From assembly GCA_947561715.1 (NCBI GenBank), contig OX387201.1, forward strand, positions 5,474,001 to 5,538,000: a stretch of 64,000 bases of DNA, read 5' to 3'. Under the pieces are notes generated by a model. It saw only the letters and a program-made list of their open reading frames with translations. It did no database searches and had not been told where the DNA came from. The stretch's first letter is position 1, and every line of letters begins with the position of its first letter. A program made the position numbers and the translations under genes. This stretch comes from Ascidia mentula (Eukaryota > Chordata > Ascidiacea > Phlebobranchia > Ascidiidae). Shown piece after piece: positions 1 through 64,000 of this stretch.

Positions 1-3000
1 AATCACCGTGTCGCCCATGGCGTGCACGAACTTGCTAAAGTCCGCGCCGCTGTCCTTGCCTCCGACGAACACGTCGCTGCCTTGAGCGTTCGCTGCCAGT
101 GCCTTTCCGAGAGCCGCGTTGTCGGCCTTGTTCGCAAGTTGCACGTCGCTGCCCGAGCTGTCATCGTCGCCAGTCACCATTTCGAAGGTTGAACCTCCAA
201 GCACGATGCCGGACTTGGCCGCTCCGTAAGCGTCGCCGCCATATTGGCCGCCGTACTCTCCTGGATAGTATGCGTGGCCCGCTGTACCGAGACCTGCCGC
301 GCCAGCACCGATCAGAGTGTCGCCGGCGGTGAAGATCGCCTTGCTGCCCTTGCCGCCCTTCTTGCCGCCGTCCACAAAGACGCCGCTGTCCTGAGCACCG
401 TACGCCGCACCGAGGCCAGCTGCCAGGTTTTCGCCGAACTGGTCAGCCTTGACAGTGCCGTCGTGGCCTTCATCTCCGTAATCCTCGATCATGAACGAGT
501 GTCCGCCAACAATGATGTCGGAAGCGGCGGCACCCATCGCCTTGCCGTGTCCGCGGAATTTGCCTGGACCTCCGTAGGGGCCATAGCCGTGACCAGCGCC
601 AGCGAGAGCACCCGCTCCAATCACCGTGTCGCCCATGGCGTGCACGAACTTGCTAAAGTCCGCGCCGCTGTCCTTGCCTCCGACGAACACGTCGCTGCCT
701 TGAGCGTTCGCTGCCAGTGCCTTTCCGAGAGCCGCGTTGTCGGCCTTGTTCGCAAGTTGCACGTCGCTGCCCGAGCTGTCATCGTCGCCAGTCACCATTT
801 CGAAAGTTGAACCTCCAAGCACGATGCCGGACTTGGCCGCTCCGTAAGCGTCGCCGCCATATTGGCCGCCGTACTCTCCTGGATAGTATGCGTGGCCCGC
901 TGTACCGAGACCTGCCGCGCCAGCACCGATCAGAGTGTCGCCGGCGGTGAAGATCGCCTTGCTGCCCTTTCCGCCCTTCTTGCCGCCGTCCACAAAGACG
1001 CCGCTGTCCTGAGCACCGTACGCCGCACCGAGGCCAGCTGCCAGGTTTTCGCCGAACTGGTCAGCCTTGACAGTGCCGTCGTGGCCTTCATCTCCGTAAT
1101 CCTCGATCATGAACGAGTGTCCGCCAACAATGATGTCGGAAGCGGCGGCACCCATCGCCTTGCCGTGTCCGCGGAATTTGCCTGGACCTCCGTAGGGGCC
1201 ATAGCCGTGACCAGCGCCAGCGAGAGCACCCGCTCCAATCACCGTGTCGCCCATGGCGTGCACGAACTTGCTAAAGTCCGCGCCGCTGTCCTTGCCTCCG
1301 ACGAACACGTCGCTGCCTTGAGCGTTCGCTGCCAGTGCCTTTCCGAGAGCCGCGTTGTCGGCCTTGTTCGCAAGTTGCACGTCGCTGCCCGAGCTGTCAT
1401 CGTCGCCAGTCACCATTTCGAAGGTTGAACCTCCAAGCACGATGCCGGACTTGGCCGCTCCGTAAGCGTCGCCGCCATATTGGCCGCCGTACTCTCCTGG
1501 ATAGTATGCGTGGCCCGCTGTACCGAGACCTGCCGCGCCAGCACCGATCAGAGTGTCGCCGGCGGTGAAGATCGCCTTGCTGCCCTTGCCGCCCTTCTTG
1601 CCGCCGTCCACAAAGACGCCGCTGTCCTGAGCACCGTACGCCGCACCGAGGCCAGCTGCCAGGTTTTCGCCGAACTGGTCAGCCTTGACAGTGCCGTCGT
1701 GGCCTTCATCTCCGTAATCCTCGATCATGAACGAGTGTCCGCCAACAATGATGTCGGAAGCGGCGGCACCCATCGCCTTGCCGTGTCCGCGGAATTTGCC
1801 TGGACCTCCGTAGGGGCCATAGCCGTGACCAGCGCCAGCGAGAGCACCCGCTCCAATCACCGTGTCGCCCATGGCGTGCACGAACTTGCTAAAGTCCGCG
1901 CCGCTGTCCTTGCCTCCGACGAACACGTCGCTGCCTTGAGCGTTCGCTGCCAGTGCCTTTCCGAGAGCCGCGTTGTCGGCCTTGTTCGCAAGTTGCACGT
2001 CGCTGCCCGAGCTGTCATCGTCGCCAGTCACCATTTCGAAGGTTGAACCTCCAAGCACGATGCCGGACTTGGCCGCTCCGTAAGCGTCGCCGCCATATTG
2101 GCCGCCGTACTCTCCTGGATAGTATGCGTGGCCCGCTGTACCGAGACCTGCCGCGCCAGCACCGATCAGAGTGTCGCCGGCGGTGAAGATCGCCTTGCTG
2201 CCCTTGCCGCCCTTCTTGCCGCCGTCCACAAAGACGCCGCTGTCCTGAGCACCGTACGCCGCACCGAGGCCAGCTGCCAGGTTTTCGCCGAACTGGTCAG
2301 CCTTGACAGTGCCGTCGTGGCCTTCATCTCCGTAATCCTCGATCATGAACGAGTGTCCGCCAACAATGATGTCGGAAGCGGCGGCACCCATCGCCTTGCC
2401 GTGTCCGCGGAATTTGCCTGGACCTCCGTAGGGGCCATAGCCGTGACCAGCGCCAGCGAGAGCACCCGCTCCAATCACCGTGTCGCCCATGGCGTGCACG
2501 AACTTGCTAAAGTCCGCGCCGCTGTCCTTGCCTCCGACGAACACGTCGCTGCCTTGAGCGTTCGCTGCCAGTGCCTTTCCGAGAGCCGCGTTGTCGGCCT
2601 TGTTCGCAAGTTGCACGTCGCTGCCCGAGCTGTCATCGTCGCCAGTCACCATTTCGAAAGTTGAACCTCCAAGCACGATGCCGGACTTGGCCGCTCCGTA
2701 AGCGTCGCCGCCATATTGGCCGCCGTACTCTCCTGGATAGTATGCGTGGCCCGCTGTACCGAGACCTGCCGCGCCAGCACCGATCAGAGTGTCGCCGGCG
2801 GTGAAGATCGCCTTGCTGCCCTTTCCGCCCTTCTTGCCGCCGTCCACAAAGACGCCGCTGTCCTGAGCACCGTACGCCGCACCGAGGCCAGCTGCCAGGT
2901 TTTCGCCGAACTGGTCAGCCTTGACAGTGCCGTCGTGGCCTTCATCTCCGTAATCCTCGATCATGAACGAGTGTCCGCCAACAATGATGTCGGAAGCGGC

Positions 3001-3700
3001 GGCACCCATCGCCTTGCCGTGTCCGCGGAATTTGCCTGGACCTCCGTAGGGGCCATAGCCGTGACCAGCGCCAGCGAGAGCACCCGCTCCAATCACCGTG
3101 TCGCCCATGGCGTGCACGAACTTGCTAAAGTCCGCGCCGCTGTCCTTGCCTCCGACGAACACGTCGCTGCCTTGAGCGTTCGCTGCCAGTGCCTTTCCGA
3201 GAGCCGCGTTGTCGGCCTTGTTGGCAAGTTGCACGTCGCTGCCCGAGCTGTCATCGTCGCCAGTCACCATTTCGAAGGTTGAACCTCCAAGCACGATGCC
3301 GGACTTGGCCGCTCCGTAAGCGTCGCCGCCATATTGGCCGCCGTACTCTCCTGGATAGTATGCGTGGCCCGCTGTACCGAGACCTGCCGCGCCAGCACCG
3401 ATCAGAGTGTCGCCGGCGGTGAAGATCGCCTTGCTGCCCTTGCCGCCCTTCTTGCCGCCGTCCACAAAGACGCCGCTGTCCTGAGCACCGTACGCCGCAC
3501 CGAGGCCAGCTGCCAGGTTTTCGCCGAACTGGTCAGCCTTGACAGTGCCGTCGTGGCCTTCATCTCCGTAATCCTCGATCATGAACGAGTGTCCGCCAAC
3601 AATGATGTCGGAAGCGGCGGCACCCATCGCCTTGCCGTGTCCGCGGAATTTGCCTGGACCTCCGTAGGGGCCATAGCCGTGACCAGCGCCAGCGAGAGCA
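1..3700 (-). repeat. Three-unit (1,854-bp) duplication at the low-coordinate edge
   Basis: A synonymous Thr ACC-to-ACT change occurs only at 805 and 2659, exactly three units apart. The Gly marker order GGC, GGA, GGC in units 244, 862 and 1480 repeats in units 2098, 2716 and 3334. A private Ala GCG-to-GCC change at 3223 appears in only one of the two blocks, so it arose after the duplication. Confidence 0.65.
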
Positions 3701-6700
3701 CCCGCTCCAATCACCGTGTCGCCCATGGCGTGCACGAACTTGCTAAAGTCCGCGCCGCTGTCCTTGCCTCCGACGAACACGTCGCTGCCTTGAGCGTTCG
3801 CTGCCAGTGCCTTTCCGAGAGCCGCGTTGTCGGCCTTGTTCGCAAGTTGCACGTCGCTGCCCGAGCTGTCATCGTCGCCAGTCACCATTTCGAAGGTTGA
3901 ACCTCCAAGCACGATGCCGGACTTGGCCGCTCCGTAAGCGTCGCCGCCATATTGGCCGCCGTACTCTCCTGGATAGTATGCGTGGCCCGCTGTACCGAGA
4001 CCTGCCGCGCCAGCACCGATCAGAGTGTCGCCGGCGGTGAAGATCGCCTTGCTGCCCTTGCCGCCCTTCTTGCCGCCGTCCACAAAGACGCCGCTGTCCT
4101 GAGCACCGTACGCCGCACCGAGGCCAGCTGCCAGGTTTTCGCCGAACTGGTCAGCCTTGACAGTGCCGTCGTGGCCTTCATCTCCGTAATCCTCGATCAT
4201 GAACGAGTGTCCGCCAACAATGATGTCGGAAGCGGCGGCACCCATCGCCTTGCCGTGTCCGCGGAATTTGCCTGGACCTCCGTAGGGGCCATAGCCGTGA
4301 CCAGCGCCAGCGAGAGCACCCGCTCCAATCACCGTGTCGCCCATGGCGTGCACGAACTTGCTAAAGTCCGCGCCGCTGTCCTTGCCTCCGACGAACACGT
4401 CGCTGCCTTGAGCGTTCGCTGCCAGTGCCTTTCCGAGAGCCGCGTTGTCGGCCTTGTTCGCAAGTTGCACGTCGCTGCCCGAGCTGTCATCGTCGCCAGT
4501 CACCATTTCGAAGGTTGAACCTCCAAGCACGATGCCGGACTTGGCCGCTCCGTAAGCGTCGCCGCCATATTGGCCGCCGTACTCTCCTGGATAGTATGCG
4601 TGGCCCGCTGTACCGAGACCTGCCGCGCCAGCACCGATCAGAGTGTCGCCGGCGGTGAAGATCGCCTTGCTGCCCTTGCCGCCCTTCTTGCCGCCGTCCA
4701 CAAAGACGCCGCTGTCCTGAGCACCGTACGCCGCACCGAGGCCAGCTGCCAGGTTTTCGCCGAACTGGTCAGCCTTGACAGTGCCGTCGTGGCCTTCATC
4801 TCCGTAATCCTCGATCATGAACGAGTGTCCGCCAACAATGATGTCGGAAGCGGCGGCACCCATCGCCTTGCCGTGTCCGCGGAATTTGCCTGGACCTCCG
4901 TAGGGGCCATAGCCGTGACCAGCGCCAGCGAGAGCACCCGCTCCAATCACCGTGTCGCCCATGGCGTGCACGAACTTGCTAAAGTCCGCGCCGCTGTCCT
5001 TGCCTCCGACGAACACGTCGCTGCCTTGAGCGTTCGCTGCCAGTGCCTTTCCGAGAGCCGCGTTGTCGGCCTTGTTCGCAAGTTGCACGTCGCTGCCCGA
5101 GCTGTCATCGTCGCCAGTCACCATTTCGAAGGTTGAACCTCCAAGCACGATGCCGGACTTGGCCGCTCCGTAAGCGTCGCCGCCATATTGGCCGCCGTAC
5201 TCTCCTGGATAGTATGCGTGGCCCGCTGTACCGAGACCTGCCGCGCCAGCACCGATCAGAGTGTCGCCGGCGGTGAAGATCGCCTTGCTGCCCTTGCCGC
5301 CCTTCTTGCCGCCGTCCACAAAGACGCCGCTGTCCTGAGCACCGTACGCCGCACCGAGGCCAGCTGCCAGGTTTTCGCCGAACTGGTCAGCCTTGACAGT
5401 GCCGTCGTGGCCTTCATCTCCGTAATCCTCGATCATGAACGAGTGTCCGCCAACAATGATGTCGGAAGCGGCGGCACCCATCGCCTTGCCGTGTCCGCGG
5501 AATTTGCCTGGACCTCCGTAGGGGCCATAGCCGTGACCAGCGCCAGCGAGAGCACCCGCTCCAATCACCGTGTCGCCCATGGCGTGCACGAACTTGCTAA
5601 AGTCCGCGCCGCTGTCCTTGCCTCCGACGAACACGTCGCTGCCTTGAGCGTTCGCTGCCAGTGCCTTTCCGAGAGCCGCGTTGTCGGCCTTGTTCGCAAG
5701 TTGCACGTCGCTGCCCGAGCTGTCATCGTCGCCAGTCACCATTTCGAAGGTTGAACCTCCAAGCACGATGCCGGACTTGGCCGCTCCGTAAGCGTCGCCG
5801 CCATATTGGCCGCCGTACTCTCCTGGATAGTATGCGTGGCCCGCTGTACCGAGACCTGCCGCGCCAGCACCGATCAGAGTGTCGCCGGCGGTGAAGATCG
5901 CCTTGCTGCCCTTGCCGCCCTTCTTGCCGCCGTCCACAAAGACGCCGCTGTCCTGAGCACCGTACGCCGCACCGAGGCCAGCTGCCAGGTTTTCGCCGAA
6001 CTGGTCAGCCTTGACAGTGCCGTCGTGGCCTTCATCTCCGTAATCCTCGATCATGAACGAGTGTCCGCCAACAATGATGTCGGAAGCGGCGGCACCCATC
6101 GCCTTGCCGTGTCCGCGGAATTTGCCTGGACCTCCGTAGGGGCCATAGCCGTGACCAGCGCCAGCGAGAGCACCCGCTCCAATCACCGTGTCGCCCATGG
6201 CGTGCACGAACTTGCTAAAGTCCGCGCCGCTGTCCTTGCCTCCGACGAACACGTCGCTGCCTTGAGCGTTCGCTGCCAGTGCCTTTCCGAGAGCCGCGTT
6301 GTCGGCCTTGTTCGCAAGTTGCACGTCGCTGCCCGAGCTGTCATCGTCGCCAGTCACCATTTCGAAGGTTGAACCTCCAAGCACGATGCCGGACTTGGCC
6401 GCTCCGTAAGCGTCGCCGCCATATTGGCCGCCGTACTCTCCTGGATAGTATCCGTGGCCCGCTGTACCGAGACCTGCCGCGCCAGCACCGATCAGAGTGT
6501 CGCCGGCGGTGAAGATCGCCTTGCTGCCCTTTCCGCCCTTCTTGCCGCCGTCCACAAAGACGCCGCTGTCCTGAGCACCGTACGCCGCACCGAGGCCAGC
6601 TGCCAGGTTTTCGCCGAACTGGTCAGCCTTGACAGTGCCGTCGTGGCCTTCATCTCCGTAATCCTCGATCATGAACGAGTGTCCGCCAACAATGATGTCG

Positions 6701-9700
6701 GAAGCGGCGGCACCCATCGCCTTGCCGTGTCCGCGGAATTTGCCTGGACCTCCGTAGGGGCCATAGCCGTGACCAGCGCCAGCGAGAGCACCCGCTCCAA
6801 TCACCGTGTCGCCCATGGCGTGCACGAACTTGCTAAAGTCCGCGCCGCTGTCCTTGCCTCCGACGAACACGTCGCTGCCTTGAGCGTTCGCTGCCAGTGC
6901 CTTTCCGAGAGCCGCGTTGTCGGCCTTGTTCGCAAGTTGCACGTCGCTGCCCGAGCTGTCATCGTCGCCAGTCACCATTTCGAAGGTTGAACCTCCAAGC
7001 ACGATGCCGGACTTGGCCGCTCCGTAAGCGTCGCCGCCATATTGGCCGCCGTACTCTCCTGGATAGTATGCGTGGCCCGCTGTACCGAGACCTGCCGCGC
7101 CAGCACCGATCAGAGTGTCGCCGGCGGTGAAGATCGCCTTGCTGCCCTTGCCGCCCTTCTTGCCGCCGTCCACAAAGACGCCGCTGTCCTGAGCACCGTA
7201 CGCCGCACCGAGGCCAGCTGCCAGGTTTTCGCCGAACTGGTCAGCCTTGACAGTGCCGTCGTGGCCTTCATCTCCGTAATGCTCGATCATGAACGAGTGT
7301 CCGCCAACAATGATGTCGGAAGCGGCGGCACCCATCGCCTTGCCGTGTCCGCGGAATTTGCCTGGACCTCCGTAGGGGCCATAGCCGTGACCAGCGCCAG
7401 CGAGAGCACCCGCTCCAATCACCGTGTCGCCCATGGCGTGCACGAACTTGCTAAAGTCCGCGCCGCTGTCCTTGCCTCCGACGAACACGTCGCTGCCTTG
7501 AGCGTTCGCTGCCAGTGCCTTTCCGAGAGCCGCGTTGTCGGCCTTGTTCGCAAGTTGCACGTCGCTGCCCGAGCTGTCATCGTCGCCAGTCACCATTTCG
7601 AAGGTTGAACCTCCAAGCACGATGCCGGACTTGGCCGCTCCGTAAGCGTCGCCGCCATATTGGCCGCCGTACTCTCCTGGATAGTATGCGTGGCCCGCTG
7701 TACCGAGACCTGCCGCGCCAGCACCGATCAGAGTGTCGCCGGCGGTGAAGATCGCCTTGCTGCCCTTTCCGCCCTTCTTGCCGCCGTCCACAAAGACGCC
7801 GCTGTCCTGAGCACCGTACGCCGCACCGAGGCCAGCTGCCAGGTTTTCGCCGAACTGGTCAGCCTTGACAGTGCCGTCGTGGCCTTCATCTCCGTAATCC
7901 TCGATCATGAACGAGTGTCCGCCAACAATGATGTCGGAAGCGGCGGCACCCATCGCCTTGCCGTGTCCGCGGAATTTGCCTGGACCTCCGTAGGGGCCAT
8001 AGCCGTGACCAGCGCCAGCGAGAGCACCCGCTCCAATCACCGTGTCGCCCATGGCGTGCACGAACTTGCTAAAGTCCGCGCCGCTGTCCTTGCCTCCGAC
8101 GAACACGTCGCTGCCTTGAGCGTTCGCTGCCAGTGCCTTTCCGAGAGCCGCGTTGTCGGCCTTGTTCGCAAGTTGCACGTCGCTGCCCGAGCTGTCATCG
8201 TCGCCAGTCACCATTTCGAAGGTTGAACCTCCAAGCACGATGCCGGACTTGGCCGCTCCGTAAGCGTCGCCGCCATATTGGCCGCCGTACTCTCCTGGAT
8301 AGTATGCGTGGCCCGCTGTACCGAGACCTGCCGCGCCAGCACCGATCAGAGTGTCGCCGGCGGTGAAGATCGCCTTGCTGCCCTTGCCGCCCTTCTTGCC
8401 GCCGTCCACAAAGACGCCGCTGTCCTGAGCACCGTACGCCGCACCGAGGCCAGCTGCCAGGTTTTCGCCGAACTGGTCAGCCTTGACAGTGCCGTCGTGG
8501 CCTTCATCTCCGTAATCCTCGATCATGAACGAGTGTCCGCCAACAATGATGTCGGAAGCGGCGGCACCCATCGCCTTGCCGTGTCCGCGGAATTTGCCTG
8601 GACCTCCGTAGGGGCCATAGCCGTGACCAGCGCCAGCGAGAGCACCCGCTCCAATCACCGTGTCGCCCATGGCGTGCACGAACTTGCTAAAGTCCGCGCC
8701 GCTGTCCTTGCCTCCGACGAACACGTCGCTGCCTTGAGCGTTCGCTGCCAGTGCCTTTCCGAGAGCCGCGTTGTCGGCCTTGTTCGCAAGTTGCACGTCG
8801 CTGCCCGAGCTGTCATCGTCGCCAGTCACCATTTCGAAGGTTGAACCTCCAAGCACGATGCCGGACTTGGCCGCTCCGTAAGCGTCGCCGCCATATTGGC
8901 CGCCGTACTCTCCTGGATAGTATCCGTGGCCCGCTGTACCGAGACCTGCCGCGCCAGCACCGATCAGAGTGTCGCCGGCGGTGAAGATCGCCTTGCTGCC
9001 CTTTCCGCCCTTCTTGCCGCCGTCCACAAAGACGCCGCTGTCCTGAGCACCGTACGCCGCACCGAGGCCAGCTGCCAGGTTTTCGCCGAACTGGTCAGCC
9101 TTGACAGTGCCGTCGTGGCCTTCATCTCCGTAATCCTCGATCATGAACGAGTGTCCGCCAACAATGATGTCGGAAGCGGCGGCACCCATCGCCTTGCCGT
9201 GTCCGCGGAATTTGCCTGGACCTCCGTAGGGGCCATAGCCGTGACCAGCGCCAGCGAGAGCACCCGCTCCAATCACCGTGTCGCCCATGGCGTGCACGAA
9301 CTTGCTAAAGTCCGCGCCGCTGTCCTTGCCTCCGACGAACACGTCGCTGCCTTGAGCGTTCGCTGCCAGTGCCTTTCCGAGAGCCGCGTTGTCGGCCTTG
9401 TTCGCAAGTTGCACGTCGCTGCCCGAGCTGTCATCGTCGCCAGTCACCATTTCGAAGGTTGAACCTCCAAGCACGATGCCGGACTTGGCCGCTCCGTAAG
9501 CGTCGCCGCCATATTGGCCGCCGTACTCTCCTGGATAGTATGCGTGGCCCGCTGTACCGAGACCTGCCGCGCCAGCACCGATCAGAGTGTCGCCGGCGGT
9601 GAAGATCGCCTTGCTGCCCTTTCCGCCCTTCTTGCCGCCGTCCACAAAGACGCCGCTGTCCTGAGCACCGTACGCCGCACCGAGGCCAGCTGCCAGGTTT

Positions 9701-12700
9701 TCGCCGAACTGGTCAGCCTTGACAGTGCCGTCGTGGCCTTCATCTCCGTAATCCTCGATCATGAACGAGTGTCCGCCAACAATGATGTCGGAAGCGGCGG
9801 CACCCATCGCCTTGCCGTGTCCGCGGAATTTGCCTGGACCTCCGTAGGGGCCATAGCCGTGACCAGCGCCAGCGAGAGCACCCGCTCCAATCACCGTGTC
9901 GCCCATGGCGTGCACGAACTTGCTAAAGTCCGCGCCGCTGTCCTTGCCTCCGACGAACACGTCGCTGCCTTGAGCGTTCGCTGCCAGTGCCTTTCCGAGA
10001 GCCGCGTTGTCGGCCTTGTTCGCAAGTTGCACGTCGCTGCCCGAGCTGTCATCGTCGCCAGTCACCATTTCGAAGGTTGAACCTCCAAGCACGATGCCGG
10101 ACTTGGCCGCTCCGTAAGCGTCGCCGCCATATTGGCCGCCGTACTCTCCTGGATAGTATGCGTGGCCCGCTGTACCGAGACCTGCCGCGCCAGCACCGAT
10201 CAGAGTGTCGCCGGCGGTGAAGATCGCCTTGCTGCCCTTGCCGCCCTTCTTGCCGCCGTCCACAAAGACGCCGCTGTCCTGAGCACCGTACGCCGCACCG
10301 AGGCCAGCTGCCAGGTTTTCGCCGAACTGGTCAGCCTTGACAGTGCCGTCGTGGCCTTCATCTCCGTAATCCTCGATCATGAACGAGTGTCCGCCAACAA
10401 TGATGTCGGAAGCGGCGGCACCCATCGCCTTGCCGTGTCCGCGGAATTTGCCTGGACCTCCGTAGGGGCCATAGCCGTGACCAGCGCCAGCGAGAGCACC
10501 CGCTCCAATCACCGTGTCGCCCATGGCGTGCACGAACTTGCTAAAGTCCGCGCCGCTGTCCTTGCCTCCGACGAACACGTCGCTGCCTTGAGCGTTCGCT
10601 GCCAGTGCCTTTCCGAGAGCCGCGTTGTCGGCCTTGTTCGCAAGTTGCACGTCGCTGCCCGAGCTGTCATCGTCGCCAGTCACCATTTCGAAGGTTGAAC
10701 CTCCAAGCACGATGCCGGACTTGGCCGCTCCGTAAGCGTCGCCGCCATATTGGCCGCCGTACTCTCCTGGATAGTATGCGTGGCCCGCTGTACCGAGACC
10801 TGCCGCGCCAGCACCGATCAGAGTGTCGCCGGCGGTGAAGATCGCCTTGCTGCCCTTTCCGCCCTTCTTGCCGCCGTCCACAAAGACGCCGCTGTCCTGA
10901 GCACCGTACGCCGCACCGAGGCCAGCTGCCAGGTTTTCGCCGAACTGGTCAGCCTTGACAGTGCCGTCGTGGCCTTCATCTCCGTAATCCTCGATCATGA
11001 ACGAGTGTCCGCCAACAATGATGTCGGAAGCGGCGGCACCCATCGCCTTGCCGTGTCCGCGGAATTTGCCTGGACCTCCGTAGGGGCCATAGCCGTGACC
11101 AGCGCCAGCGAGAGCACCCGCTCCAATCACCGTGTCGCCCATGGCGTGCACGAACTTGCTAAAGTCCGCGCCGCTGTCCTTGCCTCCGACGAACACGTCG
11201 CTGCCTTGAGCGTTCGCTGCCAGTGCCTTTCCGAGAGCCGCGTTGTCGGCCTTGTTCGCAAGTTGCACGTCGCTGCCCGAGCTGTCATCGTCGCCAGTCA
11301 CCATTTCGAAGGTTGAACCTCCAAGCACGATGCCGGACTTGGCCGCTCCGTAAGCGTCGCCGCCATATTGGCCGCCGTACTCTCCTGGATAGTATGCGTG
11401 GCCCGCTGTACCGAGACCTGCCGCGCCAGCACCGATCAGAGTGTCGCCGGCGGTGAAGATCGCCTTGCTGCCCTTTCCGCCCTTCTTGCCGCCGTCCACA
11501 AAGACGCCGCTGTCCTGAGCACCGTACGCCGCACCGAGGCCAGCTGCCAGGTTTTCGCCGAACTGGTCAGCCTTGACAGTGCCGTCGTGGCCTTCATCTC
11601 CGTAATCCTCGATCATGAACGAGTGTCCGCCAACAATGATGTCGGAAGCGGCGGCACCCATCGCCTTGCCGTGTCCGCGGAATTTGCCTGGACCTCCGTA
11701 GGGGTCATAGCCGTGACCAGCGCCAGCGAGAGCACCCGCTCCAATCACCGTGTCGCCCATGGCGTGCACGAACTTGCTAAAGTCCGCGCCGCTGTCCTTG
11801 CCTCCGACGAACACGTCGCTGCCTTGAGCGTTCGCTGCCAGTGCCTTTCCGAGAGCCGCGTTGTCGGCCTTGTTCGCAAGTTGCACGTCGCTGCCCGAGT
11901 TGTCATCGTCGCCAGTCACCATTTCGAAGGTTGAACCTCCAAGCACGATGCCGGACTTGGCCGCTCCGTAAGCGTCGCCGCCATATTGGCCGCCGTACTC
12001 TCCTGGATAGTATGCGTGGCCCGCTGTACCGAGACCTGCCGCGCCAGCACCGATCAGAGTGTCGCCGGCGGTGAAGATCGCCTTGCTGCCCTTGCCGCCC
12101 TTCTTGCCGCCGTCCACAAAGACGCCGCTGTCCTGAGCACCGTACGCCGCACCGAGGCCAGCTGCCAGGTTTTCGCCGAACTGGTCAGCCTTGACAGTGC
12201 CGTCGTGGCCTTCATCTCCGTAATCCTCGATCATGAACGAGTGTCCGCCAACAATGATGTCGGAAGCGGCGGCACCCATCGCCTTGCCGTGTCCGCGGAA
12301 TTTGCCTGGACCTCCGTAGGGGCCATAGCCGTGACCAGCGCCAGCGAGAGCACCCGCTCCAATCACCGTGTCGCCCATGGCGTGCACGAACTTGCTAAAG
12401 TCCGCGCCGCTGTCCTTGCCTCCGACGAACACGTCGCTGCCTTGAGCGTTCGCTGCCAGTGCCTTTCCGAGAGCCGCGTTGTCGGCCTTGTTCGCAAGTT
12501 GCACGTCGCTGCCCGAGCTGTCATCGTCGCCAGTCACCATTTCGAAGGTTGAACCTCCAAGCACGATGCCGGACTTGGCCGCTCCGTAAGCGTCGCCGCC
12601 ATATTGGCCGCCGTACTCTCCTGGATAGTATGCGTGGCCCGCTGTACCGAGACCTGCCGCGCCAGCACCGATCAGAGTGTCGCCGGCGGTGAAGATCGCC

Positions 12701-15700
12701 TTGCTGCCCTTGCCGCCCTTCTTGCCGCCGTCCACAAAGACGCCGCTGTCCTGAGCACCGTACGCCGCACCGAGGCCAGCTGCCAGGTTTTCGCCGAACT
12801 GGTCAGCCTTGACAGTGCCGTCGTGGCCTTCATCTCCGTAATCCTCGATCATGAACGAGTGTCCGCCAACAATGATGTCGGAAGCGGCGGCACCCATCGC
12901 CTTGCCGTGTCCGCGGAATTTGCCTGGACCTCCGTAGGGGCCATAGCCGTGACCAGCGCCAGCGAGAGCACCCGCTCCAATCACCGTGTCGCCCATGGCG
13001 TGCACGAACTTGCTAAAGTCCGCGCCGCTGTCCTTGCCTCCGACGAACACGTCGCTGCCTTGAGCGTTCGCTGCCAGTGCCTTTCCGAGAGCCGCGTTGT
13101 CGGCCTTGTTCGCAAGTTGCACGTCGCTGCCCGAGCTGTCATCGTCGCCAGTCACCATTTCGAAGGTTGAACCTCCAAGCACGATGCCGGACTTGGCCGC
13201 TCCGTAAGCGTCGCCGCCATATTGGCCGCCGTACTCTCCTGGATAGTATGCGTGGCCCGCTGTACCGAGACCTGCCGCGCCAGCACCGATCAGAGTGTCG
13301 CCGGCGGTGAAGATCGCCTTGCTGCCCTTGCCGCCCTTCTTGCCGCCGTCCACAAAGACGCCGCTGTCCTGAGCACCGTACGCCGCACCGAGGCCAGCTG
13401 CCAGGTTTTCGCCGAACTGGTCAGCCTTGACAGTGCCGTCGTGGCCTTCATCTCCGTAATCCTCGATCATGAACGAGTGTCCGCCAACAATGATGTCGGA
13501 AGCGGCGGCACCCATCGCCTTGCCGTGTCCGCGGAATTTGCCTGGACCTCCGTAGGGGCCATAGCCGTGACCAGCGCCAGCGAGAGCACCCGCTCCAATC
13601 ACCGTGTCGCCCATGGCGTGCACGAACTTGCTAAAGTCCGCGCCGCTGTCCTTGCCTCCGACGAACACGTCGCTGCCTTGAGCGTTCGCTGCCAGTGCCT
13701 TTCCGAGAGCCGCGTTGTCGGCCTTGTTCGCAAGTTGCACGTCGCTGCCCGAGCTGTCATCGTCGCCAGTCACCATTTCGAAGGTTGAACCTCCAAGCAC
13801 GATGCCGGACTTGGCCGCTCCGTAAGCGTCGCCGCCATATTGGCCGCCGTACTCTCCTGGATAGTATGCGTGGCCCGCTGTACCGAGACCTGCCGCGCCA
13901 GCACCGATCAGAGTGTCGCCGGCGGTGAAGATCGCCTTGCTGCCCTTGCCGCCCTTCTTGCCGCCGTCCACAAAGACGCCGCTGTCCTGAGCACCGTACG
14001 CCGCACCGAGGCCAGCTGCCAGGTTTTCGCCGAACTGGTCAGCCTTGACAGTGCCGTCGTGGCCTTCATCTCCGTAATCCTCGATCATGAACGAGTGTCC
14101 GCCAACAATGATGTCAGAAGCGGCGGCACCCATCGCCTTGCCGTGTCCGCGGAATTTGCCTGGACCTCCGTAGGGGCCATAGCCGTGACCAGCGCCAGCG
14201 AGAGCACCCGCTCCAATCACCGTGTCGCCCATGGCGTGCACGAACTTGCTAAAGTCCGCGCCGCTGTCCTTGCCTCCGACGAACACGTCGCTGCCTTGAG
14301 CGTTCGCTGCCAGTGCCTTTCCGAGAGCCGCGTTGTCGGCCTTGTTCGCAAGTTGCACGTCGCTGCCCGAGCTGTCATCGTCGCCAGTCACCATTTCGAA
14401 GGTTGAACCTCCAAGCACGATGCCGGACTTGGCCGCTCCGTAAGCGTCGCCGCCATATTGGCCGCCGTACTCTCCTGGATAGTATGCGTGGCCCGCTGTA
14501 CCGAGACCTGCCGCGCCAGCACCGATCAGAGTGTCGCCGGCGGTGAAGATCGCCTTGCTGCCCTTGCCGCCCTTCTTGCCGCCGTCCACAAAGACGCCGC
14601 TGTCCTGAGCACCGTACGCCGCACCGAGGCCAGCTGCCAGGTTTTCGCCGAACTGGTCAGCCTTGACAGTGCCGTCGTGGCCTTCATCTCCGTAATCCTC
14701 GATCATGAACGAGTGTCCGCCAACAATGATGTCGGAAGCGGCGGCACCCATCGCCTTGCCGTGTCCGCGGAATTTGCCTGGACCTCCGTAGGGGCCATAG
14801 CCGTGACCAGCGCCAGCGAGAGCACCCGCTCCAATCACCGTGTCGCCCATGGCGTGCACGAACTTGCTAAAGTCCGCGCCGCTGTCCTTGCCTCCGACGA
14901 ACACGTCGCTGCCTTGAGCGTTCGCTGCCAGTGCCTTTCCGAGAGCCGCGTTGTCGGCCTTGTTCGCAAGTTGCACGTCGCTGCCCGAGTTGTCATCGTC
15001 GCCAGTCACCATTTCGAAGGTTGAACCTCCAAGCACGATGCCGGACTTGGCCGCTCCGTAAGCGTCGCCGCCATATTGGCCGCCGTACTCTCCTGGATAG
15101 TATGCGTGGCCCGCTGTACCGAGACCTGCCGCGCCAGCACCGATCAGAGTGTCGCCGGCGGTGAAGATCGCCTTGCTGCCCTTGCCGCCCTTCTTGCCGC
15201 CGTCCACAAAGACGCCGCTGTCCTGAGCACCGTACGCCGCACCGAGGCCAGCTGCCAGGTTTTCGCCGAACTGGTCAGCCTTGACAGTGCCGTCGTGGCC
15301 TTCATCTCCGTAATCCTCGATCATGAACGAGTGTCCGCCAACAATGATGTCGGAAGCGGCGGCACCCATCGCCTTGCCGTGTCCGCGGAATTTGCCTGGA
15401 CCTCCGTAGGGGCCATAGCCGTGACCAGCGCCAGCGAGAGCACCCGCTCCAATCACCGTGTCGCCCATGGCGTGCACGAACTTGCTAAAGTCCGCGCCGC
15501 TGTCCTTGCCTCCGACGAACACGTCGCTGCCTTGAGCGTTCGCTGCCAGTGCCTTTCCGAGAGCCGCGTTGTCGGCCTTGTTCGCAAGTTGCACGTCGCT
15601 GCCCGAGCTGTCATCGTCGCCAGTCACCATTTCGAAGGTTGAACCTCCAAGCACGATGCCGGACTTGGCCGCTCCGTAAGCGTCGCCGCCATATTGGCCG

Positions 15701-18700
15701 CCGTACTCTCCTGGATAGTATGCGTGGCCCGCTGTACCGAGACCTGCCGCGCCAGCACCGATCAGAGTGTCGCCGGCGGTGAAGATCGCCTTGCTGCCCT
15801 TGCCGCCCTTCTTGCCGCCGTCCACAAAGACGCCGCTGTCCTGAGCACCGTACGCCGCACCGAGGCCAGCTGCCAGGTTTTCGCCGAACTGGTCAGCCTT
15901 GACAGTGCCGTCGTGGCCTTCATCTCCGTAATCCTCGATCATGAACGAGTGTCCGCCAACAATGATGTCGGAAGCGGCGGCACCCATCGCCTTGCCGTGT
16001 CCGCGGAATTTGCCTGGACCTCCGTAGGGGCCATAGCCGTGACCAGCGCCAGCGAGAGCACCCGCTCCAATCACCGTGTCGCCCATGGCGTGCACGAACT
16101 TGCTAAAGTCCGCGCCGCTGTCCTTGCCTCCGACGAACACGTCGCTGCCTTGAGCGTTCGCTGCCAGTGCCTTTCCGAGAGCCGCGTTGTCGGCCTTGTT
16201 CGCAAGTTGCACGTCGCTGCCCGAGCTGTCATCGTCGCCAGTCACCATTTCGAAGGTTGAACCTCCAAGCACGATGCCGGACTTGGCCGCTCCGTAAGCG
16301 TCGCCGCCATATTGGCCGCCGTACTCTCCTGGATAGTATGCGTGGCCCGCTGTACCGAGACCTGCCGCGCCAGCACCGATCAGAGTGTCGCCGGCGGTGA
16401 AGATCGCCTTGCTGCCCTTGCCGCCCTTCTTGCCGCCGTCCACAAAGACGCCGCTGTCCTGAGCACCGTACGCCGCACCGAGGCCAGCTGCCAGGTTTTC
16501 GCCGAACTGGTCAGCCTTGACAGTGCCGTCGTGGCCTTCATCTCCGTAATCCTCGATCATGAACGAGTGTCCGCCAACAATGATGTCGGAAGCGGCGGCA
16601 CCCATCGCCTTGCCGTGTCCGCGGAATTTGCCTGGACCTCCGTAGGGGCCATAGCCGTGACCAGCGCCAGCGAGAGCACCCGCTCCAATCACCGTGTCGC
16701 CCATGGCGTGCACGAACTTGCTAAAGTCCGCGCCGCTGTCCTTGCCTCCGACGAACACGTCGCTGCCTTGAGCGTTCGCTGCCAGTGCCTTTCCGAGAGC
16801 CGCGTTGTCGGCCTTGTTCGCAAGTTGCACGTCGCTGCCCGAGCTGTCATCGTCGCCAGTCACCATTTCGAAGGTTGAACCTCCAAGCACGATGCCGGAC
16901 TTGGCCGCTCCGTAAGCGTCGCCGCCATATTGGCCGCCGTACTCTCCTGGATAGTATGCGTGGCCCGCTGTACCGAGACCTGCCGCGCCAGCACCGATCA
17001 GAGTGTCGCCGGCGGTGAAGATCGCCTTGCTGCCCTTGCCGCCCTTCTTGCCGCCGTCCACAAAGACGCCGCTGTCCTGAGCACCGTACGCCGCACCGAG
17101 GCCAGCTGCCAGGTTTTCGCCGAACTGGTCAGCCTTGACAGTGCCGTCGTGGCCTTCATCTCCGTAATCCTCGATCATGAACGAGTGTCCGCCAACAATG
17201 ATGTCGGAAGCGGCGGCACCCATCGCCTTGCCGTGTCCGCGGAATTTGCCTGGACCTCCGTAGGGGCCATAGCCGTGACCAGCGCCAGCGAGAGCACCCG
17301 CTCCAATCACCGTGTCGCCCATGGCGTGCACGAACTTGCTAAAGTCCGCGCCGCTGTCCTTGCCTCCGACGAACACGTCGCTGCCTTGAGCGTTCGCTGC
17401 CAGTGCCTTTCCGAGAGCCGCGTTGTCGGCCTTGTTCGCAAGTTGCACGTCGCTGCCCGAGCTGTCATCGTCGCCAGTCACCATTTCGAAGGTTGAACCT
17501 CCAAGCACGATGCCGGACTTGGCCGCTCCGTAAGCGTCGCCGCCATATTGGCCGCCGTACTCTCCTGGATAGTATGCGTGGCCCGCTGTACCGAGACCTG
17601 CCGCGCCAGCACCGATCAGAGTGTCGCCGGCGGTGAAGATCGCCTTGCTGCCCTTGCCGCCCTTCTTGCCGCCGTCCACAAAGACGCCGCTGTCCTGAGC
17701 ACCGTACGCCGCACCGAGGCCAGCTGCCAGGTTTTCGCCGAACTGGTCAGCCTTGACAGTGCCGTCGTGGCCTTCATCTCCGTAATCCTCGATCATGAAC
17801 GAGTGTCCGCCAACAATGATGTCGGAAGCGGCGGCACCCATCGCCTTGCCGTGTCCGCGGAATTTGCCTGGACCTCCGTAGGGGCCATAGCCGTGACCAG
17901 CGCCAGCGAGAGCACCCGCTCCAATCACCGTGTCGCCCATGGCGTGCACGAACTTGCTAAAGTCCGCGCCGCTGTCCTTGCCTCCGACGAACACGTCGCT
18001 GCCTTGAGCGTTCGCTGCCAGTGCCTTTCCGAGAGCCGCGTTGTCGGCCTTGTTCGCAAGTTGCACGTCGCTGCCCGAGCTGTCATCGTCGCCAGTCACC
18101 ATTTCGAAGGTTGAACCTCCAAGCACGATGCCGGACTTGGCCGCTCCGTAAGCGTCGCCGCCATATTGGCCGCCGTACTCTCCTGGATAGTATGCGTGGC
18201 CCGCTGTACCGAGACCTGCCGCGCCAGCACCGATCAGAGTGTCGCCGGCGGTGAAGATCGCCTTGCTGCCCTTTCCGCCCTTCTTGCCGCCGTCCACAAA
18301 GACGCCGCTGTCCTGAGCACCGTACGCCGCACCGAGGCCAGCTGCCAGGTTTTCGCCGAACTGGTCAGCCTTGACAGTGCCGTCGTGGCCTTCATCTCCG
18401 TAATCCTCGATCATGAACGAGTGTCCGCCAACAATGATGTCGGAAGCGGCGGCACCCATCGCCTTGCCGTGTCCGCGGAATTTGCCTGGACCTCCGTAGG
18501 GGCCATAGCCGTGACCAGCGCCAGCGAGAGCACCCGCTCCAATCACCGTGTCGCCCATGGCGTGCACGAACTTGCTAAAGTCCGCGCCGCTGTCCTTGCC
18601 TCCGACGAACACGTCGCTGCCTTGAGCGTTCGCTGCCAGTGCCTTTCCGAGAGCCGCGTTGTCGGCCTTGTTCGCAAGTTGCACGTCGCTGCCCGAGCTG

Positions 18701-21700
18701 TCATCGTCGCCAGTCACCATTTCGAAGGTTGAACCTCCAAGCACGATGCCGGACTTGGCCGCTCCGTAAGCGTCGCCGCCATATTGGCCGCCGTACTCTC
18801 CTGGATAGTATGCGTGGCCCGCTGTACCGAGACCTGCCGCGCCAGCACCGATCAGAGTGTCGCCGGCGGTGAAGATCGCCTTGCTGCCCTTGCCGCCCTT
18901 CTTGCCGCCGTCCACAAAGACGCCGCTGTCCTGAGCACCGTACGCCGCACCGAGGCCAGCTGCCAGGTTTTCGCCGAACTGGTCAGCCTTGACAGTGCCG
19001 TCGTGGCCTTCATCTCCGTAATCCTCGATCATGAACGAGTGTCCGCCAACAATGATGTCGGAAGCGGCGGCACCCATCGCCTTGCCGTGTCCGCGGAATT
19101 TGCCTGGACCTCCGTAGGGGCCATAGCCGTGACCAGCGCCAGCGAGAGCACCCGCTCCAATCACCGTGTCGCCCATGGCGTGCACGAACTTGCTAAAGTC
19201 CGCGCCGCTGTCCTTGCCTCCGACGAACACGTCGCTGCCTTGAGCGTTCGCTGCCAGTGCCTTTCCGAGAGCCGCGTTGTCGGCCTTGTTCGCAAGTTGC
19301 ACGTCGCTGCCCGAGCTGTCATCGTCGCCAGTCACCATTTCGAAGGTTGAACCTCCAAGCACGATGCCGGACTTGGCCGCTCCGTAAGCGTCGCCGCCAT
19401 ATTGGCCGCCGTACTCTCCTGGATAGTATGCGTGGCCCGCTGTACCGAGACCTGCCGCGCCAGCACCGATCAGAGTGTCGCCGGCGGTGAAGATCGCCTT
19501 GCTGCCCTTGCCGCCCTTCTTGCCGCCGTCCACAAAGACGCCGCTGTCCTGAGCACCGTACGCCGCACCGAGGCCAGCTGCCAGGTTTTCGCCGAACTGG
19601 TCAGCCTTGACAGTGCCGTCGTGGCCTTCATCTCCGTAATCCTCGATCATGAACGAGTGTCCGCCAACAATGATGTCGGAAGCGGCGGCACCCATCGCCT
19701 TGCCGTGTCCGCGGAATTTGCCTGGACCTCCGTAGGGGCCATAGCCGTGACCAGCGCCAGCGAGAGCACCCGCTCCAATCACCGTGTCGCCCATGGCGTG
19801 CACGAACTTGCTAAAGTCCGCGCCGCTGTCCTTGCCTCCGACGAACACGTCGCTGCCTTGAGCGTTCGCTGCCAGTGCCTTTCCGAGAGCCGCGTTGTCG
19901 GCCTTGTTCGCAAGTTGCACGTCGCTGCCCGAGCTGTCATCGTCGCCAGTCACCATTTCGAAGGTTGAACCTCCAAGCACGATGCCGGACTTGGCCGCTC
20001 CGTAAGCGTCGCCGCCATATTGGCCGCCGTACTCTCCTGGATAGTATGCGTGGCCCGCTGTACCGAGACCTGCCGCGCCATCACCGATCAGAGTGTCGCC
20101 GGCGGTGAAGATCGCCTTGCTGCCCTTTCCGCCCTTCTTGCCGCCGTCCACAAAGACGCCGCTGTCCTGAGCACCGTACGCCGCACCGAGGCCAGCTGCC
20201 AGGTTTTCGCCGAACTGGTCAGCCTTGACAGTGCCGTCGTGGCCTTCATCTCCGTAATCCTCGATCATGAACGAGTGTCCGCCAACAATGATGTCGGAAG
20301 CGGCGGCACCCATCGCCTTGCCGTGTCCGCGGAATTTGCCTGGACCTCCGTAGGGGCCATAGCCGTGACCAGCGCCAGCGAGAGCACCCGCTCCAATCAC
20401 CGTGTCGCCCATGGCGTGCACGAACTTGCTAAAGTCCGCGCCGCTGTCCTTGCCTCCGACGAACACGTCGCTGCCTTGAGCGTTCGCTGCCAGTGCCTTT
20501 CCGAGAGCCGCGTTGTCGGCCTTGTTCGCAAGTTGCACGTCGCTGCCCGAGCTGTCATCGTCGCCAGTCACCATTTCGAAGGTTGAACCTCCAAGCACGA
20601 TGCCGGACTTGGCCGCTCCGTAAGCGTCGCCGCCATATTGGCCGCCGTACTCTCCTGGATAGTATGCGTGGCCCGCTGTACCGAGACCTGCCGCGCCAGC
20701 ACCGATCAGAGTGTCGCCGGCGGTGAAGATCGCCTTGCTGCCCTTTCCGCCCTTCTTGCCGCCGTCCACAAAGACGCCGCTGTCCTGAGCACCGTACGCC
20801 GCACCGAGGCCAGCTGCCAGGTTTTCGCCGAACTGGTCAGCCTTGACAGTGCCGTCGTGGCCTTCATCTCCGTAATCCTCGATCATGAACGAGTGTCCGC
20901 CAACAATGATGTCGGAAGCGGCGGCACCCATCGCCTTGCCGTGTCCGCGGAATTTGCCTGGACCTCCGTAGGGGCCATAGCCGTGACCAGCGCCAGCGAG
21001 AGCACCCGCTCCAATCACCGTGTCGCCCATGGCGTGCACGAACTTGCTAAAGTCCGCGCCGCTGTCCTTGCCTCCGACGAACACGTCGCTGCCTTGAGCG
21101 TTCGCTGCCAGTGCCTTTCCGAGAGCCGCGTTGTCGGCCTTGTTCGCAAGTTGCACGTCGCTGCCCGAGCTGTCATCGTCGCCAGTCACCATTTCGAAGG
21201 TTGAACCTCCAAGCACGATGCCGGACTTGGCCGCTCCGTAAGCGTCGCCGCCATATTGGCCGCCGTACTCTCCTGGATAGTATGCGTGGCCCGCTGTACC
21301 GAGACCTGCCGCGCCAGCACCGATCAGAGTGTCGCCGGCGGTGAAGATCGCCTTGCTGCCCTTTCCGCCCTTCTTGCCGCCGTCCACAAAGACGCCGCTG
21401 TCCTGAGCACCGTACGCCGCACCGAGGCCAGCTGCCAGGTTTTCGCCGAACTGGTCAGCCTTGACAGTGCCGTCGTGGCCTTCATCTCCGTAATCCTCGA
21501 TCATGAACGAGTGTCCGCCAACAATGATGTCGGAAGCGGCGGCACCCATCGCCTTGCCGTGTCCGCGGAATTTGCCTGGACCTCCGTAGGGGCCATAGCC
21601 GTGACCAGCGCCAGCGAGAGCACCCGCTCCAATCACCGTGTCGCCCATGGCGTGCACGAACTTGCTAAAGTCCGCGCCGCTGTCCTTGCCTCCGACGAAC

Positions 21701-24700
21701 ACGTCGCTGCCTTGAGCGTTCGCTGCCAGTGCCTTTCCGAGAGCCGCGTTGTCGGCCTTGTTCGCAAGTTGCACGTCGCTGCCCGAGCTGTCATCGTCGC
21801 CAGTCACCATTTCGAAGGTTGAACCTCCAAGCACGATGCCGGACTTGGCCGCTCCGTAAGCGTCGCCGCCATATTGGCCGCCGTACTCTCCTGGATAGTA
21901 TGCGTGGCCCGCTGTACCGAGACCTGCCGCGCCAGCACCGATCAGAGTGTCGCCGGCGGTGAAGATCGCCTTGCTGCCCTTTCCGCCCTTCTTGCCGCCG
22001 TCCACAAAGACGCCGCTGTCCTGAGCACCGTACGCCGCACCGAGGCCAGCTGCCAGGTTTTCGCCGAACTGGTCAGCCTTGACAGTGCCGTCGTGGCCTT
22101 CATCTCCGTAATCCTCGATCATGAACGAGTGTCCGCCAACAATGATGTCGGAAGCGGCGGCACCCATCGCCTTGCCGTGTCCGCGGAATTTGCCTGGACC
22201 TCCGTAGGGGCCATAGCCGTGACCAGCGCCAGCGAGAGCACCCGCTCCAATCACCGTGTCGCCCATGGCGTGCACGAACTTGCTAAAGTCCGCGCCGCTG
22301 TCCTTGCCTCCGACGAACACGTCGCTGCCTTGAGCGTTCGCTGCCAGTGCCTTTCCGAGAGCCGCGTTGTCGGCCTTGTTCGCAAGTTGCACGTCGCTGC
22401 CCGAGCTGTCATCGTCGCCAGTCACCATTTCGAAGGTTGAACCTCCAAGCACGATGCCGGACTTGGCCGCTCCGTAAGCGTCGCCGCCATATTGGCCGCC
22501 GTACTCTCCTGGATAGTATGCGTGGCCCGCTGTACCGAGACCTGCCGCGCCAGCACCGATCAGAGTGTCGCCGGCGGTGAAGATCGCCTTGCTGCCCTTT
22601 CCGCCCTTCTTGCCGCCGTCCACAAAGACGCCGCTGTCCTGAGCACCGTACGCCGCACCGAGGCCAGCTGCCAGGTTTTCGCCGAACTGGTCAGCCTTGA
22701 CAGTGCCGTCGTGGCCTTCATCTCCGTAATCCTCGATCATGAACGAGTGTCCGCCAACAATGATGTCGGAAGCGGCGGCACCCATCGCCTTGCCGTGTCC
22801 GCGGAATTTGCCTGGACCTCCGTAGGGGCCATAGCCGTGACCAGCGCCAGCGAGAGCACCCGCTCCAATCACCGTGTCGCCCATGGCGTGCACGAACTTG
22901 CTAAAGTCCGCGCCGCTGTCCTTGCCTCCGACGAACACGTCGCTGCCTTGAGCGTTCGCTGCCAGTGCCTTTCCGAGAGCCGCGTTGTCGGCCTTGTTCG
23001 CAAGTTGCACGTCGCTGCCCGAGCTGTCATCGTCGCCAGTCACCATTTCGAAGGTTGAACCTCCAAGCACGATGCCGGACTTGGCCGCTCCGTAAGCGTC
23101 GCCGCCATATTGGCCGCCGTACTCTCCTGGATAGTATGCGTGGCCCGCTGTACCGAGACCTGCCGCGCCAGCACCGATCAGAGTGTCGCCGGCGGTGAAG
23201 ATCGCCTTGCTGCCCTTTCCGCCCTTCTTGCCGCCGTCCACAAAGACGCCGCTGTCCTGAGCACCGTACGCCGCACCGAGGCCAGCTGCCAGGTTTTCGC
23301 CGAACTGGTCAGCCTTGACAGTGCCGTCGTGGCCTTCATCTCCGTAATCCTCGATCATGAACGAGTGTCCGCCAACAATGATGTCGGAAGCGGCGGCACC
23401 CATCGCCTTGCCGTGTCCGCGGAATTTGCCTGGACCTCCGTAGGGGCCATAGCCGTGACCAGCGCCAGCGAGAGCACCCGCTCCAATCACCGTGTCGCCC
23501 ATGGCGTGCACGAACTTGCTAAAGTCCGCGCCGCTGTCCTTGCCTCCGACGAACACGTCGCTGCCTTGAGCGTTCGCTGCCAGTGCCTTTCCGAGAGCCG
23601 CGTTGTCGGCCTTGTTCGCAAGTTGCACGTCGCTGCCCGAGCTGTCATCGTCGCCAGTCACCATTTCGAAGGTTGAACCTCCAAGCACGATGCCGGACTT
23701 GGCCGCTCCGTAAGCGTCGCCGCCATATTGGCCGCCGTACTCTCCTGGATAGTATGCGTGGCCCGCTGTACCGAGACCTGCCGCGCCAGCACCGATCAGA
23801 GTGTCGCCGGCGGTGAAGATCGCCTTGCTGCCCTTGCCGCCCTTCTTGCCGCCGTCCACAAAGACGCCGCTGTCCTGAGCACCGTACGCCGCACCGAGGC
23901 CAGCTGCCAGGTTTTCGCCGAACTGGTCAGCCTTGACAGTGCCGTCGTGGCCTTCATCTCCGTAATCCTCGATCATGAACGAGTGTCCGCCAACAATGAT
24001 GTCGGAAGCGGCGGCACCCATCGCCTTGCCGTGTCCGCGGAATTTGCCTGGACCTCCGTAGGGGCCATAGCCGTGACCAGCGCCAGCGAGAGCACCCGCT
24101 CCAATCACCGTGTCGCCCATGGCGTGCACGAACTTGCTAAAGTCCGCGCCGCTGTCCTTGCCTCCGACGAACACGTCGCTGCCTTGAGCGTTCGCTGCCA
24201 GTGCCTTTCCGAGAGCCGCGTTGTCGGCCTTGTTCGCAAGTTGCACGTCGCTGCCCGAGCTGTCATCGTCGCCAGTCACCATTTCGAAGGTTGAACCTCC
24301 AAGCACGATGCCGGACTTGGCCGCTCCGTAAGCGTCGCCGCCATATTGGCCGCCGTACTCTCCTGGATAGTATGCGTGGCCCGCTGTACCGAGACCTGCC
24401 GCGCCAGCACCGATCAGAGTGTCGCCGGCGGTGAAGATCGCCTTGCTGCCCTTGCCGCCCTTCTTGCCGCCGTCCACAAAGACGCCGCTGTCCTGAGCAC
24501 CGTACGCCGCACCGAGGCCAGCTGCCAGGTTTTCGCCGAACTGGTCAGCCTTGACAGTGCCGTCGTGGCCTTCATCTCCGTAATCCTCGATCATGAACGA
24601 GTGTCCGCCAACAATGATGTCGGAAGCGGCGGCACCCATCGCCTTGCCGTGTCCGCGGAATTTGCCTGGACCTCCGTAGGGGCCATAGCCGTGACCAGCG

Positions 24701-27700
24701 CCAGCGAGAGCACCCGCTCCAATCACCGTGTCGCCCATGGCGTGCACGAACTTGCTAAAGTCCGCGCCGCTGTCCTTGCCTCCGACGAACACGTCGCTGC
24801 CTTGAGCGTTCGCTGCCAGTGCCTTTCCGAGAGCCGCGTTGTCGGCCTTGTTCGCAAGTTGCACGTCGCTGCCCGAGCTGTCATCGTCGCCAGTCACCAT
24901 TTCGAAGGTTGAACCTCCAAGCACGATGCCGGACTTGGCCGCTCCGTAAGCGTCGCCGCCATATTGGCCGCCGTACTCTCCTGGATAGTATGCGTGGCCC
25001 GCTGTACCGAGACCTGCCGCGCCAGCACCGATCAGAGTGTCGCCGGCGGTGAAGATCGCCTTGCTGCCCTTGCCGCCCTTCTTGCCGCCGTCCACAAAGA
25101 CGCCGCTGTCCTGAGCACCGTACGCCGCACCGAGGCCAGCTGCCAGGTTTTCGCCGAACTGGTCAGCCTTGACAGTGCCGTCGTGGCCTTCATCTCCGTA
25201 ATCCTCGATCATGAACGAGTGTCCGCCAACAATGATGTCGGAAGCGGCGGCACCCATCGCCTTGCCGTGTCCGCGGAATTTGCCTGGACCTCCGTAGGGG
25301 CCATAGCCGTGACCAGCGCCAGCGAGAGCACCCGCTCCAATCACCGTGTCGCCCATGGCGTGCACGAACTTGCTAAAGTCCGCGCCGCTGTCCTTGCCTC
25401 CGACGAACACGTCGCTGCCTTGAGCGTTCGCTGCCAGTGCCTTTCCGAGAGCCGCGTTGTCGGCCTTGTTCGCAAGTTGCACGTCGCTGCCCGAGCTGTC
25501 ATCGTCGCCAGTCACCATTTCGAAGGTTGAACCTCCAAGCACGATGCCGGACTTGGCCGCTCCGTAAGCGTCGCCGCCATATTGGCCGCCGTACTCTCCT
25601 GGATAGTATGCGTGGCCCGCTGTACCGAGACCTGCCGCGCCAGCACCGATCAGAGTGTCGCCGGCGGTGAAGATCGCCTTGCTGCCCTTTCCGCCCTTCT
25701 TGCCGCCGTCCACAAAGACGCCGCTGTCCTGAGCACCGTACGCCGCACCGAGGCCAGCTGCCAGGTTTTCGCCGAACTGGTCAGCCTTGACAGTGCCGTC
25801 GTGGCCTTCATCTCCGTAATCCTCGATCATGAACGAGTGTCCGCCAACAATGATGTCGGAAGCGGCGGCACCCATCGCCTTGCCGTGTCCGCGGAATTTG
25901 CCTGGACCTCCGTAGGGGCCATAGCCGTGACCAGCGCCAGCGAGAGCACCCGCTCCAATCACCGTGTCGCCCATGGCGTGCACGAACTTGCTAAAGTCCG
26001 CGCCGCTGTCCTTGCCTCCGACGAACACGTCGCTGCCTTGAGCGTTCGCTGCCAGTGCCTTTCCGAGAGCCGCGTTGTCGGCCTTGTTCGCAAGTTGCAC
26101 GTCGCTGCCCGAGCTGTCATCGTCGCCAGTCACCATTTCGAAGGTTGAACCTCCAAGCACGATGCCGGACTTGGCCGCTCCGTAAGCGTCGCCGCCATAT
26201 TGGCCGCCGTACTCTCCTGGATAGTATGCGTGGCCCGCTGTACCGAGACCTGCCGCGCCAGCACCGATCAGAGTGTCGCCGGCGGTGAAGATCGCCTTGC
26301 TGCCCTTTCCGCCCTTCTTGCCGCCGTCCACAAAGACGCCGCTGTCCTGAGCACCGTACGCCGCACCGAGGCCAGCTGCCAGGTTTTCGCCGAACTGGTC
26401 AGCCTTGACAGTGCCGTCGTGGCCTTCATCTCCGTAATCCTCGATCATGAACGAGTGTCCGCCAACAATGATGTCGGAAGCGGCGGCACCCATCGCCTTG
26501 CCGTGTCCGCGGAATTTGCCTGGACCTCCGTAGGGGCCATAGCCGTGACCAGCGCCAGCGAGAGCACCCGCTCCAATCACCGTGTCGCCCATGGCGTGCA
26601 CGAACTTGCTAAAGTCCGCGCCGCTGTCCTTGCCTCCGACGAACACGTCGCTGCCTTGAGCGTTCGCTGCCAGTGCCTTTCCGAGAGCCGCGTTGTCGGC
26701 CTTGTTCGCAAGTTGCACGTCGCTGCCCGAGTTGTCATCGTCGCCAGTCACCATTTCGAAGGTTGAACCTCCAAGCACGATGCCGGACTTGGCCGCTCCG
26801 TAAGCGTCGCCGCCATATTGGCCGCCGTACTCTCCTGGATAGTATGCGTGGCCCGCTGTACCGAGACCTGCCGCGCCAGCACCGATCAGAGTGTCGCCGG
26901 CGGTGAAGATCGCCTTGCTGCCCTTGCCGCCCTTCTTGCCGCCGTCCACAAAGACGCCGCTGTCCTGAGCACCGTACGCCGCACCGAGGCCAGCTGCCAG
27001 GTTTTCGCCGAACTGGTCAGCCTTGACAGTGCCGTCGTGGCCTTCATCTCCGTAATCCTCGATCATGAACGAGTGTCCGCCAACAATGATGTCGGAAGCG
27101 GCGGCACCCATCGCCTTGCCGTGTCCGCGGAATTTGCCTGGACCTCCGTAGGGGCCATAGCCGTGACCAGCGCCAGCGAGAGCACCCGCTCCAATCACCG
27201 TGTCGCCCATGGCGTGCACGAACTTGCTAAAGTCCGCGCCGCTGTCCTTGCCTCCGACGAACACGTCGCTGCCTTGAGCGTTCGCTGCCAGTGCCTTTCC
27301 GAGAGCCGCGTTGTCGGCCTTGTTCGCAAGTTGCACGTCGCTGCCCGAGCTGTCATCGTCGCCAGTCACCATTTCGAAGGTTGAACCTCCAAGCACGATG
27401 CCGGACTTGGCCGCTCCGTAAGCGTCGCCGCCATATTGGCCGCCGTACTCTCCTGGATAGTATCCGTGGCCCGCTGTACCGAGACCTGCCGCGCCAGCAC
27501 CGATCAGAGTGTCGCCGGCGGTGAAGATCGCCTTGCTGCCCTTTCCGCCCTTCTTGCCGCCGTCCACAAAGACGCCGCTGTCCTGAGCACCGTACGCCGC
27601 ACCGAGGCCAGCTGCCAGGTTTTCGCCGAACTGGTCAGCCTTGACAGTGCCGTCGTGGCCTTCATCTCCGTAATCCTCGATCATGAACGAGTGTCCGCCA

Positions 27701-30700
27701 ACAATGATGTCGGAAGCGGCGGCACCCATCGCCTTGCCGTGTCCGCGGAATTTGCCTGGACCTCCGTAGGGGCCATAGCCGTGACCAGCGCCAGCGAGAG
27801 CACCCGCTCCAATCACCGTGTCGCCCATGGCGTGCACGAACTTGCTAAAGTCCGCGCCGCTGTCCTTGCCTCCGACGAACACGTCGCTGCCTTGAGCGTT
27901 CGCTGCCAGTGCCTTTCCGAGAGCCGCGTTGTCGGCCTTGTTCGCAAGTTGCACGTCGCTGCCCGAGTTGTCATCGTCGCCAGTCACCATTTCGAAGGTT
28001 GAACCTCCAAGCACGATGCCGGACTTGGCCGCTCCGTAAGCGTCGCCGCCATATTGGCCGCCGTACTCTCCTGGATAGTATGCGTGGCCCGCTGTACCGA
28101 GACCTGCCGCGCCAGCACCGATCAGAGTGTCGCCGGCGGTGAAGATCGCCTTGCTGCCCTTTCCGCCCTTCTTGCCGCCGTCCACAAAGACGCCGCTGTC
28201 CTGAGCACCGTACGCCGCACCGAGGCCAGCTGCCAGGTTTTCGCCGAACTGGTCAGCCTTGACAGTGCCGTCGTGGCCTTCATCTCCGTAATCCTCGATC
28301 ATGAACGAGTGTCCGCCAACAATGATGTCGGAAGCGGCGGCACCCATCGCCTTGCCGTGTCCGCGGAATTTGCCTGGACCTCCGTAGGGGCCATAGCCGT
28401 GACCAGCGCCAGCGAGAGCACCCGCTCCAATCACCGTGTCGCCCATGGCGTGCACGAACTTGCTAAAGTCCGCGCCGCTGTCCTTGCCTCCGACGAACAC
28501 GTCGCTGCCTTGAGCGTTCGCTGCCAGTGCCTTTCCGAGAGCCGCGTTGTCGGCCTTGTTCGCAAGTTGCACGTCGCTGCCCGAGCTGTCATCGTCGCCA
28601 GTCACCATTTCGAAGGTTGAACCTCCAAGCACGATGCCGGACTTGGCCGCTCCGTAAGCGTCGCCGCCATATTGGCCGCCGTACTCTCCTGGATAGTATC
28701 CGTGGCCCGCTGTACCGAGACCTGCCGCGCCAGCACCGATCAGAGTGTCGCCGGCGGTGAAGATCGCCTTGCTGCCCTTTCCGCCCTTCTTGCCGCCGTC
28801 CACAAAGACGCCGCTGTCCTGAGCACCGTACGCCGCACCGAGGCCAGCTGCCAGGTTTTCGCCGAACTGGTCAGCCTTGACAGTGCCGTCGTGGCCTTCA
28901 TCTCCGTAATCCTCGATCATGAACGAGTGTCCGCCAACAATGATGTCGGAAGCGGCGGCACCCATCGCCTTGCCGTGTCCGCGGAATTTGCCTGGACCTC
29001 CGTAGGGGCCATAGCCGTGACCAGCGCCAGCGAGAGCACCCGCTCCAATCACCGTGTCGCCCATGGCGTGCACGAACTTGCTAAAGTCCGCGCCGCTGTC
29101 CTTGCCTCCGACGAACACGTCGCTGCCTTGAGCGTTCGCTGCCAGTGCCTTTCCGAGAGCCGCGTTGTCGGCCTTGTTCGCAAGTTGCACGTCGCTGCCC
29201 GAGTTGTCATCGTCGCCAGTCACCATTTCGAAGGTTGAACCTCCAAGCACGATGCCGGACTTGGCCGCTCCGTAAGCGTCGCCGCCATATTGGCCGCCGT
29301 ACTCTCCTGGATAGTATGCGTGGCCCGCTGTACCGAGACCTGCCGCGCCAGCACCGATCAGAGTGTCGCCGGCGGTGAAGATCGCCTTGCTGCCCTTGCC
29401 GCCCTTCTTGCCGCCGTCCACAAAGACGCCGCTGTCCTGAGCACCGTACGCCGCACCGAGGCCAGCTGCCAGGTTTTCGCCGAACTGGTCAGCCTTGACA
29501 GTGCCGTCGTGGCCTTCATCTCCGTAATCCTCGATCATGAACGAGTGTCCGCCAACAATGATGTCGGAAGCGGCGGCACCCATCGCCTTGCCGTGTCCGC
29601 GGAATTTGCCTGGACCTCCGTAGGGGCCATAGCCGTGACCAGCGCCAGCGAGAGCACCCGCTCCAATCACCGTGTCGCCCATGGCGTGCACGAACTTGCT
29701 AAAGTCCGCGCCGCTGTCCTTGCCTCCGACGAACACGTCGCTGCCTTGAGCGTTCGCTGCCAGTGCCTTTCCGAGAGCCGCGTTGTCGGCCTTGTTCGCA
29801 AGTTGCACGTCGCTGCCCGAGCTGTCATCGTCGCCAGTCACCATTTCGAAGGTTGAACCTCCAAGCACGATGCCGGACTTGGCCGCTCCGTAAGCGTCGC
29901 CGCCATATTGGCCGCCGTACTCTCCTGGATAGTATCCGTGGCCCGCTGTACCGAGACCTGCCGCGCCAGCACCGATCAGAGTGTCGCCGGCGGTGAAGAT
30001 CGCCTTGCTGCCCTTTCCGCCCTTCTTGCCGCCGTCCACAAAGACGCCGCTGTCCTGAGCACCGTACGCCGCACCGAGGCCAGCTGCCAGGTTTTCGCCG
30101 AACTGGTCAGCCTTGACAGTGCCGTCGTGGCCTTCATCTCCGTAATCCTCGATCATGAACGAGTGTCCGCCAACAATGATGTCGGAAGCGGCGGCACCCA
30201 TCGCCTTGCCGTGTCCGCGGAATTTGCCTGGACCTCCGTAGGGGCCATAGCCGTGACCAGCGCCAGCGAGAGCACCCGCTCCAATCACCGTGTCGCCCAT
30301 GGCGTGCACGAACTTGCTAAAGTCCGCGCCGCTGTCCTTGCCTCCGACGAACACGTCGCTGCCTTGAGCGTTCGCTGCCAGTGCCTTTCCGAGAGCCGCG
30401 TTGTCGGCCTTGTTCGCAAGTTGCACGTCGCTGCCCGAGTTGTCATCGTCGCCAGTCACCATTTCGAAGGTTGAACCTCCAAGCACGATGCCGGACTTGG
30501 CCGCTCCGTAAGCGTCGCCGCCATATTGGCCGCCGTACTCTCCTGGATAGTATGCGTGGCCCGCTGTACCGAGACCTGCCGCGCCAGCACCGATCAGAGT
30601 GTCGCCGGCGGTGAAGATCGCCTTGCTGCCCTTTCCGCCCTTCTTGCCGCCGTCCACAAAGACGCCGCTGTCCTGAGCACCGTACGCCGCACCGAGGCCA

Positions 30701-33700
30701 GCTGCCAGGTTTTCGCCGAACTGGTCAGCCTTGACAGTGCCGTCGTGGCCTTCATCTCCGTAATCCTCGATCATGAACGAGTGTCCGCCAACAATGATGT
30801 CGGAAGCGGCGGCACCCATCGCCTTGCCGTGTCCGCGGAATTTGCCTGGACCTCCGTAGGGGCCATAGCCGTGACCAGCGCCAGCGAGAGCACCCGCTCC
30901 AATCACCGTGTCGCCCATGGCGTGCACGAACTTGCTAAAGTCCGCGCCGCTGTCCTTGCCTCCGACGAACACGTCGCTGCCTTGAGCGTTCGCTGCCAGT
31001 GCCTTTCCGAGAGCCGCGTTGTCGGCCTTGTTCGCAAGTTGCACGTCGCTGCCCGAGCTGTCATCGTCGCCAGTCACCATTTCGAAGGTTGAACCTCCAA
31101 GCACGATGCCGGACTTGGCCGCTCCGTAAGCGTCGCCGCCATATTGGCCGCCGTACTCTCCTGGATAGTATCCGTGGCCCGCTGTACCGAGACCTGCCGC
31201 GCCAGCACCGATCAGAGTGTCGCCGGCGGTGAAGATCGCCTTGCTGCCCTTTCCGCCCTTCTTGCCGCCGTCCACAAAGACGCCGCTGTCCTGAGCACCG
31301 TACGCCGCACCGAGGCCAGCTGCCAGGTTTTCGCCGAACTGGTCAGCCTTGACAGTGCCGTCGTGGCCTTCATCTCCGTAATCCTCGATCATGAACGAGT
31401 GTCCGCCAACAATGATGTCGGAAGCGGCGGCACCCATCGCCTTGCCGTGTCCGCGGAATTTGCCTGGACCTCCGTAGGGGCCATAGCCGTGACCAGCGCC
31501 AGCGAGAGCACCCGCTCCAATCACCGTGTCGCCCATGGCGTGCACGAACTTGCTAAAGTCCGCGCCGCTGTCCTTGCCTCCGACGAACACGTCGCTGCCT
31601 TGAGCGTTCGCTGCCAGTGCCTTTCCGAGAGCCGCGTTGTCGGCCTTGTTCGCAAGTTGCACGTCGCTGCCCGAGCTGTCATCGTCGCCAGTCACCATTT
31701 CGAAGGTTGAACCTCCAAGCACGATGCCGGACTTGGCCGCTCCGTAAGCGTCGCCGCCATATTGGCCGCCGTACTCTCCTGGATAGTATGCGTGGCCCGC
31801 TGTACCGAGACCTGCCGCGCCAGCACCGATCAGAGTGTCGCCGGCGGTGAAGATCGCCTTGCTGCCCTTGCCGCCCTTCTTGCCGCCGTCCACAAAGACG
31901 CCGCTGTCCTGAGCACCGTACGCCGCACCGAGGCCAGCTGCCAGGTTTTCGCCGAACTGGTCAGCCTTGACAGTGCCGTCGTGGCCTTCATCTCCGTAAT
32001 CCTCGATCATGAACGAGTGTCCGCCAACAATGATGTCGGAAGCGGCGGCACCCATCGCCTTGCCGTGTCCGCGGAATTTGCCTGGACCTCCGTAGGGGCC
32101 ATAGCCGTGACCAGCGCCAGCGAGAGCACCCGCTCCAATCACCGTGTCGCCCATGGCGTGCACGAACTTGCTAAAGTCCGCGCCGCTGTCCTTGCCTCCG
32201 ACGAACACGTCGCTGCCTTGAGCGTTCGCTGCCAGTGCCTTTCCGAGAGCCGCGTTGTCGGCCTTGTTCGCAAGTTGCACGTCGCTGCCCGAGCTGTCAT
32301 CGTCGCCAGTCACCATTTCGAAGGTTGAACCTCCAAGCACGATGCCGGACTTGGCCGCTCCGTAAGCGTCGCCGCCATATTGGCCGCCGTACTCTCCTGG
32401 ATAGTATGCGTGGCCCGCTGTACCGAGACCTGCCGCGCCAGCACCGATCAGAGTGTCGCCGGCGGTGAAGATCGCCTTGCTGCCCTTGCCGCCCTTCTTG
32501 CCGCCGTCCACAAAGACGCCGCTGTCCTGAGCACCGTACGCCGCACCGAGGCCAGCTGCCAGGTTTTCGCCGAACTGGTCAGCCTTGACAGTGCCGTCGT
32601 GGCCTTCATCTCCGTAATCCTCGATCATGAACGAGTGTCCGCCAACAATGATGTCGGAAGCGGCGGCACCCATCGCCTTGCCGTGTCCGCGGAATTTGCC
32701 TGGACCTCCGTAGGGGCCATAGCCGTGACCAGCGCCAGCGAGAGCACCCGCTCCAATCACCGTGTCGCCCATGGCGTGCACGAACTTGCTAAAGTCCGCG
32801 CCGCTGTCCTTGCCTCCGACGAACACGTCGCTGCCTTGAGCGTTCGCTGCCAGTGCCTTTCCGAGAGCCGCGTTGTCGGCCTTGTTCGCAAGTTGCACGT
32901 CGCTGCCCGAGCTGTCATCGTCGCCAGTCACCATTTCGAAGGTTGAACCTCCAAGCACGATGCCGGACTTGGCCGCTCCGTAAGCGTCGCCGCCATATTG
33001 GCCGCCGTACTCTCCTGGATAGTATGCGTGGCCCGCTGTACCGAGACCTGCCGCGCCAGCACCGATCAGAGTGTCGCCGGCGGTGAAGATCGCCTTGCTG
33101 CCCTTTCCGCCCTTCTTGCCGCCGTCCACAAAGACGCCGCTGTCCTGAGCACCGTACGCCGCACCGAGGCCAGCTGCCAGGTTTTCGCCGAACTGGTCAG
33201 CCTTGACAGTGCCGTCGTGGCCTTCATCTCCGTAATCCTCGATCATGAACGAGTGTCCGCCAACAATGATGTCGGAAGCGGCGGCACCCATCGCCTTGCC
33301 GTGTCCGCGGAATTTGCCTGGACCTCCGTAGGGGCCATAGCCGTGACCAGCGCCAGCGAGAGCACCCGCTCCAATCACCGTGTCGCCCATGGCGTGCACG
33401 AACTTGCTAAAGTCCGCGCCGCTGTCCTTGCCTCCGACGAACACGTCGCTGCCTTGAGCGTTCGCTGCCAGTGCCTTTCCGAGAGCCGCGTTGTCGGCCT
33501 TGTTCGCAAGTTGCACGTCGCTGCCCGAGCTGTCATCGTCGCCAGTCACCATTTCGAAGGTTGAACCTCCAAGCACGATGCCGGACTTGGCCGCTCCGTA
33601 AGCGTCGCCGCCATATTGGCCGCCGTACTCTCCTGGATAGTATGCGTGGCCCGCTGTACCGAGACCTGCCGCGCCAGCACCGATCAGAGTGTCGCCGGCG

Positions 33701-36700
33701 GTGAAGATCGCCTTGCTGCCCTTTCCGCCCTTCTTGCCGCCGTCCACAAAGACGCCGCTGTCCTGAGCACCGTACGCCGCACCGAGGCCAGCTGCCAGGT
33801 TTTCGCCGAACTGGTCAGCCTTGACAGTGCCGTCGTGGCCTTCATCTCCGTAATCCTCGATCATGAACGAGTGTCCGCCAACAATGATGTCGGAAGCGGC
33901 GGCACCCATCGCCTTGCCGTGTCCGCGGAATTTGCCTGGACCTCCGTAGGGGCCATAGCCGTGACCAGCGCCAGCGAGAGCACCCGCTCCAATCACCGTG
34001 TCGCCCATGGCGTGCACGAACTTGCTAAAGTCCGCGCCGCTGTCCTTGCCTCCGACGAACACGTCGCTGCCTTGAGCGTTCGCTGCCAGTGCCTTTCCGA
34101 GAGCCGCGTTGTCGGCCTTGTTCGCAAGTTGCACGTCGCTGCCCGAGCTGTCATCGTCGCCAGTCACCATTTCGAAGGTTGAACCTCCAAGCACGATGCC
34201 GGACTTGGCCGCTCCGTAAGCGTCGCCGCCATATTGGCCGCCGTACTCTCCTGGATAGTATGCGTGGCCCGCTGTACCGAGACCTGCCGCGCCAGCACCG
34301 ATCAGAGTGTCGCCGGCGGTGAAGATCGCCTTGCTGCCCTTTCCGCCCTTCTTGCCGCCGTCCACAAAGACGCCGCTGTCCTGAGCACCGTACGCCGCAC
34401 CGAGGCCAGCTGCCAGGTTTTCGCCGAACTGGTCAGCCTTGACAGTGCCGTCGTGGCCTTCATCTCCGTAATCCTCGATCATGAACGAGTGTCCGCCAAC
34501 AATGATGTCGGAAGCGGCGGCACCCATCGCCTTGCCGTGTCCGCGGAATTTGCCTGGACCTCCGTAGGGGCCATAGCCGTGACCAGCGCCAGCGAGAGCA
34601 CCCGCTCCAATCACCGTGTCGCCCATGGCGTGCACGAACTTGCTAAAGTCCGCGCCGCTGTCCTTGCCTCCGACGAACACGTCGCTGCCTTGAGCGTTCG
34701 CTGCCAGTGCCTTTCCGAGAGCCGCGTTGTCGGCCTTGTTCGCAAGTTGCACGTCGCTGCCCGAGCTGTCATCGTCGCCAGTCACCATTTCGAAGGTTGA
34801 ACCTCCAAGCACGATGCCGGACTTGGCCGCTCCGTAAGCGTCGCCGCCATATTGGCCGCCGTACTCTCCTGGATAGTATGCGTGGCCCGCTGTACCGAGA
34901 CCTGCCGCGCCAGCACCGATCAGAGTGTCGCCGGCGGTGAAGATCGCCTTGCTGCCCTTGCCGCCCTTCTTGCCGCCGTCCACAAAGACGCCGCTGTCCT
35001 GAGCACCGTACGCCGCACCGAGGCCAGCTGCCAGGTTTTCGCCGAACTGGTCAGCCTTGACAGTGCCGTCGTGGCCTTCATCTCCGTAATCCTCGATCAT
35101 GAACGAGTGTCCGCCAACAATGATGTCGGAAGCGGCGGCACCCATCGCCTTGCCGTGTCCGCGGAATTTGCCTGGACCTCCGTAGGGGCCATAGCCGTGA
35201 CCAGCGCCAGCGAGAGCACCCGCTCCAATCACCGTGTCGCCCATGGCGTGCACGAACTTGCTAAAGTCCGCGCCGCTGTCCTTGCCTCCGACGAACACGT
35301 CGCTGCCTTGAGCGTTCGCTGCCAGTGCCTTTCCGAGAGCCGCGTTGTCGGCCTTGTTCGCAAGTTGCACGTCGCTGCCCGAGCTGTCATCGTCGCCAGT
35401 CACCATTTCGAAGGTTGAACCTCCAAGCACGATGCCGGACTTGGCCGCTCCGTAAGCGTCGCCGCCATATTGGCCGCCGTACTCTCCTGGATAGTATGCG
35501 TGGCCCGCTGTACCGAGACCTGCCGCGCCAGCACCGATCAGAGTGTCGCCGGCGGTGAAGATCGCCTTGCTGCCCTTTCCGCCCTTCTTGCCGCCGTCCA
35601 CAAAGACGCCGCTGTCCTGAGCACCGTACGCCGCACCGAGGCCAGCTGCCAGGTTTTCGCCGAACTGGTCAGCCTTGACAGTGCCGTCGTGGCCTTCATC
35701 TCCGTAATCCTCGATCATGAACGAGTGTCCGCCAACAATGATGTCGGAAGCGGCGGCACCCATCGCCTTGCCGTGTCCGCGGAATTTGCCTGGACCTCCG
35801 TAGGGGCCATAGCCGTGACCAGCGCCAGCGAGAGCACCCGCTCCAATCACCGTGTCGCCCATGGCGTGCACGAACTTGCTAAAGTCCGCGCCGCTGTCCT
35901 TGCCTCCGACGAACACGTCGCTGCCTTGAGCGTTCGCTGCCAGTGCCTTTCCGAGAGCCGCGTTGTCGGCCTTGTTCGCAAGTTGCACGTCGCTGCCCGA
36001 GCTGTCATCGTCGCCAGTCACCATTTCGAAGGTTGAACCTCCAAGCACGATGCCGGACTTGGCCGCTCCGTAAGCGTCGCCGCCATATTGGCCGCCGTAC
36101 TCTCCTGGATAGTATGCGTGGCCCGCTGTACCGAGACCTGCCGCGCCAGCACCGATCAGAGTGTCGCCGGCGGTGAAGATCGCCTTGCTGCCCTTGCCGC
36201 CCTTCTTGCCGCCGTCCACAAAGACGCCGCTGTCCTGAGCACCGTACGCCGCACCGAGGCCAGCTGCCAGGTTTTCGCCGAACTGGTCAGCCTTGACAGT
36301 GCCGTCGTGGCCTTCATCTCCGTAATCCTCGATCATGAACGAGTGTCCGCCAACAATGATGTCGGAAGCGGCGGCACCCATCGCCTTGCCGTGTCCGCGG
36401 AATTTGCCTGGACCTCCGTAGGGGCCATAGCCGTGACCAGCGCCAGCGAGAGCACCCGCTCCAATCACCGTGTCGCCCATGGCGTGCACGAACTTGCTAA
36501 AGTCCGCGCCGCTGTCCTTGCCTCCGACGAACACGTCGCTGCCTTGAGCGTTCGCTGCCAGTGCCTTTCCGAGAGCCGCGTTGTCGGCCTTGTTCGCAAG
36601 TTGCACGTCGCTGCCCGAGCTGTCATCGTCGCCAGTCACCATTTCGAAGGTTGAACCTCCAAGCACGATGCCGGACTTGGCCGCTCCGTAAGCGTCGCCG

Positions 36701-39700
36701 CCATATTGGCCGCCGTACTCTCCTGGATAGTATGCGTGGCCCGCTGTACCGAGACCTGCCGCGCCAGCACCGATCAGAGTGTCGCCGGCGGTGAAGATCG
36801 CCTTGCTGCCCTTTCCGCCCTTCTTGCCGCCGTCCACAAAGACGCCGCTGTCCTGAGCACCGTACGCCGCACCGAGGCCAGCTGCCAGGTTTTCGCCGAA
36901 CTGGTCAGCCTTGACAGTGCCGTCGTGGCCTTCATCTCCGTAATCCTCGATCATGAACGAGTGTCCGCCAACAATGATGTCGGAAGCGGCGGCACCCATC
37001 GCCTTGCCGTGTCCGCGGAATTTGCCTGGACCTCCGTAGGGGCCATAGCCGTGACCAGCGCCAGCGAGAGCACCCGCTCCAATCACCGTGTCGCCCATGG
37101 CGTGCACGAACTTGCTAAAGTCCGCGCCGCTGTCCTTGCCTCCGACGAACACGTCGCTGCCTTGAGCGTTCGCTGCCAGTGCCTTTCCGAGAGCCGCGTT
37201 GTCGGCCTTGTTCGCAAGTTGCACGTCGCTGCCCGAGCTGTCATCGTCGCCAGTCACCATTTCGAAGGTTGAACCTCCAAGCACGATGCCGGACTTGGCC
37301 GCTCCGTAAGCGTCGCCGCCATATTGGCCGCCGTACTCTCCTGGATAGTATGCGTGGCCCGCTGTACCGAGACCTGCCGCGCCAGCACCGATCAGAGTGT
37401 CGCCGGCGGTGAAGATCGCCTTGCTGCCCTTTCCGCCCTTCTTGCCGCCGTCCACAAAGACGCCGCTGTCCTGAGCACCGTACGCCGCACCGAGGCCAGC
37501 TGCCAGGTTTTCGCCGAACTGGTCAGCCTTGACAGTGCCGTCGTGGCCTTCATCTCCGTAATCCTCGATCATGAACGAGTGTCCGCCAACAATGATGTCG
37601 GAAGCGGCGGCACCCATCGCCTTGCCGTGTCCGCGGAATTTGCCTGGACCTCCGTAGGGGCCATAGCCGTGACCAGCGCCAGCGAGAGCACCCGCTCCAA
37701 TCACCGTGTCGCCCATGGCGTGCACGAACTTGCTAAAGTCCGCGCCGCTGTCCTTGCCTCCGACGAACACGTCGCTGCCTTGAGCGTTCGCTGCCAGTGC
37801 CTTTCCGAGAGCCGCGTTGTCGGCCTTGTTCGCAAGTTGCACGTCGCTGCCCGAGCTGTCATCGTCGCCAGTCACCATTTCGAAGGTTGAACCTCCAAGC
37901 ACGATGCCGGACTTGGCCGCTCCGTAAGCGTCGCCGCCATATTGGCCGCCGTACTCTCCTGGATAGTATGCGTGGCCCGCTGTACCGAGACCTGCCGCGC
38001 CAGCACCGATCAGAGTGTCGCCGGCGGTGAAGATCGCCTTGCTGCCCTTGCCGCCCTTCTTGCCGCCGTCCACAAAGACGCCGCTGTCCTGAGCACCGTA
38101 CGCCGCACCGAGGCCAGCTGCCAGGTTTTCGCCGAACTGGTCAGCCTTGACAGTGCCGTCGTGGCCTTCATCTCCGTAATCCTCGATCATGAACGAGTGT
38201 CCGCCAACAATGATGTCGGAAGCGGCGGCACCCATCGCCTTGCCGTGTCCGCGGAATTTGCCTGGACCTCCGTAGGGGCCATAGCCGTGACCAGCGCCAG
38301 CGAGAGCACCCGCTCCAATCACCGTGTCGCCCATGGCGTGCACGAACTTGCTAAAGTCCGCGCCGCTGTCCTTGCCTCCGACGAACACGTCGCTGCCTTG
38401 AGCGTTCGCTGCCAGTGCCTTTCCGAGAGCCGCGTTGTCGGCCTTGTTCGCAAGTTGCACGTCGCTGCCCGAGCTGTCATCGTCGCCAGTCACCATTTCG
38501 AAGGTTGAACCTCCAAGCACGATGCCGGACTTGGCCGCTCCGTAAGCGTCGCCGCCATATTGGCCGCCGTACTCTCCTGGATAGTATGCGTGGCCCGCTG
38601 TACCGAGACCTGCCGCGCCAGCACCGATCAGAGTGTCGCCGGCGGTGAAGATCGCCTTGCTGCCCTTGCCGCCCTTCTTGCCGCCGTCCACAAAGACGCC
38701 GCTGTCCTGAGCACCGTACGCCGCACCGAGGCCAGCTGCCAGGTTTTCGCCGAACTGGTCAGCCTTGACAGTGCCGTCGTGGCCTTCATCTCCGTAATCC
38801 TCGATCATGAACGAGTGTCCGCCAACAATGATGTCGGAAGCGGCGGCACCCATCGCCTTGCCGTGTCCGCGGAATTTGCCTGGACCTCCGTAGGGGCCAT
38901 AGCCGTGACCAGCGCCAGCGAGAGCACCCGCTCCAATCACCGTGTCGCCCATGGCGTGCACGAACTTGCTAAAGTCCGCGCCGCTGTCCTTGCCTCCGAC
39001 GAACACGTCGCTGCCTTGAGCGTTCGCTGCCAGTGCCTTTCCGAGAGCCGCGTTGTCGGCCTTGTTCGCAAGTTGCACGTCGCTGCCCGAGCTGTCATCG
39101 TCGCCAGTCACCATTTCGAAGGTTGAACCTCCAAGCACGATGCCGGACTTGGCCGCTCCGTAAGCGTCGCCGCCATATTGGCCGCCGTACTCTCCTGGAT
39201 AGTATGCGTGGCCCGCTGTACCGAGACCTGCCGCGCCAGCACCGATCAGAGTGTCGCCGGCGGTGAAGATCGCCTTGCTGCCCTTGCCGCCCTTCTTGCC
39301 GCCGTCCACAAAGACGCCGCTGTCCTGAGCACCGTACGCCGCACCGAGGCCAGCTGCCAGGTTTTCGCCGAACTGGTCAGCCTTGACAGTGCCGTCGTGG
39401 CCTTCATCTCCGTAATCCTCGATCATGAACGAGTGTCCGCCAACAATGATGTCGGAAGCGGCGGCACCCATCGCCTTGCCGTGTCCGCGGAATTTGCCTG
39501 GACCTCCGTAGGGGCCATAGCCGTGACCAGCGCCAGCGAGAGCACCCGCTCCAATCACCGTGTCGCCCATGGTGTGCACGAACTTGCTAAAGTCCGCGCC
39601 GCTGTCCTTGCCTCCGACGAACACGTCGCTGCCTTGAGCGTTCGCTGCCAGTGCCTTTCCGAGAGCCGCGTTGTCGGCCTTGTTCGCAAGTTGCACGTCG

Positions 39701-42700
39701 CTGCCCGAGCTGTCATCGTCGCCAGTCACCATTTCGAAGGTTGAACCTCCAAGCACGATGCCGGACTTGGCCGCTCCGTAAGCGTCGCCGCCATATTGGC
39801 CGCCGTACTCTCCTGGATAGTATGCGTGGCCCGCTGTACCGAGACCTGCCGCGCCAGCACCGATCAGAGTGTCGCCGGCGGTGAAGATCGCCTTGCTGCC
39901 CTTGCCGCCCTTCTTGCCGCCGTCCACAAAGACGCCGCTGTCCTGAGCACCGTACGCCGCACCGAGGCCAGCTGCCAGGTTTTCGCCGAACTGGTCAGCC
40001 TTGACAGTGCCGTCGTGGCCTTCATCTCCGTAATCCTCGATCATGAACGAGTGTCCGCCAACAATGATGTCGGAAGCGGCGGCACCCATCGCCTTGCCGT
40101 GTCCGCGGAATTTGCCTGGACCTCCGTAGGGGCCATAGCCGTGACCAGCGCCAGCGAGAGCACCCGCTCCAATCACCGTGTCGCCCATGGCGTGCACGAA
40201 CTTGCTAAAGTCCGCGCCGCTGTCCTTGCCTCCGACGAACACGTCGCTGCCTTGAGCGTTCGCTGCCAGTGCCTTTCCGAGAGCCGCGTTGTCGGCCTTG
40301 TTCGCAAGTTGCACGTCGCTGCCCGAGCTGTCATCGTCGCCAGTCACCATTTCGAAGGTTGAACCTCCAAGCACGATGCCGGACTTGGCCGCTCCGTAAG
40401 CGTCGCCGCCATATTGGCCGCCGTACTCTCCTGGATAGTATGCGTGGCCCGCTGTACCGAGACCTGCCGCGCCAGCACCGATCAGAGTGTCGCCGGCGGT
40501 GAAGATCGCCTTGCTGCCCTTGCCGCCCTTCTTGCCGCCGTCCACAAAGACGCCGCTGTCCTGAGCACCGTACGCCGCACCGAGGCCAGCTGCCAGGTTT
40601 TCGCCGAACTGGTCAGCCTTGACAGTGCCGTCGTGGCCTTCATCTCCGTAATCCTCGATCATGAACGAGTGTCCGCCAACAATGATGTCGGAAGCGGCGG
40701 CACCCATCGCCTTGCCGTGTCCGCGGAATTTGCCTGGACCTCCGTAGGGGCCATAGCCGTGACCAGCGCCAGCGAGAGCACCCGCTCCAATCACCGTGTC
40801 GCCCATGGCGTGCACGAACTTGCTAAAGTCCGCGCCGCTGTCCTTGCCTCCGACGAACACGTCGCTGCCTTGAGCGTTCGCTGCCAGTGCCTTTCCGAGA
40901 GCCGCGTTGTCGGCCTTGTTCGCAAGTTGCACGTCGCTGCCCGAGCTGTCATCGTCGCCAGTCACCATTTCGAAGGTTGAACCTCCAAGCACGATGCCGG
41001 ACTTGGCCGCTCCGTAAGCGTCGCCGCCATATTGGCCGCCGTACTCTCCTGGATAGTATGCGTGGCCCGCTGTACCGAGACCTGCCGCGCCAGCACCGAT
41101 CAGAGTGTCGCCGGCGGTGAAGATCGCCTTGCTGCCCTTTCCGCCCTTCTTGCCGCCGTCCACAAAGACGCCGCTGTCCTGAGCACCGTACGCCGCACCG
41201 AGGCCAGCTGCCAGGTTTTCGCCGAACTGGTCAGCCTTGACAGTGCCGTCGTGGCCTTCATCTCCGTAATCCTCGATCATGAACGAGTGTCCGCCAACAA
41301 TGATGTCGGAAGCGGCGGCACCCATCGCCTTGCCGTGTCCGCGGAATTTGCCTGGACCTCCGTAGGGGCCATAGCCGTGACCAGCGCCAGCGAGAGCACC
41401 CGCTCCAATCACCGTGTCGCCCATGGCGTGCACGAACTTGCTAAAGTCCGCGCCGCTGTCCTTGCCTCCGACGAACACGTCGCTGCCTTGAGCGTTCGCT
41501 GCCAGTGCCTTTCCGAGAGCCGCGTTGTCGGCCTTGTTCGCAAGTTGCACGTCGCTGCCCGAGCTGTCATCGTCGCCAGTCACCATTTCGAAGGTTGAAC
41601 CTCCAAGCACGATGCCGGACTTGGCCGCTCCGTAAGCGTCGCCGCCATATTGGCCGCCGTACTCTCCTGGATAGTATGCGTGGCCCGCTGTACCGAGACC
41701 TGCCGCGCCAGCACCGATCAGAGTGTCGCCGGCGGTGAAGATCGCCTTGCTGCCCTTTCCGCCCTTCTTGCCGCCGTCCACAAAGACGCCGCTGTCCTGA
41801 GCACCGTACGCCGCACCGAGGCCAGCTGCCAGGTTTTCGCCGAACTGGTCAGCCTTGACAGTGCCGTCGTGGCCTTCATCTCCGTAATCCTCGATCATGA
41901 ACGAGTGTCCGCCAACAATGATGTCGGAAGCGGCGGCACCCATCGCCTTGCCGTGTCCGCGGAATTTGCCTGGACCTCCGTAGGGGCCATAGCCGTGACC
42001 AGCGCCAGCGAGAGCACCCGCTCCAATCACCGTGTCGCCCATGGCGTGCACGAACTTGCTAAAGTCCGCGCCGCTGTCCTTGCCTCCGACGAACACGTCG
42101 CTGCCTTGAGCGTTCGCTGCCAGTGCCTTTCCGAGAGCCGCGTTGTCGGCCTTGTTCGCAAGTTGCACGTCGCTGCCCGAGCTGTCATCGTCGCCAGTCA
42201 CCATTTCGAAGGTTGAACCTCCAAGCACGATGCCGGACTTGGCCGCTCCGTAAGCGTCGCCGCCATATTGGCCGCCGTACTCTCCTGGATAGTATGCGTG
42301 GCCCGCTGTACCGAGACCTGCCGCGCCAGCACCGATCAGAGTGTCGCCGGCGGTGAAGATCGCCTTGCTGCCCTTGCCGCCCTTCTTGCCGCCGTCCACA
42401 AAGACGCCGCTGTCCTGAGCACCGTACGCCGCACCGAGGCCAGCTGCCAGGTTTTCGCCGAACTGGTCAGCCTTGACAGTGCCGTCGTGGCCTTCATCTC
42501 CGTAATCCTCGATCATGAACGAGTGTCCGCCAACAATGATGTCGGAAGCGGCGGCACCCATCGCCTTGCCGTGTCCGCGGAATTTGCCTGGACCTCCGTA
42601 GGGGCCATAGCCGTGACCAGCGCCAGCGAGAGCACCCGCTCCAATCACCGTGTCGCCCATGGCGTGCACGAACTTGCTAAAGTCCGCGCCGCTGTCCTTG

Positions 42701-45700
42701 CCTCCGACGAACACGTCGCTGCCTTGAGCGTTCGCTGCCAGTGCCTTTCCGAGAGCCGCGTTGTCGGCCTTGTTCGCAAGTTGCACGTCGCTGCCCGAGC
42801 TGTCATCGTCGCCAGTCACCATTTCGAAGGTTGAACCTCCAAGCACGATGCCGGACTTGGCCGCTCCGTAAGCGTCGCCGCCATATTGGCCGCCGTACTC
42901 TCCTGGATAGTATCCGTGGCCCGCTGTACCGAGACCTGCCGCGCCAGCACCGATCAGAGTGTCGCCGGCGGTGAAGATCGCCTTGCTGCCCTTGCCGCCC
43001 TTCTTGCCGCCGTCCACAAAGACGCCGCTGTCCTGAGCACCGTACGCCGCACCGAGGCCAGCTGCCAGGTTTTCGCCGAACTGGTCAGCCTTGACAGTGC
43101 CGTCGTGGCCTTCATCTCCGTAATCCTCGATCATGAACGAGTGTCCGCCAACAATGATGTCGGAAGCGGCGGCACCCATCGCCTTGCCGTGTCCGCGGAA
43201 TTTGCCTGGACCTCCGTAGGGGCCATAGCCGTGACCAGCGCCAGCGAGAGCACCCGCTCCAATCACCGTGTCGCCCATGGCGTGCACGAACTTGCTAAAG
43301 TCCGCGCCGCTGTCCTTGCCTCCGACGAACACGTCGCTGCCTTGAGCGTTCGCTGCCAGTGCCTTTCCGAGAGCCGCGTTGTCGGCCTTGTTCGCAAGTT
43401 GCACGTCGCTGCCCGAGCTGTCATCGTCGCCAGTCACCATTTCGAAGGTTGAACCTCCAAGCACGATGCCGGACTTGGCCGCTCCGTAAGCGTCGCCGCC
43501 ATATTGGCCGCCGTACTCTCCTGGATAGTATGCGTGGCCCGCTGTACCGAGACCTGCCGCGCCAGCACCGATCAGAGTGTCGCCGGCGGTGAAGATCGCC
43601 TTGCTGCCCTTGCCGCCCTTCTTGCCGCCGTCCACAAAGACGCCGCTGTCCTGAGCACCGTACGCCGCACCGAGGCCAGCTGCCAGGTTTTCGCCGAACT
43701 GGTCAGCCTTGACAGTGCCGTCGTGGCCTTCATCTCCGTAATCCTCGATCATGAACGAGTGTCCGCCAACAATGATGTCGGAAGCGGCGGCACCCATCGC
43801 CTTGCCGTGTCCGCGGAATTTGCCTGGACCTCCGTAGGGGCCATAGCCGTGACCAGCGCCAGCGAGAGCACCCGCTCCAATCACCGTGTCGCCCATGGCG
43901 TGCACGAACTTGCTAAAGTCCGCGCCGCTGTCCTTGCCTCCGACGAACACGTCGCTGCCTTGAGCGTTCGCTGCCAGTGCCTTTCCGAGAGCCGCGTTGT
44001 CGGCCTTGTTCGCAAGTTGCACGTCGCTGCCCGAGCTGTCATCGTCGCCAGTCACCATTTCGAAGGTTGAACCTCCAAGCACGATGCCGGACTTGGCCGC
44101 TCCGTAAGCGTCGCCGCCATATTGGCCGCCGTACTCTCCTGGATAGTATGCGTGGCCCGCTGTACCGAGACCTGCCGCGCCAGCACCGATCAGAGTGTCG
44201 CCGGCGGTGAAGATCGCCTTGCTGCCCTTGCCGCCCTTCTTGCCGCCGTCCACAAAGACGCCGCTGTCCTGAGCACCGTACGCCGCACCGAGGCCAGCTG
44301 CCAGGTTTTCGCCGAACTGGTCAGCCTTGACAGTGCCGTCGTGGCCTTCATCTCCGTAATCCTCGATCATGAACGAGTGTCCGCCAACAATGATGTCGGA
44401 AGCGGCGGCACCCATCGCCTTGCCGTGTCCGCGGAATTTGCCTGGACCTCCGTAGGGGCCATAGCCGTGACCAGCGCCAGCGAGAGCACCCGCTCCAATC
44501 ACCGTGTCGCCCATGGCGTGCACGAACTTGCTAAAGTCCGCGCCGCTGTCCTTGCCTCCGACGAACACGTCGCTGCCTTGAGCGTTCGCTGCCAGTGCCT
44601 TTCCGAGAGCCGCGTTGTCGGCCTTGTTCGCAAGTTGCACGTCGCTGCCCGAGCTGTCATCGTCGCCAGTCACCATTTCGAAGGTTGAACCTCCAAGCAC
44701 GATGCCGGACTTGGCCGCTCCGTAAGCGTCGCCGCCATATTGGCCGCCGTACTCTCCTGGATAGTATGCGTGGCCCGCTGTACCGAGACCTGCCGCGCCA
44801 GCACCGATCAGAGTGTCGCCGGCGGTGAAGATCGCCTTGCTGCCCTTTCCGCCCTTCTTGCCGCCGTCCACAAAGACGCCGCTGTCCTGAGCACCGTACG
44901 CCGCACCGAGGCCAGCTGCCAGGTTTTCGCCGAACTGGTCAGCCTTGACAGTGCCGTCGTGGCCTTCATCTCCGTAATCCTCGATCATGAACGAGTGTCC
45001 GCCAACAATGATGTCGGAAGCGGCGGCACCCATCGCCTTGCCGTGTCCGCGGAATTTGCCTGGACCTCCGTAGGGGCCATAGCCGTGACCAGCGCCAGCG
45101 AGAGCACCCGCTCCAATCACCGTGTCGCCCATGGCGTGCACGAACTTGCTAAAGTCCGCGCCGCTGTCCTTGCCTCCGACGAACACGTCGCTGCCTTGAG
45201 CGTTCGCTGCCAGTGCCTTTCCGAGAGCCGCGTTGTCGGCCTTGTTCGCAAGTTGCACGTCGCTGCCCGAGCTGTCATCGTCGCCAGTCACCATTTCGAA
45301 GGTTGAACCTCCAAGCACGATGCCGGACTTGGCCGCTCCGTAAGCGTCGCCGCCATATTGGCCGCCGTACTCTCCTGGATAGTATGCGTGGCCCGCTGTA
45401 CCGAGACCTGCCGCGCCAGCACCGATCAGAGTGTCGCCGGCGGTGAAGATCGCCTTGCTGCCCTTTCCGCCCTTCTTGCCGCCGTCCACAAAGACGCCGC
45501 TGTCCTGAGCACCGTACGCCGCACCGAGGCCAGCTGCCAGGTTTTCGCCGAACTGGTCAGCCTTGACAGTGCCGTCGTGGCCTTCATCTCCGTAATCCTC
45601 GATCATGAACGAGTGTCCGCCAACAATGATGTCGGAAGCGGCGGCACCCATCGCCTTGCCGTGTCCGCGGAATTTGCCTGGACCTCCGTAGGGGCCATAG

Positions 45701-48700
45701 CCGTGACCAGCGCCAGCGAGAGCACCCGCTCCAATCACCGTGTCGCCCATGGCGTGCACGAACTTGCTAAAGTCCGCGCCGCTGTCCTTGCCTCCGACGA
45801 ACACGTCGCTGCCTTGAGCGTTCGCTGCCAGTGCCTTTCCGAGAGCCGCGTTGTCGGCCTTGTTCGCAAGTTGCACGTCGCTGCCCGAGCTGTCATCGTC
45901 GCCAGTCACCATTTCGAAGGTTGAACCTCCAAGCACGATGCCGGACTTGGCCGCTCCGTAAGCGTCGCCGCCATATTGGCCGCCGTACTCTCCTGGATAG
46001 TATGCGTGGCCCGCTGTACCGAGACCTGCCGCGCCAGCACCGATCAGAGTGTCGCCGGCGGTGAAGATCGCCTTGCTGCCCTTTCCGCCCTTCTTGCCGC
46101 CGTCCACAAAGACGCCGCTGTCCTGAGCACCGTACGCCGCACCGAGGCCAGCTGCCAGGTTTTCGCCGAACTGGTCAGCCTTGACAGTGCCGTCGTGGCC
46201 TTCATCTCCGTAATCCTCGATCATGAACGAGTGTCCGCCAACAATGATGTCGGAAGCGGCGGCACCCATCGCCTTGCCGTGTCCGCGGAATTTGCCTGGA
46301 CCTCCGTAGGGGCCATAGCCGTGACCAGCGCCAGCGAGAGCACCCGCTCCAATCACCGTGTCGCCCATGGCGTGCACGAACTTGCTAAAGTCCGCGCCGC
46401 TGTCCTTGCCTCCGACGAACACGTCGCTGCCTTGAGCGTTCGCTGCCAGTGCCTTTCCGAGAGCCGCGTTGTCGGCCTTGTTCGCAAGTTGCACGTCGCT
46501 GCCCGAGCTGTCATCGTCGCCAATCACCATTTCGAAGGTTGAACCTCCAAGCACGATGCCGGACTTGGCCGCTCCGTAAGCGTCGCCGCCATATTGGCCG
46601 CCGTACTCTCCTGGATAGTATGCGTGGCCCGCTGTACCGAGACCTGCCGCGCCAGCACCGATCAGAGTGTCGCCGGCGGTGAAGATCGCCTTGCTGCCCT
46701 TGCCGCCCTTCTTGCCGCCGTCCACAAAGACGCCGCTGTCCTGAGCACCGTACGCCGCACCGAGGCCAGCTGCCAGGTTTTCGCCGAACTGGTCAGCCTT
46801 GACAGTGCCGTCGTGGCCTTCATCTCCGTAATCCTCGATCATGAACGAGTGTCCGCCAACAATGATGTCGGAAGCGGCGGCACCCATCGCCTTGCCGTGT
46901 CCGCGGAATTTGCCTGGACCTCCGTAGGGGCCATAGCCGTGACCAGCGCCAGCGAGAGCACCCGCTCCAATCACCGTGTCGCCCATGGCGTGCACGAACT
47001 TGCTAAAGTCCGCGCCGCTGTCCTTGCCTCCGACGAACACGTCGCTGCCTTGAGCGTTCGCTGCCAGTGCCTTTCCGAGAGCCGCGTTGTCGGCCTTGTT
47101 CGCAAGTTGCACGTCGCTGCCCGAGCTGTCATCGTCGCCAGTCACCATTTCGAAGGTTGAACCTCCAAGCACGATGCCGGACTTGGCCGCTCCGTAAGCG
47201 TCGCCGCCATATTGGCCGCCGTACTCTCCTGGATAGTATGCGTGGCCCGCTGTACCGAGACCTGCCGCGCCAGCACCGATCAGAGTGTCGCCGGCGGTGA
47301 AGATCGCCTTGCTGCCCTTGCCGCCCTTCTTGCCGCCGTCCACAAAGACGCCGCTGTCCTGAGCACCGTACGCCGCACCGAGGCCAGCTGCCAGGTTTTC
47401 GCCGAACTGGTCAGCCTTGACAGTGCCGTCGTGGCCTTCATCTCCGTAATCCTCGATCATGAACGAGTGTCCGCCAACAATGATGTCGGAAGCGGCGGCA
47501 CCCATCGCCTTGCCGTGTCCGCGGAATTTGCCTGGACCTCCGTAGGGGCCATAGCCGTGACCAGCGCCAGCGAGAGCACCCGCTCCAATCACCGTGTCGC
47601 CCATGGCGTGCACGAACTTGCTAAAGTCCGCGCCGCTGTCCTTGCCTCCGACGAACACGTCGCTGCCTTGAGCGTTCGCTGCCAGTGCCTTTCCGAGAGC
47701 CGCGTTGTCGGCCTTGTTCGCAAGTTGCACGTCGCTGCCCGAGCTGTCATCGTCGCCAGTCACCATTTCGAAGGTTGAACCTCCAAGCACGATGCCGGAC
47801 TTGGCCGCTCCGTAAGCGTCGCCGCCATATTGGCCGCCGTACTCTCCTGGATAGTATGCGTGGCCCGCTGTACCGAGACCTGCCGCGCCAGCACCGATCA
47901 GAGTGTCGCCGGCGGTGAAGATCGCCTTGCTGCCCTTGCCGCCCTTCTTGCCGCCGTCCACAAAGACGCCGCTGTCCTGAGCACCGTACGCCGCACCGAG
48001 GCCAGCTGCCAGGTTTTCGCCGAACTGGTCAGCCTTGACAGTGCCGTCGTGGCCTTCATCTCCGTAATCCTCGATCATGAACGAGTGTCCGCCAACAATG
48101 ATGTCGGAAGCGGCGGCACCCATCGCCTTGCCGTGTCCGCGGAATTTGCCTGGACCTCCGTAGGGGCCATAGCCGTGACCAGCGCCAGCGAGAGCACCCG
48201 CTCCAATCACCGTGTCGCCCATGGCGTGCACGAACTTGCTAAAGTCCGCGCCGCTGTCCTTGCCTCCGACGAACACGTCGCTGCCTTGAGCGTTCGCTGC
48301 CAGTGCCTTTCCGAGAGCCGCGTTGTCGGCCTTGTTCGCAAGTTGCACGTCGCTGCCCGAGCTGTCATCGTCGCCAGTCACCATTTCGAAGGTTGAACCT
48401 CCAAGCACGATGCCGGACTTGGCCGCTCCGTAAGCGTCGCCGCCATATTGGCCGCCGTACTCTCCTGGATAGTATGCGTGGCCCGCTGTACCGAGACCTG
48501 CCGCGCCAGCACCGATCAGAGTGTCGCCGGCGGTGAAGATCGCCTTGCTGCCCTTGCCGCCCTTCTTGCCGCCGTCCACAAAGACGCCGCTGTCCTGAGC
48601 ACCGTACGCCGCACCGAGGCCAGCTGCCAGGTTTTCGCCGAACTGGTCAGCCTTGACAGTGCCGTCGTGGCCTTCATCTCCGTAATCCTCGATCATGAAC

Positions 48701-51700
48701 GAGTGTCCGCCAACAATGATGTCAGAAGCGGCGGCACCCATCGCCTTGCCGTGTCCGCGGAATTTGCCTGGACCTCCGTAGGGGCCATAGCCGTGACCAG
48801 CGCCAGCGAGAGCACCCGCTCCAATCACCGTGTCGCCCATGGCGTGCACGAACTTGCTAAAGTCCGCGCCGCTGTCCTTGCCTCCGACGAACACGTCGCT
48901 GCCTTGAGCGTTCGCTGCCAGTGCCTTTCCGAGAGCCGCGTTGTCGGCCTTGTTCGCAAGTTGCACGTCGCTGCCCGAGCTGTCATCGTCGCCAGTCACC
49001 ATTTCGAAGGTTGAACCTCCAAGCACGATGCCGGACTTGGCCGCTCCGTAAGCGTCGCCGCCATATTGGCCGCCGTACTCTCCTGGATAGTATGCGTGGC
49101 CCGCTGTACCGAGACCTGCCGCGCCAGCACCGATCAGAGTGTCGCCGGCGGTGAAGATCGCCTTGCTGCCCTTTCCGCCCTTCTTGCCGCCGTCCACAAA
49201 GACGCCGCTGTCCTGAGCACCGTACGCCGCACCGAGGCCAGCTGCCAGGTTTTCGCCGAACTGGTCAGCCTTGACAGTGCCGTCGTGGCCTTCATCTCCG
49301 TAATCCTCGATCATGAACGAGTGTCCGCCAACAATGATGTCGGAAGCGGCGGCACCCATCGCCTTGCCGTGTCCGCGGAATTTGCCTGGACCTCCGTAGG
49401 GGCCATAGCCGTGACCAGCGCCAGCGAGAGCACCCGCTCCAATCACCGTGTCGCCCATGGCGTGCACGAACTTGCTAAAGTCCGCGCCGCTGTCCTTGCC
49501 TCCGACGAACACGTCGCTGCCTTGAGCGTTCGCTGCCAGTGCCTTTCCGAGAGCCGCGTTGTCGGCCTTGTTCGCAAGTTGCACGTCGCTGCCCGAGCTG
49601 TCATCGTCGCCAGTCACCATTTCGAAGGTTGAACCTCCAAGCACGATGCCGGACTTGGCCGCTCCGTAAGCGTCGCCGCCATATTGGCCGCCGTACTCTC
49701 CTGGATAGTATGCGTGGCCCGCTGTACCGAGACCTGCCGCGCCAGCACCGATCAGAGTGTCGCCGGCGGTGAAGATCGCCTTGCTGCCCTTGCCGCCCTT
49801 CTTGCCGCCGTCCACAAAGACGCCGCTGTCCTGAGCACCGTACGCCGCACCGAGGCCAGCTGCCAGGTTTTCGCCGAACTGGTCAGCCTTGACAGTGCCG
49901 TCGTGGCCTTCATCTCCGTAATCCTCGATCATGAACGAGTGTCCGCCAACAATGATGTCGGAAGCGGCGGCACCCATCGCCTTGCCGTGTCCGCGGAATT
50001 TGCCTGGACCTCCGTAGGGGCCATAGCCGTGACCAGCGCCAGCGAGAGCACCCGCTCCAATCACCGTGTCGCCCATGGCGTGCACGAACTTGCTAAAGTC
50101 CGCGCCGCTGTCCTTGCCTCCGACGAACACGTCGCTGCCTTGAGCGTTCGCTGCCAGTGCCTTTCCGAGAGCCGCGTTGTCGGCCTTGTTCGCAAGTTGC
50201 ACGTCGCTGCCCGAGCTGTCATCGTCGCCAGTCACCATTTCGAAGGTTGAACCTCCAAGCACGATGCCGGACTTGGCCGCTCCGTAAGCGTCGCCGCCAT
50301 ATTGGCCGCCGTACTCTCCTGGATAGTATGCGTGGCCCGCTGTACCGAGACCTGCCGCGCCAGCACCGATCAGAGTGTCGCCGGCGGTGAAGATCGCCTT
50401 GCTGCCCTTGCCGCCCTTCTTGCCGCCGTCCACAAAGACGCCGCTGTCCTGAGCACCGTACGCCGCACCGAGGCCAGCTGCCAGGTTTTCGCCGAACTGG
50501 TCAGCCTTGACAGTGCCGTCGTGGCCTTCATCTCCGTAATCCTCGATCATGAACGAGTGTCCGCCAACAATGATGTCGGAAGCGGCGGCACCCATCGCCT
50601 TGCCGTGTCCGCGGAATTTGCCTGGACCTCCGTAGGGGCCATAGCCGTGACCAGCGCCAGCGAGAGCACCCGCTCCAATCACCGTGTCGCCCATGGCGTG
50701 CACGAACTTGCTAAAGTCCGCGCCGCTGTCCTTGCCTCCGACGAACACGTCGCTGCCTTGAGCGTTCGCTGCCAGTGCCTTTCCGAGAGCCGCGTTGTCG
50801 GCCTTGTTCGCAAGTTGCACGTCGCTGCCCGAGCTGTCATCGTCGCCAGTCACCATTTCGAAGGTTGAACCTCCAAGCACGATGCCGGACTTGGCCGCTC
50901 CGTAAGCGTCGCCGCCATATTGGCCGCCGTACTCTCCTGGATAGTATGCGTGGCCCGCTGTACCGAGACCTGCCGCGCCAGCACCGATCAGAGTGTCGCC
51001 GGCGGTGAAGATCGCCTTGCTGCCCTTTCCGCCCTTCTTGCCGCCGTCCACAAAGACGCCGCTGTCCTGAGCACCGTACGCCGCACCGAGGCCAGCTGCC
51101 AGGTTTTCGCCGAACTGGTCAGCCTTGACAGTGCCGTCGTGGCCTTCATCTCCGTAATCCTCGATCATGAACGAGTGTCCGCCAACAATGATGTCGGAAG
51201 CGGCGGCACCCATCGCCTTGCCGTGTCCGCGGAATTTGCCTGGACCTCCGTAGGGGCCATAGCCGTGACCAGCGCCAGCGAGAGCACCCGCTCCAATCAC
51301 CGTGTCGCCCATGGCGTGCACGAACTTGCTAAAGTCCGCGCCGCTGTCCTTGCCTCCGACGAACACGTCGCTGCCTTGAGCGTTCGCTGCCAGTGCCTTT
51401 CCGAGAGCCGCGTTGTCGGCCTTGTTCGCAAGTTGCACGTCGCTGCCCGAGCTGTCATCGTCGCCAGTCACCATTTCGAAGGTTGAACCTCCAAGCACGA
51501 TGCCGGACTTGGCCGCTCCGTAAGCGTCGCCGCCATATTGGCCGCCGTACTCTCCTGGATAGTATGCGTGGCCCGCTGTACCGAGACCTGCCGCGCCAGC
51601 ACCGATCAGAGTGTCGCCGGCGGTGAAGATCGCCTTGCTGCCCTTTCCGCCCTTCTTGCCGCCGTCCACAAAGACGCCGCTGTCCTGAGCACCGTACGCC

Positions 51701-54700
51701 GCACCGAGGCCAGCTGCCAGGTTTTCGCCGAACTGGTCAGCCTTGACAGTGCCGTCGTGGCCTTCATCTCCGTAATCCTCGATCATGAACGAGTGTCCGC
51801 CAACAATGATGTCGGAAGCGGCGGCACCCATCGCCTTGCCGTGTCCGCGGAATTTGCCTGGACCTCCGTAGGGGCCATAGCCGTGACCAGCGCCAGCGAG
51901 AGCACCCGCTCCAATCACCGTGTCGCCCATGGCGTGCACGAACTTGCTAAAGTCCGCGCCGCTGTCCTTGCCTCCGACGAACACGTCGCTGCCTTGAGCG
52001 TTCGCTGCCAGTGCCTTTCCGAGAGCCGCGTTGTCGGCCTTGTTCGCAAGTTGCACGTCGCTGCCCGAGCTGTCATCGTCGCCAGTCACCATTTCGAAGG
52101 TTGAACCTCCAAGCACGATGCCGGACTTGGCCGCTCCGTAAGCGTCGCCGCCATATTGGCCGCCGTACTCTCCTGGATAGTATGCGTGGCCCGCTGTACC
52201 GAGACCTGCCGCGCCAGCACCGATCAGAGTGTCGCCGGCGGTGAAGATCGCCTTGCTGCCCTTTCCGCCCTTCTTGCCGCCGTCCACAAAGACGCCGCTG
52301 TCCTGAGCACCGTACGCCGCACCGAGGCCAGCTGCCAGGTTTTCGCCGAACTGGTCAGCCTTGACAGTGCCGTCGTGGCCTTCATCTCCGTAATCCTCGA
52401 TCATGAACGAGTGTCCGCCAACAATGATGTCGGAAGCGGCGGCACCCATCGCCTTGCCGTGTCCGCGGAATTTGCCTGGACCTCCGTAGGGGCCATAGCC
52501 GTGACCAGCGCCAGCGAGAGCACCCGCTCCAATCACCGTGTCGCCCATGGCGTGCACGAACTTGCTAAAGTCCGCGCCGCTGTCCTTGCCTCCGACGAAC
52601 ACGTCGCTGCCTTGAGCGTTCGCTGCCAGTGCCTTTCCGAGAGCCGCGTTGTCGGCCTTGTTCGCAAGTTGCACGTCGCTGCCCGAGCTGTCATCTTCGC
52701 CAGTCACCATTTCGAAGGTTGAACCTCCAAGCACGATGCCGGACTTGGCCGCTCCGTAAGCGTCGCCGCCATATTGGCCGCCGTACTCTCCTGGATAGTA
52801 TGCGTGGCCCGCTGTACCGAGACCTGCCGCGCCAGCACCGATCAGAGTGTCGCCGGCGGTGAAGATCGCCTTGCTGCCCTTGCCGCCCTTCTTCCCGCCG
52901 TCCACAAAGACGCCGCTGTCCTGAGCACCGTACGCCGCACCGAGGCCAGCTGCCAGGTTTTCGCCGAACTGGTCAGCCTTGACAGTGCCGTCGTGGCCTT
53001 CATCTCCGTAATCCTCGATCATGAACGAGTGTCCGCCAACAATGATGTCGGAAGCGGCGGCACCCATCGCCTTGCCGTGTCCGCGGAATTTGCCTGGACC
53101 TCCGTAGGGGCCATAGCCGTGACCAGCGCCAGCGAGAGCACCCGCTCCAATCACCGTGTCGCCCATGGCGTGCACGAACTTGCTAAAGTCCGCGCCGCTG
53201 TCCTTGCCTCCGACGAACACGTCGCTGCCTTGAGCGTTCGCTGCCAGTGCCTTTCCGAGAGCCGCGTTGTCGGCCTTGTTCGCAAGTTGCACGTCGCTGC
53301 CCGAGCTGTCATCGTCGCCAGTCACCATTTCGAAGGTTGAACCTCCAAGCACGATGCCGGACTTGGCCGCTCCGTAAGCGTCGCCGCCATATTGGCCGCC
53401 GTACTCTCCTGGATAGTATGCGTGGCCCGCTGTACCGAGACCTGCCGCGCCAGCACCGATCAGAGTGTCGCCGGCGGTGAAGATCGCCTTGCTGCCCTTG
53501 CCGCCCTTCTTGCCGCCGTCCACAAAGACGCCGCTGTCCTGAGCACCGTACGCCGCACCGAGGCCAGCTGCCAGGTTTTCGCCGAACTGGTCAGCCTTGA
53601 CAGTGCCGTCGTGGCCTTCATCTCCGTAATCCTCGATCATGAACGAGTGTCCGCCAACAATGATGTCGGAAGCGGCGGCACCCATCGCCTTGCCGTGTCC
53701 GCGGAATTTGCCTGGACCTCCGTAGGGGCCATAGCCGTGACCAGCGCCAGCGAGAGCACCCGCTCCAATCACCGTGTCGCCCATGGCGTGCACGAACTTG
53801 CTAAAGTCCGCGCCGCTGTCCTTGCCTCCGACGAACACGTCGCTGCCTTGAGCGTTCGCTGCCAGTGCCTTTCCGAGAGCCGCGTTGTCGGCCTTGTTCG
53901 CAAGTTGCACGTCGCTGCCCGAGCTGTCATCGTCGCCAGTCACCATTTCGAAGGTTGAACCTCCAAGCACGATGCCGGACTTGGCCGCTCCGTAAGCGTC
54001 GCCGCCATATTGGCCGCCGTACTCTCCTGGATAGTATGCGTGGCCCGCTGTACCGAGACCTGCCGCGCCAGCACCGATCAGAGTGTCGCCGGCGGTGAAG
54101 ATCGCCTTGCTGCCCTTTCCGCCCTTCTTGCCGCCGTCCACAAAGACGCCGCTGTCCTGAGCACCGTACGCCGCACCGAGGCCAGCTGCCAGGTTTTCGC
54201 CGAACTGGTCAGCCTTGACAGTGCCGTCGTGGCCTTCATCTCCGTAATCCTCGATCATGAACGAGTGTCCGCCAACAATGATGTCGGAAGCGGCGGCACC
54301 CATCGCCTTGCCGTGTCCGCGGAATTTGCCTGGACCTCCGTAGGGGCCATAGCCGTGACCAGCGCCAGCGAGAGCACCCGCTCCAATCACCGTGTCGCCC
54401 ATGGCGTGCACGAACTTGCTAAAGTCCGCGCCGCTGTCCTTGCCTCCGACGAACACGTCGCTGCCTTGAGCGTTCGCTGCCAGTGCCTTTCCGAGAGCCG
54501 CGTTGTCGGCCTTGTTCGCAAGTTGCACGTCGCTGCCCGAGCTGTCATCGTCGCCAGTCACCATTTCGAAGGTTGAACCTCCAAGCACGATGCCGGACTT
54601 GGCCGCTCCGTAAGCGTCGCCGCCATATTGGCCGCCGTACTCTCCTGGATAGTATGCGTGGCCCGCTGTACCGAGACCTGCCGCGCCAGCACCGATCAGA

Positions 54701-57700
54701 GTGTCGCCGGCGGTGAAGATCGCCTTGCTGCCCTTGCCGCCCTTCTTGCCGCCGTCCACAAAGACGCCGCTGTCCTGAGCACCGTACGCCGCACCGAGGC
54801 CAGCTGCCAGGTTTTCGCCGAACTGGTCAGCCTTGACAGTGCCGTCGTGGCCTTCATCTCCGTAATCCTCGATCATGAACGAGTGTCCGCCAACAATGAT
54901 GTCGGAAGCGGCGGCACCCATCGCCTTGCCGTGTCCGCGGAATTTGCCTGGACCTCCGTAGGGGCCATAGCCGTGACCAGCGCCAGCGAGAGCACCCGCT
55001 CCAATCACCGTGTCGCCCATGGCGTGCACGAACTTGCTAAAGTCCGCGCCGCTGTCCTTGCCTCCGACGAACACGTCGCTGCCTTGAGCGTTCGCTGCCA
55101 GTGCCTTTCCGAGAGCCGCGTTGTCGGCCTTGTTCGCAAGTTGCACGTCGCTGCCCGAGCTGTCATCGTCGCCAGTCACCATTTCGAAGGTTGAACCTCC
55201 AAGCACGATGCCGGACTTGGCCGCTCCGTAAGCGTCGCCGCCATATTGGCCGCCGTACTCTCCTGGATAGTATCCGTGGCCCGCTGTACCGAGACCTGCC
55301 GCGCCAGCACCGATCAGAGTGTCGCCGGCGGTGAAGATCGCCTTGCTGCCCTTGCCGCCCTTCTTGCCGCCGTCCACAAAGACGCCGCTGTCCTGAGCAC
55401 CGTACGCCGCACCGAGGCCAGCTGCCAGGTTTTCGCCGAACTGGTCAGCCTTGACAGTGCCGTCGTGGCCTTCATCTCCGTAATCCTTGATCATGAACGA
55501 GTGTCCGCCAACAATGATGTCGGAAGCGGCGGCACCCATCGCCTTGCCGTGTCCGCGGAATTTGCCTGGACCTCCGTAGGGGCCATAGCCGTGACCAGCG
55601 CCAGCGAGAGCACCCGCTCCAATCACCGTGTCGCCCATGGCGTGCACGAACTTGCTAAAGTCCGCGCCGCTGTCCTTGCCTCCGACGAACACGTCGCTGC
55701 CTTGAGCGTTCGCTGCCAGTGCCTTTCCGAGAGCCGCGTTGTCGGCCTTGTTCGCAAGTTGCACGTCGCTGCCCGAGCTGTCATCGTCGCCAGTCACCAT
55801 TTCGAAGGTTGAACCTCCAAGCACGATGCCGGACTTGGCCGCTCCGTAAGCGTCGCCGCCATATTGGCCGCCGTACTCTCCTGGATAGTATGCGTGGCCC
55901 GCTGTACCGAGACCTGCCGCGCCAGCACCGATCAGAGTGTCGCCGGCGGTGAAGATCGCCTTGCTGCCCTTTCCGCCCTTCTTGCCGCCGTCCACAAAGA
56001 CGCCGCTGTCCTGAGCACCGTACGCCGCACCGAGGCCAGCTGCCAGGTTTTCGCCGAACTGGTCAGCCTTGACAGTGCCGTCGTGGCCTTCATCTCCGTA
56101 ATCCTCGATCATGAACGAGTGTCCGCCAACAATGATGTCGGAAGCGGCGGCACCCATCGCCTTGCCGTGTCCGCGGAATTTGCCTGGACCTCCGTAGGGG
56201 CCATAGCCGTGACCAGCGCCAGCGAGAGCACCCGCTCCAATCACCGTGTCGCCCATGGCGTGCACGAACTTGCTAAAGTCCGCGCCGCTGTCCTTGCCTC
56301 CGACGAACACGTCGCTGCCTTGAGCGTTCGCTGCCAGTGCCTTTCCGAGAGCCGCGTTGTCGGCCTTGTTCGCAAGTTGCACGTCGCTGCCCGAGCTGTC
56401 ATCGTCGCCAGTCACCATTTCGAAGGTTGAACCTCCAAGCACGATGCCGGACTTGGCCGCTCCGTAAGCGTCGCCGCCATATTGGCCGCCGTACTCTCCT
56501 GGATAGTATGCGTGGCCCGCTGTACCGAGACCTGCCGCGCCAGCACCGATCAGAGTGTCGCCGGCGGTGAAGATCGCCTTGCTGCCCTTTCCGCCCTTCT
56601 TGCCGCCGTCCACAAAGACGCCGCTGTCCTGAGCACCGTACGCCGCACCGAGGCCAGCTGCCAGGTTTTCGCCGAACTGGTCAGCCTTGACAGTGCCGTC
56701 GTGGCCTTCATCTCCGTAATCCTCGATCATGAACGAGTGTCCGCCAACAATGATGTCGGAAGCGGCGGCACCCATCGCCTTGCCGTGTCCGCGGAATTTG
56801 CCTGGACCTCCGTAGGGGCCATAGCCGTGACCAGCGCCAGCGAGAGCACCCGCTCCAATCACCGTGTCGCCCATGGCGTGCACGAACTTGCTAAAGTCCG
56901 CGCCGCTGTCCTTGCCTCCGACGAACACGTCGCTGCCTTGAGCGTTCGCTGCCAGTGCCTTTCCGAGAGCCGCGTTGTCGGCCTTGTTCGCAAGTTGCAC
57001 GTCGCTGCCCGAGCTGTCATCGTCGCCAGTCACCATTTCGAAGGTTGAACCTCCAAGCACGATGCCGGACTTGGCCGCTCCGTAAGCGTCGCCGCCATAT
57101 TGGCCGCCGTACTCTCCTGGATAGTATGCGTGGCCCGCTGTACCGAGACCTGCCGCGCCAGCACCGATCAGAGTGTCGCCGGCGGTGAAGATCGCCTTGC
57201 TGCCCTTTCCGCCCTTCTTGCCGCCGTCCACAAAGACGCCGCTGTCCTGAGCACCGTACGCCGCACCGAGGCCAGCTGCCAGGTTTTCGCCGAACTGGTC
57301 AGCCTTGACAGTGCCGTCGTGGCCTTCATCTCCGTAATCCTCGATCATGAACGAGTGTCCGCCAACAATGATGTCGGAAGCGGCGGCACCCATCGCCTTG
57401 CCGTGTCCGCGGAATTTGCCTGGACCTCCGTAGGGGCCATAGCCGTGACCAGCGCCAGCGAGAGCACCCGCTCCAATCACCGTGTCGCCCATGGCGTGCA
57501 CGAACTTGCTAAAGTCCGCGCCGCTGTCCTTGCCTCCGACGAACACGTCGCTGCCTTGAGCGTTCGCTGCCAGTGCCTTTCCGAGAGCCGCGTTGTCGGC
57601 CTTGTTCGCAAGTTGCACGTCGCTGCCCGAGCTGTCATCGTCGCCAGTCACCATTTCGAAGGTTGAACCTCCAAGCACGATGCCGGACTTGGCCGCTCCG

Positions 57701-60700
57701 TAAGCGTCGCCGCCATATTGGCCGCCGTACTCTCCTGGATAGTATCCGTGGCCCGCTGTACCGAGACCTGCCGCGCCAGCACCGATCAGAGTGTCGCCGG
57801 CGGTGAAGATCGCCTTGCTGCCCTTTCCGCCCTTCTTGCCGCCGTCCACAAAGACGCCGCTGTCCTGAGCACCGTACGCCGCACCGAGGCCAGCTGCCAG
57901 GTTTTCGCCGAACTGGTCAGCCTTGACAGTGCCGTCGTGGCCTTCATCTCCGTAATCCTCGATCACGAACGCTTGACCTCTTAGTTGAATTCCCGACTCT
58001 GCTTGTGCCTGCGCTTTGTTGTTTTTCTGATGCCATTGAATACACTTCCCCACTGTGCAGCATGTGTCTTCTTCTACAACTACTCTTTGTGACCCGTCGT
58101 TGCAGGGCACCATGTCTACTTCTGGACACTTGGATGGATTACAGGCACATTCGTATGTACTGCAACAACTGTCAATTGGATAACTGACTAAGTCCTCAAA
58201 ATAATTGCATATCAACGGTGCTTCTGTGCACTTCGCTATGTCGCAATCAGCTGGTACACATCTGTATACATAGCAGCAATCGTTGGATTTTTCTTCCACC
58301 ACGACATACCCTTCAGGCGCAAGGGGATATGGGTCGCAGGTGATTGCGTCACATTCGATTTCATGCGTGTTTTTGCAACGGCATAAGTTGCAAGCGTCCC
58401 CGTATTTATTCCACGTCTCACCATAACATCTGGTATGTCCTTGTTCGTCGACGCACATCGGCTCTTCCGCCAAAATTTCAAAATTATTTTCACTTACTCC
58501 GGATCCAGTAGCGCCTGCTTGATTATAATTGTCCATCCCAATCCCAACGGAGCTATCGTCTTTGTCCAAACTACTTATGAATGCCACGTTACCGTTAGGT
58601 GTCACTGCGGTGGCCTGTGATTTTGTTGTTGCTTTTCCGTACACGTCACCTGGTAAATTAGAATAGCCGCCAGTTTCTTTGGATTGAACGTGACCCAAAC
58701 TGTCCGCCAGAATTTCCAAACCTTTCGTAGAAAAAGATATTAGGCTTGTGGTGTCCAACGCATTATCTTTTGTAATATGCAGATCGCTGTCCTGCACAGA
58801 TTGAGCTGCCCCTAAACCATGTGCGTCATTCGCAAGTTTGGATCCCACAGTTACACTTTTTTCTCCAGAAGGTACGTCCGCACCCATGACAGCTCCAACA
58901 AACGCGGGACCAAGACTCGCTAGATTTGAAGCGGTTGCACCAACAGCATTGCTACTTTGGCGAACGCACTTCCCTACTGGACAACAAGTGTGTGGATCGA
59001 TCACTTCACGAACGCACCCGTCAGGACATGGGACAACAGCCAATGTAGCACAACTTGTCGTATCACATACACACTCGTAAGTGGCGCAACATTTGTCAAG
59101 AGGGTACGTCTTCAACTTTTCGTGTACCCCACACGACATCGCAGTAAACTGGCATTTGCTGACTTCACATTCGACGCGAACCGTGCGGTATGTCGTGCAA
59201 CAGGCGTCGCCATACTCGTCAACAATCATGTAACCTTCTGGAGCGGTCGGCCTTGCTTCACACACCTTTGCTTGTGCAACGATATCACCAACGTCAACAC
59301 ACGTGTAAACAGTGCACAGGTCCTTAGGTTCAGTCCACTGCTCCCCGTAACACCTTCCTATCCCGTGAGTGTCGACGCAAAGATCAGCTTCAGCAACAAC
59401 TTCCGTGTGGCTTTTTCCAAAACCTGCAGCTTGTCCGGCCGCAGTAGACTTGTCTGTTGCTGAAAGTGTTACATCAGAAACACTTTCAGTGGGTTTTGAT
59501 TTGAAACTGTCAAATGTCGTTCCTCCAACGACCAGTCCGCTTTTACCCATACCTTCCGCGGCGGCTTGGCCAAAGTGTCCAATGAGATGACCTAGACCTT
59601 TACCGGCACCGGCGCTATGAGCAAGGCTGGTGCTTCCAAGAACAGTATCTCCCGCAACGAAGGAAGTCACAGTGGTGGAACCACCACGTGGCTTTTTAGC
59701 AACCACAACATCGGACGCTTGTTCTGACTGTGACGCACCGACTCCGGTTGCTATGGCGTCAGTATCCATGGCTGCATCCACCATTCCACTTTTTTCAGGA
59801 ACGCCGTAATCATAATGCCCGAAGGTGGACTTGGCAATGGTGGCAATGCTTTCGGCGTTAGCTGAGGAAGCTGCATCAACAAATACACATTTACCCACCG
59901 AGCAACACACGTCTTGCTCAAGAATCACTCGCGTGGAGCCTTCTGGGCAAGGCGGATTACCAAGATCCAAGCACTTGCTTTGGTCACACACGCACTCGTA
60001 TGTCGAGCAACAACCGTCTAGATCGTATTGCACCATCTTTTCAAATCTTGCGCAAGACATTGGCTGGAATTGACACGTAAACAGATCACATTCTTCATCG
60101 ATATATCTATATGAATAGCAGCAAGCGCTAGTTTTCTCTTCCACAATCAGCTTGCCGTCCATTTGAGCAGGGTATGGGTCGCATTCCTCCACTTTGCACC
60201 TCACATCGCCCGAATCGTAACACACGCAAACCTCGCAAGGACTTTCATTCCAACAATCGCCAAACTTTCTTTCAAGGCCGCTGTTGTCGATACACAATGC
60301 CGGTTCCTCGGCGATCCTAAGACCCAAACCAGTGGATCCGCTACTTGCACCTGCTCCTGCAGCATTAGATTTGGAATCACTGATCAGATCTACTGACAAA
60401 CTGTCATCGCCCTTTCCGTGTTTCTCATGTGAAATCAAACTAGAACCTAAAACGATTCCACTATCGGCAGCTGCCATAGCTTTGCCCATTCCCGAAACAC
60501 CAGAAAACAAGCCACCATGGTCAAAAGCGGATTCAGAAAGGGCATCAGCTGCAGCACCGATAACAGTGTCCCCGGCAGTAAAATACGTCTTACTGCTTTT
60601 TTTGTCTTTCTTGTCATGACCAACATATACTCCGCTATCTTGGGCACCATAGGAAGTACCCAGGCCAGCTGCAAGATTTTCGCCGAACTGGTCAGCAATG

Positions 60701-62526
60701 ACATGACCATCATGGTCTTTATTTCCATAGTCCTCCATTGCAAAGCTAGATTTGCCAATCAAAATTCCAGAATCAGCAGCACCCATCGCTTTGCCGTGTC
60801 CTAAGAATTGACCCGGAGCTCCGTAGTGGCCATAGCCGTGACCAGCGCCCGCCAGAGCATCCGCTCCGATCACCGTATTGCCCACTGTGAACATGGACTT
60901 GCTAAAGTCCTCACCACTGTCCTTGCCTCCGACGAACACGTCGCTGTCTTGAGCGTTCGCTGCAAGTGCTTTTCCGAGAGCCGCGTTGTCGGCCTTGTTT
61001 GCAAGTTGCACGTCGCTTCCGGAATCTTTTTGTTTATCATTTTTCATGTGGAAGCTTGAACCACCGAGCACGATGTCGGACTTGGCCGCTCCAAAAGCTT
61101 CACCGCCATAATGACCGTCGTAGTGCCCGTCAAAGAACGAGTGATCCTCAGTACCGAGAGCTCCAAGGACAGAACTAAGAACATTATCGCCGAATGCAAA
61201 TGATATTTCCTTCGACTTTTTGTCTTTTTTACCATCCTGCACATTTATTCCAGAGTCTTGGAAGGAAGTAGCTAAGCCAGCCCCAATTGCTAGAGCCTCG
61301 TCTGCAGTTGATACAGCAACATCGGTTGGCTTGGACTTCGGTTTTTCAAAGGTTTCGAAAAGCATTGACGCGCCTGGTAGTATGGCTGCGGACTCAGCTT
61401 CCGCCACTGCAGACGTTGAAACATCGACGCATTTACCAATGTGGCAACAGCTTTCCGGTTCGACGACCACGCGAATGGACCCAATAGGGCAGGCGGGATC
61501 ACCCAGATCGGGGCAACTTGACGGGTCGCAGACGCACTCATACGTTGAGCAACAGTCGTCGACGGGGAAAATAGAGAGAATCTCAGAGTAGCTGCATTTG
61601 GGCGCTTGAAATTCACAAGTGGATACGTCGCATGTCTCCTTAACGATGCGATACGATACACAACAGTCGTCCGCCTTTTCTTCGACAACATAATGTCCTT
61701 CGGGGCAGACGGGATAAGGATCGCATTGTTTCATTACGCACTTGATCTCAGCATTATCAGAGCACGTGCAAGTCTCACATGGATTTGAGCTGTACACCCA
61801 CGAGTCAGCGAACTTGCGCTCAAATCCCGACTCGTCGACACAGATTGAAGATTCGGTGATGACCGCACTCGCCAGTTTGCCGGCAGTAGCCGACGCGGCA
61901 TCCGCGACCGCTTGTTGCTGGCTTAAAAGATCTGCGACCACCGCCTCATGTCCGCCTCCCTCTTCGTCTTTAGAGACCATGAGCGATGCAGCATCCTGGA
62001 AAATGCTTGCCGATCCGTCGGCCGAAATAGCGGTGGCCCCGTGCACATTCACGGCATCGACCTCTTGATCGGTGTAGCCCGCCTTACCAGTAAATTTGCC
62101 CTGCGCCGCCAAGTAACTGCCGGTGTCGGTAAATGCAAGGTGCTTTGTCATGGCGCCGTTGTCTTCAATCACGTCCGCGGCGATGGCGGACTTGCCGTTA
62201 TTTTTAGCCTCTCCAGACGCTGCGGCACCCAGACTCTGGCCAGTCTTCGGCTTGACACCATTGTCATCCCCGCTGTAACCGGTAGTCGATGTGATAAAGC
62301 TAGATCCCCCAAGAAGTACATCTGAGCCTGCTGTTCCAATTCCACTGGCAACTGCTTTGCCAACTCCTGGGAGTACATCTCCGCCGGATTTGGTTCCCGC
62401 TCCGGCGCTTGCTTCGGCACCGATACCGATCGATGGCGTGCAACCCACCAAAAGTTCGTCTGTGAGGACGTTGTTCCAGCAGTAGTACCTGATGCAAGCT
62501 GACTGGTCGTTCTTCACCTGACCTGG
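1..62526 (-). CDS. Exon e: single giant open exon, at least 62.5 kb
   Basis: From the acceptor GCAG|CCAGG at 62527/62526 the frame (codon first bases at multiples of 3) stays open to base 1, which is 20,842 codons. The first 30 residues finish a VWC-like motif (QSACIRYYCWNN, then GC). The rest alternates Cys-rich blocks with Gly-rich modules and then becomes the 206-aa array. The last codon in the window (ATT, bases 3-1) is inside a repeat, so the exon continues further. Silk and aggregate-glue genes of arthropods are known to combine small 5' exons with one huge repetitive exon, and this has the same shape. The alternative, that the array hides introns, is not supported: the unit has no stop, no length change and no break in frame. 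Confidence 0.88.
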
Positions 62527-63818
62527 CTGCAATGTTGTTGGAATATGAATGTTAAAATTTATTGTTAAATTTCAATATCGAGCAGAAAACTGTAAAACCC
62601 TTTGCAAAAGCAACTTTCAAGAAATTGTTTACCTAAAGAGCATTGATGATTTAGAAAAAAATCTGGAACGATTTATTACATACTCTATACTATTTATGCA
62701 TGACTGACAATTATTGTTATACTTCAGGCAAACAAATACCAAAAATATTTTTGTGCTCGGGTCACACATAAGCAATATTGTGAATCATGTGCAGTTACCC
62801 CAAGAGTTTCTCCATCGGGCAACATGCAAAGACAATCTGCCGGTCTGACACAAGTTTTCGGATCGCGCAGCACGTAGTTGATAGGACAAGACACGCACTC
62901 CTCGCCACAAGTGTCCACGCAGGAATCAGGTTCGTCAGCGAAGGTACACTGATAGGTCGCCGTGCGCCAAGCATGGCACACCTGGTTGCAACGGAAGGCG
63001 CACTTCACCATGTTCTGCTTCCCGCAGGTCTCTGCCGAAAATGTAAATCGTGGACAGTTACAAAGAAGCACTTGGAATTTCGCGTATATTAAAGCTCGGT
63101 AAAGTAACGTTACTCGTGTACCCAACATTTCAAAGCACCATAACACAACCATTTGGTTGAAAATATGTAAATATGTACCTTCTCACTAAAATATTTTTTT
63201 TACATGTGTGTGATGTTACTGACTAATTTTTCGCGGTGCTATTTCAAGTGAACAATCCAACAAAAACATTTTTTTAAAGAAGCAGAAACGAATACTCACC
63301 ACACATATTGTCGTAAAGATCATCGCACAAGGCTGGTGTCAGTTCAGCAGGTTTAAACTGGAATCCGCCGTATTCTGTCACGCCGCCAGCGAAGGCTCCT
63401 AAATCCCAAACATAAAATTCGATAACTAATTTCATACGCGTCAGTTAAAGTGAGTTATGTTGTCGCTGCAGGGAAAAAATATGCTGTTTTTTTTTGTTAA
63501 AATAGCAGTCATACCCATAGACGAGGACATGACCGGTACCAAATATTCTTTTTCACAAGCGAGCCCAAGACAGTGAACGTCGTGATCCATGCAGTAACTA
63601 AAAACATCAACGTGTATTCACAACAAATACGAAATAAGTAAACGAAATATAGAGATAGCAAATACAAGTAAACGAAACGTTGATATGAACGCTCACCAGC
63701 TTCTACACCCGTCAGACATGGAATCTATCTTTTCTCCGTCCGAGTACGCAACACCTTCGATGACCTTGCACACGCACGAGTCGACCGAAAGACAGACCTC
63801 GCCGTCCGCACTTGAGAC
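1..63818 (-). CDS. Giant secreted Cys-rich/Gly-rich repeat protein (TIL/VWC head plus 206-aa repeat tail), partial at both ends
   Basis: Five exons on the minus strand join in consistent phase: 63818-63697, 63597-63515, 63398-63300, 63031-62799 and 62526-1, giving 21,021 codons in the window. I translated 62526-57901 line by line, plus one complete array unit, and found no stop. All array units have the same 618-bp length, so the frame is kept to base 1. The order is a VWC-like stretch, a TIL-like domain, a half VWC, a Gly/Ala linker, four double-VWC-like blocks separated by Gly-rich modules, then about 94 copies of a 206-aa unit. VWC/TIL domains are known from secreted multimerising proteins (gel-forming mucins, hemocytin, otogelin, SCO-spondin). 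By inference the Cys-rich head would cross-link and the Cys-free tail would form bulk adhesive, gel or fibre. Signal peptide, true start, stop and poly(A) site are outside the window. I do not recognise the exact family. Confidence is high for the frame and moderate for function. Confidence 0.85.
26700..32380 (-). repeat. Higher-order repeat block inside the array (1,236-bp and 2,472-bp periods)
   Basis: A Ser-to-Asn variant recurs at 26732, 27968, 29204 and 30440, and an Ala-to-Gly variant at 27464, 28700, 29936 and 31172. Each series is spaced exactly two units (1,236 bp). The synonymous Gly GGA/GGC marker in units 27436-29290 reads GGA, GGA, GGA, GGC, and the same order repeats in units 29908-31762, a four-unit (2,472-bp) period. 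This is the footprint of local segmental duplication of two- and four-unit blocks. Confidence 0.8.
58039..58455 (-). other. Cys-rich block 4: double VWC-like domain (139 aa, 22 Cys)
   Basis: It runs from CVDEQGHTRCYGETW through CNLCRC, TCDPYP, APEGYVVVEEKSNDCC, then YPIDSCCSTYECACN, VPCNDGSQRVVVEE and CCTVGKCI. It has the most Cys of the four blocks, including one in YRCVPADC. It is the last Cys-containing part of the protein in the window. A 22-residue linker (QWHQKNNKAQAQAESGIQLR and two more) separates it from the array. Confidence 0.72.
58456..58962 (-). repeat. Linker 4: strongly degenerate module linker (169 aa)
   Basis: It is Cys-free and rich in Gly, Ser, Ala and Asp. GLGAAQSVQDSDLHI aligns with GAAYGAQDSGVFV of the array unit, and VGSKLANDAHGLGAA resembles the LANKADNAALGKA segment. 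The middle (LISFSTKGLEILADSLGHV, then TGGYSNLPGD) is only weakly similar. I read this as a module decayed by point changes with little loss of length. Confidence 0.5.
58963..59379 (-). other. Cys-rich block 3: double VWC-like domain (139 aa, 20 Cys)
   Basis: The plan matches blocks 1, 2 and 4 (CVDTHGIGRCYGEQW ... APEGYMIVDEYGDACC ... YPLDKCCATYECVCD ... CCPVGKCV) but the first sub-domain is atypical. The CxxCxC cluster is reduced to LCTVYTC, the following Cys of that region is missing, and the CDPYP motif reads CEARP. An additional Cys appears in PDGCVRE. This is the most diverged of the four blocks. Confidence 0.68.
59380..59883 (-). repeat. Linker 3: one degenerate Gly-rich module (168 aa)
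   Basis: This Cys-free linker holds a recognisable degenerate module: QASDVVVAKK, SFVAGDTVLG, GKSGLVVGGTTF, then SDVTLSATDKS and AAGQAAGFG, in the same order as DSGVFV, FTAGDTLIG, AKSGIVLGGSTF and SDVQLANKADN of the array. The N-terminal part (GHYDYGVPEKSG) retains a Gly/Tyr patch. Its length is nearly the same as linker 4. Confidence 0.65.
59884..60294 (-). other. Cys-rich block 2: double VWC-like domain (137 aa, 21 Cys)
   Basis: Same plan as block 1: CIDNSGLERKFGDCW, CEVCVC, EECDPYP, IVEEKTSACC, then DLDGCCSTYECVCD, PPCPEGSTRV and CCSVGKCV. It is two residues shorter than the other three blocks. An extra Cys in GDCW replaces the Ser of block 1 and could shift disulfide pairing. The family assignment rests on the CC-x-x-Y-x-C-x-C and CPxG motifs. 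Confidence 0.7.
60295..61425 (-). repeat. Linker 2: diverged 103-aa modules between Cys blocks 1 and 2
   Basis: This 377-aa Cys-free segment is made of the array's module family. After a module tail (near 61400-61264) comes a first-type module at 61263-60955, a second-type module at 60954-60646, and another first-type module from 60645 to about 60337. The first two are each exactly 309 bp (103 aa), the same as in the array. By my count the first matches the array half-unit at 59/103 residues and the second at 75/103. DSGVYVGH, FTAGDTVIGA and DSGIVLGSS in the third copy match the module core. These look like older copies that escaped most of the array's homogenisation. Confidence 0.8.
61426..61842 (-). 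other. Cys-rich block 1: double VWC-like domain (139 aa, 21 Cys)
   Basis: It runs from CVDESGFERKF to CCHIGKCV. The first half carries CETCTC, then KC...QCDPYP, PEGHYVVEE and DDCC. The second half carries TC...FPVDDCCSTYECVCD, a PxCPxG turn and a final CC..GKCV. CC-x-x-Y-x-C-x-C-D followed by Cys-Pro-x-Gly and another CC is the signature of mucin/otogelin/hemocytin VWC-like repeats. The block has one Cys (PVCPEG) that blocks 2-4 lack at this position. Confidence 0.7.
61843..62526 (-). other. Linker 1: half VWC motif plus Gly/Ala-rich segment (228 aa)
   Basis: It begins with a VWC-like half motif (Cys at CIRYYCWNN and VGC), then becomes Cys-free, Gly/Ala/Asp/Ser-rich sequence. A short stretch GSDVLLGGSSF matches the SGIVLGGSTF core of the array module, so part of this linker is probably a degenerate module. 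The remainder (for example FTDTGSYLAAQGKF and LLSQQQAVADAASATAG) has no clear module match. The end is Ala/Gln-rich and likely helical just before Cys block 1. Confidence 0.6.
62527..62798 (-). other. Intron between exon d and the giant exon (272 bp)
   Basis: It begins GTAACT and ends CAACATTGCAG on the minus strand and is strongly AT-rich. It is phase 0 and sits inside the TIL/VWC junction: the protein reads DGETLG|PGQVKND across it. Confidence 0.7.
62799..63031 (-). CDS. Exon d: TIL-like (E'-type) cysteine-rich domain
   Basis: This 233-nt exon encodes about 77 residues holding 15 Cys. It starts ETCGKQNMVKCAFRCNQVC, continues through an SCVDTCGEECVSC cluster, and ends with TCVRPADCLCMLPDGETL. 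The spaced Cys with a terminal CVxxxxCxC and PDGE are characteristic of trypsin-inhibitor-like (TIL) modules. In VWF, mucins and hemocytin these follow VWD-C8 units and precede VWC units. The acceptor CGGCAG|AG is at 63032/63031 and the donor GGG|GTAACT at 62799/62798, phase 0 out. No VWD or C8 domain is visible in the window; if present, they lie upstream of 64000. Confidence 0.75.
63032..63299 (-). other. Intron between exons c and d (268 bp)
   Basis: It begins GTGAGT and ends TTTTCGGCAG on the minus strand, is AT-rich with a poly-T run near 63190, and splits a Glu codon (G|AG, phase 1). No coding signal is visible inside. Confidence 0.65.
63300..63398 (-). CDS. Exon c: linker before the TIL-like domain
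   Basis: This 99-nt exon encodes about 33 residues, beginning AFAGGVTEYGGFQFKPAEL and ending with a Cys pair (ALCDDLYDNMC). The flanking sites are a clean GATTTAG acceptor and a consensus GTGAGT donor. Entry and exit are both phase 1. The Gly/Tyr-rich start resembles the Gly-rich linkers of the giant exon. The Cys residues probably belong to the following TIL-like region. Confidence 0.65.
63399..63514 (-). other. Intron between exons b and c (116 bp)
   Basis: It begins GTATGA and ends GGATTTAG on the minus strand. It contains a long poly(A/T) run near 63487-63495 and splits a Gly codon (G|GA, phase 1). Confidence 0.6.
63515..63597 (-). CDS. Exon b: VWC-like segment of the giant protein
   Basis: This 83-nt exon encodes YCMDHDVHCLGLACEKEY and a short tail ending SSSM plus one base. 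Together with the end of exon a it gives Cys-x-x-Cys-x-Cys-x(5)-Cys-x(4)-Cys, the second half of a VWC-like domain. The acceptor TTTTTAG|T is at 63598/63597 and the donor ATGG|GTATGA at 63515/63514. It enters in phase 2 and leaves in phase 1, matching its neighbours. Confidence 0.65.
63598..63696 (-). other. Intron between exons a and b (99 bp)
   Basis: It begins GTGAGC and ends TTTTTAG on the minus strand and is AT-rich. It splits a Cys codon (TG|T, phase 2), and the reading frame continues CRSC-YCMDHD across it. Confidence 0.65.
63697..63818 (-). CDS. Exon a: VWC-like segment of the giant protein
   Basis: This 122-nt exon encodes about 40 residues with a CVC motif (SVDSCVCKV), a Tyr-x-x-Gly-Glu stretch (AYSDGEK) and a final GCRSC whose last Cys codon is split across the intron. 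The pattern Cys-x-Cys ... Gly-Glu ... Cys-x-x-Cys-x-Cys is typical of von Willebrand C-type domains. The donor is TG|GTGAGC at 63697/63696. The acceptor CTAAG|GTC at 63819/63818 is the best candidate. The same frame stays open a little further upstream, with more Cys codons, before a TAA near 63850, so the 5' boundary is less certain than the 3' boundary. Confidence 0.6.
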
Positions 63819-64000
63819 CTTAGCAAAGCATAAACAGTGCAGATGTTTTTATTTCACTATACACACACTCCGCAATATTCTTTATATGGCTTTGGTGTGG
63901 TTCATTGCTTCCCTGTTTTTTTTTTATAATCGGTCAATGTGTTTGGTCGGGTGACGTATGTAACAGTTATCTTTTTCATAGCTCGTAGCGCCATTGGGGG
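63819..64000 (-). other. Probable intron upstream of exon a; nothing coding identified
   Basis: This 182-bp stretch is AT-rich with a poly-T run near 63917-63927 on the plus strand. A pyrimidine-containing tract (TTTATGCTTTGCTAAG on the minus strand) leads into the exon a acceptor. The last 20 bases are less AT-rich and might touch another exon, but too little is present to call it. Confidence 0.4.

Follow-up and report, generated by a model that had tools for sequence, protein, structure and literature searches.

The locus examined here raises the question of whether a minus-strand frame that runs without a stop codon through most of the window (the whole 64,000-nt stretch analysed, positions 5,474,001 to 5,538,000 of contig OX387201.1 of Ascidia mentula) is one coding exon, and what kind of protein it would encode. 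Six-frame translation finds one minus-strand frame open from window position 62571 to 1 (20,857 codons), and the splice acceptor reads TTGCAG/CCAGG and sets the first base of the exon at 62526, which is the acceptor that a sequence-only reading had placed at 62527/62526, with 20,842 stop-free codons from there to base 1. The same reading held that the codon phase is unchanged before the repeat array, within it and in the linkers, and that the window edge cuts the array in mid-repeat, both of which are borne out, as the frame is identical before, within and between the repeats and the array is cut mid-unit at the edge. It also took the exon to be at least 62.5 kb and in reality longer, with its stop to be sought in the neighbouring windows. 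Translation of the neighbouring 100 kb keeps the frame free of stops until genomic position 5443007, with a donor (GTTAGT) directly after 5443042, giving an exon of 93,485 nt (31,161 complete codons) contained in an open frame of 31188 aa. In the Ciona protein P0010 (LOC445660), the acceptor-junction residues LG/PGQVRND lie at the same point as in the A. mentula exon. These splice sites, the predicted translation and homology all speak for one giant coding exon (Table 1).

Table 1. Predicted features of the locus (window positions unless marked genomic).
Feature	Position	Strand	Basis or remark
Cys-rich open stretch, possible small exon of third D assembly	63696..63848	-	among ORFs listed, without homology support
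Cys-rich exon before giant exon, TIL-like by eye	62799..63050	-	79.8% identical to LOC445660 N-terminal part (tblastn)
Splice acceptor region, ends TTGCAG before giant exon	62527..62556	-	same junction point in Ciona P0010
Giant exon, in-window part	1..62526	-	20,842 codons; six-frame translation, splice sites
Spacer 1, two ~103-aa modules: a diverged one (40 bits), a very weak one (9 bits)	61876..62451	-	module HMM
Linker L1, 21 Cys of 144 aa	61423..61854	-	linker comparison
Spacer 2, three modules	60328..61257	-	module HMM
Linker L2, 21 Cys of 142 aa	59881..60306	-	linker comparison
Spacer 3, one module	59407..59718	-	module HMM
Linker L3, 20 Cys of 144 aa	58960..59391	-	linker comparison
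Spacer 4, one diverged module (36 bits)	58483..58791	-	module HMM
Linker L4, 22 Cys of 143 aa	58036..58464	-	linker comparison
Array, in-window part, about 94 copies	1..57999	-	module HMM, repeat analysis, neighbouring sequence
Giant exon, outside-window end	genomic C69:5443042	-	extension into neighbouring genome

As assembled, the array ends at about genomic position 5443165 and comprises some 144 copies (~88.8 kb) of a 618-bp unit of 206 aa, itself made of two modules of ~103 aa. The unit is rich in Gly, Ala and Asp and contains neither cysteine nor an N-glycosylation sequon, while the exon as a whole contains 23.6% Gly, 16.2% Ala and 11.1% Ser, Thr and Pro taken together. Tandem Repeats Finder returned no rows, as the longest period it takes, 500, is shorter than the unit. 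The array unit is most closely related to the first and second modules of spacer 2, at 58% and 73% amino acid identity. A Pfam scan of the pre-array exon and two units gives matches below cut-off only, among them Pacifastin_I in L4 (12.7 of 27.9 bits, far under its cut-off), and L4 has no significant match among solved structures. The predicted structure of spacer 2 and L2 is of low confidence (mean pLDDT 41.1), so that it lends no support to a silk-like structure.

Ten homologues were found, one of which is Ciona intestinalis LOC445660 (uncharacterized, 4887 aa). The linkers are common to all ten and the ~103-aa modules occur in nine, with 0–20 modules per homologue against about 295 in the A. 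mentula exon, as counted by a module HMM trained on these same proteins; no relative of about 5,500–17,500 aa is present among the 473 candidates scored. The PGQV exon start is present in six of the ten, and a matching exon end inside a linker is found in six of the nine that look like single exons. In a linker comparison that took in three of the ten relatives (P0001, P0003 and P0010), the three best matches of each of L1–L4 are the same-numbered linkers of these relatives. As aligned by tblastn (minus-strand matches; residues ≤400 for the 5′ region and ≥3000 for the 3′ region), LOC445660 matches the locus exon by exon to the C-terminus with 44–80% identity on the main path, the exception being the array-linker junction (35%). 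Judged by this alignment, the predicted A. mentula gene is orthologous to LOC445660, with which it shares the exon order, L1–L4 in sequence and the modules within one exon, as well as VWC-type repeats, a fourth VWD and a cystine-knot (CK) C-terminus. LOC445660 differs in carrying 20 modules in several short groups, in a gene model that lacks D1–D3, and in having L5 and L6. The A. mentula exon passes from L4 to the array and then to a last half linker, whose best match is Ciona L7 over 38 residues only, without a counterpart of L5 or L6, which were probably lost in this lineage. Membership of the LOC445660 type is decided by the conserved order and both ends, L5 and L6 not being treated as defining. 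The arrays of LOC445660 may themselves be misassembled, as its model has frame-broken-looking stretches.

The flanks of the exon point to the protein type. Upstream, VWD, C8 and TIL domains exceed their Pfam cut-offs in order on the minus strand, as in a D1-D2-D'D3 assembly. For the C8 nearest the array, the best single match is the D3 C8 of MUC2 at 71.7 bits, with D2 scoring 37.1 and D1 21.5 bits; ranked by total E-value, however, the first entry is no mucin but the Fc fragment of IgG binding protein, through several weaker C8 stretches. The Ciona model begins only past the D domains, so the D1–D3 exons are joined to the giant exon by order, strand and spacing, and on these grounds appear to belong to the same gene. 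Downstream, a VWD domain exceeds its Pfam cut-off, VWC falls just below (24.0 of 27.6 bits), and a PDB sequence match relates the C-terminus to the VWF cystine knot (E 1.5e-12), which together with the Ciona alignment gives the D4, VWC and cystine-knot end of a gel-forming mucin. The predicted gene thus has the gel-forming-mucin/VWF layout, with silk-like repeats in place of the mucin PTS region. The likeness to silk, glue and mucin genes drawn from the sequence was therefore apt, with a mucin/VWF scaffold enclosing a silk-like array. A central PTS region is absent from the exon, which is too poor in Ser, Thr and Pro for a mucin defined by that feature. VWA, chitin-binding and spidroin/fibroin terminal domains are all absent from the parts scanned with Pfam (the pre-array exon, two array units and 10 kb in either direction), and a spidroin or fibroin is rejected, as the flanks give VWD/C8/TIL, VWD and CK instead of such terminal domains.

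Among known systems, human MUC2, MUC5AC, MUC5B and VWF share the VWD-C8-TIL assemblies, the D3-type C8 and the cystine-knot end, but the centre is PTS in the mucins and VWA in VWF, according to the accessible part of the source (PMC6109156), whereas A. mentula has Gly/Ala/Asp-rich, Ser/Thr/Pro-poor repeats. The Ciona gel-forming mucin Ci-GFM1 (2880 aa) has D1, D2, D'D3, a central insert, D4, VWC and CK; it differs in its small PTS insert and chitin-binding domain, and the available text describes no silk-like array in it (PMC6109156). The spider aggregate spidroin AgSp1 is likewise a secreted material protein with a giant repeat array, but no spidroin domain was found in the A. mentula parts scanned, and the 42,270-bp AgSp1 coding sequence, less than half the length of the A. 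mentula exon, is spread over two exons (PMC6553539).

The product is probably a secreted protein of the gel-forming-mucin/VWF type, of which the giant exon encodes the centre, and which would form a disulfide-polymerised structural strand that most likely belongs to the mucous feeding net made by the endostyle. In MUC2 and VWF, D3 and CK form intermolecular disulfides. By analogy, head-to-head and tail-to-tail bonds at the D3 and cystine-knot ends would link the chains, each of about 34,000 residues and more than 3 MDa, into strands of great length, which would be acidic, Gly/Ala-rich and probably little glycosylated; the one disulfide-related sign at the locus is that the cysteines of the C8 closest to the array follow a D3-type pattern. 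More tentatively, the endostyle may secrete these strands as the fibres of the net, these being the presumed tissue and function. It is conceivable, though somewhat doubtful, that a chordate gel-forming mucin has been turned into a titin-sized silk, in which one 93.5-kb exon yields a ~34,000-residue chain that polymerises end to end through D3/CK disulfides and is spun into the sub-micrometre feeding net. A single chain, about 10 micrometres long when stretched, would then reach across many meshes.

In tunicates the endostyle is the source of secreted mucus nets (PMC6109156), and CiVWFL genes are endostyle-specific in Ciona (PMC8462739). No paper naming LOC445660 was found in the literature covered, and LOC445660 could not be linked to either CiVWFL gene, KY.Chr1.1785 or KY.Chr10.1161. 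The alternative that the same gene and exon serve a gut barrier membrane, the tunic or cuticle, an egg coat or a defensive slime is rather unlikely. In its favour, Ci-GFM1 of Ciona, built on the same scaffold, ranks third by abundance in the gut envelope membrane (PMC6109156). Against it, the parts scanned lack the chitin-binding domain of Ci-GFM1, and the accessible portions of three papers name mucin or VWF-like genes as endostyle-expressed (PMC9953650, PMC8462739, PMC12212465), though these are not tied to the present gene.

The length of the array might also be a product of the assembly of a real gene, the true copy number being much smaller or variable among haplotypes or individuals. The copies are 99.87% identical (0.13% mean divergence, with the first and last units left out) and fall into only 24 types (the last, run-out copy counted), and the relatives have few modules. 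This reading is nonetheless improbable, as the copies differ by no indels, no 10-unit (6.2-kb) stretch of the array occurs twice, and exact self-repeats reach 6,014 nt at most, so that HiFi reads could resolve the array; the assembly, kaAscMent1.1, has 74-fold HiFi coverage and a QV of 64.9 in the accessible text (PMC11109543). The array is likely to have arisen from a two-module segment already present, its nearest relative being spacer 2, through unequal exchange or gene conversion; either process would at the same time hold the copies close to identity.

The openness of a perfect array is mild evidence for coding, because at least one of six frames is open in 85 of 2000 arrays built head to tail from dinucleotide-shuffled 618-bp units, and the coding case is carried by the homologues and by dN/dS (Jukes-Cantor), which is 0.46 and 0.28 between array and spacer-2 modules in the two nearest pairs. 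A non-coding satellite inserted into the gene, and either removed by splicing or turning the gene into a pseudogene, could be open by that chance, but is scarcely credible and is rejected on the modules in predicted proteins of the homologues and elsewhere in the same exon, on these dN/dS values and on single-locus occurrence (all 139 matches to two units in a genome search lie inside the giant exon, with none outside), while the frame and a Cys-rich linker resume exactly after the array.

In the literature covered, which includes few subscription journals, no paper was recognised that describes this gene or a longer coding exon, and the exon is possibly the longest coding exon recognised in any animal. 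The parts of the literature examined name no gene for a fibre protein of the ascidian feeding net. If the preferred mucin-type reading is right, extreme exon and protein size occurs in a close relative of vertebrates and arose through the expansion of one spacer in a mucin-type scaffold, a gel-forming mucin frame can take a silk-like, PTS-poor core, the feeding net gains a concrete candidate for its fibre protein, and uncharacterized LOC445660 gains a testable role. Variants within the array comprise 7 synonymous and 13 non-synonymous types (24% synonymous expected; last, run-out unit left out), which indicates no clear purifying selection among the copies. With a GC3 of 0.69 against 0.46 in the pre-array part, the homogenised array lends itself well to tests of concerted evolution within a coding exon.

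The minus-strand frame entered at the splice acceptor (window 62527/62526) runs without a stop to window base 1, and the 20,842 codons counted in the sequence-only reading were reproduced by translation. Its further claim, that the real exon is longer than the part inside the window, holds as well, since translation of the neighbouring sequence shows the frame still open there, with a donor (TCAG|GTTAGT) shortly ahead of the frame end (see the table). As the frame is open past the window as far as this donor, the giant exon comprises 93,485 nt, or 31,161 full codons and two further bases, and its product by itself has a computed mass of 3.02 MDa and a composition of G 23.6, A 16.2, D 8.7 and S+T+P 11.1%. 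The exon after the donor carries the Cys-rich domain onward, in phases judged compatible by eye. The contig, C69, is chromosome 5 by its length. A 2019 paper terms AgSp1 the largest silk gene described; its coding sequence occupies 42,270 bp over two exons (PMC6553539); no longer coding exon than that of A. mentula was recognised in the literature searched, which falls short of proving a record.

Within the exon, 144 units of 618 bp are placed head-to-tail, starting at the first anchor and covering about 88.8 kb (143 anchors exact, one unit with a changed anchor, the final unit running out of the array), with a mean divergence of 0.13% from the consensus and no indels. Each unit consists of module A (104 aa) and module B (102 aa), which are 44% identical, and is acidic, with neither cysteine nor N-glycosylation sequon. 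Ordinary HiFi reads are over 10 kb long. No stretch of 10 units (6.2 kb) occurs twice and exact repeats reach at most 6,014 nt, so that reads of ordinary length could order the array; the assembly, kaAscMent1.1, was built from 74-fold HiFi data (PMC11109543), and the copy number is that assembled, with a single haplotype represented. GC3 is 0.69 in the array vs 0.46 in the sequence ahead of it, an excess that would fit either codon selection or gene conversion biased towards GC. The antisense (+) frame from window base 1 meets a stop about once per unit, and the open runs of 205 codons in between are a by-product of unit composition.

An open frame alone says little for coding when the array is perfect, because 85 of 2000 shuffled units were also open in some frame. 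Selection is invisible among the variants within the array, as the 20 types comprise 7 synonymous and 13 non-synonymous changes where 24% synonymous are expected. Stronger coding evidence comes from homologues, shared exon ends and dN/dS. A protein search with the pre-array part gave nine homologues (P0001-P0009) among the best 7,995 candidates scored, a separate search (1,747 candidates scored) added Ciona intestinalis LOC445660 (P0010) as the tenth, and a third (473 candidates scored) found no further ones. The pattern of the Cys-rich linkers occurs at least four times in all ten, and modules in nine (one each in P0007 and P0009, none in P0008); linkers L1-L4 correspond number by number in the three relatives compared (P0001, P0003 and P0010). 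Six homologues contain the PGQV that opens the exon at the acceptor (P0001, P0002, P0003, P0006, P0007 and P0010), P0004 and P0005 start a few residues after it, and P0008 and P0009 further in. Among the nine single-exon-looking homologues, P0001, P0002, P0004, P0005, P0007 and P0009 end at the donor-equivalent place, P0006 passes it by a few residues, and P0003 and P0008 read on. dN/dS is 0.46 for module A vs spacer 2a and 0.28 for module B vs spacer 2b (2a and 2b being the first two of the three modules of spacer 2, which lies outside the array, between linkers L1 and L2); across all 28 module pairs, dS was finite in 12, whose ratios lie between about 0.28 and 0.71, often with a high dS, and silent sites were saturated in the other 16.

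The surrounding gene has the layout of a gel-forming mucin or VWF. The upstream block contains three C8 and three TIL stretches, and the C8 nearest the array, which has a GDCEC-type cysteine pattern, finds its best single match in the D3 C8 of MUC2 (71.7 bits; D2 37.1, D1 21.5), while by total E-value Fc fragment of IgG binding protein ranks first and MUC2 second. Downstream, tblastn with Ciona LOC445660 aligned a series of exons that encode VWC-like repeats, a further (fourth) VWD at 52-73% identity and the C-terminus at 68.7%, the C-terminal piece matching the VWF cystine knot in PDB (E 1.5e-12). VWC is below its Pfam cut-off (24.0 vs 27.6), and the fourth VWD marginally above in one frame (24.1 vs 22.9), with 29.3 bits in the genome-wide VWD search. 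We infer a junction between the D exons and the giant exon, the Ciona model starting after them. However, gel-forming mucins have a proline-threonine-serine-rich centre and VWF a VWA centre, whereas the centre of the A. mentula exon is neither.

Features of the giant-exon gene, its surroundings and the C67 locus
Feature	Coordinates	Strand or position	Basis
VWD, C8, TIL domains	5546254 to about 5538400	same strand as exon, upstream	Pfam, over cut-offs
Donor of giant exon	after base C69:5443042	minus	neighbouring genome sequence
End of open frame	C69:5443007	minus	translation
Second short repetitive stretch	C69:5394893-5395981	minus-strand frame	also covered by lag scan
Short Cys-rich ORFs	C69:5378796-5402570	+, downstream of gene
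VWD and linker-like matches	C67:12650158-12658005	+	genome searches

The array was probably copied from the spacer 2 module pair, because this pair, in the same exon, is the nearest relative of the unit (58% and 73% amino-acid identity). After linker 4 there are about 288 modules in A. mentula (two per unit), compared with 2, 4, 2, 2, 4, 1, 0, 0 and 0 in P0001-P0009 and 7 in Ciona LOC445660, which has 5 more after its linker 6; counts from short-read or misassembled relatives may be too low. By linker comparison, Ciona linkers 5 and 6 have no counterpart in the giant exon, and its final half linker best matches Ciona L7 (38 residues). Seemingly out-of-frame stretches seen by eye within the Ciona repeats, near residues 2190 and 2915, suggest that the array of this public model is misassembled.

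All 139 genomic matches to two units lie inside the giant exon (84 of 84 candidates scored), as do five of six matches to L4. The sixth, on C67 near 12.66 Mb, follows several VWD matches, is 41% identical to L4 and has ordinary short frames; this locus is likely a shorter paralogue that has no giant frame where the matches lie. Genome-wide, VWD gave at least 117 matches with E no higher than 0.001 (150 of 215 candidates scored); they form several clusters on C1, C2, C52, C67, C69, C72 and C73, which makes for a large VWD gene family in this ascidian.

D1-D3, the VWD-C8-TIL assemblies, span about 1,200 residues. With these and about 1,500 downstream residues (Ciona 3351-4887), the full chain would reach about 34,000 residues; fully stretched at 0.34 nm per residue, the exon product would measure about 10.6 micrometres. 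MUC2/VWF family members form disulfide-linked multimers via D3 and cystine-knot ends (PMC6109156), and the A. mentula chain may multimerise likewise. It is proposed as a feeding-net strand, its tissue and function being putative, because the endostyle is the source of tunicate nets (PMC6109156) and mucin/VWF-like genes are expressed there: Ciona has two endostyle-specific CiVWFL genes (PMC8462739), mucin 5AC has been detected in the same organ of Styela (PMC9953650), and Botrylloides Muc5a/VWF transcripts occur in clusters 3 and 10, of which cluster 3 is assigned to the endostyle (PMC12212465). The smallest mesh described for ascidian mucus nets is 0.2 by 0.5 micrometres (PMC8790370). An AlphaFold model of spacer 2 plus L2 was all-strand and unusable (mean pLDDT 41.1).

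Near the gene, the short Cys-rich ORFs presumably resemble WSC domains, and the second repetitive stretch shows a putative Gly/Cys/Trp-rich frame. Contig C79 (19,461 bp) has mitochondrial genes and an rRNA match of the mitochondrial type, with AGR codons at COX1 Gly positions; these positions are conserved, and the ascidian code reads AGR as Gly. The published kaAscMent1.1 comprises 197.0 Mb in 95 scaffolds and has nine chromosomes plus a mitochondrial genome of 19.46 kb (PMC11109543). Among 13 contig starts searched, all six of the unplaced contigs C66-C61 carry, in their first 3 kb, tandem arrays in which genes for the spliceosomal RNAs U1 and U2 alternate, repeating about every 915 bp.
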